NCBI GenBank assembly: GCA_963969495.1
Contig: OZ018328.1
Coordinates: 7,973,331 to 8,037,330, forward strand
Reading direction: 5' to 3'
Length of the DNA stretch: 64,000 nucleotides
Origin: Ceratothoa steindachneri
Taxonomy: Eukaryota; Arthropoda; Malacostraca; Isopoda; Cymothoidae
Shown: piece after piece, positions 1 through 64,000 of the stretch
How the letters are laid out: every line of letters starts with the position of its first letter
How positions within the stretch are numbered: position 1 is the stretch's first letter
Program-made: the position numbers and the translations under genes
The notes under the pieces: generated by a model
Told to the model about the DNA's origin: nothing
What the model saw: only the letters and a program-made list of their open reading frames with translations
The model's database searches: none

Positions 1-1232
1 CCTCAGTCTTGGCCAAAGAAAACCGAAACCTGTGAGCTTCAGAATAGCGAGAGACGCGGTTCAATGCCTGTTGGAGTCGACGCTCCAGAGTTGGCATCTG
101 AACCGCGCCGAAAGAGATCGAAAGGTCGTCCACGTAGAGCGTAGCGAGAACATCTTCCGGCAGCACCGAGGTGATGCCGTTGATGCTCAGGGCAGAGAGT
201 GTGACACTGAGGACACTTCCCTGCGGGACACCCTCTTCCTGCTCCTTTGGGCCGGAGAGAGCTCCCCCCACCCGTACGTGGAATCGACGATCTCGCAAAA
301 ATTCAGATATAAACATTGGGAGGCGTCCCCTCGCCCCCATCCTGTGCAGAGTCTCCATGATACCGTATCGTCATGCGGTATCATAGGCCTTCTCCAGATC
401 GAAAAAGACCGTGGCGTAGTGCTGTCTACGAAGGAAAGCCTCGCAGACAGCATTTTCCAGTCGGAGCAGAGCATCCGACAGGAGAGTGGAACTTGCGGAA
501 GCCGCACTGTGCGGAAGACAGATGGCCTCCGCTGTCCAGGAAAAACGCTAATCTAACATTTACCAATTTCTCCATCAACTTGCACACGCAAGAGGTTAGA
601 GAGATTGGGCGGAAACCAGGCGGAGTAGAGTGATCTCTCCCCGGTTTGCGAAAGGTGAGCACAGTAGCGATTCGTCAGGAGTCTGGGAGAAGAACTTCCA
701 CCCAGATCCTGTTGAACAAATCTAACAGAAAGGCCATACCTCGCTCACCCAGTTGTCGAAGCATGGCGTACGGGACATCGTCCGGACCATGGGCGGTGTC
801 CGCGCACGAAGCGAGAGCGGAACGCAACTCACTCACAGTAAACTTGTCGTTGAAGGGTTCTCCACCTTTGGAGGTAAAGTCCAGCCGGCGGCCTTCCGCG
901 ACATCACGACGTGCATTAAATGCTGGCGGAGCAGCATCACGGCTAGAGAATGCGGAAAAAGCGGTCGCGAAGGATTCCGCCACGGACGCGGGGTCCGAGA
1001 TTGCAGTCCCATTCTCCTGGAGAACGGGAGGGGGGTCCTGCGAGAACTTGCCCCGAATCCTTTTGACTCGCCTCCACACCTCTGCAACAAGGGGTCTTTC
1101 CGTTAAGTGAAGACACGTATGCCCGACAAGAGGCGCGGGCGTGCTTCGAAATATACCGGAACCTAGCCCTAGCCCGACGAAATTCAGCGACAGTGAAATC
1201 GTTCGGGCGGCGCTTATAGCGCATGTAGGCAT
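1..1232 (-). pseudogene. LINE copy A ORF2, linker and reverse transcriptase (fragmented)
   Basis: Consecutive minus-strand frames read through the RT region. The 1232-675 frame has the linker plus ALASCADTAHGPDDVPYAML (RT block with the PDD signature) and FLLDLFNRIWVEVLLPDS. The 662-426 frame has FRPISLTSCVCKLMEKLVN, and further pieces run to position 1. These match RT fingers and palm motifs shared with copies B, D and F. Frame breaks between 675 and 662 and again near 480 make it non-coding. The catalytic YVDD of this copy is not cleanly readable before the window ends; copy B shows it. Confidence 0.75.
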
Positions 1233-2236
1233 AACGTTTCTGTTTTGAGGGCCGTCTCACACTCGGCCGAACACCATGGGAGTGGTCGGCGTGCAAAACG
1301 GCCAGACGTTCTAGGAATAGTAGTCAGGCCCGCGGCGATGAGGTTGCCAGAGAAGAACTCAACGGCCTCATCTACCGACCTAAACTCCTTGACTGAGATA
1401 GAGAATTCAGTCATTTCCTGAAATGCAGGCCACCGCGCCCGCACCAAGCACCACCGAGGTGGTCTCTCAGGCGGCAGTTGCCCTGAAAATGATATTTGAA
1501 TGGGAAAGTGATCACTACCATGGAGGTCATCGACCACTCCCCAATCAAAATCAGGATGTGCATCCGAAGAGCACAAAGATAGGTCAAGGCAAGAAAATGA
1601 AGCGGTTCTCGGACAGTGATGCGTAAACTCATCCACGTTTAGGACACCCATCTCAAGCTCTTCGATCAGATCGGCAAGGACTTGTCCCCTGGGATTTATG
1701 GAGTAATCTCCCCAGAGAGGATGCCTGCCGTTCAGATCTCCAAGCAAGAGAAAGGGCCTCGGCAACCGTGCCACGACGCGGCGGAGGTCCCCCGCGTCGA
1801 AGTCAGCTGACGGTGGAATGTACGCAGAAATGATAGTATACCTCCTATCCAGGTGCAGCTGCACAGTCACTACCTGAAAGGAGGTATCTAAAGAGAAAGG
1901 AAGAACGGAGACATCATGCCAGGTGTAAACCGCGCATCCCCCAGCCCGGCCATCCCGCGGTGGTGGGGTCGCGAGACCCTTATACCTAGGGAGAGCAGGC
2001 AGGGGTGACGCGTCTAGCATGGTCTCCTGCAAAACGATAGCTAACGCGGAACGGGACGAGACGAGCCTCCGCAGCTCCTCCCAGTTGGCCCGGAGTCCAC
2101 GGCAATTACATTGAAGGAATATGCCCGCCAGGCCTAGCTCGGAGGAGAGGCGGGGGCCCTCCTCGAACAGAAGACCCTCACGGGAATGGCCGTACGCTTC
2201 CCGAGGGCAGAACCCCAGGCGCTGTTGGCCCGACAA
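1214..2236 (-). pseudogene. LINE copy A ORF2, APE-type endonuclease domain
   Basis: A 340-residue open frame covers the N-terminal endonuclease of ORF2, which nicks target DNA to prime reverse transcription. Visible active-site blocks are CNCRGLRANWEEL (metal/phosphate-binding Asn), LQETML (catalytic Glu), LLLGDLNGRHPLWGDY (Asp-Asn with His) and DLHGSDHFPIQISF (terminal Ser-Asp-His). All key residues of the APE fold seem present, so this domain is among the best preserved in the window. The frame changes near 1230 as it passes into the RT linker, so ORF2 as a whole is not intact. Confidence 0.83.
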
Positions 2237-2266
2237 AGCGCTGAAGGCGCTGTCGCCTTCGAAGAC

Positions 2267-3314
2267 TTATTGGGGAAAGGTTGGGATCACCATGCGAGTA
2301 TTTTCCTCCCTCCGCCTCGAAACCTTAGGCGGGCGTTGCGGCTGCGGAGGCGGGGGGCCATCTTTTCGAGGAACCGCCGTTTCCAAGCCACTCTCTCCAC
2401 CACTAGGCGTGGGCGAAGGAGCCGAAGCTCCTTTGTTGCTGTCCTCCTTTCGGGGGACAGCTTTAGAAACCCCGGAAGATGGCCTAGCGACTAACTTCAA
2501 GGGTGTTGCCTCCTGTGAGTCTAACGACTCGGTGGAGGCGCGTGGCCGTTTCGCCTTACGGGAAACGGTCACGCTGGGGGAAGAGGGGGGAGCCCTGGTT
2601 TTAGCCGGGGCTGGGTATGAACCCTTTTTGCCGCCAGCTTTACCACGGGAGCGCCCGAGTTGGGTAGAGCCCACAGAAGGGCTCCGAATGGGCGCGGAAA
2701 CAACCGTGCTCGTTGGCCTGGATGGGCCAGGAGCAGAGGGTGCCTTTCTAACTATTGAGGCATATGACGTCCCAGGCAGAGCCGGGCGCGCCAGGACCAA
2801 GTCCTTTGCCTCGCGGAATGAGAGTCGATCCTGGGCCTGAACGGCCAGGATTTCTTCCTCAAGGAGATATGCACCACATTGCTTCGAAGAAGCAGGGTGC
2901 GGCTCTCCGCAATTGACACACTTGGCCACACACGATTTGGACTTATCGTGTGCGACCTTGGAGCAATTTACACAGACTTCGGGTGACCCCGACTTTGCAC
3001 GTCTACATGAGCGATTCGTATGGCCGAAGCGGTGACAGTAATAGCACCGCTGCGGCAGTAGCACGAAAGCCTTCACGCGGTAGCGGTACCAACCGGCACG
3101 CACCGACTCAGGGAGCTTGTCACAGTCGAACGTGACGAAGAGTGTAGGGGTGGGTCTCGAGGCCCCTCCCTGTTTTCTCATCACACGTTCGACCTTGACC
3201 GCCACCATGGTCGGCCAGCTCAAGGGTGATGTCCTCAATGGAGTAGTCAACGAGTTCCCTCGCATAAACTAGTCCTTTCACAAAGTTCATGGTAGATTGC
3301 GGCGTCACACTCAC
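2267..3314 (-). pseudogene. LINE copy A ORF1, gag-like part with three CCHC zinc knuckles
   Basis: The frame 3265-2267 (332 residues) and the overlapping 3314-3120 frame carry a conserved gag-like core (STMNFVKGLVYARELVDYS) followed by three zinc knuckles: CYYCHRFGHTNRSC, CVNCSKVAHDKSKSC and CVNCGEPHPASSKQC. Such knuckles bind the element's own RNA in the ribonucleoprotein particle. The C-terminal half is a long Ser/Pro/Lys-rich tail. A frameshift near 3170 separates the core from the knuckles, so the protein is broken here. The same three knuckles recur in copies C, D and F in various states of decay. Confidence 0.8.
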
Positions 3315-3590
3315 CGGGGTGCCATAAAGTGTTTAAAGAGCACTTATCTTGGCCGCCTCGGCGAAATTCGCCAGAAGGCTCCCGTCCGAGAAACGGGCCA
3401 CCTTCGGCTCTCTACCAATTGCACTAGCTAATCCTCTCCTCTGATGGATCATGTTGCCCTTGGACAACATGGTGCCATCAGTGTAGCGAATAACGAGGAA
3501 GCATTGAAGCCAGCGGGCTCGAAAACGCCAGGTAACCTCTGAATGAGGGGGCCCGATGTCATCGAGGCTCCGCCCTGTGCCCTTTTGGTC

Positions 3591-4154
3591 TTAGTCAGGG
3601 GCTCCGCAACCGGGGGGGGCAGAGGGGCCGGATGTGCCGATCTTGGCTTGGTCGCTTGCCAAATTGGCAGCAGACCCATCCGTCCCCGTAGCCCCCGCGG
3701 ATGGAGAGGGGCCCCCCCGAGTCTTTTTTGTCTTTTTAGTCTTTTTCATTTTTGGAGAGGAGGGCGGGGAATGAACCCGCTTCTCACCTCTGCTGGAAGG
3801 AGCCCCCAGGCCAGATGGACCGGCCTCAGCCAGGTCATTCTCCGAAATGGAGAAGGTCCTGGTAGTCGTGGGGGCACCGGTCGGAGGAGATCCTTCCCCT
3901 CCTTTTACTGCTTCGGAAACCCTAGCTGTTTGAGGAGGATCTTGCATAGGGGCGGATTCGGGTTCGGTGCTTGGAACAGAGCCCGGATTCCTTCCCATGG
4001 AAGGGCCTACCGTCTGAGGCTTGGTTACCTCAAGGACCATGTCTATCTCAGGGGGGGCCTCCAGTTGGCCATCCCCCTCCCAAGACATCGCAGGTCTCGT
4101 TGGCAGTATCGTCACTAGTCTTGTGTGGGGAGGCACAGGCCTTGACCCCGGCAA
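3591..4154 (-). pseudogene. LINE copy A ORF1, N-terminal part
   Basis: This 187-residue frame begins MPGSRPVPPHTRLVTILPT and is rich in Pro, Ser, Glu and Gly. It contains a lysine run (KMKKTKKTKKTRGG) that may bind nucleic acid or direct the protein to the nucleus. It has no conserved fold I recognise and looks disordered. It ends by frameshift around 3590, after which the ORF1 reading continues in other frames (the SDGSLL region near 3380) to the zinc-knuckle part at 3314-2267. Equivalent sequence occurs in the copies at 6.9-7.1, 11.2-11.7, 26.2-26.6, 27.6-27.9 and 38.3-38.6 kb, which supports it as a genuine ORF1 segment of the family. Confidence 0.65.
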
Positions 4155-4304
4155 GGTTCAATATTCTTGCCAGCAGGTCTTTTGAGGGAAGCGACCGAAG
4201 GGGCTTGGCTTCCCTCTCCCTCCTAAGGGGGTTTGCCCTACCGAGCCGCTTCGATGTGGAGCGACTGGTTAAGGGCTGCTGCTGGCTTTCTTGGCAGTCC
4301 CCTT

Positions 4305-7300
4305 GAATTTTTTTTTTTTAATTCTATAGAGCCAATCTGGCAACTGCCCACTTGGGCATAAGTCTCCGAAAACACGACAGCCTAAAACTAGGCTACTTTA
4401 AAATAAAATTATGAAAAAATAACAATGATAAATATTGGAAAAAATTAACAATCAGGAAGCAATCTCCAGGAGCGGGGGGAGGTCCCCCTCACCACAGGGC
4501 AGGAGTGCAACCTACAAACAAAACAATAACAAACGAAAAAACAGAAAAGAAACTTAAATAATGGGGAGAAGCCCGGCCTCCCCCCAAAAGTCAATGTGCA
4601 CGAATCTGTCCCGAGTACAAGGGACAGGCGGTAGCGACCCCGCGCATCTCGGTACCGGGACAGGTATCGTGCGCTAAGATCACCCAGACTGGAACATTCG
4701 ACAAAAAGGGGCCGAACAGTCTGGGGGACGATGCAGTCGTTGCAATAGGGCGCAGGCGAGCGCTCCATCAAATAGCGATGCGTCACACGAGTGTGACCGA
4801 TTCGGAGACGACAGAAAGCGACCTGAAGCCGTCGCGGCATTGGGGGATAGGTCCATGGGAACAGTCGCGGCGCAATGGCACGCAACTTTAAGTTCTCTTC
4901 GACCGTCTTCCATCTTCTTTGCCAAGCAGTCCAAAGAGCTGCCCATATTCCTGCCATGTAGTCGGTGTGAGGAAGAGCGAAACGCTAGGCCGGTCGCAGA
5001 GTCCTCGCGGACTCTTTGGCGCGCTCATTCCCCACAATTCCTACATGTCCAGGAACCCAGCAGAAGCTAATCTCGACATCTGCCCGGCTCCCCAAAACCG
5101 TGACGTGACGGATATTGCGAACGAAAAGATGCGGAGATTCCAATGCCCCGAGAGCACTAAGGGCGCTTTGTGAGTCGCTATAGATCACAATCCGGTCTCC
5201 GAACCGGGCACGTCGCGTAATCTCCCGTACTGAGTGGTGTATTGCCACCAGCTCGGCCGTGAAGACAGACGCAGCGCCTGGTAGAGCCCCACTGACTTCA
5301 AACAGAGGGGATACGGCGTGGAAGCCGACCCCCTCTTGGGACTTGATCAGGCTTAGGGTATGACTGGCGACTCTCGGCGGCATAGGCACCGACGAGATCA
5401 GATGCAGTGAAAGCTGTTGGCGACTGAGGGAGGCGCCGGGATCGCGCGTACAGGCGAGTGATGCACTGCACGCGGCGCAGAGCGAGTGGAATCTCCCCAG
5501 CATCGACCAACAGGCTCTCAATGGGCGAAGTGCGGAAGGCACCGGTCGCAAGGCCGAGGCCGGTGTGGTGGATCGAATCCACCTTCCGCAATAAACGCTC
5601 GGCTGCGGATGCATAAAACTCGCATCCGTAGTCGAGCTTCGAACGAACAAAGGATCGATAAAAAAGTAGGGCAGTAGCCCTATCAGCACCCCAAGCGCTG
5701 AACGTCACGGAACGGAGAATATCCATGGCGCGGGTACAAGAGACCCTAAGGCTGCGAATATGAGCCTCCCAGGTGAGGCGTCGGTCGAATACAAGACTAA
5801 GGAAACGGTGCGACTCAACCACATCCAGGCGCACCCCCATTAAGAAACAAATCTGTGTCGGGATGGAGCCGTGGATGGCGGCACAAGTGCACCACCTTAG
5901 TCTTGGCCAAAGAAAACCGAAACCTGTGCGCTTCGGCATAGCGAGAGACGCGGTTCAATGCCTGTTGGAGTCGACGCTCTAGAGTTGGCATCTGGGCCGC
6001 GCCAAGAGAGATCAAAAGGTCGTCCACGTAGAGCGTAGCGAGAACATCTTCCGGCAGCACCGAGGTGATGCCGTTGATGCTCAGGGCAAAGAGTGTGACA
6101 CTGAGGACACTTCCCTGCGGGACACCCTCTTCCTGCTCCTTTGGGCCGGAGAGGGCTCCCCCCACCCGAACGCGGAATCGACGATCTCGCAAAAATTCAG
6201 ATATAAACATTGGGAGGCGTCCCCTCGCCCCCATCCTGTGCAGAGTCTCCATGATACCGTATCGTCATGCGGTATCATAGGCCTTCTCCAGATCGAAAAA
6301 GACCGTGGCGTAGTGCTGCCTACGAAGGAAAGCCTCGCAGACAGCATTTTCCAGTCGGAGCAGAGCATCCGACGTGGAGTGGAACTTGCGGAAGACAGAT
6401 GGCCTCCGCTGTCCAGGAAAAACGCTAATCTAACATTTACCAATTCCTCCATCAACTTGCACACGCAAGAGGTTAGAGAGATTGGGCGGAAACCAGGCAG
6501 AGTAGAGTGATCTCTCCCCGGTTTGCGAAAGGTGAGCACAGTAGCGATTCGTCAGGAGTCTGGGAGAAGAACTTCCACCCAGATCCTGTTGAACAAATCT
6601 AACAGAAAGGCCATACCTCGCTCACCCAGTTGTCGAAGCATGGCGTACGGGACATCGTCCGGACCATGGGCGGTGTCCGCGCACGAAGCGAGAGCGGAAC
6701 GCAACTCACTCAGAGTAAACCTGTCGTTGAAGGGTTCTCCACCTCTGGAGGTAAAATCCAGCCGGCGGCCTTCCGCGACATCACGACGTGCATTAAATGC
6801 TGGCGGAGCAGCATCACGGCTAGAGAATGCGGAAAAAGCGGTCGCTAAGGATTCCGCCACGGACGCGGGGTCCGAGATTGCCCCCGCGGATGGAGAGGAG
6901 CCCCGAGTCTTCTTAGTCTTTTTCGCCCTTTTCTTTTTTGGAGAGGAGGGCGGGGAATGAACCCGCTTCTCACCCCCGCCGGTAGAAGCCCCATGGCCAG
7001 ATGGACCGGCCTCAGCCAGGTCCTTCTCCGAAATGGAAAAGGTCCTGGTGGTCGCAGGGGCATCACCGGACGAGATCCCTCCCCTCCTTGTACTGCCTCA
7101 GAATCCCCAGCCGTTTGAGAAGGACCTTGCATAGGGGCGGATTCGGGTTCGGTGCTTAGCGCCGAGCCCGGATTGTCCCCATGGAAGGCCCTACCGTCTG
7201 AGGCTGAGTTTCCTCAAGGACCATGTGTATCACAGGAGGGGCCTCCAGTTGGCCATGCCCTCCCAGGACATCGCAGGTCCCCTTGGCAGCGTGATGAGTC

Positions 7301-8263
7301 TTGTCAGGAGGCACAGGCCTTGACCCTGGCAAGGTTTAGTATTCTTGCCAGCAGGTCTTTTGAGGGAAGCGACCGAAGGGGCCTGACTTCCCTCTCCCCG
7401 CTAAGGGGGTTTGCCCTACCTAGCCGCTTACACGAGGGGCGTTAAGCAATGGGCTGCCTGCTGGCTTTCATGGCAGTCCCCTTAGAAAGAAAAGGAGGAA
7501 CTGCCGCTGGGAATAGGGAGGTGCCTGAAAGCACCTCCAGAGAAGGGGGTGAGGGGAAGTCCCCTTCACCCGTAGGCGTAGGAGAGGAGTAAGCCTCCTC
7601 TCCGGTTAAAGAAATAAGGAGGGTCCCCTGCGCAAGCACAGGATGGGGGACCTCCATTTTTTTGGTGGAGCTGCACGAGGGCGGCTCCCTCGATGAGCAA
7701 GGGGGAATTAGGGGCAGATTGTTTTTTTTATCATCATTGGGCATGGTGACCCTATTTGTGCTACGGGACGCAATAGCTCATCACCTCTCGCAGTTGCCCG
7801 CACTGCAAGAGGTGCTTACAAGCCCGGCAGAGCCAGGCGCCGCCATTTGGGACCACCCCTCCCGCCTGGTGGCCTGGCAGTCCATCGGCATGGCGGCTCC
7901 ACCTTAGACGCGGCGTAAAAAGATAGATTGTGAAGAGGAGAGGAAAAGAGATGTGAGGAAGGTATGGGTGGGGATGAAGCAGGTTGTTAAAAAAAAACCA
8001 TCCCGAACCGGAGCTCAGGGGTTAGGGAACGTTGTCCCCTCCCCCCTCAGCCCCGATCCGGGACGGTTGGCTTGAGAAGAAGGTCAGCATCTACCCTGTG
8101 AAATTAGAGGCTGACCATTGAAAGTTGTGGGAGAGGTTGTATGAAAAGCGAGGAAACAAGTGTTTTGAAGGAAGGAGAAGAGGCTAAGCTGGGATCGGAC
8201 GGGGTGCTGAGTCCCATCAGCACGGCGGCCAGGATGGCAAATCGCCGCGCCCCTTACGGGGTG
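4305..8263 (-). mobile_element. I-group-like LINE, copy B with internal deletion fusing RT to ORF1
   Basis: The 3' end has a T-run (4308-4319) followed by the family's 3' UTR. C-terminal zinc region, RNase H and RT run from 4445 to 6880. At 6880/6881 the sequence jumps from the RT linker straight to the N-terminal part of ORF1 (6881-7130), so the ORF1 zinc knuckles and the whole endonuclease are missing. The 5' UTR continues to 8263, where it ends with CCCCTTACGGGG, a small hairpin shared by other copies. The element is therefore complete at both ends but lacks about 2.8 kb internally relative to copy A. Similarity to copy A is high by eye, suggesting a relatively recent insertion. Confidence 0.87.
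4445..6539 (-). pseudogene. LINE copy B ORF2, reverse transcriptase and RNase H
   Basis: Overlapping frames cover the catalytic half of ORF2. The 6252-5815 frame shows VPQGSVLSVTLFALSINGI and TLYVDDLLIS, the YVDD polymerase active site. The 5939-5298 and 5689-4985 frames give the thumb (SFVRSKLDYGCEFYASAAER) and RNase H (TAELVAIHHS, IYSDSQSALSALG, GHVGIVGNERAKE). The 4957-4445 frame holds the C-terminal zinc region. In the last RNase H motif the usual NERADE reads NERAKE, so an expected Asp is lost, and the first catalytic block around SLIKSQEGVG is also altered. Several frameshifts separate the parts. Confidence 0.8.
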
Positions 8264-9394
8264 GGTATTGAGAGATATTTTGTGCATGTATAACGTCAGG
8301 AGGGGGGATTTGCTTGTTTGTATCTGTGCTAGTGTTCTTTTGATCTGCTTTGTGAGTGTTTGTTCTGAGTTGTGTATGGTTGGAGGCGGTGCACTTAATA
8401 TTTTTTTTGTGGGTTCTGTTTGTCAAGTATTGTTGTGTGATCTGAGAGTGGATTATTTTCATGTTTTGTTTCATTGTGTCTTCTGTTGTTGTGTTAGGGA
8501 CCGTGTCTAAGTTGGTGGTGTAGTTGTTGTTATATCAAAAATAGTCTGATTTTTTTTATCGGTGATTGGGAGGTTATCTGGTGATGTGGCGGAGGGGATG
8601 ATTTGGATGATGTGTTTTCTGCCTGAGTTGTGATGCATGTAGTTTTAGGTGATTTGTGATTGGTATGATGTTCATCTCATTGTGTAGGTTTTGGGTGTTT
8701 GTGTCAAGAGTGCATCCTGTGGCAATGCCGAGGGCTGTGTTTTGTATTGTCTATAGTTTTTTGGTGTTGGTTTCTGAAATTATTAGGGCCAGATTGTGTT
8801 GGCGTATTCTAGTGCTGGTCTTGTATGTGTTAATGAGCGTTTCCTTGGTTTCCCCACAGTGTGTAGTTGTGAGTGCCTTGATGACTTTGAGTGTTTTCGT
8901 GGCCTTGACTATTGTTTTTTGAGTATGTGAGTTTGGGATGAAAAGTGAGTCCAAGGATCTTTGGTTCTTTTGTGGTGGGTAGTGGTATGTTTTCTATGTT
9001 TAGATTTAGGGTTGTGTTGTATTCTGTTTTGGTAGCGTTTAGCTTTAGTGAGTTTTCTATTGTCCATGTGTGTATTTTGTTGAGGTAAGGTTGTATCTCT
9101 TATGCAGTGGCTTTGTGTCTGTGTTTAGATTTTTTGTTTTGTATTTGAGTGTATTGGAGTCGTCCCTTGATGTAGTTTGCTATGTGCTTGATGAGGGTGG
9201 TGGGTATGGTGAGTTTTGGATCTTGTTGATTAGTTTGTGTAGGTCTACTGTGTTGAATGCTTTGGACATGTCAAGGGCGACTGCTATGGTTTTATGTGTT
9301 GGAATTTTCTTGTTGAATTCATTTGTGAATATGTTGTGTATTGTGTGTAATGCTGTGGTGGTTGAGTGCATGGGTTTGAACCCATGTTGGTGAG
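8264..9394 (-). mobile_element. Second LINE lineage, decayed RT fragment (jockey/CR1-like)
   Basis: Minus-strand frames of a clearly different, AT-richer element lie between copies B and C. Near the right end they read QHGFKPMHSTTTALHTIHN and TIAVALDMSKAFNTVDLHKL (RT blocks with the D-x-SKAF motif). Further along comes IVKATKTLKVIKALTTTHCG (thumb) and, at 8270-8470, a Thr/Asn/Lys-rich tail. This order is typical of jockey/CR1-type reverse transcriptases of invertebrates. Both ends are abrupt: the left meets the 5' hairpin of copy B and the right meets the truncated RT of copy C. Frames are broken throughout. Confidence 0.62.
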
Positions 9395-12300
9395 GTATTC
9401 GCCAGGAGTCTGGAAGGATACCCTCTACCCACATCCTGTTGAACAAATCTAACACAAAGGCGATGCCTCGCTCACCCAGGTGTCGAAGCATGGTGTACGG
9501 GACATCGACCGGACGAGGGACACCTATCCCGTCGATCAGGTCGGCAAGGACCTGAACCCTGGGATTGATCGATTAATCTCCCCGGACTGGGTGTCTCCCA
9601 TTCAAGTACCCGAGCAAGAGAAAGGCCCTCGGCTACCGTGCCACGACGCGACGCAAGTCCCCCGCGTCGAAATCTGTTGACGGTGGAATGTACCGGCTCC
9701 AATCCGTTGGTGGTGGGGTCGAAAAACCCTTATAACCTCGGTGGGGGGGCACGCACCCAGCATGGTCTCCTGCAAAAGATAGCTAAGGGAAAACGGGACG
9801 AGACGAGCCGCCGCAACTCCTTCCAGTTGGTCCGGAGAACGCGGCAATTCCGTTGAAAGAATATGTCTTCCAAGCCTTGCTCGGAAGAGATGCGGGGGCC
9901 ATCTTGGAAGAGAAGACCCTCAGGGGAATGGCCGTACTCTTCCCGGAGGCAGAACTCCGGGCGCTGTTGGCCGGACGATGCGCTGAAGATGGTGTCACCT
10001 TCAAGGACTTATCGGGGGGAGGTTGGGCTCGCCATGAGTCTTTTCCTCATTCTGCCTTGAAACCTTAAGCAGGCAGGAGGCTTCGGGGGCGGGGGTCCCT
10101 CCTTTGGAGGATCCACCGCCTTCGACTCACCCAAGCTAGCACTCGGTGTGGGCGTAGGAGCCCAAGCTCCTTTAGTGCTGGCTGTCCTTTCGAGAGCAAG
10201 CTTTAAGGAACCCCGGAAGATGGACTCACGACCAACTTCAGAGGTGTTGCCTCCTTTGAGTCTAACGACTCAGTGGAGGAGCGCGGTCGTTTCGCATTAC
10301 AGGAAACGGTCACGTTGGGAAAGTCCTGGTTTTAGCCGGGACTGGGTGTGAACCCTTTCTGCCGCTAGCTCTACCAGAGGAGCACCCAGGGTGGGTAGAA
10401 CCTGCAAAGTGTGTGAATGGGGGCAAAAATGACCGTGCTCGTAGGCCTGGAGGAGCCAGGACAAAGCTTTTAACTTCGCGAAATGAGAGACGATTTCCTT
10501 CTCATGCAGATACGCACCACATTGCTTCGAAGAAGCGGGGTGCGGCTCTCCGCAATTGACGCACTTGGCCACACACGATTTGGACTTATCGTACGTAAGC
10601 TTGGAGCAACTTACAGACTTCGGGTAACCCCACTTTGCAAGTCTACAGGAGCGATTCGTGTGGCCGAACCGGTGGGACTAGTAGCACCTCCGCGGCAGTG
10701 GAATGAATGCCTTCACGCGTTAGTGATACCAATCGGCACGCACCGACTCAGGGAGCTTGCGACAGTCGAACGTGACGAAGAGTGTAGGCTGGGTCTCAAG
10801 GCTCCTCCCTGGTTTTTCATCACACGTTCGACCTTGACAGCTCCATGGTCCCCCAGCTCTAAGGTGGTGTCATCTATGGAGTAGTCCACGAGTTCCCTCG
10901 CATAAACCACTCCTTTCACGAATTTCATGGTTGAGTGCGGCGTCACAGTGACGGGGGTGCCATCAATTGTCCAAAGGGCACTAGTCATGGCCACCTCAGA
11001 AGGATTCGACGCATTCGCCAGAAGGCTCCCATCCGAGAAACGGGTCACCTTTGGGTCTCTACCAATCGCGCTAGCTAGAGCTCTCCTCTGATGGATCATG
11101 TTGCCCCTTGGCCAACATGCTGCCATCAGTGGAATGAATAACGAGAGAGCGTTTGAAGCCAGCGGGCACGAAAACACCAGGTAACCTCTGAATGAGAAGT
11201 CCCGACGTAATCGAGGCTCCGCTCTACGCACTCTTAGTCGTTGTCTGGGACTCCCCACCCGGGCTTGTACCGAGGCCGGAAGGTACCGATCTTGTCCTGG
11301 TCGCATACCGAAATGGCAGCGGCCCCGTCCGTCCTCACGGCGGGAGAGGGGCCCCCCCGAGTCTTCTTTGTCTTTTCCTGGGCTTTTCTTCTTGGAAGAG
11401 GAGGGCGGGGAATGAACCCGCTTCTCTCTTCCGCCAATAGGAGCCCCTAAGTAAGATGGACCGGCCTTGGCATTAATCTTTCTCTGAAATGAATGAGATC
11501 TTGCTTGTCACAGGAGCACCAGACGGGGGGAGGAGATCCCTCCTCTCCTTGTGAGGAGCTTGCATAGGGGCAGACTCGGGTTCTGTGCTTGGCACCAAGC
11601 CAGGGTTCGACCCCAATGAAGTCCTACCATCTGGGACTGGGTTACCTCAGGAACCATGTCCATCTCAGGTGCAGCCTCCATGTGGCCATCCCTTCCCCAG
11701 GACATCACAAATCCCTTTCGACGAACCTTTTGTCTCAAGCCCGATGGCATGTATAGTGACCCCCTGTAGATTCTTCATGAACGAGCGCTTTACGTTAGGG
11801 GGCCTGACCGACAGGCCGTGTCATCCCTGGCCCCCAAACGGGGGTTGGCCTTATCGAGGCACTCTCAAAGGAAGCAGTCAATTTTGGGCCACCTGGGTGC
11901 TTTCTTGGCAGTCTCTGTGAAAGAAAAGGAGGGATTGCCACTGGAAAGAGGAAGGCACCGGGCGCCTGCAGAGAAGGGTGTGAGGAGTCCCCTACACCCT
12001 AGACCTAAGAAAGGACTAAGTCTCCTCTCTGGCACAAGAAATTTGGAGGGTCCCCTAAGAGAGCACAGGGGGGTGGGGGGGACCTCCATTTTTTCAGTGG
12101 AGCTGCCCGAACGCGGCTCCGGCGATGGTAGAGGGGAAGGTAAATGGAGATGGGTTTTGTTTTTTGTTCATAAATTCATCATTGGGCATGGTGACCCTAT
12201 GTTCACAGAATGCATACGCTAATCATCCAATGCAGTAGCCCACTCTGCAAGGGGTGAATACAGGGCTGGCAAAGCCAGCTGCCGCCATTTGAGGCCTCTC

Positions 12301-12690
12301 TTCTGACCTAGTGGCCTGGCAGCTCATCATCATGGCGACTCCACCTTAGACAGTGAAAGGAGAACAAAAGGGAATGTGAGAAAGGTGTGGATGGGGATAA
12401 AGCAGGTTGTTAAAAACCCATTACCCCACCCAGAGTTCATGAGTGAGGAAACATTGTCCCCTTCCCCCTCAGCCCCGATCCGGGATAGTTGGCTGAGAGG
12501 AAGCTGGTTGGCATCTACCCTGTGAAATTAAAGGCCGACCAGACAAAGTTGTGGGAGAGGTTGTAAGGAAAGTGAGAAGGTAGGGTAAGAAAACAGGGTG
12601 TGAGAAAGGAGAAGAGGCTAAGATGGGCCTGGACAGGGCACTAGGCCCCATCAGCACAGCGAACAGGAAAGCAAATTGCTGTGACCTTTA
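9395..12690 (-). mobile_element. I-group-like LINE, copy C (3'-truncated, internally deleted)
   Basis: From the right, the copy has a 5' UTR starting near 12690 and ORF1 N-terminal sequence (about 11750-11190). The ORF1 core (frame 11306-10713, with STMKFVKGVVYARELVDYS) and zinc-knuckle remnants (10572-10297) follow, then endonuclease pieces (9850-9530). At about 9515-9525 the endonuclease is joined directly to RT linker sequence, deleting roughly 0.9 kb relative to copy A, and the copy stops at about 9395 within the RT. No 3' UTR or A-tail is present. It is more decayed than A and B. Confidence 0.82.
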
Positions 12691-12974
12691 CAATTTTTAA
12701 GAGAATTTGGGAAGCTAAAGACAACTCTAGGATTAGAATTTTTTCAAATGACTATTAATATTAAAGAGTCGCAAGGAAAAACAATGCACTTTGGTTAAGG
12801 GTCCAAGAAATAATTCCACTATTCCTAAGTTTTAAGTCAATAAAATATTTTCCTGGCATGGATATGGAGCTGCCAAGTGTAGGCCATGAATGGTCTTGTG
12901 CATTCTCCTTCTTTTCTTATGTTCTTATATGCAATTTATTAATAAAAAAATGGAAGATGGAGGCAAAAAAAGAT
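12691..12974. other. AT-rich unassigned sequence left of Penelope-like remnant
   Basis: This stretch follows the 5' end of LINE copy C. It is AT-rich, has no reading frame of note and contains no repeat or splice signal that I can tie to a feature. Confidence 0.4.
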
Positions 12975-13500
12975 TTCTGAATATTATGAATTCAATATTG
13001 ATGAATTTGGGATCATATTTGTATGCACAGAGAACATGGTTAAGACAACTGATTTCTTTGTAGGTATCGATATGACAGAGTAAAAATGCAAATAAGCATT
13101 TGAATGAGTACCTTTACAATAAACAGTAAATTGGAGAAAGTTTGAATTTATATCACAGTGGATGAGCATATCGAGCAGTTGCCTTAGGAAGTTATTAAAA
13201 TTTTTTCTTTTCTGTCTTAGTAATAAGAGGTCATCTACATTAGGCCAAGGTTTTATTCCTGAAATATTGGGCCATAGTTCTGACTCAAAGAATTCTATGA
13301 AGAGTTAATGAAGAATAGGGGACTAGGGGCTCCCAAAGCCGAGGCCATAATTTAACCTGTAATATGCACCTTCACACTAGAAAATGTTATTAAAAACATC
13401 AGCATTAATTGAATGAATACACCATGAAGGATTGGTAGGGAAAATATCAAGCAGATGGGATACTTTGGTGAAAAGTGAATCTACCTCCTCTAGTGTTTGT
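12975..13500 (-). mobile_element. Penelope-like retroelement remnant (RT fragment)
   Basis: On the minus strand, decayed frames give LLDIFPTNPSWCIHSINA, then YRLNYGLGFGSP followed by SPIL (an RT GSPLSP-type block). Next come a DDLLL-like stretch near 13235 and, in frame 13169-12984, LQFTVYCKGTHSNAYLHFYS with TKKSVVLTMFSVHTNMI. The YLHF...KKSVV...F pattern after the RT core is what I know from Penelope-like and related reverse transcriptases of crustaceans. No GIY-YIG endonuclease is visible, and stops and frameshifts are frequent. The assignment is from motif memory only. Confidence 0.5.
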
Positions 13501-13599
13501 ATAGTTGAAGGATGGAGCACGATGCTCAGAAACTAATCCTGTATTTGAGATTAAAATTACAAAAAAATCTCTTAAAAAACAGCTTTCATTTGCATAGCA

Positions 13600-13970
13600 C
13601 ACCACAATCATTGGACTCTCTTATACTCATACCTCAAAAAGATTTCACATCAAATACATTCCGTCTCGTAATCTTTCTTACTCAACACAGATCATTTGTA
13701 GTTTTAACTCCTTCCTCCCTCCAAATCCTTTGCCCAACTTGTGGATTTATGCATGTTTTTGTGCTGAAAGAATGTTTGCCACACAAAAGTTTCTCTCCGC
13801 ATAGAACCCTACTACACTCCTTTTCCATTCATGCATTCATATTTCCTACAACCCAACAACTGATTCCCATTCCCAATTCCATCCACCACTCCCCAGAACC
13901 TGTTTCTCAGCTTTACTTCTATCATTACCGGGTCCATACAGTTTGACCCTTACAGACTTCGAATATACCT
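13600..13970 (-). mobile_element. LINE endonuclease-domain fragment of a third lineage
   Basis: The minus strand reads in broken frames GCRKYECMNGKGVVGSM and then FFQHKNMHKSTSWAKD. It resembles the part of LINE endonucleases containing the NTxFQHKxIHKxTW block common in invertebrate elements. A 144-residue plus-strand frame over the same bases has no recognisable domain and is treated as a shadow. Boundaries are approximate. Confidence 0.42.
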
Positions 13971-14046
13971 CAGCTTTACTTCTATCATTAGTGGGTCCAT
14001 ACACAAGAACCATACAGTTTCACCCTTACAGATTTCAAATATACCT
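13908..14046. repeat. Imperfect tandem duplication (63 bp and 76 bp units)
   Basis: Two adjacent units both start cagctttacttctatcatta and both end in aatatacct. They share an inner gggtccataca and an acccttacaga block. The second unit has a 13-bp insertion. It is a local duplication, perhaps within the decayed LINE fragment alongside. Confidence 0.7.
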
Positions 14047-14561
14047 ACATATTCTCATGCTCACACTCATTGCACTATGTAATTTAAAAGCAGTACGACA
14101 CCACCTTTACTCTGACCTCCTGATCACATTCTATTCCACAAAAACTCTTCATTCCCTTTCATATTCGTCTTACACAGTAAGCCTCGAGCAGATATCACAT
14201 GTACCCCTTGTATTCAACACAGCTATTCAGTACAACATCAATACAGATTGTCTAATTGTCATGACACAAGCCATTACTACCATTATGTATTGCAGGAGCT
14301 TGGCTTACCAGGCCAGCAGCAGCTATCTGGGATTAGTCACCTTTTAAACATCTCCTATAGGCGGAAGAGTATTCTTCCTGCCCCACATACAAGCCAAAGG
14401 ACAGGATTTCTAACAGAAAATTAGAGGCATTGAAAATGCCGGAAAAGTTACAGAGACCAATTAATAATAAAAAAAAGACGAGTGCAGCAAAGACACAGAA
14501 CCCTCCCCAAATTTGTCCCTTCTTCAGCTATCGAAACAAGCTCTCCCTCCCACAGGGATTG
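14047..14561. other. Unassigned sequence between decayed LINE fragment and Tc1 element
   Basis: A 134-residue plus-strand frame (13943-14347) starts without an ATG and resembles nothing I know. The bases next to 14562 are the left flank of the Tc1-like insertion and would be HSF intron sequence if exon 8 is real. Confidence 0.35.
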
Positions 14562-14987
14562 CAGTTACGCACATATCTATTGGCAACACAACTCAAATTT
14601 TGTAATTTACAAATTTGTATACATTACTAGTTTGAAATGTACATATTTATATTATATTTAATTATATTAGTCTAAAAGCAATATATTATAATGTATAAAT
14701 GGCAATAAAACAAATTTTATTAACATTAAGCAAAAGTAGTGGCAATGTTTACATAATACTGATTTAACAAATCAAATTATTAAAATTAGTGGTAAACAAT
14801 GTTCAAGAATGACTGATGGAATATTCTAGACTAATCCAGGACAGCAGGTTACTTGCACAGCTAACTTTTTTGGGTGTTTATTATGGTATTAGACACGGCT
14901 GAAGAATCATCTCTACAATAATTTTGAAATAGCAACATGGTGAAGAAATCTGAGCACTCAGAAACATATAGGAAGTGTATAATTTAG

Positions 14988-16820
14988 TTGCACAACCAAG
15001 GAAGTGGATATAGGAAATTTTTGGCAAGTTTGGATATCCCAATTTCATCTGTAAGGAATATTATTGTAAATTTTAGGGCTGATGGGACTACTGTTAATCG
15101 TGTGCATAAAGGGCGACCAAGAAAATTAACTGACAGAGATGCGCATTCATGTGTTCAAATTGTCAACAAAAATCCAAAAGTCACTTCCATGGAATTGAAA
15201 GCGAATCTGGCTAGCAGTGGAACAAGCATGGACGTGTCAACAGTGTGATGTTACCTGGAACGTGTCTCCATGGATATGTACCAAGGAAAAAACCACTGTT
15301 GAAGACGGTTCACAAAAAGAGACATTTAGAGTTTGTTAGAGAACAACTTGATGACACTGAAGTAGAACTTAGTAAAATACAGTAATACCTCAACATATGA
15401 GTGAACCAACATAAGAGTATTCCAAGATACGAGCCAGCTTTTGAGCAATATTTTGCATTGAGATGAGAGCAGAAAATTGAGATATGAGCTGCTTCAAGAT
15501 GCTAATGCTAGGTGGCAGAGCGCTCGAGGTGCTCAGTTCACATGTTCACCATCTTCGATACAAATCTCCTGTGTTGTGTTTATACTGTATGTATGTGATT
15601 TTTTTTTATTTGATTTTGTGAATATCTTTGTGTTATATCATGGGTCCAAAGAAAGTAAGTGCTAAGGCGACTAGTGAGAAGAAAAAACGTATGATGTAAA
15701 TGGAAATTAAACATGAAATAATTGAAAAACGAGTGAGGTGTGCAAGTGAGTGATTTAGCCAGGTAGTATGAATGCAGTACCTCAATGATTTGTAAAATAC
15801 TCAAACAGAAGGATGCTATCAAGAGTGTAACCCTGCCAAAGCAATAACAATTATCTCTAATTTGAGGACAAGCATCCATGACAAAATGGAGAGGCTTCGG
15901 TTGTTGTGTGTTAAGGAGAAGGAGCTAGCAGAAGATACTATTACTAAGACACTCTCAATCTGGGAGAAGGCTAGCACTATTTACAGCAATTTGAAATGGG
16001 AGGAGGAGTTCAAAGATAGTAGTGGCAGGTTTGATAATTTTAAGAAATGAACGGGCATCCAAGGTAAGAACTGATAATAAAACCATGTTTAATTTTATTA
16101 ATATCATTTATTATATTATTTTATGTACAAGTAAAAGATGCGCGTGTTTATAGCAATTAAAAACATGTTCTTTCCACTTAATTAGGGTTGATTTGGGTGT
16201 TTTAGGAGGTCTGGAAGGGATTAAATGTTTTTCCATTATTTATAATGGGGAAAATAGATTTGAGTTACAAGCTTGATCCAGGAACAAATTATACTCTTAT
16301 CTCAAGGTACTACTGTATTATGGTCAGACGAGACTAAGCTCGAGCTGTTTGGCATAAATGACCACCATTACGTTTGGAGAAAATCTGGAGCTCTGCTGGA
16401 AAAGAACATCATACCTACTGTGAAACACAGAGGTTCCATGATGTTATGGGGGTGTTTTGCTGCTGCAGGTACTGGCACAATTTGTGTGATAGAAGGTATT
16501 ATGAATTCCAAGGGATATCAGAGAATTTTTTATGAACAATTGGCGAGGAAGCTTAGTCTTGGCAGACTGTTCATTTTCGAACACAATAATGATCCCAAGC
16601 ACATGAGCAAATCAACGCAGAAATATTTTGCCAATCAACGCTTGAAAGTGATGGAAAAAACTGATGTCATGTGTTCATAAGAGGTCAACAAGCAGCATCG
16701 CAGAGTTGAAAGCTTTTGCAGTGGAAGAGTGGAATAAAATTCCTACTAAAACTTACAAAACCTTGTTCATACCTACAAGAAACGTCTGATTGCTGCTAAA
16801 GGAGGTCATACCAAGTATTA
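14988..16820 (+). pseudogene. Tc1-like transposase, interrupted and lacking the third catalytic residue
   Basis: The N-terminal half (14988-15378) has the paired HTH DNA-binding region, with ISSVRNIIVNFRADGTTVN and the linker motif GRPRKLTDRD. The reading breaks at a stop near 15247, then resumes to the pogo insertion. The catalytic core continues at 16318-16680 with LWSDETKLELFG (first Asp) and FEHNNDPKHMSKSTQKYF (second Asp). The expected SPDLNPIE-type block with the third acidic residue is missing: after LKVMEKTDVMCS the sequence jumps to SIAELKAFAVEEWNKIP, implying a deletion of about 20 codons. Stops, a deletion and a nested insertion make it inactive. Confidence 0.85.
15380..16315 (+). 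mobile_element. pogo/Tigger-like derivative nested in the Tc1 element
   Basis: It is flanked by TA target duplications (15378-15379 and 16316-16317). Its inverted ends start CAGTAATACCTCAACATATG and, from the right, CAGTAGTACCTTGAGATAAG, the CAGTRRTACCT style of pogo/Tigger ends. Inside, frames from 15641 to 16050 read MGPKKVSAKATSEKKKRM, a decayed helix-turn-helix stretch, LRTSIHDKMERLRLL and KWEEEFKDSSGRFDNFKK. This is the CENP-B-type DNA-binding half of a Tigger transposase. The DDE catalytic half is absent. Removing the element restores the Tc1 transposase reading across the join. Confidence 0.85.
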
Positions 16821-17076
16821 ATTTATAGTTGCCAATAATAGATATGTAATATTTATGAATATTGCCAATACTTTTGCTTCTTGTGTTTTTCTAATAAACA
16901 CAATGTTCAATGCTAATAATTTGTTTTATTATCATTTATACGTTATATTGCTTTTAGGCTAATATAATTAAATATAATATATGTACATTTCAAAATAGTA
17001 AGTAGTAACATATAAAAATTCATAAATTACAAAATTTGAAATGCATTGCCAATAGATACGTGTGCAACTGTATCAC

Positions 17077-17157
17077 CTGTAGCAGTAATGATATGAATTG
17101 TCCTTTCCACAAGCTGAGACACTGGGAAAGGAGCCAAGTCATCATCATCGTCGTTAA
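17077..17157 (-). CDS. Hsf: HSF candidate exon 8, donor abutting a Tc1 transposon
   Basis: Only 236 bp after exon 7, the acceptor AGGGAAGCAG opens 81 bp in exactly the phase needed (two bases, 26 codons, one base), ending at ACAG|GTGATA. The translation is (V)NDDDDDLAPFPVSQLVERT followed by IHIITAT. It is strongly acidic then hydrophobic, compatible with an activation segment, but I recognise no domain. The TA at donor positions +5/+6 (17071-17072) is the target duplication of the Tc1-like element starting at 17070. A second acceptor seven bases upstream (CTTTCTAG) would shift the frame. The exon is inferred from splice signals and phase only. Confidence 0.5.
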
Positions 17158-17393
17158 CTGCTTCCCTAGAAAGTGGGGTATTAAAGCCACTAAACTACCC
17201 AACCACTTCCATTCTTTATACCCATACCCAATCAACCATAAAGCCAACTATATTGTTTTCCATGTCCATAATGACCATCCTCTACCTATGATCCTGCTTC
17301 TCCCTCATAAAATTTGATAAGGATTTAAGGAAAAGCCTGGCAATCAAAAGTGATTAACAATAGAAAGGTCTCAGTTCTCAATTGGTTACTTAC

Positions 17394-17545
17394 CGGGGAC
17401 AATGTTGTATTCATCAGTGCCATTAATTATGTGAATTTGGTGTTCGGGATCTCCAAAATTAAGTGGATCAACAGAGTCGAAGACTTCTGTCACACTCGGA
17501 TAATTTGAGGAATAAAAGTCATCTGCATTTGATTGCCCCGGGACC
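17394..17545 (-). CDS. Hsf: HSF coding exon 7: acidic/Asn-rich region
   Basis: The acceptor TTCATTTTTTAG and donor CCG|GTAAGT bound 152 bp that is open only in the phase required by exon 6. The translation starts (K)VPGQSNADDFYSSNYPSV and contains VDPLNFGDPEHQIHIING and DEYNIVP. It has no family motif I recognise, but it is rich in Asp, Asn and aromatic residues, as expected for sequence leading into an HSF activation region. It lies 13.3 kb from exon 6 across an intron holding a full-length nested LINE. The reading ends one base into a codon, so at least one more exon follows. Confidence 0.75.
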
Positions 17546-18104
17546 CTAAAAAATGAACCAAACATTTTGAGTTATGTTAATTTATTATAAAGAATCCTCC
17601 AAAACCAGTATTAATAGCATACACTCAAAATTCCCTCCAGAACCGGTTTCTAAATGGGAATAGAAAGCAGTGAATTTTAAAGTTCATGATCAACTAACAG
17701 AAACACCACAAATACTCAAATGGTTATGCAAAAAATTCAGCATCTACCAGTCCTACAAAGTGGGATCGATACTAAAAAAAAATACAACACTAAATTTCTA
17801 TTTCTCTCTAAAGAGAGACAGTCAAATGGACTGGTCTCCATCTTTGGTAGACAGTGATTTATTTAGTACTTCAATATAAAATGGAAACCAACAAGGGTAT
17901 CTTTCTCAGAAAGCTTACAAAGGAAGCAGGGGCAGGACGAAACACATGCAGGTCTTGGGGGGGTTGGGAATTATGCCATGCACATTCTGGGATTTGCCTC
18001 CTGATGGGGTATGCTTCCTATGCTTCATCACTGACAAACTTTTAATATGGTCAAAACAAAGTAATGTAGGAATTTCATGTTAATTTTTCTTATATCCACT
18101 TGCG
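17546..18104. other. Left end of HSF intron 6, unassigned
   Basis: AT-rich intronic sequence next to the exon 7 acceptor (TTCATTTTTTAG). Beyond the splice signal I see no gene, repeat boundary or conserved motif. Confidence 0.4.
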
Positions 18105-18482
18105 TCAGGTTCAGGAAAGAGACTCGATCCACCACACTGGCCTTTGCCTAGCAACAGGAGCCTTTCGCACTTCCCCCATTGAGAGCCTACTTGTCAATGC
18201 TGGGGAGATGCCACTCCCCCTGCGCCGTGCACAGTGCATTTCTCGCCTGTACGCGCGAGCCCGGCGCCTCACTCAGTCGTCAACAGCTCTCACTGCATCT
18301 GCAGCTGATCTCGACGGTGCCTATGCCGCTGAGAGACGCCAGTCATACCCTAAGCCCTTTGGGTTTAGGGCCAGGTATAACTCTCGAGCCGGTGGTGCTC
18401 CTGGTTCTGCCCAGGACACTACCCTGGAGGGTATCACCTTTAACCATTTGTTGCCACGCCTCTTCGTGTCTAAAACTTTTAT
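18105..18482 (+). mobile_element. I-group-like LINE fragment in plus orientation (thumb/pre-RNase H)
   Basis: The plus-strand frame starting near 18115 reads DSIHHTGLCLATGAFRTSPIE, ALTASAADLDGAYAAERRQS and YPKPFGFRAR. It closely matches the same segment of copies B and H but in the opposite orientation. It is truncated at both ends and extends into lower-similarity sequence around 18480. It is one of only two family fragments opposing the HSF transcript. Confidence 0.85.
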
Positions 18483-18924
18483 GCAAGAATATTTTAGACA
18501 AAGTTTATCATCATCATCATTGCACCACCTGACCATTTACAATGGCAGGGGTTTCCCAGCCAGATCATGAAATTCATATTAAAATCAGTGTAACAACAAG
18601 CGGCAAGCCCTGTGGGAAAAAGGGAACAGTACTTGTTGGGCAGGAAGTGTGGGGGGAGGCGGGATAATGTAAGTATTTTGCCACCGATTGGCGAATTCAA
18701 AGAAAAAACACCCATATCATGGTAAGGGAGTGTAGAATAAAACAACTTCCCTGATGGAAGAGTGGAGTCGTGTGGCTGTGAAGGAAAGGAAGAGACAGGG
18801 ATGCTTTGATTAGCTGAGCCAGCCTAATATTAGGCTACATTCAAGTAAAACAAACAAACCAAAATCAAAGGGAAAACAAATGTAAGGAAGAGGAATCTGG
18901 CCTGCCACCACCATGTGTCTTTTA
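18483..18924. other. Unassigned intronic sequence between LINE fragments
   Basis: Part of HSF intron 6. It holds short purine-rich runs but no reading frame, inverted repeat or family similarity that I could identify. Confidence 0.35.
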
Positions 18925-19140
18925 TTCTTTTTAAAGCACTTAACTTGGGACTGCCTCCAAGGGCACAAGGCATTGCAATCACTTTGCACCCGAATGATAG
19001 GCTACATTAAAGATGCAGCATACGAAAAAAACACTAACACCCAAAAACAAAAGGAGGAAGAGGAAGAAGCAGACTCCGGCGTCGGGCAAGGCATGCCTCT
19101 CCCAGGCGCAGTACCATGTGATGAACACCAAAGAGTCAAA
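18925..19140 (-). mobile_element. I-group-like LINE, 3' UTR-only fragment
   Basis: The order of short blocks matches the 3' UTR of copies D and H: an acttgggactgcct-like start, ataggctacatta, ccaaaaacaaaaggagg, the cggcgtcgggcaaggc region and ctcccaggcgcag. The fragment carries no coding sequence. It appears to be a severely 5'-truncated copy lying immediately beside the 3' end of copy D. Confidence 0.5.
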
Positions 19141-21477
19141 CAAAATGATTTTTTTCAAAATTTAGGAACCCATCTGGCGACTGCCTACTTGGGCATAAGT
19201 CTCAGCACTCACGACAGCCTAGTACTAGGCTACAATAAAATAACTATGCAAAAAAAATAATAAAACAAGGAAAAGAGTAACAAGCAGGAAGCACGCTCAG
19301 GTGTGGTGGGGAGGCATGTAACTTACATAAAAAAAAAACAGCCAAAAAACCCTCCAGTTAAATAAATAAATGGAGGAGCCCAGACTCCTCCAAAGAGTCA
19401 AAGTCCACAAGTTATTGTGCATGAACCCGTCCCGAGTACAAGGGACAAGCGGTATCGACCCGGCTCATTCCGGTATCGGGACAGGTAACGTGCGCGAAGA
19501 TCATCCAGACTGGGACATTCAACGAGAATGTGCCGAACAGTCTGTGGGACAACGCAGTCGTCACAATAAGGTGCAGGCGAGCGCTCCATCAAATGGCTGT
19601 GCGTCCCGCGAGTGTGTCCAATTCGGAGAAGACAAAAAGCGACCTAAAGATGTCGCGGCATTGCGGGGTAGGTCCATGGGAACAGTCGCGGCGCAATGGC
19701 ACGCAACTTTAGGTTCCCCTCGACCGTCTCCCATTTTTTTGACAAGCAACCCGAAGAGCTGCCCGTATTCCTGCCATATAATCAGTGTGAGGAAGAGCGA
19801 AACACTGGTCTGGTCGCCCAGTCCTCGCGGACTGTTTGGCGCTAACATCGGGGCGTTCATTCCCCGCAATTCCTACATGTCCAGGAACCCAGCAAAAGAT
19901 AATCTAGACATCAGCCCGGCTCGCCAAAACCGTGACGTCATGGATATCACGAACAAGGGGATGCGGAGATTCCAATGGACGGGAGCACTCAGGGAGATTT
20001 GTGAGTCGCTATAAATCACAATCCCTTCTCCGGAGCGGACACGTCGCGTAATCTCCCGTACCGAGCGGAGTATGCAAACAGCTCGGCCGTGAAGAGAGAC
20101 GCAGCGCCTGGCAGAGGCCCGCTGACCTCTTCTTGGGAATTGGAGTCATCCGTATACACTGGTACTGTTCCAGCGTGACACGAAGTGTGCTCCAAAAAGG
20201 CCGAACGTAATACTCCCGGCACTGCGGAAGCTTTGAGAGCAGAGGCGTGGCTACAAATAGTCAAAGGTGGTACCCTCCAGGGTGGCATCCTGGGCAGAAC
20301 CAGGAGCGCCACCGGCCCGAGAGTTATACCTAGCTCTCGAAGGAGTTTCCTGGCCCTAAACCCAATGGGCTTAGGGTATAACGGGCGTCTCTCGGCAGCA
20401 TAGGCACCGTCGAGATCAGCTGCGAATGCAGCGAGAGCTGTTGGCGACTGAGGAAGGCGCCGGGCTCGCGCGTACAGGCGAATAATGCACTGTGTACGGA
20501 GCAGAGCAGGTGGCATCTCCGTGGCATCAACAAGTAGGCTGTCAATGGGAAAAGTGCGGAAGGCACCGATCGCAGGGCGAAGGCCGGTGTGGTGGATCGA
20601 GTCCACCTTCCGTAATACACGCTCGGCTGCAGATGCATAAAACTCGCATCCGTAGTCGAGCTTCGGGCGAACAAAGGATCGATAAAAAAGCAAGGCAGTA
20701 ACTCTATCAGCGCCTCAGGCGCTGAACGTCACGGAACGGAGAATATCGATGGAGGGGGTTCAAGAGACCCTAAGGCTGCGAATATGAGCCTCCCAGGTGA
20801 GGCGTCGGTTAAATACAAGACCAAGGAAACGGTGCGAGTCCACCACTGCCAGGCACACCCCATTTAGAAACAAGAGTGGGTCAGGGTGGAGCCGTGGAGG
20901 GCGGCAGAAGTGCACTACCTTAGTCTTGGCCTCGGAAAACCGAAGTCTGTGCACTTCGGCGTAACAAGAGACGCGGTTCAATGCCTGTTGGAGTCGACGC
21001 TCCAGAGTTGGCATCTGGGCCGCGCCAAAAGAGATCGAAAGGTCGACCACGTAAAGCGTAGCGAGAACATCTTCCGGGAGCACGAAGGTGATGCCGTTGA
21101 TGCTCAAGGCAAAGAGTGCGACACTAAAGACACTTTCCTGCGGAACACCCTCCTCCTGCTACATTGGGCCGGAGAGGGCTCCTCCCACCCGTACGCGGAA
21201 TCGACGATCTCGCAAAAATTCAGATATAAACATTGGGAGGCGTCCCCTCGCCCACATCGTGTGGAGAGTCTAAATGATACCGTATCGCCATGCGGTATCA
21301 TAGACCTTCTCCAGATCGAAAAACAGCGTGGCGTAGTGCTGTCTACGAAGGAAGGCCTCGCAGACGGAATTTTCCAGTCCCAGCAGAGCATCCGACGTGG
21401 AGTGGAACTTGCGGAAACCGCACTGTTCAGAAGACAGATGGCCTCCGCTCTCTAGAAAAAAGGCTAATCTAACATTT

Positions 21478-23358
21478 GGGTAATTCCATTTCAATTCAAC
21501 CAAGATTTGGCCATTTATTTTGCCACCGACTCAGATTTTCTTGCAAATTACTGAACTTGTAGACCTCAATGAGACAAATTCAATGGTATGTGTTTCACTT
21601 ATGTAGGTCAAATGGTTTCTGAGATATGACCTCTCAAAGTTGGGTAAAAAGGGTCATCTTTCTAAAAAGTGAAAAAGTTAAAGGTGAAATATCCCGGAGA
21701 CTATTACACCTGCAGAGCTCATTCTGATACCATTTTAAAGCTAATAAGATTCCCTATAACATTTATTAATGCATATCTTTCCTTACAAGGTCAAACAAAA
21801 AGGTTGACCTTTAATTTGACCTTTGGTCTTGAAAAGGTCACTTGATGTAGAAATTGATTTTTTTGTAACTTTCCCTAAAAATGTGTACATATGTATAGCA
21901 AGAACCATTCCAGGTAACCTGGTCACCTAGCCATTTAGTTATAAAAGTCACATAGTCAATTAGTAATTTAATGAACTACTACTAAGTAATTTTTCTTGCC
22001 CCTGTAAGGGAAAAGGTCTAAGTAGGAAGTGGCATTCTAATGATGAACAAAGAAAGTTAGAATTATAATTTATGGATTGATAAGATTCAAGATCTTGTTT
22101 AATAATCTTCTTTCTTAAATAATAAATTAGCAAACTGAAAGCTTAGAATATAATTATGTATAAATGTATACATATTTTCTTTATTAGGAACACAGAAAAT
22201 CCATTGCGTCAAGGCTGGTAGTGAGGAAGTCTTGGATGCTAGTGCATATTCAACTTCAACTATTACAAGATTGGAAAGGGCCGCTATTCTTCAAAGCAGC
22301 ACAATTCCATTGGCATCTATAAAAGGGTTCTGTTTAGCTATCTATGATGAACACCGGTATCTCGCATGTGTCCTGGAGGTCAAGCACGAGAGCAATGAAG
22401 TTTGGTTGAGCCTCCTTCACCCACACAGCCCTGCACACTCGTTTGTGTATCCTGCACCCCCTGATCAACTTCTTTTTTATGCTAGTGATGTGTTAATGAT
22501 TGTTAGCCCAACAACCATTACGGGTCGAACCTATACATTGACAAAATTGGAAATGAAGAAAGCTACCACTATGACAAATGCCCGCAAATAGAGTAATATT
22601 GAAACATATATATACACAGTATACTGGTATATATTTTTAGTGTATTCAAATGATGATTTAAATCTTCAGGACTAATTTCAGAATTATAAAGTCTTATTGC
22701 ATATTAGTTCATATACATAGTATATTGCTTATCATCCAATTTCAATGTGTCATCCTAAATACTATTTTAATATAATATGCATATAGAGAAGTATTTTATT
22801 AAAGCATACATTAGATATTTATAAAAAAACAAGGGTACTGGTATAAGTACTGTAGATGGTGATTACAATAGTGTATTTAACAGTACACATCAAACACCAA
22901 AATTGTCACTTTTTCGGCTAAGTTGTGCTCACATAAAAATCTGTAGCTCCTAAAATAAACATCTCTCAAAGAAAATTCTTTATGAACACTTTGCTATACA
23001 TATTTACAAATTTTGGGGGAAAGTCACAAATTAAAGGTAAACTTTTTAGTTTGACTTTGTAAGGAAATATATGCATTAATAAAAGTTGTAGGGAATTTTA
23101 TTAGCTTTAAAATGGTATCAGAATGAGCTATGTAGGTGCAATAGTCTCTGGGATATTTGACCTTTAACTTTTTCACTTTTTGCAAAAATGACCTTTTTGA
23201 CCCAACGTTGAGGGGTCATATCTCAGAAACCATTTGACCTACAGAGGTGAGACACATACCATTGAATTTGTCTCATTAAGGTCTATAAGTACAGTAATTT
23301 GAAAAAAAAATCTGAGTCGGTGGCAAAACTGACCGGTGGAATTGACATGGAATGACCC
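21478..23358. mobile_element. DNA transposon with about 400-bp terminal inverted repeats, unknown superfamily
   Basis: The element interrupts LINE copy D precisely: the uninterrupted family sequence reads ctaacatttaccaatttctcc. The insert is bounded by a direct repeat ATTT (21474-21477 and 23359-23362), a 4-bp target duplication. The ends are GGGTAATTCCATTTCAATTC and, reverse-complemented from the right, GGGTCATTCCATGTCAATTC. Inverted similarity runs about 430 bp on the left and 375 bp on the right; the left arm has an extra block of about 55 bp. The middle holds one exon-like reading frame (see separate entry). No DDE transposase is visible, so it is non-autonomous. I could not place the GGGTCATTCC end plus 4-bp duplication in a named superfamily. 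Confidence 0.85.
22191..22591 (+). CDS. Cargo exon of the long-TIR transposon: possible Tudor/SH3-like C-terminal domain
   Basis: A strong acceptor (ttttctttattag, ending at 22190) opens a frame that reads TQKIHCVKAGSEEVLDASAY and continues to a TAG at 22591. There is no good ATG, so it looks like the last exon of a spliced gene whose other exons are not in this copy. Later motifs are FCLAIYDEHRYLACVLEV, LSLLHPHSPAHSFVYPAP and ITGRTYTLTKLEM. From memory, uncharacterised animal proteins end in a similar module (a short beta-barrel with HPHGPARxFxWP and TGRxY), but I cannot name the family. It might be the tail of the element's own transposase or a captured host exon. There are no stops in 130 codons despite the AT-rich surroundings. 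Confidence 0.5.
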
Positions 23359-23828
23359 ATTTACCAATTTCTCCATCAACTTGCACATGCAGGAGGTTAG
23401 AGAGGTTGGGCGAATACCGGCCGGGAAAGAGCGATCTCTCCCCGGTTTGCGAAAAGCGAGCACAGCAACGACATGCCAGGAATCTGGTAGGATACCCTCT
23501 ACCTAGATTCTATTAAACAAATCTAACAGAAAGGCTATGCCTCGCTCACCCAGGTATCGAAGGACGGCGTACGGGACATCGTCCGGACCAGGGGCGGTGT
23601 CTGCGCACGAAGCGAGAGCGGAGCGCAACTCACTCAGAGTAAACCTGTCGTTGAAGGGTTCTCCGCCTCTGGAGGCAAAGTCCAGTCGGCGGCCTTCCGC
23701 GACATCACGGCACGCATTGAATGCTGGCGGAGCGCAGCATCCCGCCTAGATAATGCGGAGAAAGCGGTCGTGAAGGATTCCACCACGGACGCGGGGTCCG
23801 AGATTGGTGTCCCATTCTCCTGAAAACA

Positions 23829-24115
23829 GGGTTTTTTTTTTTATTTAATAGTTTTTACGCACAGTCCTTATTTAGGCTCAGTGTGCTGAAAGAAAGAAAA
23901 AAGAGGCTAAGCTGGGGGAGGGCGGGGCGCTGAGTCCCGTCAGCACGGAGGTAAGGAAGGCAAATCGCCGTGACCCTTACGAGGTGCAGGGTGAAACAGA
24001 ATTGGTACAGAAGACGAAGTAGGGGTTAGCGAAAGGAGAAAAAGAATGCCAAGGTGAGGCCGGACGGGGCGCTGAGTCACGTCAGCCATGAGAGTAAACC
24101 GTCGTGCCCCTTACG
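23829..24115 (-). mobile_element. SINE-like retroelement built from two LINE 5'-end units
   Basis: The insert sits in LINE copy D, where copy A reads continuously from ctcctggagaac to gggaggggggtcc. On the minus strand it starts with the family hairpin (plus CCCCTTACGGGG at 24104-24115) and a unit like the LINE's first 75 bp. A second such unit follows (23905-23990, with ctgagtcccgtcagcacgg), then about 60 bp of unique sequence and an A-tail (T-run at 23831-23842). A short imperfect duplication (aacaggg / gacggg) flanks it. It thus has LINE-5' and poly-A ends but no coding region. Confidence 0.68.
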
Positions 24116-27100
24116 GGGGACGGGAGGGGGGGTCCTGCGAGATCTTGCCCCGAATCTATTTGACTTGCTTCTACACCTCTGCTAGAGGGGTCTTCTCGTT
24201 AAGTGAGCCCACCAAGAAGAGTGGCGGGCGTGCTTCGAAATATACCGGAACATAGCCCTAGCCCGACGAAATTCAGCGACAGTGAAATAGTTCGGGCGGC
24301 GCACAAAGATAGATCGAGGCAGAAAAAAAAATGAAGCGGTTCTCGGGCACTGATGCGTAAACTTATTCACATTTAGGACACCTATTTCCAGCTCGTCAAT
24401 CGGGTCGGCAAGGATTTGACCCCGAGGATTAATCGAGTAGTCTCCCCAGAGGGGGTGTCTACCGTTCAGATCTCCGAGTAAGAGAAAGGGCCTCGGCAAC
24501 CGTGCCACAGAGCGGTTTAAGTCCCCCGCGTCGAAGTTGGCTGACGGTGGATATACGCTGAAATAACAGTGAAGCTGCACAGCTACAGCCTAAAAGGAGG
24601 AATCTAAAGGGAAGAGAACAACGGAGATATCATGCCGAGTGTAAATCGCGCATTCTCCTGCCCGGCCACTACCTCGTAGTGGTGGGGTCACAAACCCTTT
24701 TACCCCCAGGAGAGTGGGAAAGGAGCACGCGCCCAGTATGGTGACCTGCAAAAAGATACCTAACGGGGAATGTGTGACGAGACGAGCTTCCGCAGCTCCT
24801 CCCAATTAGTCCGGAGTCCACGGCAATTCCATTGAAGGAATATACCCTCCAAGCCTAGCTCGGAGGAGATGTAAGGGCCCTCTTCGAAGTGAAGACCCTC
24901 ACGGGAATGACCGAACTTCGGGCGCTGTTGGCCGAATAATGCGGTCAAGGCGATCTCGCCTTCTAGGAATTATAAGGGGAGGTTGTGCTCAACATGCGAG
25001 TCTTTTCTTCCCTCCACCTCGAAACCTTCGGAGTCGTGGGTCCCTCTTTTGGAAGATCCACCATCTACGAGCCACTCAACCTAACACTGGGTGTGGGCGA
25101 ATTGAGCCGAAGCTCCTTTAGTGCTGTCCTCCTTTCGGGGGGCAGCTTTAGGAACCCCGGAAGATTGCCTCACAACCAACTTTAGGGGTACTGACTCATG
25201 TGAGTCTAAATACTAGGTTGAGGCGCGCGCCGTTTCGCCTTACGAGAAACAGTCACGCTTTGGGAAGGAGCGGGAACCCTTTATGTCGCTAGCTAAACCA
25301 CAGGATCGCCTGGGGTGGGTAGAACTCGCAGAAGGGTTCCGAATGGGCGCGGAAACGATCGTGCTCGTAGTCTTAGAAAGGCCAGGAGCAGAAGGAGTCT
25401 TTCTTAACATTGAGGCATAAGGCGTCCCAGGCAGCGCCAAGACCAATCCTTAGTCTCGCGAAATGAGAGACGATCCTGGGCCTGAAGGGCCAGGATTTCC
25501 TTTTCAAGCAGATACGCACCACATTGCTTCAAAGAAGCGGGGTGCGGCTCTGCGCAATTGACACACATGGCCACACAAGATTTGGACTTATTGTGTGCGG
25601 CCTTGGAGCAAATTACAAAGATTTGGGGTAACCCCGCTTTACAAGTCGACAGGAGCGATTCGTATGACCGAAGGGGTGGCAATAGTAGAACCTCCGCGGC
25701 AGTGGCACGAATGCCTTCATGCGCTAGCGATAGCAACCGGCACGCACCGACTCAGGAACCTTGTCATAGTCGAACGTGATGAGGAATGTTTTCTCATCAC
25801 ACGTTTGACCTTGACAGCCCCGTGGTCAGCCAGCTCTAGGGTGATGTTATCTATGGAGTAGTCCACGCGTTCCCTCGCATAAACTACTCCTTTCACAAAG
25901 TTGATGGTAGAGTGCGGCGTCACACTCACCGGCGTGCCATCAAGTATCCGAAGGACACTAATCATGGTCACATCGGAGGGATTCGACGCATTCGCCAAAA
26001 GGCTCCCGTCCGAGAAATGAGTCACCTTCGGCTGTCTCCGATCACACTAACTAGAGCTCTCTTCGGATGGATCATGTTGTCCTTAGCCAACATGCTGCCA
26101 TCAGTGGAGCGAATAACAAGGAAGCGTTTGAAGCCAGCGGCCTAGAAAACGTCAGGCAGTCCTTAAATGAAGGGACCCGATGCAATTGAGGCTACCCTCT
26201 GCACACGTTTGGTCTTGGTCAGAGACTCCCCGCCTGGGGTGCACCGGGGCCGGACGTGCCTATCTTCGCTTGGTCACTTGCCGAAATGGCAGCAGACCAG
26301 TCCGCCCCCGAGGGTCCAGCGGATGGACAACGAGCCATTAGTCTTTTTATTGTTGTTTCTCTGGCTTTTCTTTTCAGGAAAGGAGGGTGGGGAAATGGAC
26401 CCACTTCTCCCCGCGGCTAGCAGGAGCTCCTAGGCCAGATGGACCGGCCTCAGGAAGATCCTTCTCTGAAATTGAGAAGGTCTTGGCTGTCACTGGGGCA
26501 CCAGCCAGGGAAGGAGATCCCTTCTCTACGTGTAAGGCCTCGAGGGCCCGAGACGTCTGAGGAGGAACTTGCACAGGGAGATCCAGCCCATTGAAGGTCT
26601 TACAATATGAGGCTGGGTCACTCAAGGGGAAGGGAAGGGGGCTCTATGTGGCTCTCCCCCTCCCACAAGATATCACAGATCCCATTTGAGGGTCTTTTTT
26701 CTAATGCCGACGAACTGGCATCCATTGAGAAAAGGAGGGGGGCAGGTACACTGATCCTCTGCAAACTAGTTGCGCATACCTGCAGGAAATTAAGGGGCAC
26801 GGGCCAACAGGCCCTGCCCTCCTTTGCTCCCCTAATGGGGTTAGCCTTATTGAGCCACCCCCACTGAGAGTGGTCAATTATGGGCTGCCTGCATGCTTTC
26901 TTGGCAGTCCCTTGTGAAAGAAAAGGAGGGACTGCTGCTGGAAAAAGTGAAGCGCCGAAGGGCACCTCCAGAGAATGCGAGTCCCCTACATCTGTAGGGT
27001 CCCCTGAGAAAGCACAGGGGGGGAGGGATCTCCCTTTTTTTTAGTGGAGCTGCCCGAAGGCGGCTTTATGGGCATGGTGACCTTATAATAATCATGGGAC

Positions 27101-27529
27101 GCAAACGCTCATCACCCCATGCAGTCGCCGCTCCGCCATGGGTGAACACCGGGCCAGCAAAACCAGCTGCCGCCATTTGAGGCCACTCCTCCTGCCTAGT
27201 GACCTGGCATAAAATTGATAGAAATGGAAAGGAGGGAGAAAGGGTATGTGAGGAAGGTGTGGGTGGGGATGAAGCGCAGGTTGTTAAAAACGCACAACCC
27301 AGAGCTCAGGAGTGAGGGAACCTTGTCTCCTCCCCTCTCAGCCCAATCCGGGATAGTTGGGCGAGAGGAAGCTGGTCGGTGGAGAGTCATAGGAGAGGTT
27401 TTAGGGAAAGTAAGGAAGTAGGGTAAAAACAAAATGGAGAGGCTAAGCTGGGGTTGGACAAGATGCTGAATGCCTTAGCAAGGCAAAACACCGCGCCTTA
27501 TACGGGGTCGTTTGATGCCAGTGGGGTAA

Positions 27530-28110
27530 AAACGGCAGGGAATCTCTGAATGTGTGACTCCAACATAAGTAAGGTTCCGCTCAGTGCACTTGCATCTTTG
27601 GTCTTGCCTCAAGGCCGGATGTGCTAGTCTTGGCCTGGTCACTTGCAGAAACAGCAGCAGATCCGAGTGTCCCCGGAGCATCCGTGGAACGAGAGGAATC
27701 CCTTGTCTTCTTGGATTTCTTCTTACCTTTTTTTTTCAGCGGGAAGTGAATCCGCATTTCTTCCGCCTCCCCAAGGATGGAACTCCCAGCCTCGGCCAGA
27801 TCTTTCTCCGAGACTGGGAAGATCTTGGACATCAAAGGGGCACCAAGTGGGGGGAGGGAGTTCCTCGTGTCTTTGGGGCCCATGCTGCTTGAGGAAGGTC
27901 TTGTAGAGGGATGGACTCAGGTTCAGTGCCAGGCACCGAGCCAAGGTTTGCCCCTTTGGAAGACCTTGCAATCTAAGTAGGGATGACCATCTCACCTAGG
28001 AGGGGCCTCCAAGTGACTATCCCCTCCAAGGTATCCCGAGAGGGGACTCATAAGGCGTATGTCCAGTCACTCAGGCCGGCATAGGTAAGAAAGGGAGAGT
28101 GGGTATGCCA
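27530..28110 (-). mobile_element. I-group-like LINE, ORF1 N-terminal fragment (copy E)
   Basis: Divergent minus-strand sequence aligns with the ORF1 N-terminal segment of copy A. The frame 27883-27581 contains LPPLGAPLMSKIFPVSEKDL and KKKGKKKSKKTRDSSRST, the equivalents of TFSISENDL and the Lys-rich run. It lies just outside the 5' end of copy D and has no coding continuation on either side. It is an old, truncated relic. Confidence 0.62.
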
Positions 28111-30189
28111 GCTCCCATCAATGATAAACCTCGGATCGACGTGGAACTTGTGGTCAATTGGTCACCTGACCCCAACGGGAGAAGAGAAAGCCGAGGCGGA
28201 GTGTCCTTTGTAGCGTTGTATTCTTAACGGGGCCATGAGAAAGCATAAAGGGACCCGCTGCAAGTTGCCCGGAGGCAACTTGCAAAAGGGGGTAAAGTCT
28301 TGGGGGATGACTGAGAAAGCACATGGCGATGTCACTTCTATAAGTGTAGAAGAATAAGGTCGAAGGGCGACCTCGTGCCCTTCTATGCCCATGTAGTGTC
28401 GAGATCGCCGCATGGAGCGTGGCAAGCGATGATGCGGCCCACGCCGTTTTATTGCACTCCAGCTGCATTTACTTAGAGACACATTTTCCTCATCTTGCGT
28501 GCCCTTTCATCCAGCCTCCTGCCCTCCAGCATAGATCGAAGCACTTCGAACATTCTAAGCCAACTTTATCTTGGTTCCTCCGAGGGGGTCGCTGCCTTCC
28601 CCCAAGATCGCGTGAGTCGTGGAGACCCTCGCCCCGGGCAATCCCCGCCAATGGCAAAGCGTCTATATAATCCCCCGACTCGGTGCAGCATGTAGCACTG
28701 TAGTACGGTAGCACCGCAGCCGGGCTCAGTACCATTCGGCCTAACACCGCATACCAGCAAAGGACACGCTCACTCGTCGCGATCGGAGACACCGGCGACT
28801 TCAGTACCAGGACCATAGTCAATCGGCAAGTATCTGACGTGGAATTTCATCTCCGAAGGCCAAACTACGTGTGCTATCTCACCCGCCCTGTGAGGTAACC
28901 CAGCTTCCCCATTGCAGTCATCGTATCCCGGCTGGCCTCCCCTTCAATGAACACGTAAGCAGTAGCAATCGTTGATGCTTACAGATTATTTTATAATCTG
29001 GTCTACCCAAACTGTCCCATCCTTTGTGTGAGCCCCGGATTAAAATCCCCTTTTTAATCACCGACCTGAACCCAACCACTAATCCCATATTTATCCCTCC
29101 TGTGTCCCGTGCCAACATTTAATTTCACATGTACGATCATTCCCTTTAAACTCTGTATCTGTATATATTTCAATTATATTTATTTGTTAGTAAAAGTATA
29201 TTTTTGTTATAGTCTTTTTCTTGTAACCCTGAATGTGTACCAGCTATCTGTTAATCGTTGGCCAACTTTCACTCTGAATTATTTGTTTTAAAAGGACCCT
29301 GCAATTGAAAAATAAATCATTCCCACTGAATTCTTAACTATTTCCTATTCACGAACTGGCTAGGCCGACTCTCAAACGACTCTGACCAAAGCCTAAAAAG
29401 CCATATTATATAAATATTATATAGGCTGGCCATTCCGGGAGGATTAAGAGAAGGATATATTCTGATGTGTTGGAAATGTTAAAAAACTTTGGAAAGCTTG
29501 TCAAACATGTTAATTTCTCACACTTGTTACCCCTAAAGAAAAAGAAGGGGGTTAGTGGACTATATCTGGCATCCAACCATTCACACATATTCCGTCATGA
29601 GTTTTTGTAATTTTATGGGAGGGTGCCATGGGTGTGTAAAAGAATGGTCTTCGTAACCTTGGACAGAGACACACGCAGACCAGAATCTACCCAGTGACCG
29701 GTCTTAGCTAGGCAGCCAGGTTGGATATCTGTACTATGAGGTACTAAGCTTCAACTGGGCAGAACTAGAGACTATCCACGACCTTTAGTTGTTTCACCCA
29801 CCAAACCAACAAGGCAGTAAAGCCGCCCCTCCCCTCCCTGCCACAAGCAGTATAGCCTTATGTACCCAAGAATGGCCACAGGGAGGTAGGTGGTCAGTTG
29901 TCAGTCCATTAAACATGGGGAAAGGGTTATTGGGGGGAAAACCAATCTTCAATTATTCAGGCCCCATTGCCTGGTCTCTAGCAACCTGGGAGCATTAATA
30001 AGAGGTTACAAAGCCTCTTTTCTGACACAACATGAGGTGGTCAGTCAGGTCCTTAAGTCTAGACAAAGGGTTGAGGGGACAGTAGTAGAGAAAAGGGAAT
30101 GCTGAAAGGGAGTGAGGTAACGCGCTAACAATGTCTCCAGACTCCGTCAATGAGTTCAATTCAACCTAGCGGCGGGGCTTGGAGGATGT
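28111..30189. other. Unassigned intronic region with a GC-rich, TATA-bearing segment
   Basis: From about 28120 to 28960 the DNA is GC-rich and lacks any recognised protein. It contains a TATA-like tctatataat (about 28670) followed by gactcggtgcagcatgtagc. About 640 bp further on lies an aataaa-type signal (near 29311). This could be a promoter-bearing relic such as a solo LTR, but no terminal TG...CA pair or flanking duplication was found. From 29340 to 30190 nothing was recognised. Confidence 0.3.
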
Positions 30190-30560
30190 GCAGATCCCCT
30201 AGGTACCATGTGTAACAGACTACCTCCTTGTGGGATATTTTTCAGAACAGCGAATAGTTTGCCATTCAAACCATACATTCTTAGAACCCACCGTAATGCT
30301 TCGCTGTCTACACAATCGTGAGCTTTTTCGAGATTCATGAACCAAGCATACATTAGATTTTTAGCCCTTGTGGGGGGTTTTGTCAGCTGTCTGCAAATAC
30401 TTAATCCACACAGCGCCTACCCATTCTAAACCCCCTTTGCTCTTCCCTTATCAATCCCTGTTATCCTTTTTATACACTCAATCAGAATTTTTCCATCTAC
30501 TTTGTTCGTACTAGGCAAGATGGCACATAGATATTACTTTCACCAACACCTCTGGTACAA
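30190..30560 (-). mobile_element. RT fragment of another LINE lineage
   Basis: The minus strand reads, across one frameshift, EEQRGFRMGRRCVD and then YAWFMNLEKAHDCVDSEALR with WVLRMYGLNGKLF. This is the well-known RT block with the pattern GFRxGRxCVDQ...AFMDLEKAYDRVDREALWxVLR. The first catalytic Asp region is altered (MNLEKAHD). Both ends are lost. It differs from the I-group-like family and from the lineage at 8.3-9.4 kb. Confidence 0.7.
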
Positions 30561-30873
30561 ATTATGCCCATCGCATAATCCAAATGAAATCTAGATCATC
30601 CACGCAAGTCACCAAAACAAATTTGGCATCTCAAGTTACCCCCAGGGACTCCTGCCTAACTAATTATAAGGCAAGAATGGTCCGCCTGAAAAAAAAAAAG
30701 GAACACCCTCATCACACGAGACCCTGATTCTGCTTGGTTCAAGTCACATGAAACTAACATGAAAGCACCCAACACATGACATAACACCTCAACCATGTCC
30801 ACCCCTGCCCAGATGATTACAATGCAATCAAGCCTTGCTCAGTGGAAAGGAAAATGGAGACTCGCAAACTTAC
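30561..30873. other. Right end of HSF intron 6, no gene seen
   Basis: Ordinary intronic DNA leading to the exon 6 donor (GTAAGTTTGCG). No repeat family was recognised. Confidence 0.4.
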
Positions 30874-31142
30874 TTCATGCCTGGAATGACGTAGATAGAA
30901 GAATCCATCGGCTCGACCTTCACTCTCGCTTCATTCTTATTCTGCTTCTCCCCCCTATTACATGAAGGGCCAGGGCTACTCGGGGAGGGGGCAGATGGGC
31001 TTGGGGTCTTCAACAAAGTTACAGTAGGGCCTCTCGAGTTGGCTGGATAGACCTTTTCTAAGAAGTTGAGCTCACCATCATTCGAATGGGTCACTTCATG
31101 GATAACTGGACCCGTAATTGGAATTTGTGTTGTTTTGTCAAA
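30874..31142 (-). CDS. Hsf: HSF coding exon 6: Ser/Pro-rich regulatory region with VKVEP motif
   Basis: The acceptor CTTTCTCCCCAG is followed by 89 codons plus two bases, and the donor is GAA|GTAAGT (phase 2). The translation begins FDKTTQIPITGPVIHEV, passes a Ser/Pro run (TPSPSAPSPSSPGPS) and contains RVKVEPMDSSIYVIPGM. VKVEP (about 30909-30923) fits the sumoylation consensus (hydrophobic-K-x-E), which vertebrate HSF1 carries in its regulatory domain as VKEEP. The fuller phospho-dependent form needs Ser-Pro after the motif; here it is Ser-Ser. The phase fits exon 7 exactly. This part of HSF is poorly conserved, so placement rests on splice signals, frame and motif. Confidence 0.85.
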
Positions 31143-32189
31143 CTGGGGAGAAAGGAGGAGATGGTTCTCTCTTTTTCAATGAGTATATATATTCAAATAA
31201 TATTGAAAGTTGGTTCTTAAGCACTTAACTACTGCCGGTCTTGAGAATGAGTGTCAGGGTGTAGGAAGAATGTCATGGATTGATTACGAGTGTGAGAGAT
31301 AGAGGGCTGACAAGAGGAAAAAGTGAATGAAAGGCCGTGGTAGGTTTGGTTTGTTTATTTGCCTCAACTCACCTGTGCACAATCTAATGTCCATCTTTTA
31401 CTTCATGAATGAGGGGGGAGGAGAGTTGTATGGAAGCAGGTGAAAGCCCATTATGGCTGAAAGGTAATTGTCTTTCTCACCCCAATAGGAAGATGTCTGT
31501 ATAACATTTTGTGAATCAGACACAAAGTGACTAATTGTGAAGTTTTAACACGTTCACGAAGTTGAGCTGGAAAGGAAGTCCAAATATGTGTAGGTAAACA
31601 AGTGTATGTGTGTGCGTGCGCAAGCATGTGCAAGTATGAGTGAGTGGGAGAGGGAAATAAGTTGCTGCTGTTGTTGATTGCTCTCCAGAAGCTTATGACC
31701 TCTGCTCCCTGAGATTACCGCCAGTGTTGTTGGCCCCACCAACGCTACCACAATTAAATGGGGCCGCGACTTCTGTCAGGCTATCCTGAGGGGACCTGGT
31801 TGGAGTGAAGGGAGGCTGTTGCATGCTGTGGGAATTTTATAGCAGCCCACTGTGCAAGGGGTCCATGCAACAGCTAGAAAGCGGAATGTTCAATTGCAAC
31901 TTAACCTCACACTGAATACACCAAGTGGGGTGGTCCCACACCAGGCTTGCATCCAGGTTTGGAGGGGGGGGGCGTGTCATATCCACTTGGGAATGATGTG
32001 ACAAAAATAAATCTCTTTTCTCCTTCCCTGCAGGGTGGCTAGAGGTTAAAAAGAAAAGCCTCCTCTCATGTACTCAGCAAGTGGTGCGATTGGGGTTGTT
32101 GTGCCCCCCCCCCATTATTCCACCAAATGGGGTTGCTGTGAGCTGCTCTTTGTTACACTCAAGAGATGACACCTGCCAGATAAACATCC
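31143..32189. other. HSF intron 5, right-hand unassigned part
   Basis: Starts with the exon 6 acceptor tract. Around 31740-31800 there is a block (taccacaattaaatgggg, then ctgtcaggctatcctgagg) with a similar copy at about 58405-58460, suggesting a dispersed repeat. The rest shows no gene. Confidence 0.35.
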
Positions 32190-33195
32190 GCATTGAAATC
32201 GGCTGACGGTGGAATGTACGCAGACAAAACAGTGGATACCATAGATGGAGGAACAGGGAGAGTCTGAGGGGGCTTGCCCCCCCCCCCTTTGAAAAAGGTT
32301 TCTCAACCCTGGTAGATAGCACCTATCCGAGTGGTAGTTGTACTGCCACTCCATGAAAGGGGGTATTTATAGTGAATAGAAGAACGGAGACATCGTGCGG
32401 GTGTAGATCGCGCTTCCTACTGCCCGACCACCATCCTATGGCCATGGGATCGCAAAACCCTAATACCCTGTGAAACACGGGGTGGGCAGGGGCGCAGCAT
32501 GATCTGTAACCAAAGAACTAAAGGGGAAGGGGAGGACAAAAGCATCCGCAGGTCTTCCCACTTGACCCGGAGTAAGGGAATATGACTCCTAGGCCTAGGT
32601 GGACTAGATGAGAAGACACCCACGGGAGATGGCCGTACGCGTTCCAGGGGAAAGAACTCCGATGGTTGTTAACGGTGCAAGCCGCCGTCGCCTTCAGGGG
32701 GGGGGGGGCTCACTATACTAGTCTTTTCCTACCTCCGCCTTGAAACCTTCGGCAGGTGGGGCGGCTACGGAGACGAGGGTCCCTCCTGCGTCTCCGAGTC
32801 GCCTGCTGCAGCCTTGGGTGGGGGGCGTCGGATCCGAAGAGCTCCTTTCTTGCTGTCCTACTTTCGGGGGTCAGCTTTATAAGTACAGAAGATAGCCTTA
32901 GGGAGGTTTGGCTCCTCTGAGTGGTGCGACTCGGTGGAGACCTGGTTTTAGCCGAGGCTAGGTGCATCCAAGGCTACCAGGGGAGTACCCGGGGAAGGGG
33001 GAGGGGGGTCCAGTAGAGCCCCAAGAAGGGTTCCGAACGGGCGCTGAAGCGATCGTCCTCATAGATCTGGAGTTAACAGGAGAAGACGGTGCCAGGTAGA
33101 GCTAGGAACGACATGACGAAGTTAGACTTATCCTGGATCTCTGGACCTGAGGACCACGGGGGGCTGCCCATCTTGGCCTAATCGCTGGCCGAAAC
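32190..33195 (-). mobile_element. I-group-like LINE fragment, endonuclease start plus ORF1 end (copy G)
   Basis: The block from gaaatcggctgacggtggaa (32200) to about 32600 corresponds to the N-terminal endonuclease. The following part to 33195 matches the ORF1 3' half and shorter pieces of its 5' half, with several internal deletions. No frame of length survives. It abuts the 3' end of copy F, so one probably inserted into or beside the other. Confidence 0.65.
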
Positions 33196-36100
33196 GAACA
33201 TGCTACCTACCTCAAACAGCCAAATAAAGTGGAGGAGGCAAGTTTCCTCCAAAAAGTCGTATACATAGTCTGCAAGTGTGTGTGCACGAACTAGTCCCGA
33301 GTACAAGGGACAAGCAGTAGTAACCACGCTTGTCTGGGTGACGGGACTGGTAACGAGCGCGAAGATTGCCCAGACTGGGACATTCAATATGGCTGAGGCG
33401 AACGCTACATCAAATGACGGTGCGTCTTGCGAGTGTGTCTAATTCGGAGAGAACAGAAGGAACCTGAAGCCGTCGCGGCATTAGGGGACCATGTAGTCGG
33501 TGTGAGGAAGAGCGAAAGGCTGGTCTGGTCACACAGTCCTCGCGGAATCTTTGGTGCCCTCATTCTCCACAATTCCTACATGTCCAGAAACCCAGCATAA
33601 GATAATCTCGACATCCGCCCGGCTCACCAGAACCATGGCATCACGGATATCGCGAACCAGAGGATGCGGAGATTACAATGCCGCAGAGAAATCAGGGCGC
33701 TTTGTGAGTCACTATAAATACAATCCGGTCTTCGAAGCGGGCACGTCGCGTTATCTTCCCACTAATCGGTGTATTGCAGCCAGCTCGGACGTGAAAACAG
33801 ATTCAGCACTTGGCAGAGCCCCGTTGACTTCAAACAAAGGGAATACGGTGTGGAAACAGACCCTATTTTGGGACTTGGAGCTATCCGTATACAATAGCGC
33901 GGCTCCAACGCGACACGAACTGTGCTCCAAAAAGGCCGAACGCAATACTCCCGGCGCTGTAGAAGTTTTGGGAGCAGAGGTATGGCGACAAATATATAGT
34001 CAGAGATGGTGTCCTGGGCAGAAACAGGGGCGCTACCGGCCCCAGAGCTATACAGAGCTCCCGAAGGAGTTTCCTAGCGGTAAACCCAAAGGGCTTAGGG
34101 TATGACTGGCGTCTCTCGGCGGCAGAGGCACAGTCGAGATCAGCTGCGGATGCAGTGTGAGCTGTTGGCGACTGAGGGAGGGGCCGGGCTCATGCGTACA
34201 GGCGAAAAATGCACTGTGCACGGCGCAGACCGAGCGGCATCTACCCAGCAACAAAAGATCGATAAAAAAGTAAGGCAGTATCGCGATCAGCGCCCGGGGC
34301 GAAGAATATCCATGGCACCGGAAAAGGAGACCCTAAGGCTGAGAATATGAGCCCGGCAGGTGGGGCATCGGTCAAATACACGCCCAAGGAAATGGTGCAA
34401 GTCCACCACTTCCAGGTGCACCCCATTTAGAAACAAGTCTGGGTCAAGGTGGAGCCGTGGATGGCGGCAGAAGTGCACCACCTTAGTCTTGGCCAGGGAA
34501 AACCAAAGCCTGTGCGCTTCGGCATAGCGAGCGACGAGATTTAATGCCTGGGCCGCGCCAAAAGAGATCGAAAGCTACCCACCACCAGTACGCGGAATCT
34601 AAGATCTCGCAAAAATTCAAGTCGTCAGATGGGCTCTTCAAATAATAATAATGAAAAAAATCGCAAAAATTCAGATATAAAGATTAGGAGGCTCCTCTTG
34701 CCCCCATCGTGTGGAGTCTCCATGATACCGTATCGCCATGCGGTATCACAGGCCTCCTCCAGATCGAAAAACACCGTGGCGTAGTGCTGTCTACGAAGGA
34801 AAGCCTCGCAGACGGCATTTTCCAGGCGGAGCGGAGCATTCAATGTGGAGTGGAACCTGCAAAGAATGCTAATCTTAGATTTTCTAAATTCTCCATTAAC
34901 TTGCACACGCAGGAGGTTTGAGAGATTGGGCTGAAACCTGCCTAGGTCGAGTGACCTCTCCTCAGTTTGCGAAAAGCGAGCAAAGTAGCGATTCGCTAGC
35001 AGTCTGGGAGGTACCCTCTACCAAGATCCTGTTGAACAAATCTAACATGGCACATGACGAAGCATGGCGTTTAGGACATCGTCAGAACCGGGGTCGGTTT
35101 CCGCGCGCGAAGAAAGAGCGGAACAAAACACACTCAAAGTAAACCTGTTGTTGAAGGGTTCTCCGCCTATGGAAATAAAGTCCAGTTGGCGGTCTTCTGA
35201 GACCCCGAGTCGCGACGGGCATGAATGCTGGCGGAGCAGCATCCCGGCTAGAGAATGAGAAGAAAGCGGTCGCGAAGGACTCCGCCACGGACGCGGGGTT
35301 CGAGATTGCTGTCCCATTCTCCTGGAGAATGGGAGGGGGGGGTCCTGTGAGAAGTTGCTCCGAATCCTTTAGACTCGCTTCCACACCTCTGTGAGAGGGG
35401 TCTTCCCGTTAAGGGACACGTGTATGCCCGCCAGGAAGAGAGGTGGGAGTGCTTCGAATCATACCGGAACCTAGCCTTAGCTCGACGAAATTCAGAGACA
35501 GTGAAATCGTTCGGGCGGCGCTTATAGCGCATGTAGGCATAACGCTTGTTTGAGGGCCATCTCACACTCGGCCGACCACCATGGGAGTGGTCGGCGTGCA
35601 AAATGGCCAGACGTCCTAGGAATAGTAGTCAGGCCCACGCGAATGAGAAGGCCGGAGAAGAATTCAACTACCCCATCCACAGTCGTCGACTGAGACAGAG
35701 AATTCAGTCATTTCCTGAAATGATGACCACCGCGCCCGCGCCAAGCACCACCGGGGCGGGATCTCAGAAAATTAGATTTGAATGGGAAAGTGATCACGAC
35801 TACGTTAGTCATCGACTACCCTCCCCAAAATCAGGCTGCGCATCCGGAGAACACAAAAATAGATCAAGGCAAGAAAATGAAGCGGTTCTCGGGCAGTGAT
35901 GCATAAACTCATCCACATTTAAGACACCTATCTTCAGCTCGTAAAGGACTTGACCCCTGGGATTAATCAAGTAATCTCCCCAGAGAGGGTGTCTACCATT
36001 CAGATCACCGGCGGAATATAGGCAGAATTAACAGTATAGCTCCTATCCAGGTGAAGCTGCACCTCTACTAACTGAAAAGAGGTATTCAAAGCAAAGAGAG

Positions 36101-38282
36101 GAATGGAGACATCATTCCGGGTGTAAATCGCGCATCCTCCTAACCAGCCCCAATCCCGTGGAGTTGAAGTCGCGAAACCCTTATACCCCGGGAGGGTGGG
36201 TGGGCAGGGGGTACGCGCCCAGCTCGGTCTCCGGCAAAAAGATAGGTAACGGCCAACGGGAGGAGGCGAGACTAGGCAGCTCCTCCCAGTTGGCCCGAAG
36301 TCTGCGGCAATTCCATTGAAGGAAAATGCCCTCTAGGCCTAGCTTGGAGGAGATGCGGGGACCCTCTTCGAAGAGAAGGCCCTCAAAGGAATGGCCGTAG
36401 GCTTCCAGGTGGCAGAAGTCCCGGCGCTGTTGGCCGGACAATGCGCTGTCGCCTTCGAGGGCTTATCAGGGTAGGTTGAGCTCGTCATCCGAGTTTTTTC
36501 CTCCCTCCACCTCGAAACTTTATGCAGGCGGGAGTCCCTCCTTTGGAGGATCCACCGCCTTACAGTCACCTAGCATAGCGCAGTCGGTGTGGGCGTAGGA
36601 GCCGAGGGTCCTTTAGTGCCGCCCTTTCAGGGGTCAGCTTTAGGAACCCGGGAAGATGGCCTCATGACCAGCTTCAGGGGTCATGAAGCACGCGGCCGTT
36701 TCACCTTAGGAAAAGGAGGGGGAGCTCTGGTTTTAGCCGGGGCTGGGTGTGAACCCTTTGTGCCACCAGCTGTAAGAGGGGAGCGCCCGGGGTGGGTAAA
36801 ACCTGCAGAAGGGTTCAGAATGGCGCGGAAATGAACGTGCTCATAAGCCTGGAGGGGCCAGAAACAGAGTCTTTTTTAACATTCAGGCATAAGACGTCCC
36901 AGGAAGCGCCGGGCGTGCCAGGACAAAGTCCTTAGTCTCGCAAAATGAAAAACGATCCTGAACCTGAACGGCCAGGATTTCCTTCTCAAGGAGATACGCA
37001 CCACATTGCTACGAAGAAGCACGGTGCGGATCTCCGCAATTGACACACTTGGCAACACACGATTTGGACTTATCGTGTGCGGCCTTGCAGCAACTTACAC
37101 AGATTTGGGGTAACCACGACTTTGCAGGTCTACAGGAGCGATTCTTATGTTCGAAGCGGTGGCACTAGTAGCACCTCCTCGGCAGTGGCACAAATGCCTT
37201 CACGCGGGGGAGACTTCATGTGCCCCCCACATCAAGACATCACAGATCCCATTTGAGGGTCCTTTTTTATCGTCTAATGTGGGAGAACTGGCATCTGTCT
37301 GGGAAGAGAAGGGGGCATGTACATAGACCCCTGTAAACTTGTCATACATGCAAGCAGGACATTAGGAGGTACGGGTCAACCTGCCTTTTTATCTCTTGCT
37401 CCCCTAAGGGGGTTGACCCTATCGAGCCATTTCCACCAGGAGCAGTCAATTATGGGCTGTCCATCTGCTCTCTTGGCAGTCCCCTGTGAAAGCAAATAAG
37501 GGACTGCCACTGTAGAAGAGATGGAGACGCTCAAGGGCGCCTCCATAGAAGTGGGTGAATGGGGAGTCTCCTCCACCCATAAGCCTAGTAGAGGTGTAAA
37601 CCTCCTCTCCAGTAAAAGAAGTATGAAGATCCCATGAGAATGCACAGGGGAGGGGGGAACCTCCTTTTTCTACTGTGGAGCTACCCGAGAGTGGCTCCGA
37701 CAATGTTCCAGGCGAAGTAGAGAGGGTGTTTTTTATTGTCATCATTGGGCATGGTGACCCTATTAAATTTGCAGGATGAAAACGTTAATCACCCCAAACA
37801 GTAGCTCGCTCTGCGAGGGGTGAATACTGCGCCGGCAAAGCCAGCTGCCGCCATTCAAGACCACTCCTCCCACCCAGTGGCTAGGCAGCCCTTCAGTATA
37901 GTGGCTCCACCTTAGGGTGGGCATAAAATTGATAAACTATGAAAGGAGAGAGAAAGAGTATGTCAGCAAGGTGATGGTTTGGGTGAGGCAGGTTGCTAAA
38001 AACCCAACACCCAAAACTGGAGCCTAGAGGAGGGGGAACATTTCCCCCCCTCCCCCTCCACAGCCCCGATCCAGGATGGTTGGGTGAGAGGAAGCTGGTT
38101 GGTGTCTACCCTGTGAAATTAGAGGCCGATAATAGAAAGTTGTGGGAGAGGTTGTAGGAAAAGTGAGGAAGACAGGGTGTTAGAAAGAAGTTGAAGAGGC
38201 TAAGCTGGGGCCGGACGGGGCACTGAGACCCATCAGCATGGTGGCCAGGAAAGAAAATCGTCATGCCCATTAGAGGGGGCCA
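33196..38282 (-). mobile_element. I-group-like LINE, copy F (heavily decayed, both ends represented)
   Basis: The order matches the family throughout: 3' UTR/C-terminal zinc remnant (33200-33500), RNase H (33550-34020), RT (34020-35240), linker and endonuclease (35240-36450), ORF1 with zinc knuckles (36460-37200) and 5' UTR to about 38282. Recognisable pieces are ENAVCEAFLRRQHYATVFFD (34625-34906 frame) and EGIFLQWNCRRLRANWEELP (36181-36441 frame). Many small deletions are present. Near 34610-34680 a tcgcaaaaattca block is duplicated around about 50 bp of unrelated AT-rich sequence. No A-tail survives. Confidence 0.8.
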
Positions 38283-38329
38283 AAACAGCAGTGGACTTGT
38301 TCATCTCCAGAGAACCACCGGAGGGAAAG

Positions 38330-38700
38330 AAACCCCTAATCCTGTGATTTATTTTTATGAGGGGGCAGAGTGAACCCGCATCTATCTACCTCCAGAAGGG
38401 GCTCCAGGACCCAACGGAGCAGCCAAATGCTTCTCTGAAATGAAGATCTTGGCTGACAAGGGGGCATCAGGCGGGCAGGAGGTCCCTCCTCACTTTGTGA
38501 ATCTTTGGGGCCCATACAATGCCACACCACAAGGACATAGCACAGGGGCAGACTCAGGTTCGGTGTTATATAGCATCAAGCCCAGGTTTGGTCCCAATGA
38601 AGACCTTATCATCTGGGGCCTGGAGCACCTAACTGAGGAATGGCCTAAGAGTCCCCCCCCCCCAGTCCAAGGTGTTGGGTATCACGACTAGGGACTCATA
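38330..38700 (-). mobile_element. I-group-like LINE, second ORF1 N-terminal relic
   Basis: Blocks such as tgaacccgcatctat, tctctgaaatgaagatcttgg, ggaggtccctcctc and ggggcagactcaggttcggt follow the same order as the ORF1 N-terminal region of copies A to C (minus strand). The relic has no open frame of length. It sits between the 5' end of copy F and the A-tail of copy H. Confidence 0.6.
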
Positions 38701-38788
38701 GTTCTTATAGACTATCACAAAAGTCAGAAGGCTGGCATGCCGACGCGTCCTCTGCCTCACTGTGGTCTTTGCTATTCCCTGCGATGGA

Positions 38789-40470
38789 TTTTTTTTTTTT
38801 TTTTTTTTTTACAAGCTCATCTGGCGACTGCCTACTTGGGCATTAGTCGCCGTATTAAAACTGGCCTAGTTCTAGGCTACTTTAAAATAAAATTAAAGAG
38901 AGAAAAAACAAAAAAAAACCAACACCCAAAAGGGGGAAAGGAAGCAAGCTGGTGCGTCGGGGAGAGGTCCTCCCTGGCGCAGGAGCGTGCAACTAAAGGA
39001 AAAAAAAACAAACGAAAAACAAATGCAAAAAAACAAACAAACCTTGCTTAAATAATAGGGAGAAGGCCGGCCTCTCCCAAGAAGTCAACAAGTCCACAAG
39101 TCAATGTGCACGAATCTGTCCCGAGCACAAGGGACAGGCGGTAGCGACCCCGCCCATCCCGGTACTGGGACAGGTATCGTGCGCGAAGATCACCCAGACT
39201 GGGACATTCGACAAGAATGTGCCGAACAGTCTGGGGGACGACGCAGTCGTTGCAATAGGGCGCAGGCGAGCGCTCCATCAAGTAGCGATGCGCCACACGA
39301 GTGTGTCCGATTCGAAGACGACAGAAAGCAACCTGAAGCCGCCGCGGCATTGGGGGATAGGTCCATGGGAACAGTCGCGGCGCAATGGCACGCAACTTTA
39401 AGTTCTCCTCGACCGTCTCCCATCTTCTTTGCCAAGCAGTCCGAAGAGCTGCCCGTATTCCTGCCATGTAGTCAGTGTGAGGAAGAGCGAAACGCTGGTC
39501 CGGTCGCAGAGTCCTCGCGGACTCTTTGGCGCCCTCATCGGCGCGCTCATTCCCCGCAATTCCTACATGTCCAGGAACCCAGCAGAAGATAATCTCGACA
39601 TCTGCCCGGCTCGCCAAAACCGTGGCGTCACGGATTTCGCGAACCAGGGGATGCGGAGATTCCAATGCCCCGAGAGCACTCAGGGCGCTTTGTGAGTCGC
39701 TATAGATCACAATCCGGTCTCCGAACCGGGCACGTCGCGTAATCTCCTGTACCGAGTGGTGTATTGCCACCAGCTCGGCCGTGAAGACAGACGCAGCGCC
39801 TGGTAGAGCCCCGCTGACTTCAAACAGAGGGGATACGGCGTGGAAGCCGACCCCCTCTTGGGACTTGGAGCCATCCGTATACACTGGCACGGTACCAGCG
39901 TGACACGATGTGTGCTCCAAAAAGGTCGAACGCAATACTCCCGGCGCAGTACAAGCTTTGGGAGCAGAGGCGTGGCGACAAATAGCCAAATGTGGTACCC
40001 TCCAGGGTGGCGTCCTGGGCAGAACCAGGGGCGCCACCGGGCCGAGAGCTATATCTACCTCTCGAAGGAGTTTCCTGGCCCTAAACCCAAAGGGCTGAGG
40101 GTATGACTGGCGTCTCTCGGCGGCATAGGCACCATCGAGATCAGCTGCGGATGCAGTGAGAGCTGTTGGCGACTGAGGGAGGCGCCGGGCTCGCGCGTAC
40201 AGGCGAGTGATGCACTGCACGCGGCGCAGAGCGAGTGCCATCTCCCCAGCATCGACCAACAAGCTCTCAATGGGGGAAGTGCGGAAGGCACCGGTCGCAA
40301 GGCGAAGGCCGGTGTGGTGGATTGAATCCACCTTCCGCAATAAACGCTCGGCTGCGGATGCATAAAACTCGCATCCGTAGTCGAGCTTCGAGCGAACAAA
40401 GGATCGATAAAAAAGTAAGGCGGTAGCCCTATCAGCGCCCCAAGCGCTGAACCCTGCGATGGAACGTGCC
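38789..40470 (-). mobile_element. I-group-like LINE, copy H (5'-truncated, youngest looking)
   Basis: A long A-tail (T-run 38789-38810) is followed by the 3' UTR and by a 480-residue open frame covering the end of RT, RNase H and the C-terminal zinc region. The copy stops within the RT thumb near 40455-40470, a classic 5' truncation by incomplete reverse transcription. Because both the A-tail and the long frame are undamaged, this insertion is probably the most recent of the family in the window. Confidence 0.9.
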
Positions 40471-40490
40471 AAGCTCTCAATAGGTGACAT
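39048..40490 (-). CDS. LINE copy H ORF2 C-terminal half: RT thumb, RNase H, CCHC zinc motif
   Basis: This is the longest convincing LINE frame in the window. It is a 5'-truncated ORF2, so the start codon is not genuine. It contains the RT thumb (FVRSKLDYGCEFYASAAERL) and a complete RNase H: VYTDGSKSQEG (first Asp), VFTAELVAIHHS (Glu), VIYSDSQSALSALG (Asp) and GIAGNERADEGAKES (last Asp). The C-terminal CCHC-type motif is CNDCVVPQTVRHILVEC (C-x2-C-x7-H-x4-C). RNase H removes the RNA strand after first-strand synthesis. The frame ends at a stop 39048-39050 just before the 3' UTR. Polymerase motifs are absent, so it cannot transpose alone. Confidence 0.8.
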   Translation of the reverse strand: MSPIESLARSIAGFSAWGADRATALLFYRSFVRSKLDYGCEFYASAAERLLRKVDSIHHTGLRLATGAFRTSPIESLLVDAGEMALALRRVQCITRLYARARRLPQSPTALTASAADLDGAYAAERRQSYPQPFGFRARKLLREVDIALGPVAPLVLPRTPPWRVPHLAICRHASAPKACTAPGVLRSTFLEHTSCHAGTVPVYTDGSKSQEGVGFHAVSPLFEVSGALPGAASVFTAELVAIHHSVQEITRRARFGDRIVIYSDSQSALSALGALESPHPLVREIRDATVLASRADVEIIFCWVPGHVGIAGNERADEGAKESARTLRPDQRFALPHTDYMAGIRAALRTAWQRRWETVEENLKLRAIAPRLFPWTYPPMPRRLQVAFCRLRIGHTRVAHRYLMERSPAPYCNDCVVPQTVRHILVECPSLGDLRARYLSQYRDGRGRYRLSLVLGTDSCTLTCGLVDFLGEAGLLPII

Positions 40491-40494
40491 ATGT

Positions 40495-41100
40495 AAAGTA
40501 CCTGTTAGCTAAATGGAGCAGTGTCGGATTGAGTCCACCTTCCACTTGGCTGTGGATACCGAAAACTTGCATTCGTTGTCCACCTTCGAACGAAGAGTAA
40601 CGATAGGATAATAAAGAGCTAGCCGAATCACCATACTGAGAGCTGAATGTCACAGAATAAAAAATTTCTATAGCGGAAGTAAAAGAGACGCAAGGCTACG
40701 AATGGGTTTCCCAGGTGAGGTGCTGGTCGAAAACAAGACCAAAGAAAAATGGTGCGGAACTATCACATCCAGAAAGCCTTAGCCTTGGCCAAGGAAATTC
40801 AATACCAATGTGCTTAAGCATTGCGAGAGATGAGGTTCAATAGGTTGTGGAGTTGACAATCAAGTTGACCAATGGGCTGCACCAAAAGAAAGGTTGTCTA
40901 TGTAGAAAATACAGAGAACATCACTGGCAGCACCGACGTGATATTATTGATGCTCATATATAACATTTTCCACCCAGAATAGGGCATCTGCCGTGGAGTG
41001 AAAACGAAAGAAGCTGCATTGTGCAGAAGACAGCTGACCCCCACAGTCCAGGAAAAATGATAAAATAACATTTATCAATTTCTCCAACTTTCACACTAAA
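40495..41100 (-). mobile_element. I-group-like LINE, older RT relic
   Basis: Immediately beyond truncated copy H, more divergent sequence keeps the family order: gattgagtccaccttccact (thumb), aacttgcattcgttgtccac, the caaggctacgaatg block, tcttggccaagg-like sequence, a gatgctcatata region and, near 41040, gtccaggaaaaatgataaaa to tttctcc. No frame survives. It is either an older insertion or the far side of a heavily mutated element into which copy H inserted. Confidence 0.55.
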
Positions 41101-41750
41101 GTGGATGGATATCCACTAATGATCTCTGTTGTTGCCATGTTCAAAGTTGATAAGAAAACACGAATGTAAAGTAGATACTATGACCTCTCAATGCCTTGGG
41201 AGGTTAAGGAAAAAGTCCACATAGGATAAAAAACATAAAAACTGGGATGATTTACACATATTCGTCCTGCAGATTCAAGCTAAGATGGGTCTTGACAACC
41301 CGACCAGCCGTATATAACAACTTCGTCCTTGTGCTTTGACCTCAAAATGATGGGGGGCGGGGGAGAATCCATCTAGTAAAGGATGGGGCAGTCATAGCCA
41401 CCTAATATGGCAACTGGAAGTGATGAAAAGAGTCAGTAATCCAGCACACTTCACATCTAAGACTGCTAGCTATCAACATTCAGAGTAGGTAGGGACCTCA
41501 TGGCAAGGTTCTGGTGAGATGGCAAAAGTGCGCTGAGACACTACAACCTCTCTGGAGATTAACAAAAAAAGTAGCTTAACTACAAGTATTTCCATTTGCC
41601 AAGGTCATAAACTACTACAATATGTATAGATTACAGTCATTGTTAAGTTGAAAACGAAAATACAAATGAAACCCTTGTAATTTAATGCAAACTTGAGTGT
41701 TTTGGTGTGGAGGTGAGAAGTATTCATAAACATTTGCTACTTAATTTTAC
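41101..41750. other. HSF intron 5, left end next to exon 5, no gene seen
   Basis: Intronic DNA ending at the exon 5 donor (CAG|GTAAAATT). No transposon family or conserved frame was recognised. Confidence 0.4.
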
Positions 41751-41897
41751 CTGACAAGAAGAATCTTGATCCGTAACGAGAGTATTTGGTACATCCGAGG
41801 AACCTTCAATGCCTTCCAAAGCCAAGTGGCTGAACTTCCGTTTAGGAGAGATAGTCTGAGTAGGAGACTTCACCATAGCAACCAAAAACTGAACAAG
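41751..41897 (-). CDS. Hsf: HSF coding exon 5: end of HR-B and basic nuclear-localisation motif
   Basis: Forty-nine codons, phase 0 at both ends, with acceptor GTTTTTTTGCAG and donor CAG|GTAAAA. The exon starts LVQFLVAMVKS, the conserved end of HR-B (family LIQFLxSLVQ), followed by TISPKRKFSHLAL. That matches the basic KRK motif known in other HSFs (for example VKRKIPLML), which acts in nuclear localisation. The remainder (ALEGIEGSSDVPNTLVTDQD) is acidic and Ser-rich linker sequence. Intron 5 downstream is about 10.6 kb and packed with LINE copies. Confidence 0.93.
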
Positions 41898-42385
41898 CTG
41901 CAAAAAAACACCAGAAGTTATAACGAGTGATAACAGAATGGCTGACAAACAGGCAAATTTAGGGGAGCAATCAGAACCAGTTTGAGGTTGTTACATTGAT
42001 GGATGAGAGCGCCCATCTTCAAGACCATGGGCCTTTAGAGAGTACCCATCTATCGACCAGGAAAAAGGCCATTTAATAATCACTGAGGAAAATGAAAGCT
42101 GGTATGTACTAAAGCAAGTTCATTGATTGGGGAAAAATGGAAGAACAGATGGAAATAATAAATAATGCATACAACCAATGCCAAAAAGAACTACATTCAA
42201 GAGCAAACCTAACCTTAAAATGTAGAGCTAAGAAAATACACTAAGATCTTTCCTGGAGTGCAATAACCCCTTAGCTGTAGCTATAGTAAACATCAGTCTC
42301 AAACAGTGGGTCAATTTTGCTTGCTTTAATCTTGTTTTTAAAAAACTATAACAAATTCAAATTCTTACAATATTTTTTGTAGCTC

Positions 42386-42454
<69 letters not shown>

Positions 42455-43586
42455 TGCATTTGTTAGTAAAAAAAAATTGGGTAAGGGGATTTGCCACCAA
42501 TTAGCAATGATTTAAAAAGCCATTTATTCTCAGGAGGGATCTAGTTTAATGTGGAATCTGAACCAAGCCATCATGAAGTCAACCTGAAGAGGAGTTCATC
42601 TGGCAACTTGCCACACCCACACATGGATTAACGTCACTCTAATCTAAAGCGTTGTTTCCATTTGCCTAGGCCACAAGCTACAATTATTTGGAAATTGCTA
42701 CATTTAAATAAACATGTTAAAAAAGAAATTAAAGCTACTCTGATGATCAAACTCTACTGAGATTGGCCCTAAACAGTGGAATCGGTGGGAAAATCCATGA
42801 AAAAACAACCCTAACTCAAACAGTATGATTAAAACCCCCCCTCCCCTTACTGTGTTGCTGTTTTAGCTCAGTTTTTATGTCTGATTTACAGTGTCTAATA
42901 CCCGTCATAGTTGATACCTACATTTTAATGTTTAATCCAAACTACATGTTGCTACAGCAAAGGAGAGCTTCCACAAACTCAACCTAAATCAAAACTCCAC
43001 CCAGAGACTAACCATATCCAATGTTGATTAATTGTCTCAATGTGGGGATCAGTGTATCCACTCAGCTTGGATAGCTAGGAGGAGGTAGGAGCAAAAGGTG
43101 CTAGGTTCACTTCTGAGGAGTCCTTGCCTACCCAGCACCCAAGCACTGTTTCACAATTGAAGGCCATTTGACTGTGATAAGTTTCATACAGGATGATTTG
43201 GCGGTGATAAAATGGTAAAACATTGTTTCTTTTTCAAGAAGCAACTGTTTTCCCACAAAGCGTGATTGGTACACATCAATGTGACTTAAGAACTACCTAC
43301 CTTATTATGACCTATCCAACATAGAATGCCAATTATTCCCATACAAATTATCGCTTCATAGCTATAGGTCATTATCGGCTTTAGCTCCACTTCCAGTCAA
43401 AATTCATCCCGGGACAGAATAACATCTATTTCCCCCTCAAACATTCACATGATTACTAAATATTTATTAGTTATAATTTATCCTAAATTTAGTAAAATTT
43501 GTGATGGATAACTAGCCCATTCAGAATAAACTACTTAATATACCATGTGTGCTCCTCAGTAGAAGCCATGCAATGCCAATCCTCAC
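41898..43586. other. HSF intron 4, mostly unique AT-rich sequence
   Basis: Apart from the TA microsatellite at 42388-42450, I see no coding frame or recognised transposon. It is bounded by the exon 4 donor AAG|GTGAGG and the exon 5 acceptor GTTTTTTTGCAG. Confidence 0.5.
42388..42450. repeat. (TA)n microsatellite, about 31 units
   Basis: An uninterrupted run of about 63 bp alternating T and A lies in HSF intron 4. Its purity suggests it is length-polymorphic. Confidence 0.97.
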
Positions 43587-43787
43587 CTTTTCAATGATTT
43601 GTTGTTGTTTTGAAAACTTTTGTCGCATGCTTGCATATTCTCTCCAAAGAAGTTCATTCTCTTTCTTTATTCCAATCACTTTGGAACCCATAGTCTCTTG
43701 ATTACGTCGCAGCTTCTGAATTTCAGCCAGGATATTAGAAAAATTGGGGTTGCTTTCTGTGGTAGCTACAGTTCGGGCACACTGAGG
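43587..43787 (-). CDS. Hsf: HSF coding exon 4: HR-A/B trimerisation coiled coil
   Basis: Sixty-seven codons lie between the acceptor TGTCTTTAG and the donor AAG|GTGAGG, phase 0 at both ends. After a short linker (PQCARTVATTESNPNFSNIL) comes a heptad-rich helix containing AEIQKLRRNQ, KVIGIKKENELLWRE and MRQKFSKQQQIIEK. This corresponds to HR-A/B of HSFs, where the ENExLWR segment is highly conserved. The region forms the three-stranded coiled coil that trimerises HSF on DNA after stress. The next exon continues the same helix, as expected. Confidence 0.93.
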
Positions 43788-44214
43788 CTAAAGACAGACA
43801 AACAAGAGAAATCAGATTAATCCCAACTCGTTTTAAATTCATTGATGGCACAAAATCTGTAAACTTTTATTATTTCACAACAAGTGGAGAGACGATATTT
43901 GAGACAAAGTTTGCAGAAAAATAAAGCTCAAGATGATGGATAGTAAAAATGATCAGAGACAAAGGAGCTCCATAAAAAAAAGGACTATAAACATTGTATT
44001 GAAAAGAGGAAAAGAATGCCAGTTTAACTGTAGGTACAGGAGAGAAAAGAAAGATACCCTGTTTACCCATTACTTCTTCCTAAATGCTGAGCTCTCCCAC
44101 ATTGGATTACACATTTACTTTTCAGGTAAATATATAAACAAAAAAAATGGTAAATTTTTAAAAAAATCTTCAGGAGATAAACTAAATTTGTACTGAATTG
44201 ATCAACTCTTTTAC

Positions 44215-44339
44215 TTTGCGCTTGATTTGTTTGATGAGACCCGGCTGTCCTTGAATAAAGAGTGGATGAGAGAATTCCGTTTCTCCTTTGTCTAAGGTCA
44301 GACCTCCAGCCTCAATTGATATTACTTTTCGAAATCCAT
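44215..44339 (-). CDS. Hsf: HSF coding exon 3: wing and end of DNA-binding domain
   Basis: The acceptor TTTTTTTACAG is followed by two bases that complete the Tyr codon of exon 2, then [12 protein letters not shown]. The exon goes on through the wing ([18 protein letters not shown]) to LIKQIKRK, the usual C-terminal helix of the domain (family pattern FxHPxFxRGxxxLLxxIKRK). The donor is AAA|GTAAAAG in phase 0. If intron 3 were retained, reading would continue only about ten codons to a stop, so splicing is required. Intron 3 (427 bp) is one of the two short introns and holds no recognised repeat. Confidence 0.94.
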
Positions 44340-44869
44340 CTGTAAAAAAACATGCATTAAAGAAAATATTACAAAGGATTGATCAAAATTCAAACAAAGG
44401 GGATGAAACCATGCATTTTTACGATATATTTTGTAAAAAAAATTACGAGTAAAATGTACTCAAAGTATCCTCTAGTCTGAAAATGGTTTCTGATCTAAAC
44501 AAACTTATTTTCTTCATTTGATTATGACAAACAACGGACAAGGAACAAAGAAAGTTGATTTTGAGAACTTTCATCTTTATTTTCAAGAAGTGATCCCAAG
44601 AAAATAAAGACAAAAGTGCTCATCTTTGATTATGTATTGTATTTACCTTACCATTTACTATAAAAGAGAGAGAATCGGAAAGGACTGAGTGACTCATTAT
44701 GAGATAGATTTTCAAAACTGGACAATTTTCACAATTCAATTAAATGAATTGGACATCTACAAATACCCTTACCTTTTGTCACTTTCCACTCAAAGGATGG
44801 GGATGCATTAATACCCCTAAACTATCTGCCTTCTCACACCCCCTTTAAGCCCTATCAAAGATAAAGGTT
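44340..44869. other. HSF intron 2, left end next to exon 3
   Basis: Intron sequence adjoining the exon 3 acceptor TTTTTTTACAG. No repeat or frame was recognised before the LINE copy at about 44870. Confidence 0.4.
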
Positions 44870-45675
44870 TTTTTGTTTTGTTTTTTTTATTTAAGAGCCC
44901 ATTTGGCGACTGCATACTTGGGCATAAGGTGCCATAAAAAACACAGTCTACAACTATGTTATATTAAAAAAATAACAATGCTAAACAGGCCAAAGGTTTA
45001 AAAAAATGTACAAGAAACGAAAGCAAAAAGGCAAGAAGGAAGTGCGCTCCAGTATCGGGGGTAGGCCTGCCTCCCCCTGGCGCAGGTACATGCAACCAAA
45101 CAAAAAAAGTGGAGAAAGCCAGCGTCCTCCAAAAAGTCATATAGTCCACAAGTCTGGTGCACGAATCCGTCCCAGGAACAAGGGACAAGTGGTAGTGAAC
45201 CCACTCATCCTGGTATCGGGACAGGTAACATGCATGAAGATCACCCAGATTGGGACATTCAACAAGAATGTGCCAAACAGTCTAGGGGGACAACGCAGTA
45301 ATCACAATAAGGCACAGGGAAGCGCTTCATCAAAAGGCTGTGCGTCCCATTGAGTGTGTCCAATTCGGAGACGAGAGAAAGCAACCTGAAGCTGTCGCAG
45401 CATTGGGGGTAGGTCCATGGAAACAGGCGCGGTGCAATGGCATGTAACTTTAAGTGCCCCTCAAACGTCTCCCATCTATTCTGCCAAAATTCTTGCCATG
45501 TAATTAGTGTGAGGAAGAGCAAAATGCTGGTCTGGTTGTCCAGTCATCACAGACTCTTTGTCGCTCTCATTCTCCACAATTCTTACACATCCAGGAATCC
45601 AACAGACGATAATCTCCACATCTGCCCGGCTCACCAAAACTGTGGTCATGAATATCGCTATCAAACACAAAGATA
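44870..45675 (-). mobile_element. I-group-like LINE, copy J (5'-truncated RNase H and 3' UTR)
   Basis: The A-tail is interrupted (t-runs at about 44871-44890). Next come the 3' UTR block catttggcgactgcatacttg and C-terminal sequence, including HSLLMKRFPVPYCDYCVVP in the 45522-45259 frame. RNase H end motifs follow (VSRADVEIIVCWIPGCVRIV and ENESDKE in the 45670-45476 frame). The usual GHVGI reads GCVRI and NERADE reads NESDKE, so the copy is decayed. It stops near 45675. Confidence 0.8.
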
Positions 45676-45879
45676 ACTCATTTTGGGCACATCTAATGGC
45701 CCTTCATACAGATTAGCTGGTATTTACGGTAGCATCCCATCTGGTAAGATGTTCATTCCTGAGCAGCAAGCCCCAATCATGACTCCTCAGAAAAACACTT
45801 TCATTCACATCTATCTCGCATACTATTATCCATTTGCTCCTCATTCAGCCATTTCTCATTTGAAAATTCAAATAACTAA

Positions 45880-46110
45880 CCCACCCTGAAAGTTACTCTT
45901 GTACATTCCCCTTACAAGTTTATTTCCATCCATTCTTCTTACATACCCATACCATCTCACAACACTGAGGAACCACTTTCTTGACAAAAACACTTTTTTC
46001 TCATTCATCTACCCTTTGCATAACTTGCATTCTAAAATTGTTCAATTACACTGCTCTTACAATCTTTCCTCCTCTTTTCATACTCTCATACAGCGCTCCT
46101 CCACCCAAGG
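45880..46110 (-). mobile_element. LINE C-terminal tail fragment of another lineage
   Basis: The minus strand, with one frameshift, reads KVV followed by a WYGYVRRMDGNKLVRGMYKS-type stretch. This is the common C-terminal block (RWFGHVERMDxxRLVKRVY) found after the RT of many invertebrate LINEs. It could belong to the same lineage as the RT fragment at 30190-30560. No frame of length survives. Confidence 0.45.
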
Positions 46111-46949
46111 ATGAGGGTACCAAATGTAAACTGATACACTTGGTACCTGAAGGAATGACACATCCTCACAGCCTGAGTGCACAAAAGGAAGGCCTGGCCC
46201 ACACTTCAACTCTGGCTAGTCCTGGGAAAAAACAGTGTATTCCACTGCTCCCTTTAGGCATTTCCTTTTTTTTTCTAAGATGATCCCTTCTGTTCTTTCC
46301 TCACCTCTACTTCTATCTAGGTTTAAAAACCTGACCAGCAACTTCATGCTGTGCAAGATGAGAAGTTTTTGAATGTATATAAAACAATGCCATTTAATGT
46401 CTGCGGGTTTCAAGAGATCAAGCTCAATGGGTCCTGAGCATTGGGGCACAAGTAAGGGAACATTTGATTTTGCCCCCAAAATTTCTTCCCTGTCTGCAAT
46501 ATGCTGACCAACTCTGTGGCCATTCTCAGATGCATAAGGATGTACTGCCTTTGAGGGTGATCTTGTTGGCTGCCAGGCCAACTAAAAGCATCAGGTCCTG
46601 CCTCTGGGTCTGTCAAATAACAGTAAAATACTAGTCATCTTGTCGATGACTAGTATGACTTAGTAGGGATTCCACTCTGTCAAACCTGCCTCTCTTAACT
46701 GCTTAGTTGGATACAGCTTTGGAGTTGAGTGTCATGTGGACAAGTTACGGGTGGTGTGTGTGTTGCTGCACAGGCATGGTCAACACCCTTTAAAACCTCT
46801 GAAAGATGTGAAAATCTGATATGGGATAGGAAGGAGCGACTGGATGAGAGATGTAGACCACTACCTAACCCTTTCTAGAAGTACTAAAAGAAAAAGGTAC
46901 CTAGCCCCACCTTGATTTGGGGGTGGGGTAGGCTCTTGACATGCCTCTG
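46111..46949. other. Unassigned intronic sequence with two overlapping minus-strand frames
   Basis: Frames 46581-46216 (121 residues) and 46616-46410 (68 residues) overlap on the minus strand. Sequences such as AWQPTRSPSKAVHPYASENG look less random than the surroundings, but I recognise no family. The rest up to the hAT-like element at 46950 shows nothing. Confidence 0.3.
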
Positions 46950-47053
46950 TAGACTTGTTCTAAAATCAACTCTTATTTTCATAGGTTTCGGTACATTTCC
47001 CCATGCTTTTTGACCTGAAAAAGTCAAAAAACACAACAATTTTGACTTAAGAT

Positions 47054-47811
47054 TAGAGATGGGATGATTAATCGGAATCAGAAATCATAAGAATCACTAA
47101 AAATAATCCCAGTTTTCAGATTCCAAAAATGATTCCTTCAAAATTTCAGTACAGAGACTCTTTCAACAGCTAAATCAAAATTTGAATAATTGTTTATTTG
47201 CCATTAGTGTCAATCAAGTTATCTACTCATCTGTCCTAATATTCAGTGAAATTATAACATTAATAAGTTATTTACTAGTAGATTTAGATTAGTCGACAAG
47301 AATGCATCCCTATTTTATATCAATTAATATTGAAGATCTGATTCTATAAGAAATGTATGTTTAATTGTTTATATGCATTTAATGAAAGCATGCTCAGGAG
47401 TCATTTAGAACAGTTGATGCAATTTTAAGATGTTTTGAGCTTTGTTCAGCCGAAGTTGGCACATTCGTATAAATTTAGTCCCTTTTTGCTGAAAAGAAAC
47501 ACTTCTGATACCATGATTCATACAAATTTGGTACCTTTTTGCCACAAAGAAACACTTTTTGATACCATTTTACTTCTTTTAAAGTTTTAATTAGATTCGG
47601 TACGATTTTACCAAATTTTTGTACGTTTTCAGAGTAAGTTTTGATACTATTGCTAAAATTCTTTTGGCAGTGGGCAGCCCTGTTTTTCAGTTGACCAAAT
47701 TCTTAATTTGTTATATCATATAATCAATATTCTATTTTGTGAAGGAATCAAAATCGTAACTTATAATTGGAATCAGACTCCCAAATTTGGGGGGAAATCG
47801 TCCCATCTCTA
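47054..47811. mobile_element. hAT-type MITE with perfect 8-bp target duplication
   Basis: The insert is bounded by identical cttaagat copies (47046-47053 and 47812-47819). Its ends are TAGAGATGGGATGATT and, from the right, TAGAGATGGGACGATT. It is 758 bp, AT-rich and has no coding frame. Removing it restores the left inverted repeat of the surrounding hAT-like element (acttaagat then gttgggaagcattgc, compared with the right arm gatctaggatgttgggaagc). It is therefore younger than that element. Confidence 0.93.
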
Positions 47812-48583
47812 CTTAAGATGTTGGGAAGCATTGCCTTATGGAGCTTGAAATTTAATGCATTGAAATTAGCCAAAAGCACCTGTTCTGGGATCCCAAGAAT
47901 CATATTTTCCACTATAACTTTTGATCCAACAAGATAGAGAGTAACAAAATAGGTAACAAATGAGAGTATAAAATTAATAATTATTAATAATTATAAATAA
48001 ATAATTAATAATAATTATCCATCATTTTTCATAAAATAACAAACTTAATTAGAATCTAGAAAATCATCTACAAGTTAGAACTTCACAATGGCATTAAGCA
48101 AGGAGCTGACGGAGCTCTGTGGGGTGCAGAGTTGATATCTCAGAACCTGCATGTACTGTCCACAGGCAGTGTCAACTAGGTCATCTACTAGATTTCTCGA
48201 TGAACCTTTCCTGGTTGAATACCCTTCAGCTTTTATCAGTGGTTCCTAGCTTCCAACCGACAGACAGGTGACTCAACTGACAATGGCAGTAAAACAGAGG
48301 ACATGGATTATCACCAGTCTCTTCCTGGAAGTTCTCACCATCAAGACACTGTGACTAGGGTGATTTGAGATTTCAGGGGAAGGTCATGGAATATGATGTC
48401 ACCTGCGATACAGCTGATAGTCTTAGTTTATTAGACAATCAAGTTACTACTTACTACCATGGATTCTGCCACCCTGAAAGCTAGAGGGGCTGACCTGGAT
48501 AACTTTGCCATATTAACCTCAACATGTCACAACAGAATGTTGTCCAGGTATAATATTATCTAAGAGTCACTTGTCAAAGTTTT

Positions 48584-49700
48584 GTGCCTGCCCCTACCAA
48601 AAAAAAACACTACACTGCATTACACTGGAATGGAAAGTTGCTCAAAGATGTCTTGGGCAGTGAACCTAGAATAACCTCAAAGACTTTATCTATGCTAATG
48701 TCTGGTCCACCTTTATACACTGAAGGAAAGTTATTGGGAATACTTGTCATTGCCAATTCTTCTACCACAACTCAGGCTGATGCTTCGCTGGATTTTTTGG
48801 AGACATGAGAACTTACGGATAATGTTACTGCCCTTGTTTTTGACATTACATCCACTAATAGTGGGGTTCACAGAAGAGTTGCAAAACTGCTAGAGAAAAT
48901 GCTGATCAAAAAGGTGTTTTATCTGGCCTGTTGACCTCACATCCTGGAAATCCTAGTGGAGCAAGTTTGGGTGAAGCTATTTGGTAAGGTAAAGGGGCCA
49001 GATAATTCTAGTTTGGGCATCTGAAAGATGTTTAGATGGACTGGCCAAAGGAAAACTCAAAGATGATGTCTACCAACAGCAAATGACTGAATAAAAAGAA
49101 CTGTGAAGAAATATCAAGATATTAAAACAGCAGAAAGACTTCCAAGAGCCAACTAAGGGAAATGGCAGAACTAACAGTCATTGTTCTTGGAGGAATGGCT
49201 CCTCGAGATATTCTATGGAGTTGACCAGCCACCATCCATAAAGTCAGAAACCTGCACTCCATGAAAATGCTGATGATTGCAGGTCAACTTGAGTATGACA
49301 AAAACTGTAGCAAAAGGCAGCATTGTTCTACACTCCTGCATAGATGATGTCAGTGTCAATTGCAGATGCTACAATGATTGATCTAATTATAATCCAAGAC
49401 ATGATAAAGTACAGGAAAATTGATCTAGAGCTTATTGATACAATACTTAATAAGATGGAAAACCACAAATGGTAACTGATGCAGAAGTCATGCCATATGC
49501 TTTTTTTCATGAGTAGATTGATATACATTAGACCATGACATTGCTGCCCAATCACATGCCACTGAGAAGCCAGACAGCTTCAGAACAGGAGAGCCTCTAT
49601 TCAAAAATTCACAGCTGAGACCATCCTGATTATCTCATTGGCCCAGAATCCTATTTCCTGCTAGACACAACGAACATTGGATTTGATGGGCTTCTAGAAC
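48584..49700 (+). pseudogene. hAT-like transposase remnant
   Basis: The first open piece (48584-48808) reads KKKHYTALHWNGKLLKDVLG, EPRITSKTLSMLMSGPPLYT and KLLGILVIANSSTTTQADAS. After a stop, frames continue with DNVTALVFDITSTNSGVHRR, VAKLLEKMLIKKVFYLACHL and, near 49160-49250, NSHCSWRNG/ELTVIVLGGMAPRD-type sequence. The Asp in VFDITSTNSG, and a leucine-rich stretch with LACxLH (usually LACRHH), fit the RNase-H-like core of a transposase group common in crustaceans and cnidarians. Many stops and frameshifts make it non-functional. Assignment to hAT rests mainly on the flanking 8-bp duplication. Confidence 0.55.
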
Positions 49701-50359
49701 TTGTCATGTCTTTGCTACAGAATTAATAATCTGAAAGTGGTGAATGACAATGCTGCATGTGGTATCAAGATAAGGAGCAACTTTACAAATGTCCTAACAA
49801 TGCCAAGCAAAGGAACTATTCTCTTTCAAGCTGTGGAGTTCAACATATGATATTTTGACAGCTTCAAGAAACAAACTCTCAACAACTGACTGTAAATGTC
49901 ATTATGAAATTAATCAGAATGTAATGCTTTCACTTCTTGATTGAGTTTACTTCTGACAAAATGTTAATCTCAAATTTGTGTCATGAATAAGTGAATAAGC
50001 TGCTTTGTATGCCTTGAGTGAGAAAATGAATTTTGTGATATTTCTGAAATCTGTTTGTACCAATCTGCCATTTCTAGTTCCAAGACTATTATAATTGTAT
50101 GCTATAAATATTAAAAACACTGAATTGGTGCCTATTTTGTTGCTCTATGTTGTTTAGATAAAAGGTTGCAGTGAAAACATGATTCATTAAGGGACCACTA
50201 AAACTGGGCCTTGAAGCAGAAAATTTAAAGCTTTATGCAGCAATGCTTCCCAACATCCTAGATCAAAATTGTAACTTTTGGCTTTTTCAGCTCAAAAAAC
50301 ATGGGGAAAATTTACAGAAACCTATGAAAATAAGTGATTTTTGAACAGGCCTAATGCGT

Positions 50360-50780
50360 CTGGTGGAGAAGAAGGTTCCCCTTTTCCACCCTCAGGCAAC
50401 TCCACCTCTTAAGAAGAGGAGCACACCCTCCCTATGCTTCCCCAGGGGACCCTCCAAGTTTCTAGCAGAGAGGAGCTTTCCCTCTCTCATGTCTCCAGGT
50501 AAGAGTTTTCCCCTTAGCCCCTTTGTCAGTCCACCCCCCCTCCCTTCTTTCACAAGGGTCCACCAGGTTCAAGAGGAGAATGAGCAATCACTGGCAAGTA
50601 AGTGGTCACCCACTTTAAATTTGAGCTTGTGGATAGGAGGAATCCGCTTAGAGAGCCAAGAGGAGCAAAGGCCCACTGGGTCACCATAACTTCCAACCCT
50701 CTTTCAGGAAACAGGACACCAGGCCCTCAGACCTGTGAACCATTCAGATGCTGGGGGCCTAGTGAGTCCCCAATTAGGAT
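50360..50780 (+). mobile_element. Probable I-group-like LINE 5' UTR fragment in plus orientation
   Basis: Blocks aactccacctcttaagaag, caggggaccctccaagtttc, gcagagaggagcttt and ttctttcacaagggtcc follow the order seen in the reverse complement of the 5' UTRs of copies B and C (for example aggggaccctccaaatttct in copy C). Similarity is partial and no coding region is attached. It lies directly outside the right target duplication of the hAT-like element. Confidence 0.45.
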
Positions 50781-51048
50781 TAGGATTGTCTCAGGGTGAG
50801 TGGGTGGCAGGGGGATTTTTTTTTTATTATTTTAAGAGCGCATCTGTTGACCTCCTACTAGGGCAAAATGCGGCATAATCACGCTAACACACGCTAAAAA
50901 CAACAACAACAAATAACAAAGCAACAAGAAGCAAGTGCACTCCAGGATTGGGGGTAGGCCCGCCTCCACCCTGGCACAAGAACATGCAACTTACAACAAA
51001 GAGTCAAATAAAGGAGGAAGAGGCCAGCCTCCTCCATAAAGTCGTATA

Positions 51049-52665
51049 CACTAGCGGCCATAATATAAGGGTCAGTAAGAACAAGTGTATTTAAATATTT
51101 ATTATATAAGTTTAACAAAACATCAAGACTATATTATACACATATTTAGATATATCTAATATCTATCTTTCGTGAAAATTTCAAGTGAATGGAATAAATA
51201 TTTCATAAGTTATGAGGAAATAAACAAACTATCTTCCAAATTGCAGTGGCCAGAAGTTAAAGGTCACTTAGAAAAACAATGTAAAATAAAACAAGAACAA
51301 AAAAGGAACCCTTAGTATGATGATGTTTTTAACATCCCTTTACTACCAATGACCTCCCAATATCTGTTCCCACAGGACTGAATTAATTTTTGGCAAAATG
51401 ATGGGGTAATTTTCTTCCATTCATTTTTCAATAATTCCCAGAGTTCATCTTGGTTCTTTGGATTTCTCCTTCGCGCCCCATCTCCAATAATCTTCCAAAT
51501 GCTTTCTATAGGGTTGAGATCGGGTCTTTGAGGTGGCCAGTCCATGAGATCAACCCCTTTATCACTCAAAAAATCTTGAGTCTCTTCGCAGTGTAGCAGG
51601 GAGCATTGTCCTGCACGAAGATAGGAGGTTGAACCGACGAAGATTGGAGATGTGGAAGGGCCTGCTGTTTATGAATCAGCTTTTAGATTTCAGCATTGAC
51701 AGTCCCTTGTAGGCAAATAAGTGGACCAGGACCAGCAGTAGAGATCCCTCCCCAGACCATTACACTGCTAACTCCATATTTCACTGTTTTCTTCACACAT
51801 GCACAAGATAACCTTTCGCCACATCTTCTTGGACATACATCTCACCATCAGAACCAATCACATTAAGCTTAGATTCATTGCTAAAATGATCCTGCGGCCA
51901 TTATTCTTCTGGCCAAATGACATGTTCATGAGCGTAACGAAGATAGGCTCTTTGATTCTTCTTGGAGATCAGAGGTTTCTTTGCCAGTGCCTGAGCAAGC
52001 AACCCAGAACCTTGTAACCTCCAGGAAACATGTTTTGCATGATACGTTGACATTGGAGGTGGAGCTGAACTGGCGGGATATCTCAGGAGCACTCTTAAAC
52101 CTATCCTTCAGTGACATTCTAACCATAATATGATCCTGTGTTGGTGATGTTTTATGAGGTTGATGGGTTTTGGGTTTAGCATCTATTGAACTGATGAATT
52201 AAAAAGAGCTACAATTCGTTGTACAACCCTTCTAGACCTTCCTACAGTAGTTGCTATCACAGAATTTGACTTGCCCTCTTGGTGAAGGCAGACAATCCTT
52301 TTTTTTTCATCACAGGTCACCAGTCATCTCTCACAAGTACCATGTTGACAGTTGAATATTTCAATGTATGATTATAAGAAGTAACTGTTAGCCCATCAAC
52401 AGTCTCCTAAACACAAATACCTCGGTTGGTAGTTCATTTTTTCTAAGTGACCCTTAACTTTTCACTGCTGCAATTTGGAAGATAGTTTGTTTATTTCCTC
52501 ATAACTTACAAAATATATAATCCAATCACTTGAGATTTTCACAAAAGATAGATATTAGATATATCAAAATGTGTAAAATATATAGTTTCAATGTTTTGTT
52601 AAACTTCTATAATAAATATTTAAATACACTTGTTCTTATGAACCCTTATATTATGGCTACTAGTG
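51049..52665 (-). mobile_element. Tc1-like transposon, 1.6 kb, with about 220-bp inverted repeats
   Basis: TA duplications (51047-51048 and 52666-52667) flank inverted ends CACTAGCGGCCATAATATAAG and, from the right, CACTAGTAGCCATAATATAAG. Inverted similarity continues to about 51262 on the left (aaggtcacttagaaaaa) and back to about 52435 on the right. A minus-strand transposase fills the interior. The length is typical of an undeleted Tc1-like element, and the boundaries are unambiguous because the host LINE resumes on each side. Confidence 0.92.
51312..52126 (-). pseudogene. Tc1-like transposase, frameshifted
   Basis: On the minus strand, the N-terminal region around 52126-51926 retains MVRMSLKDRFKSAPEISRQF. 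The catalytic core is spread over frames: WPEE then NESKLNVIGSDGEMY (first acidic residue, usually SDE, here decayed), CRTMLPATL (second, usually DNAPCH, here frame-altered) and WPPQRPDLNPIESIWKIIGD in 51569-51312 (third, intact). The C-terminal ELWELLKNEWKKI is normal for the family. Several stops and frameshifts are present, so no active enzyme is encoded. Confidence 0.82.
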
Positions 52666-52957
52666 TAGTCTACAAGTCTATGTACACAAAGCCATCCTGA
52701 GTTACAAGGGACAAGCGGTAGCAACTCCACTCATCCAGGGAACAGGTAACGTGTGTGGCACTCAGACTGGGACATTCAACAGAATTGTGATGAAGAGTCT
52801 GGGGGACAACAAGAGCAATTGCAATAAGGTACAGGTGAGCGCTCCATCAAATGGTGGTGCATCCTGCAAGTGTGTCCAATTTGGAGACAAGAGAAAGCAA
52901 CATGAAGCTGTTGCAGCATTAGGGGGTAGGTTTCTGGGAACAGCCACGGCACAATGA

Positions 52958-53195
52958 GATAGGCGGGTCCACTAACAAATAGGGTGGGTGATCATCTATT
53001 ATTATCGTACCCTGGTGCTAAGTGATCCCAGGAAGGCATGCAGTCCACCAAGGCATCATGGCTACTGGACCTTACTCTGTCCAGGTGGGAAGAGTCCTCC
53101 TGGTACAAAGTGTGGGTAGAAAAGGTTGAGGGTGTTAAATCAGTTATAAAGCATAACAGTAAATATCTAGAATTATAAAAGTTATAAATGGGAAT
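52958..53195. other. Unassigned sequence between LINE copy K and solo LTR
   Basis: Intron 2 sequence with no recognised feature. The last six bases, gggaat (53190-53195), are the left target duplication of the LTR. Confidence 0.4.
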
Positions 53196-53721
53196 TTGTC
53201 GTGTGCACGTGGATGTTCACTTAGAGTGGAAGCTTTTACACACTGTAAGAAGAATCCTCGAGGCGAGTGCTCCGCCCAGCCCAGCCCTGGAACAGAGGGC
53301 GGTACCTGCACTGCCTACCTGCATTGGCTGACGAGCCTGTGCCCCTTCTTATTTGACAAGACTGCTATTACCACCCCCCTCACCCCCCAGCGCCAAGAAA
53401 TAGCCCTGTGCCCCTTCTTGTTCGGGTGCTCCTTTTGTTGTGTCTACCTTGGTTGGGTTGTTGACATTTGTTCTCTGCGCCCGTCATACTTTATTTTGTT
53501 TTTGGTTGGGAAAATTACAATTGTATAAAATATTTATTTGAATGTGCACTGGTGTTTATCTATTTTTTTTGTAAATATAAGCTGTAAATATAACTGTATT
53601 TTTTTGTAAATTAAAGGACTGTATATCAAATTGTATCAATTCTTCCTCAGGGTTCTCAAGGTCCATAAATCCTAGGTTAAGGTTGGAACGCAGGTTAGTC
53701 TAGATTTTTGGCCCGCTACAA
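53196..53721 (+). mobile_element. Candidate solo LTR with 6-bp flanking duplication
   Basis: The segment starts TTGTCGTGTGCACG and ends TTGGCCCGCTACAA, giving a short inverted TTGT...ACAA terminus. It is flanked by identical gggaat copies (53190-53195 and 53722-53727). At 526 bp, with a GC-richer first half and AT-rich second half, it resembles a solo long terminal repeat of a gypsy- or BEL-type element. There is no internal coding region or primer-binding site beside it. The 110-residue frame inside (53196-53528) has no domain and is not called as a gene. Orientation is a guess. Confidence 0.5.
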
Positions 53722-53732
53722 GGGAATAGCCA

Positions 53733-53880
53733 TAATAATACTATTGATGAATAATAATATACTACTAATAATAATACACAACAATAATAATAGATATAAA
53801 AAATACTAATAATAAATAATATAAAATACTAAATAAATAATATTAATACTATAAATGATTAATAATAATAATAAAAAAAG
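53733..53880. repeat. AT-rich simple sequence (AAT/TAA-like)
   Basis: Imperfect runs of aataat, ataata and taaata fill the gap between the solo LTR and the minisatellite. Confidence 0.85.
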
Positions 53881-54000
53881 GAAAAGTAATGCTGAGAGGG
53901 GGCGAGGGAAAGCATACCAAAACTTGCCCTTCCAGGCCCCATCAGAATTTATGTCAGCCCAGTGACAGGGCCTCCCAATTTGCACTCAGGCCAGGAAGAT

Positions 54001-55017
54001 ATGAAGCTCTTGCAGATACCAAGTGTAAATGTGACGCTCTTGCTGATACCAAGTGTAAATGTGAAGCTCTTGCAGATACCAAGTGTAAATGTGAAGCTCT
54101 TGCAGAAACCAAGTGTAAATGTGAAGCTCTTGCAGAAACCAAGTGTAAATGTGAAGCTCTTGCAGAAACCAAGTGTAAATGTGAAGCTCTTGCAGAAACC
54201 AAGTGTAAATGTGAAGCTCTTGCAGAAACCAAGTGTAAATGTGAAGCTCTTGCAGATACCAAGTATAAATGTGAAGCTCTTGCAGAAACCAAGTGTAAAT
54301 GTGAAGCTCTTGCAGAAACCAAGTGTAAATGTGAAGCTCTTGCAGAAACCAAGTGTAAATGTGAAGCTCTTGCAGAAACCAAGTGTAAATGTGAAGCTCT
54401 TGCAGATACCAAGTGTAAATGTGAAGCTCTTGCAGATACCAAGTGTAAATGTGAAGCTCTTGCAGATACCAAGTGTAAATGTGACGCTCTTGCAGATACC
54501 AAGTGTAAATGTGAAGCTCTTGCAGATACCAAATGTAAATGTGAAGCTCTTGCAGATACCAAGTGTAAATGTGAAGCTCTTGCAGATACCAAGTGTAAAT
54601 GTGAAGCTCTTGTAGATACCAAGTGTAAATGTGAAGCCTTTGCAGATACCAAGTGTAAATGTGAAGCTCTTGCAGATACCAAGTGTAAATGTGAAGCTCT
54701 TGTAGATACCAAACTTAAATGTGAAGCTCTTGCAGATACAAAGTGTAAATGTGAAGCTCTTGCAGATACCAAGTGTAAATGTGAAGCTCTTGCAGATACC
54801 AAGTATAAATGTGAAGCTCTTGCAGATATCAAGTGTAAATGTGAAGCTCTTGCAGATACCAAGTGTAAATGTGAAGCTCTTGCAGATACCAAGTATAAAT
54901 GTGAAGCTCTTGCAGATACCAAGTGTAAATGTGAAGCTCTTGCAGATACCAAGTGTAAATGTGAAGCTCTTGCAGATACCAAGTGTAAATGTGAAACTCT
55001 TGCAGATACCAAGTGTA
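54001..55017. repeat. 30-bp minisatellite, 34 units
   Basis: The unit is gtgaagctcttgcagatacc plus aagtgtaaat. It is present 34 times head to tail with few changes. The main variant has gcagaaacc in place of gcagatacc and occurs in units 4-8 and 10-13; the rest are of the main type. The unit is a multiple of three without stops in three of the six frames. Long reading frames therefore run through the array: CEALADTKCK repeats (plus, 53889-55094), VKLLQIPSVN repeats (plus, another frame) and SARASHLHLV repeats (minus). These are properties of the array, not evidence for protein. It lies in HSF intron 2. Confidence 0.97.
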
Positions 55018-55928
55018 ACATGCTACACAGGGTACCCCGCTGCAGGGAGATTGAGGGGCGGATTAAGGGGGGCATAATCACTCATGGCTGGTAGGTAGAA
55101 GTTTAATGCCCCTAATTTGACCCTAGCAATGGATTGACAGAGCTCTCGCTGCTGCAGCCGATGCTACTGGAACAGACAGTATATGCCATCACCACCACTT
55201 CTTGTGAATACTCAACTAAAACTTCCCGATGGCATGGTAGGCAGGTCAGGATGGCAAATCCGTCTTAATGACAGGCCACTGAAAGGTTGGGGTTACCACA
55301 CCCAGTGAAAGTGGAGAGTTCATCAGTGAAGTGAATGTGATAGAAGGAATCTTAATTGTGGGGTTCCTGGAGTGAGGATAGAAACAAGTCAATAAAAAGG
55401 GGAAGGGGGTGTCTTGTAAATAAAGTGTCAAAAAGATGGTTATGGGAGATATGTATAGAAGTAAGGTACCTAGTTTAAGACTAATTGGAGGCACTGGGGT
55501 AGGAGGGCATGTCACTCTTTATAAAGGTAATTTCTTTGCAGCACTGATATGAGCTGCAGGATCCATTTATTTATGTATCTTCTGCTTTAAGAGGCTGGCT
55601 ATAAATTGGGTTGTATCTGGGGAGAACCCCACCGACTTTTTGAGCCATCCTAATAATAATATCAAATAAATGGCTCTTCAGCAGAGTCCTCATTTGTATC
55701 CCAATCTCTCTCTCTCAAATTAACTCCTTGTTTTATATCCAGTCCAATTTTAGAAGCACTTCACCTTTTGTGTTTAAATAGTTCACAGTGCTTAAATTTA
55801 TAAGAGTGGCAAAATAAAAGGGTGTGTGACATAAGAAAAAAACATTAAATTTAAAAACAGGAATATGACTCCTCTAACTAAGCATTGCTCAATTTATATA
55901 TTACATATAATACATCTTCTATACTTAC
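55018..55928. other. HSF intron 2, right end next to exon 2
   Basis: An 89-residue minus-strand frame (55515-55246) is present but resembles nothing I know. The exon 2 donor T|GTAAGTATAG marks the right edge. Confidence 0.35.
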
Positions 55929-56037
55929 ACATATTCAGTTGCCTGATAAAACTTGCCATATTGTTATGTTTAAAATATTTGGGAATAAGCTCCTGGGTGA
56001 ACCTGTTTTGATTTGTGATGACAAAGCTCTGTCCTTT
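55929..56037 (-). CDS. Hsf: HSF coding exon 2: recognition-helix part of DNA-binding domain
   Basis: The exon follows the acceptor TATATTTTCAG and ends at T|GTAAGT, leaving one base of a Tyr codon (phase 1). The translation contains GQSFVITNQNRFTQELIPKY and then [15 protein letters not shown]. The last stretch is the HSF signature: the recognition helix that enters the major groove at the heat shock element, nearly identical to the canonical [20 protein letters not shown]. It joins exon 1 directly at WTE/KGQSF. A plus-strand reading frame over the same bases (55885-56160) is a shadow. This exon is the strongest single piece of evidence for the gene. Confidence 0.95.
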
Positions 56038-57518
56038 CTGAAAATATATACCAAAGATTGGATGAGTGCCTCTATCTTTAATGCAGGGTTGAAATATGTA
56101 ATATATAAATGTAAAGTTGGTAGGAATCCACAAGTTCATTATTCAACCCTGGAATTATAAGTTAGTAACTATAAAATATAAAAATTTATATCTAAACTTA
56201 AATGTATATTAATTTTCCCTAACATATTTTAAAAATGAAATATTTTAAATTTAAAGGGAAAAAATCAACATGAGGTATGATGCTAGAAAGTTAGAACTTG
56301 GAGGAAGTACACAGCCCAAGTAAACACAAGTGAATACTTGGAGTAAGGATAAGGAAGATGCATATTCATCCTTGAAAAGGAAAGCATCCGGAACTCAACA
56401 ATTGCGCAAATTATTTAACTATCGTCCAAATGTGACTCCTCTCACTCTCAAACAACCAACCAACACCTTGTACGCACCCATTGGCCACACGGTGCCAGGA
56501 CGACCCAAGATCGGGGCAAACTTTAAACCCAAACCTTTACTTTAGTTTCGGAAACATCAACATAAAGGTGCATTTGCTTTCCATTGTGTGTGTCCCCTTT
56601 TCCTAAAGTTTCTTTGTATATATTTATCAATTTTTGACTTGTGCATATTTTCCTTTCTATATTTTTGTGCCCCCTTAAAAGTGTTTTGTGTACAACCTTT
56701 ACCTTTTAAGGGTATTTTTGGAGGGTGATTGTTCATTTATAATCCCTTTCTTAAAGGGTTAAGGTTTTTGTGTATTATTTTTTGCCTCATTTCTATCTTT
56801 TTAAGGTAATTTCATGTGTATTTTTAAGTCCCTTCCTGAAGGGGCTATTGCTTTCTTTAGTTAGTTTGAGATTATTATTCCTAATCTTTTTTTTGTAGGC
56901 AATAAATTCATCTTTATGATTAACCAAACTCTAACTTAAGAAATTTAACTCAAACAGCAGTCAAAAACTATAATCTGAGCCAAGCGTAGAACTGCGCCAA
57001 ATCATCCCCTCAGTCATTCACCGTCAGGAAAATTTGTCACTTTCTTCGGAGCTTAGCCTCGGTTTAATTTTCGCATTATTTTTGGTTTTTCCTCTTTTCT
57101 GTATTTACTGTTAGCAAATTACTTTATTAAATTTTTTCCCATTTTTTTTTCTTCTTATGTATGTATTAACTTATTTTGCTTATTTCTATTGTAAACTACT
57201 TAATTTACTATAGTTTAATTTTTGTCCTCACGATCCAAAAGTGGGTGGTAATAGCTCGCTTACAATCCAAATTCTATTACTGTTCAATGATGATGGTGGG
57301 TTAATGAGAGAACATGATGAAAATATAAAGAGTAAACAGTGATGAAATTTAAATCACTGGCTAGCCACTCCACTGAATATGCTGCTGAGATCAGCAGATA
57401 AGGCTGCCTTAATTTACTTCCCTCTCACAAGGCAAAAAATAAAGCCTTGATTTATAACCCTTTGCACCCAGTCTATAAACAAATGACCTCTTTGTGTCAT
57501 GCAGCCAGGATTGAAATA
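56038..57518. other. HSF intron 1, unassigned
   Basis: A 71-residue plus-strand frame (56330-56545) reads SKDKEDAYSSLKRKASGTQQ and then PTNTLYAPIGHTVPGRPKIG. It might be a retroelement remnant but I cannot place it. The remainder is T-rich on the plus strand. No repeat boundaries were found. Confidence 0.35.
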
Positions 57519-57841
57519 CAGTAAACCCCCGATATAACAAACTATATGGGGCAGAGAGTCGTTCGTTGAAGCTGAAAATTGGTTAAACCCGATGGTTGTT
57601 AAAAGTGATGGAAATAACAAACCAAGTTTGTTATATCCGATGGTTCGTTCGTTTTATGGAGTAGTAAGTAGCACTTGTGAAGAGAGGAAGGAGGAGGAGG
57701 AAGAGGGACAGAGCACCAGAATAACCTCTCCTGTGTGATGTTCACAGCCGATTGAGCTGTGAGCCATTGAGTCGCAGCATGGAGTTCAGCCAGGAAATTT
57801 GGTTTGTTATATCCAAAATTCGTTATATTGAGGGTTTACTG
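57519..57841. mobile_element. pogo/Tigger-type MITE, 323 bp
   Basis: TA duplications (57517-57518 and 57842-57843) flank inverted ends CAGTAAACCCCCGATATAAC and, from the right, CAGTAAACCCTCAATATAAC. A second inverted block (gttatatccgatggttcgtt-like) lies inside. There is no coding frame. The CAGTAAACCC end and TA target fit pogo/Tigger-related miniature elements. It lies in HSF intron 1. Confidence 0.9.
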
Positions 57842-59202
57842 TATTTACAAGTGGAATTTTCTTAAGTTCTGTAATTTTGAGATAAGCCAATTTTGGTAGT
57901 TTGGCAGGTCCAGAATCATTGAATATAATAATTGACAACTATTTATAAGTACAATTGATTTGAACAGTTTTGATTACAAAAAAAATGCCCACCTGATGAT
58001 CTCCATCTCAGTTGGGGATTCTATCTTATTTTAATTGGGTAATGAATTACTGAATCTTAGTATGCACCTCACTTTTATTGTGGCAGGGTGACTTCTATCA
58101 AGTTTTTTGAGAGAAGTAAAAATGCTCTTTCGGGGAATGAAATGATTCATTTAGTAGACCATTCAATGCAGTGAATGAACAATTGATACAATTTGGGTAG
58201 TTCAACCTCAGAGAAAAATGAGTGCATAGATTTTTGCTGGGAGAAAAGTGCTAATTTTGACCACCATAATTACACTTCAATGAAACTAATGTTGTTTACA
58301 GCTCTTGGGGAGCAAATGGAATATCTTCTCCCTCAGACTGCTTAGAAGATTTAGGGATAAAGCTGTAATCCTACAGCTTGTGCTGCAAACCTCATTAACA
58401 TTACCACAATTACGTGGAGCCACGCTTGCTGTGAGGCTGTCCCAAAGGACCAAGAATTAGTGGAAACTTTGTTGGTGAACCGGAGCTTAACTAATGTGGC
58501 TTTTATTGATGAATATTAGTGGAAGTTACACAAACCCCAAAATATCATGAATATTGTATTAAAAATGCCACTATACTCTAAGTACATTTATTTTTAAAAA
58601 ATAAGAAAAAAATGGATTAATAAGAATATTTCAGCCATAATTCAGCAGCTTTGTGAAATATGGCAGTCAATAAACAACAACTACAGGCAAAATTGTTAAA
58701 CTTCAGGCTGTAGCTTTTAGTGCAGGAGACTAATTCTTCTGTCATGTCTGCAATAATACCAAAATAGAACATAGAGAGAAATGCCTCACCACATACTGTG
58801 TTGCATGCAATGTTGGACTCTGCCTCAGTGATTTACGAGATGCGCAAGAATCTTTTACTATTACAGCTTCTGCTAAAGTATTAAATAATGGCATTCTTTA
58901 AATGGATATTTACTATATCATATGAGTAAAATGACTATGAAAGGTTTTTCTTGTAAAATTTGATAGTAAAACTATTATCTAAGAAAGCTATTGGAATGCT
59001 TCTTAAGTAGGTGAACTATTATTTTAGCCTATAATTGAACTATTGCAGAGAAATAAAGGACTCAAATAGCTAAGTACATTTTGCATGAAATAAAAGTGGA
59101 TGAGACACTTGGCACCCAAAATAAGAGGTAAATATGGATCTGTGAAAGATGGCTTAAGTGTCTTTATATTTGAAACTTTTAAAAAAATATAAATATACAA
59201 AC
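57842..59202. other. HSF intron 1, right part, unassigned
   Basis: Contains the second copy of a short dispersed block at about 58405-58460 (taccacaattacgtggagcc, compare 31740-31800). Otherwise AT-rich and featureless up to the exon 1 donor GAG|GTTTGT. Confidence 0.35.
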
Positions 59203-59319
59203 CTCAGTCCACCTAATTAAGTCATCTGTACTGGGATCATTAACAATTTTCCAAAGTTTAGTGAGAAAAGCAGTATATGATCCAACTTTGGTAGAATCAA
59301 TTTCATTGGCTGGCAACAT
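59203..59319 (-). CDS. Hsf: HSF coding exon 1: start and first part of DNA-binding domain
   Basis: Thirty-nine codons run from an ATG to a GAG|GTTTGT donor in phase 0. The translation starts MLPANEIDSTKV and contains AFLTKLWKIV and DDLIRWTE, matching helix 1 and the following turn of the HSF winged-helix domain (family pattern AFLxKLWxLVxDPxTDxLIxW). An in-frame TAA lies two codons before the ATG, which supports this start. However, the preceding AAAAG could also be a weak acceptor that would put the 5' UTR in another exon. The short N-terminal tail before the domain is normal for the family. The 5' flank (59.32-60.5 kb) is mostly unassigned DNA followed by a decayed LINE 3' end, and I cannot point to a promoter. 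Confidence 0.9.
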
Positions 59320-59729
59320 CTTTTAAGTCAAATTATACAATTATCAAAAAATGTTAGATGCTGTAAGAAAATGAATTCAAATGGTCAGTAAATGTTCAAA
59401 GTAGGAATAAAATATTTGTCAATGCTATGATTTTAGAGTCAGGTTAATTTTAAGGAGTTTGAAATAAACATCTCCGAAATTTGGAGTTACAAATGTTATA
59501 GAGGTTCTTGGACATATGACTAATGATAAAGGTGAAAAAAAAAAAATCATTTTAACTGTATTTCTTAAGGATCAATCTGACTCATATGATTTTATTATAG
59601 AAAATATGGATATCTGTTTAAGCATTTCTATTGATTTAGATGAAATATAAAGAAATTTTTTTTTCTTCATTGGCCTAATTAAAATTTTAACCTAGTGCTT
59701 GGCTATTCTAATATTTTGAAACTAAAAAA
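59320..59729. other. Immediate 5' flank of the HSF start codon
   Basis: AT-rich sequence carrying an in-frame TAA two codons upstream of the ATG. I see no TATA or heat shock element that would fix a promoter here, and the transcription start could lie in an unseen 5' exon. Confidence 0.4.
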
Positions 59730-60530
59730 AAAAAATGCAAAAGAACAAAAATGACAGAAGATAAAACCCAAAACAAATGAAACAAAAAGAAAAAAGGGAG
59801 GCATGTTCTGGAATCAGGGGGTGGGTAGAGGGGCAAGTGTAAATAACATACAACCCCGAGTGTAATAACATACAACCCAAAGTGTAATAACATACAACCA
59901 ACTAACACCAAAGACAAAATAAAAAATCCAAATAGCATACACAAACCCGTAATGAGTACAAAGGACAAGCAGTAGCAACCCCGATCCTCCAAGTGCAGGA
60001 ACAAATAATGTGTGTAAAGATCACTCAAACACAGACATTCAACAAGAATGTGCAGAATAGTTTGGGGGACAACGCATCTGCTCCATCAAATGGCACATGC
60101 CCAATTCAAAGATGATCTGAAGTTATGGCAGCATTCCTGCCATGTAGTTGGTATGAGGAAGACCCAAGTACTGGTCTGGTTGTCAGGTCCTCACAGACTC
60201 TTTGGCACCCTCATTCCCAGTAATTCACACATGTTCAGGAACCTAACATAAGATAGTCTCAACATCCACCCAGCTTATGATGACCGTGGTGTCAAGCATA
60301 CCACAAACCAGTGGGTGTGGAGATTCCAATGCACCGAGAGCACTCAAGGCGCTTTGTGAGTTGCTATAGATCACAATCCAGTCTCCGAACTGGGCATCTC
60401 CCTACTGAGTGATGTATTGCAACCAGCTAGGCCGTTAAGACAGACACAGACCCCAGTAGAGCCCTGCCAACTTCAAAAGGAGGAAATATGGCATGGAAAC
60501 TGACACAGATCCAGCATGACATGAAGTGTG
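59730..60530 (-). mobile_element. I-group-like LINE, decayed RNase H/3' end (copy M)
   Basis: An A-tail-like t/a run precedes 3' UTR-like sequence. Family blocks follow: gagtacaaaggacaagcagt, cattcaacaagaatgtgc, the ggtatgaggaagacccaag region, cgctttgtgagttgctatag (RNase H) and tgcaaccagctaggccgtt. Order and orientation match copy H. No frame survives, and it is among the most diverged copies. It lies upstream of HSF exon 1. Confidence 0.7.
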
Positions 60531-60989
60531 CTGGTTCTATCAGAGTGAGTGTCCTCTACCTCCTATATCTCATTCTTTTCTTTTTCTTCTACTAATCTTT
60601 CTTCTTTCAACTGAGAGAATGGATCACAAGTATCGATTGCCTAAGCTGCATGTCCAGTCATACACAGTACTTCCTTTCTCTTTCAGCTGAGGGCTCTCTC
60701 TCTCTTTCTTTAACTGCTAGCATGCGTCTCCAGTACTATGACAGCTTATTTGGAGAGCAGTAATATGTTGCTATAAAGTATTGGCCCTCAGGCCGCAGCA
60801 GAACTTAAATGTTCAGGGGTTGCTATGAATCCTTAGATTAGGTTTAAGTTATTGTTGTTTAGTGTTTGCTTGTTGCTTGTATGTGGCAATGTTGAGTTGA
60901 ATCCCGGTCCTGGTAACTCTAATCAAGTGTCAAATTCTCTATAGTAACATTAGGGGGCTATACTAATCTTGATGAATTTTAAATTGCCT

Positions 60990-61580
60990 CTAGGGATTTT
61001 GATATTGTTCTGTGTTCTGAGACTTTAGTGTCAGACAGACAAAATATCTCTGAATTACTCTTAGCTGATTTTAATAAACCTACTCTGCTCTTACGCGATT
61101 CTAGACTGAGAGTTTGTGGCTTAGCTACTTATATCCAGTCTGTATTTTCAGCCTCTGTCTGATCTGATTTCAAATGTAATTGTCATGAAGTTCAATTAGT
61201 TGAGGTTAGCAGTAAAAGGAATAACTTTTATATATTTAATCTATACAGTAACCCAGATTTGGATAGTAGGATATTTGATTGTCTCCTCGCTTCTATGAAT
61301 AGAATTCAGGAGTCTGACATTAAGTCAGCTTTTACTTTTGTTGGTGACCTGAATGTTCATCATAGAGAATGGCTCAATTCAATCAATGACACTGATGGGT
61401 CTGGGCTAGCTGCACATTTTTCTAATTTGTCTGGATGTGAACAGCTTATTACTGAATCAACTTGCCACAACGGAAATTGCTTGGATTTACTGTTGACAAA
61501 TGTACCGGATGTAGTTGACTCAGCTATTAAGCCTCCGGTCTGACCATTTATAATTTCTTTTATAATATCTCATAAATTCT
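60990..61580 (+). pseudogene. Fourth-lineage LINE endonuclease domain
   Basis: Frames read FDIVLCSETLVSD (catalytic Glu), KRNNFYIFNLYSNPDLDSRI, FTFVGDLNVHHREWLNSIND (Asp-Asn and His) and NCLDLLLTNVPDVVDSAIKP. The terminal Ser-Asp-His is visible only in a neighbouring frame (tctgaccat near 61539), so a frameshift precedes it. A stop near 61160 also breaks the reading. Confidence 0.75.
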
Positions 61581-62183
61581 ATGTTAAGTCTCGGGCAGAT
61601 TGGCCTTGTGTATTCCATGACTTTGATAATATACAATGGAGTAATATATATATATAAATCTCATCCTATTGATGATTTGAATGCTGCCCTTGTTAATATA
61701 ATAAACTGTAGAATTACTACTAAAACTAGACTAAAAGACAAGGTGTGGTTCACTGATGATTGTAGAATGGCATACCAAGAGGAACAATCTGCTTATCACC
61801 TCTGGTCTCGCAATCAATCTAGATTGTTATGGGAAAATTACGCGAGACCTAGATCTCACACTCAATCTGTTTATGCTGATGCACAAAAAGAATATAATAA
61901 TTTACATGAAATTCTGACCAATGCATCCCAACCGCACAAATGGTGGTCCACTTTAAAGAATTTTCTTTTGGGAATTGATTCTGCATTACCTCCTATTCGA
62001 ATGGACAATGGAAGTGACTTTTGATCCATCTGTTAAGGCTGAAGTTTTATCATGTGTTTCAGAGAAAGCAAAATGACCAAGAACTGGATCTACCTTCGAC
62101 TTATTATCCTAATCCAGAACTCTCATATTTTGCCTTTAAGTCCTCAGAATTAAAATATTATTTAAATGATTTAGATTCATTCA

Positions 62184-62900
62184 GTGGTACTGATTCAAAA
62201 GGAAATATTGCCACTTTTTCTGAAAACTTTATCTAAGCAACTGGCTCCTAAACTTGCAAAGATATTCAGAAGTCATCTGGCCTCTGCTAATTTTTCAGTG
62301 TCCTGGAGAACTTTCAATGTTTCTCTAATTCCTAAGGTAGCCTCTCCTACACAATTTCCTTTGGAATATAGCCCAATTTATATTACTCCAATTTTTTCAA
62401 AAGTTTATGAAAAGTTATTAGCAAGAAGACTATACAAGTTTGTGAATTCAAAAGTTTTTTTACCTGCTATGCAATATGGTTTCAGAAAAGGTCTTAGCAC
62501 TACTGATGCCTTAATGGTATTAACCCATGATCTGCAATCCTCTTTGGATGCTCGCTCTGAGGCCAGAGTTATTTCCCTTGATTTTAGCTCTGCTTTTGAT
62601 TTAGTGAATCATAAGGCTTTATGGTATAAGTTGCAATTGATGGGTATTGGTGGTCTAATTATCAATGTATTCAGAGAATTTTTGTCTGGCTGTCAGCAGT
62701 GTTTTAGTTGATAGAAATTCTAGCTCTTTTAAACTGGTTTTATCTGCCGACATGTGGTCAAATTTAGAAAATAAATTAATTGTTTATGCTGATGATAGTA
62801 CCTTGTATGCCTCAGTTAACTCTCCTAGTGATTGTGCTTCTGTGGCTGATTCCCTGGAATACAGATGTGGTGTCTTAAATGGGGCATGAAGCTAAACCCA
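62184..62900 (+). pseudogene. Fourth-lineage LINE reverse transcriptase
   Basis: The 62184-62711 frame contains SLIPKVASPTQFPLEYSPIY, GFRKGLSTTDALMVLTHDLQ and VISLDFSSAFDLVNHKALWY (first catalytic Asp). A frameshift and a deletion follow: SFKLVL runs straight into SADMW. The expected SGVPQGSVLGPxLF-type block is therefore missing. NKLIVYADDSTLYASV (YADD active site) follows in the 62665-62889 frame. The polymerase cannot be functional. Confidence 0.8.
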
Positions 62901-63383
62901 AGCGACACAATCAAGGACTCATGACCCTCCTCAACCACCAGTTTCTCTGTGGGTCTCCTTTGATAGTCTCTTGCTCCCTTAAACTCTTGGGTGTTTTGAA
63001 GGATAAGCTTACTTTTGAGAAGCATCTAAGTTTTATGGCTTCCTCTATTGCACAAAAAACTGAACTTCTTCATAAGTACTTCAGGGCACTAGGTAATGAA
63101 AATCTTTTTACACATTCATCCCATCGTGTTTTGAGTAGTGCATGCCTATATGGCTTTAAATATTATTTGTTTCATTCTACCAGTTTTAACAATCGATTTG
63201 GAGAAAAATAGAAATATTGGTGGTTTGTCTCTCTTATACAAGATTTTCCATAATGTTAACCATCCCTTGTATTTGAGACTCCTGTTCCTTTTATCTATTA
63301 GACCTACTAGGCATACCTTAGCTCTGAATGACTGCAAAATATTTAGTTACCCCTTAAACATTGTCAATTTATACAATAAATAA
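62879..63383 (+). pseudogene. Fourth-lineage LINE ORF2 C-terminal region
   Basis: Overlapping frames read CGSPLIVSCSLKLLGVLKDK with LTFEKHLSFMASSIAQKTEL, then LEKNRNIGGLSLLYKIFHNV and RPTRHTLALNDCKIFSYPLN. This is the usual post-RT tail of this LINE group. It includes a frame change near 63190 and ends at about 63383. Confidence 0.75.
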
Positions 63384-63390
63384 ATATAAT

Positions 63391-64000
63391 TCAAATGTAT
63401 TGTATTTAAAATCATTTTGATTTTTCTTAATCTCATATCATCATAACTAACTATAATTTAAGAAGAGGATTTTTTTGAGTATTTGAATAATAATTTCATC
63501 TTAGTTTGGTTATGACTTATGCTTTTTTATCAAAGTTATTTCTAATAATTCTTTTATAATATCAAAAAACAAAATGGTGAAGTTCAGAAATAAATCTAAG
63601 TATCAAGATTTTGTGATTTTTTTTAAAACCTAAAGAATTACAAATGGTGAAGTTCAGAAAATTTATTTTTATATATCTTCTATAAATCTATATTTTAGCA
63701 ACGTGATATTTTGAAACTAGGCGATTGCGAGGTGATCTTATCAAAATATTCAAAATTTTAAATAAATTTGAAAACGTAAATTATGAAATTATTTTAAGTA
63801 TATAATCATTTATGTTTGATGTCATTGTCATTATTCTATATATTTCAATCATTAATTTAAATATAAAATATTCATTAATTAATTTTTTCTAGAGAATTAT
63901 AATTTGCTTGGCTAAACTTTGATGTTAACCAAGTGATCAATTTTTCACTAAAATTTAATATTGCATGACTCATGACAAAGGCTTCGGCGCAGAAGTAAAA
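63391..64000. other. AT-rich terminal stretch, nothing recognised
   Basis: Very AT-rich sequence with a short repeated phrase (acaaaatggtgaagttcagaaa at about 63570 and aatggtgaagttcagaaa at about 63643). No gene or element boundary was seen. Confidence 0.4.

Follow-up and report, generated by a model that had tools for sequence, protein, structure and literature searches.

A 68.4-kb heat shock factor gene with 12 coding exons, and its decayed chromosome 7 retrocopy, in the isopod Ceratothoa steindachneri

As summarized in Table 1, the window, a 64,000-nucleotide stretch of the Ceratothoa steindachneri genome, carries on its minus strand the first seven coding exons of a heat shock factor (HSF) gene that continues past the window's low end. 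The species is a cymothoid isopod, a tongue-biter of fish, and its COI is 87% identical to those of Ichthyoxenos and Cymothoa. The full model comprised 12 coding exons (2028 nt, 675 aa) with GT-AG borders at 11 of 11 introns, spanned 68,436 bp from ATG to stop, and kept its reading frame intact over all 675 codons. The sequence-only reading had described a gene of more than 42 kb with eight in-phase exons and seven introns, and these eight are indeed open in one frame with GT-AG introns; the gene was real and long, and exons 1-7 were recovered just as described, but exon 8 and the junction 17394/17157 were not, being omitted from the retrocopy described below, and the span had been underestimated, with five exons and intron 7 missed. 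The model is thus corrected across the window edge.

Table 1. Features of the HSF locus (window positions unless prefixed C12, chromosome 12; repeat percentages are lower bounds).
Feature	Position	Strand	Remarks
HSF coding exon 1	59203..59319	-	ATG at 59319; homology to decapod HSFs; outside retrocopy coverage
HSF coding exon 2 (DNA-binding domain, recognition helix region)	55929..56037	-	Frame, Pfam, decapod homology; outside retrocopy coverage
30-bp tandem array in intron 2	54002..55018	.	33.9 copies, 96% matches
Intron 2	44340..55928	-	11,589 bp, 27% detected repeat
HSF coding exon 3 (DNA-binding domain end)	44215..44339	-	Frame, decapod homology; 3' part 44215-44283 in retrocopy
HSF coding exon 4 (HR-A/B)	43587..43787	-	Frame, decapod homology, retrocopy
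HSF coding exon 5	41751..41897	-	Frame, decapod homology, retrocopy
Intron 5	31143..41750	-	10,608 bp, 74% detected repeat
LINE copy, intron 5 (RNase H end and RT-position piece)	39051..41087	-	Sense to gene
LINE copy, intron 5 (ORF1, endonuclease, RT-position, RNase H piece matches)	33233..37206	-	Sense
HSF coding exon 6 (IHEVT motif)	30874..31142	-	Frame, HSF alignment, retrocopy
Intron 6	17546..30873	-	13,328 bp, 54% detected repeat
LINE copy, intron 6	23326..25883	-	Sense
LINE copy, intron 6	19386..21415	-	Sense
LINE fragment	18070..18577	+	Sole antisense one found within gene
HSF coding exon 7	17394..17545	-	Frame; in retrocopy, which then runs into exons outside window
Intron 7, in-window part	1..17393	-	Whole intron 23,666 bp, 75% detected repeat; ends at C12:7966892-7967057 exon
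Exon 8 of the sequence-only reading	17077..17157	-	Absent from retrocopied transcript; at most alternative terminal or cassette exon
LINE copy, intron 7 (5' part)	9405..10906	-	Sense
LINE copy, intron 7	4556..6881	-	Sense
LINE copy (ORF1, endonuclease, RT-position pieces)	190..3268	-	RNase H piece just past window
Corrected-model exon 8	C12:7966892-7967057	-	Outside window; ends intron 7
Corrected-model exons after 8	C12:7966451-7966720, 7966101-7966203, 7965844-7965919, 7964214-7964506 (stop)	-	Outside window

The five further coding exons lay 6-9 kb past the low end of the window, in the same orientation and with matching phases. A decapod C-terminus profile matched segments -9113..-8790 (E 1.1e-8) and -7256..-7101 (E 9.4e-8), negative positions lying below the window start, and the next best match had an E value of 2.6. 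Inside the window, the tails of decapod HSFs gave weak tblastn matches (e.g. 62899-63060, E 0.01), which were taken as chance, given the better C-terminal matches outside it. At the other end, an in-frame TAA starts 6 nt before the ATG, and an acceptor-like TTTTCTTACAG, ending about 41 nt upstream of the ATG, suggests an additional 5' non-coding exon. Exon order, splice sites and the retrocopy are read directly from the sequence; the predicted junctions 1/2 and 2/3 draw on homology and splice sites only. Scans of the 64-kb window for tRNAs and Rfam families gave no matches.

The HSF identity proposed by the sequence-only reading was upheld by a Pfam scan of the locus protein, in which the HSF-type DNA-binding domain PF00447 matched over its full profile (1-100) at E 5.7e-34. 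Seventeen of the 18 solved-structure matches were named heat shock factors and one a putative transcription factor; the top ones were HSF1 entries, which we take to be human, and the nearest relatives of the protein were decapod HSFs. The predicted protein has the standard HSF layout of DNA-binding domain, HR-A/B trimerisation zippers, regulatory region, HR-C and C-terminal tail. HR-A/B was located next to the DNA-binding domain by alignment to its decapod counterparts, HR-C was assigned to the exon C12:7966101-7966203 ahead of the C-terminal region (decapod-profile E 9.4e-8), and PF06546 matched residues 515-558 at E 8e-5, its 22.9 bits falling just under the cut-off of 23.

Comparison with decapod and stomatopod HSFs (Penaeus, Macrobrachium, Eriocheir, Cherax, Oratosquilla) revealed the same domain order through the C-terminus and common motifs such as VAVPEK/LAIPDK, SGTEVSxYNPS and PPKxxRLxIKK, whereas the regulatory region diverged. 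Against ten malacostracan HSFs, 60-66 of 102 residues were identical in the DNA-binding domain, 40-46 of 72-73 in HR-A/B and 11-16 of 34 in HR-C. The isopod protein reads YGFRKV at the site of YGFHKV in the decapods shown, and it is without the optional QQRRLASDG-type segment that some decapod isoforms carry. Vertebrate HSF1 (Latimeria, Protopterus) was as close as the decapods in the DNA-binding domain (64/102 for both), in contrast to HR-C (9-10 of 34) and to the C-terminus, where similarity was slight. These alignments took in 14, 20 and 15 of 120 listed HSFs in three comparisons.

On chromosome 7, a decayed, intron-less HSF copy (C7:18775423-18777308) acts as a fossil cDNA, and a retrocopy of this kind offers a means of verifying exon joins when RNA is not at hand. 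The chromosome 7 copy covers 9 of the corrected model's 11 junctions, four of them among the seven proposed by the sequence-only reading, and joins exon 7 directly to the exons beyond the window, omitting the exon at 17077-17157. Its matched stretch contains 5 TGA, 1 TAG and 5 TAA stops, and 12 extra nucleotides stand right before the last exon, so that the acceptor of this exon may have differed in the transcript that was copied. The retrocopy implies that a spliced transcript of the HSF gene once existed in the germline.

Searches of the genome with the PF00447 profile and with the protein found no second intact HSF. The profile search gave one match among 15 scored candidates, and as this covered exon 2 only, an HSF with a differently split domain could escape it; the protein search gave eight matches at this locus, three at the retrocopy and two (E 2.15 and 7.86) that were taken as noise rather than as a second HSF. 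With regard to an intact HSF elsewhere and a relic here, which the sequence-only reading had raised against itself, the relic proved to be the chromosome 7 copy. There is thus next to no likelihood that the present locus is a decayed relic while another HSF does the work: only its repeat-filled introns would speak for this, against 675 codons open across 12 exons and a genome search without another HSF domain. The chromosome 12 locus is almost certainly an ordinary long-intron HSF1-type orthologue, and the only intact HSF gene found in this species.

The 17077-17157 exon bears on where the gene ends. Its frame stays open for 27 codons and on to a stop at about 17027, needing no splice donor, with an AATAAA some 100 nt beyond, all of which would suit a gene of eight exons and 42 kb ending at or just past 17077. 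Such an ending is very improbable, since HR-C and C-terminal exons follow downstream in the same orientation and with matching phases and the retrocopy skips the exon, which together rule it out as a constitutive one; by eye, moreover, a stronger-looking acceptor 8 nt upstream shifts its frame. Use of both ends, with the exon as an alternative terminus and a truncated HSF of about 416 aa, lacking HR-C and the C-terminal tail, made alongside the 675-aa form, appears doubtful rather than far-fetched. The donor after exon 7 is good, the in-frame run reaches a stop and a poly(A) signal, and by analogy such a product may make sense, as trimerisation is freed in other HSFs when HR-C is lost. In human HSF1, an exon between the regulatory region and HR-C is described in PMC7226471 as alternatively spliced. 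Against these points, the isopod acceptor is purine-rich, a 43-codon open run would, on a rough estimate, arise by luck one time in eight, the exon is missing from the sole fossil transcript, and one protein search with the C-terminal part including this exon, in which 7993 candidates were scored, found no relative at E <= 10. It is quite improbable, further, that this is a genuine alternative end just ahead of the 23.7-kb LINE-filled intron 7, whose LINE load could then set the ratio of constitutively active to heat-controlled HSF; if so, transcripts failing to cross intron 7 would encode a truncated HSF that lacks the HR-C repressor zipper.

In the 12-exon gene, introns 2, 5, 6 and 7 each exceeded 10 kb, the first three being those already noted within the window, and consisted of repeats to at least 27, 74, 54 and 75%, respectively, lower bounds from a self-comparison that took in a 274-kb region plus a few small loci. 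LINEs and other repeats were detected, in agreement with the proposed expansion by repeats, and much of the load belonged to one LINE family; the description of the introns as largely mobile elements held for introns 5 and 6, but in intron 2 only the 27% was detected as repeat. The family was recognised by its endonuclease (PF14529, E 1.1e-17) and RNase H (PF00075, E 1.4e-11), and its pieces kept a consistent order across several copies; the ORF1 and RT labels were assigned by position and by eye, and a Pfam scan of the ORF1-like frame gave no match. A first look at the genome returned 6522 candidate copies, of which 40 were scored, and the stretch 39048-40508 was 98-99% identical to 39 other long copies scored.

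The sequence-only reading had considered this length striking in a gene needing fast transcription, a view not supported by comparison with other genes. The mean transcript length of C. steindachneri is given as 36,992 bp in PMC12361884, and a polymerase gene of the same genome has one intron of about 26 kb, although gaps between matched stretches of another polymerase gene (C3) reached only about 2.9 kb. The same repeats as in the HSF introns made up 78% of a control intron piece, a single control chosen for being long, and repeat density was 55% in the HSF gene, 54% in the downstream flank and 35% in the upstream flank, which includes 5,000 N. The HSF gene length is thus not outstanding in a large, repeat-filled genome where other genes also have long introns. 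Our literature search on HSF intron length in crustacean genomes found nothing related.

According to PMC7226471, activation of HSF1 takes place mainly at the protein level; heat-induced trimerisation and binding to nGAAn elements are properties of the family that are likewise described there. By analogy with the family, the isopod protein would be made in advance and kept inactive, and upon heat would trimerise via HR-A/B and then bind heat-shock elements. LINEs and other repeats inserted into the four long introns and lengthened them, as happened to other introns in this 3.9-Gb genome, and the long gene is probably tolerated because the fast step lies at the protein level. The HSP70 family provides a small within-genome contrast: long introns occur in a regulator that is activated at the protein level elsewhere, whereas the HSP70 domain is intron-free in five copies and intron-split in three other members. 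As putative targets, the five intron-free copies would fit selection for speed acting on targets.

Splicing of the eight minus-strand exons that the sequence-only reading had assigned to an HSF gene gave a single frame of 400 codons without a stop, with GT-AG introns throughout. The product carried a full DNA-binding domain (Pfam, E 5.7e-34) and also matched solved HSF domains, and its closest relatives in the protein collection were decapod HSFs, the Penaeus protein sharing 54% identity over 61%. The open frame, splice sites, domain and decapod relatives thus established that the gene is real and that exons 1 to 7 were correctly placed. The open end of the proposed exon 8 is the first sign that this model was incomplete.

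The window together with 150 kb of flanking DNA was scanned with a profile of the decapod HSF C-terminus. Two strong same-strand matches lay past the low end of the window: a segment with HR-C, the repressor repeat near the C-terminus (E 9.4e-8), and the terminal segment (E 1.1e-8); the next match reached only E 2.6. A search on splice sites and reading frame, with a crude score, put at the top an exon lying between these segments with matching phases. Two weak profile matches just before the segments, LHPELLKTVNPS (E about 0.006) and LAIPDKA (E 21, alone noise), were accepted because a decayed HSF copy on C7, the retrocopy, aligns to both. The full model, summarized in the table, comprises 12 coding exons, the last five beyond the low end of the window (2028 nt, 675 aa), has GT-AG in all 11 introns and spans 68,436 bp.

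Introns of the HSF gene and other located features (unprefixed coordinates are window positions p, equal to C12 position 7973330 + p)
Feature	Coordinates	Strand	Length (bp)	Detected repeat
Intron 1	59203/56037	-	3165	
Intron 2	55929/44339	-	11589	27%
Intron 3	44215/43787	-	427	
Intron 4	43587/41897	-	1689	
Intron 5	41751/31142	-	10608	74%
Intron 6	30874/17545	-	13328	54%
Intron 7		-	23666	75%
Intron 8		-	171	
Intron 9		-	247	
Intron 10		-	181	
Intron 11		-	1337	
Stop codon end	C12:7964214	-		
Proposed exon 8	17077-17157	-		
30-bp tandem array (intron 2)	54002-55018			
Further reverse-transcriptase frame (RVT_1 match 62175-62711)	61566-62711	+		
HSF retrocopy	C7:18775423-18777308			
COI-like copy	C11:170834712-170836051			

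The retrocopy emerged from a protein search of the species' own genome as a second HSF-like match, intron-less and with many stops. DNA alignment showed that it contains the 3' part of exon 3, exons 4 to 7, the five out-of-window exons and some 3' UTR, in ten pieces of 78-94% identity, neighbours being separated by no more than 18 bases. Over 1685 aligned coding bases it was 84.9% identical to the gene, with the minimum at third codon positions and 12 indel events, and no clear poly(A) tail was seen by eye. Judged from this alignment, we read it as a 5'-truncated processed pseudogene of HSF. In the full model, nine out of 11 junctions have its support. As for the seven junctions originally proposed, those of introns 3 to 6 were borne out and those of introns 1 and 2 lie beyond its reach, while the last, 17394/17157, is contradicted. 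The proposed exon 8 may be an alternative end, or nothing. Inspection of its splice sites by eye showed a purine-rich acceptor and, 8 nt upstream but in a different frame, an AG that looks better. Its frame continues to a stop near 17027 with AATAAA about 100 nt beyond, and a genome search with this stretch returned one match, the stretch itself. Directly before the last exon, the retrocopy has 12 extra bases similar to the end of the present intron 11, and thus the acceptor of that exon may once have been different.

A genome search with the DNA-binding family returned one match, exon 2 of the HSF locus (15 candidates scored), and the protein search returned 13, of which eight fell in this locus, three in the retrocopy and two were noise; both work exon by exon and score the best candidates only, so that a highly divergent second gene could escape. 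The searched genome comprised 3,927.64 Mb in 529 contigs, and the published assembly 3,927.82 Mb in 534 scaffolds (chromosome 12, 172.89 Mb; chromosome 7, 212.63 Mb; PMC12361884). COI was found on contig C529 (87% identity to Ichthyoxenos and Cymothoa). The COI-like copy on C11 appears to be mitochondrial COI transferred to the nuclear genome; it is split between two frames and adjoins a COII-like frame recognised by eye.

Since the protein retains the regions of metazoan HSF, the best inference from its sequence is that the standard cycle applies: unstressed HSF would be an inactive monomer repressed through HR-C, and heat would drive trimerisation via the HR-A/B zippers, the trimer binding heat-shock elements.

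The length of the gene had been presented as striking, a view not sustained here. In the annotation of this genome, transcripts of coding and non-coding genes average 36,991.74 bp in length (PMC12361884), which we assumed to mean genomic span, and the HSF gene is just under twice this mean. Among RNA-polymerase second-subunit genes, one on C10 has adjacent stretches of one domain separated by 26.4 kb, one on C2 has a 16.2-kb gap with residues missing between, and gaps in one on C3 reach only about 2.9 kb. Within a single intron of an HSP70-family gene on C4, a 10-kb stretch was 78% covered by the repeats also found in the HSF introns; it was the one control, chosen for length. Longer introns alongside larger genome size have already been described for the isopod Bathynomus jamesi (PMC9107163). 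The HSF gene thus does not look like an outlier needing explanation. In the HSP70 search (35 matches), five matches cross the domain unbroken (open frames of 623-708 aa), three further members of the family are broken up over roughly 37 kb (C4), 36 kb (C24) and 7 kb (C16), and the remainder are one partial copy and C39 fragments, several with stops.

By comparison with 274 kb of local sequence and small loci, the share detected as repeat was 55% for the gene, 35% for the flank upstream (5,000 N included) and 54% for the one downstream; the seven introns other than 2, 5, 6 and 7 showed none. A large component was a LINE with endonuclease (PF14529) and RNase H (PF00075), whose RT pieces were named by position only and whose ORF1-like frame had no Pfam match. 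A 1461-bp piece gave 6522 first-look candidates in the genome, and the 39 long copies besides the query among the best 40, which were scored, were 98-99% identical to it; a young subfamily therefore exists, although this top-ranked sample does not show every copy to be young.

Intronic LINEs are expected to be biased against the sense orientation. LINE coding matches within the gene (introns 2, 5, 6 and 7) totalled 19,806 bp sense and 507 bp antisense, a bias noticed post hoc and reflecting few independent insertions. In the 10-kb control stretch, from an intron of a different gene, 22 of 22 matches of the family were sense, and orientation in the flanks was mixed (downstream 15,005 bp plus, 4,924 bp minus; upstream 3,280 bp minus, 2,313 bp plus). 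The further reverse-transcriptase frame upstream of the gene (RVT_1 E 1e-12) apparently belongs to a second kind of LINE. A repeat unit of 30 bp, divisible by three, keeps several frames open in the tandem array (about 34 copies), and its 411-aa frame was rejected as a gene sign on this ground. For the mantis shrimp Oratosquilla, the HSF prediction includes a segment resembling reverse transcriptase at residues about 498-549 (RVT_1 E 0.0024; 18.1 bits against a cut-off of 29.6, so under it). The segment sits between regions equivalent to the last two exons of the Ceratothoa gene and may be a LINE fragment turned exon, or else an error in the gene model.
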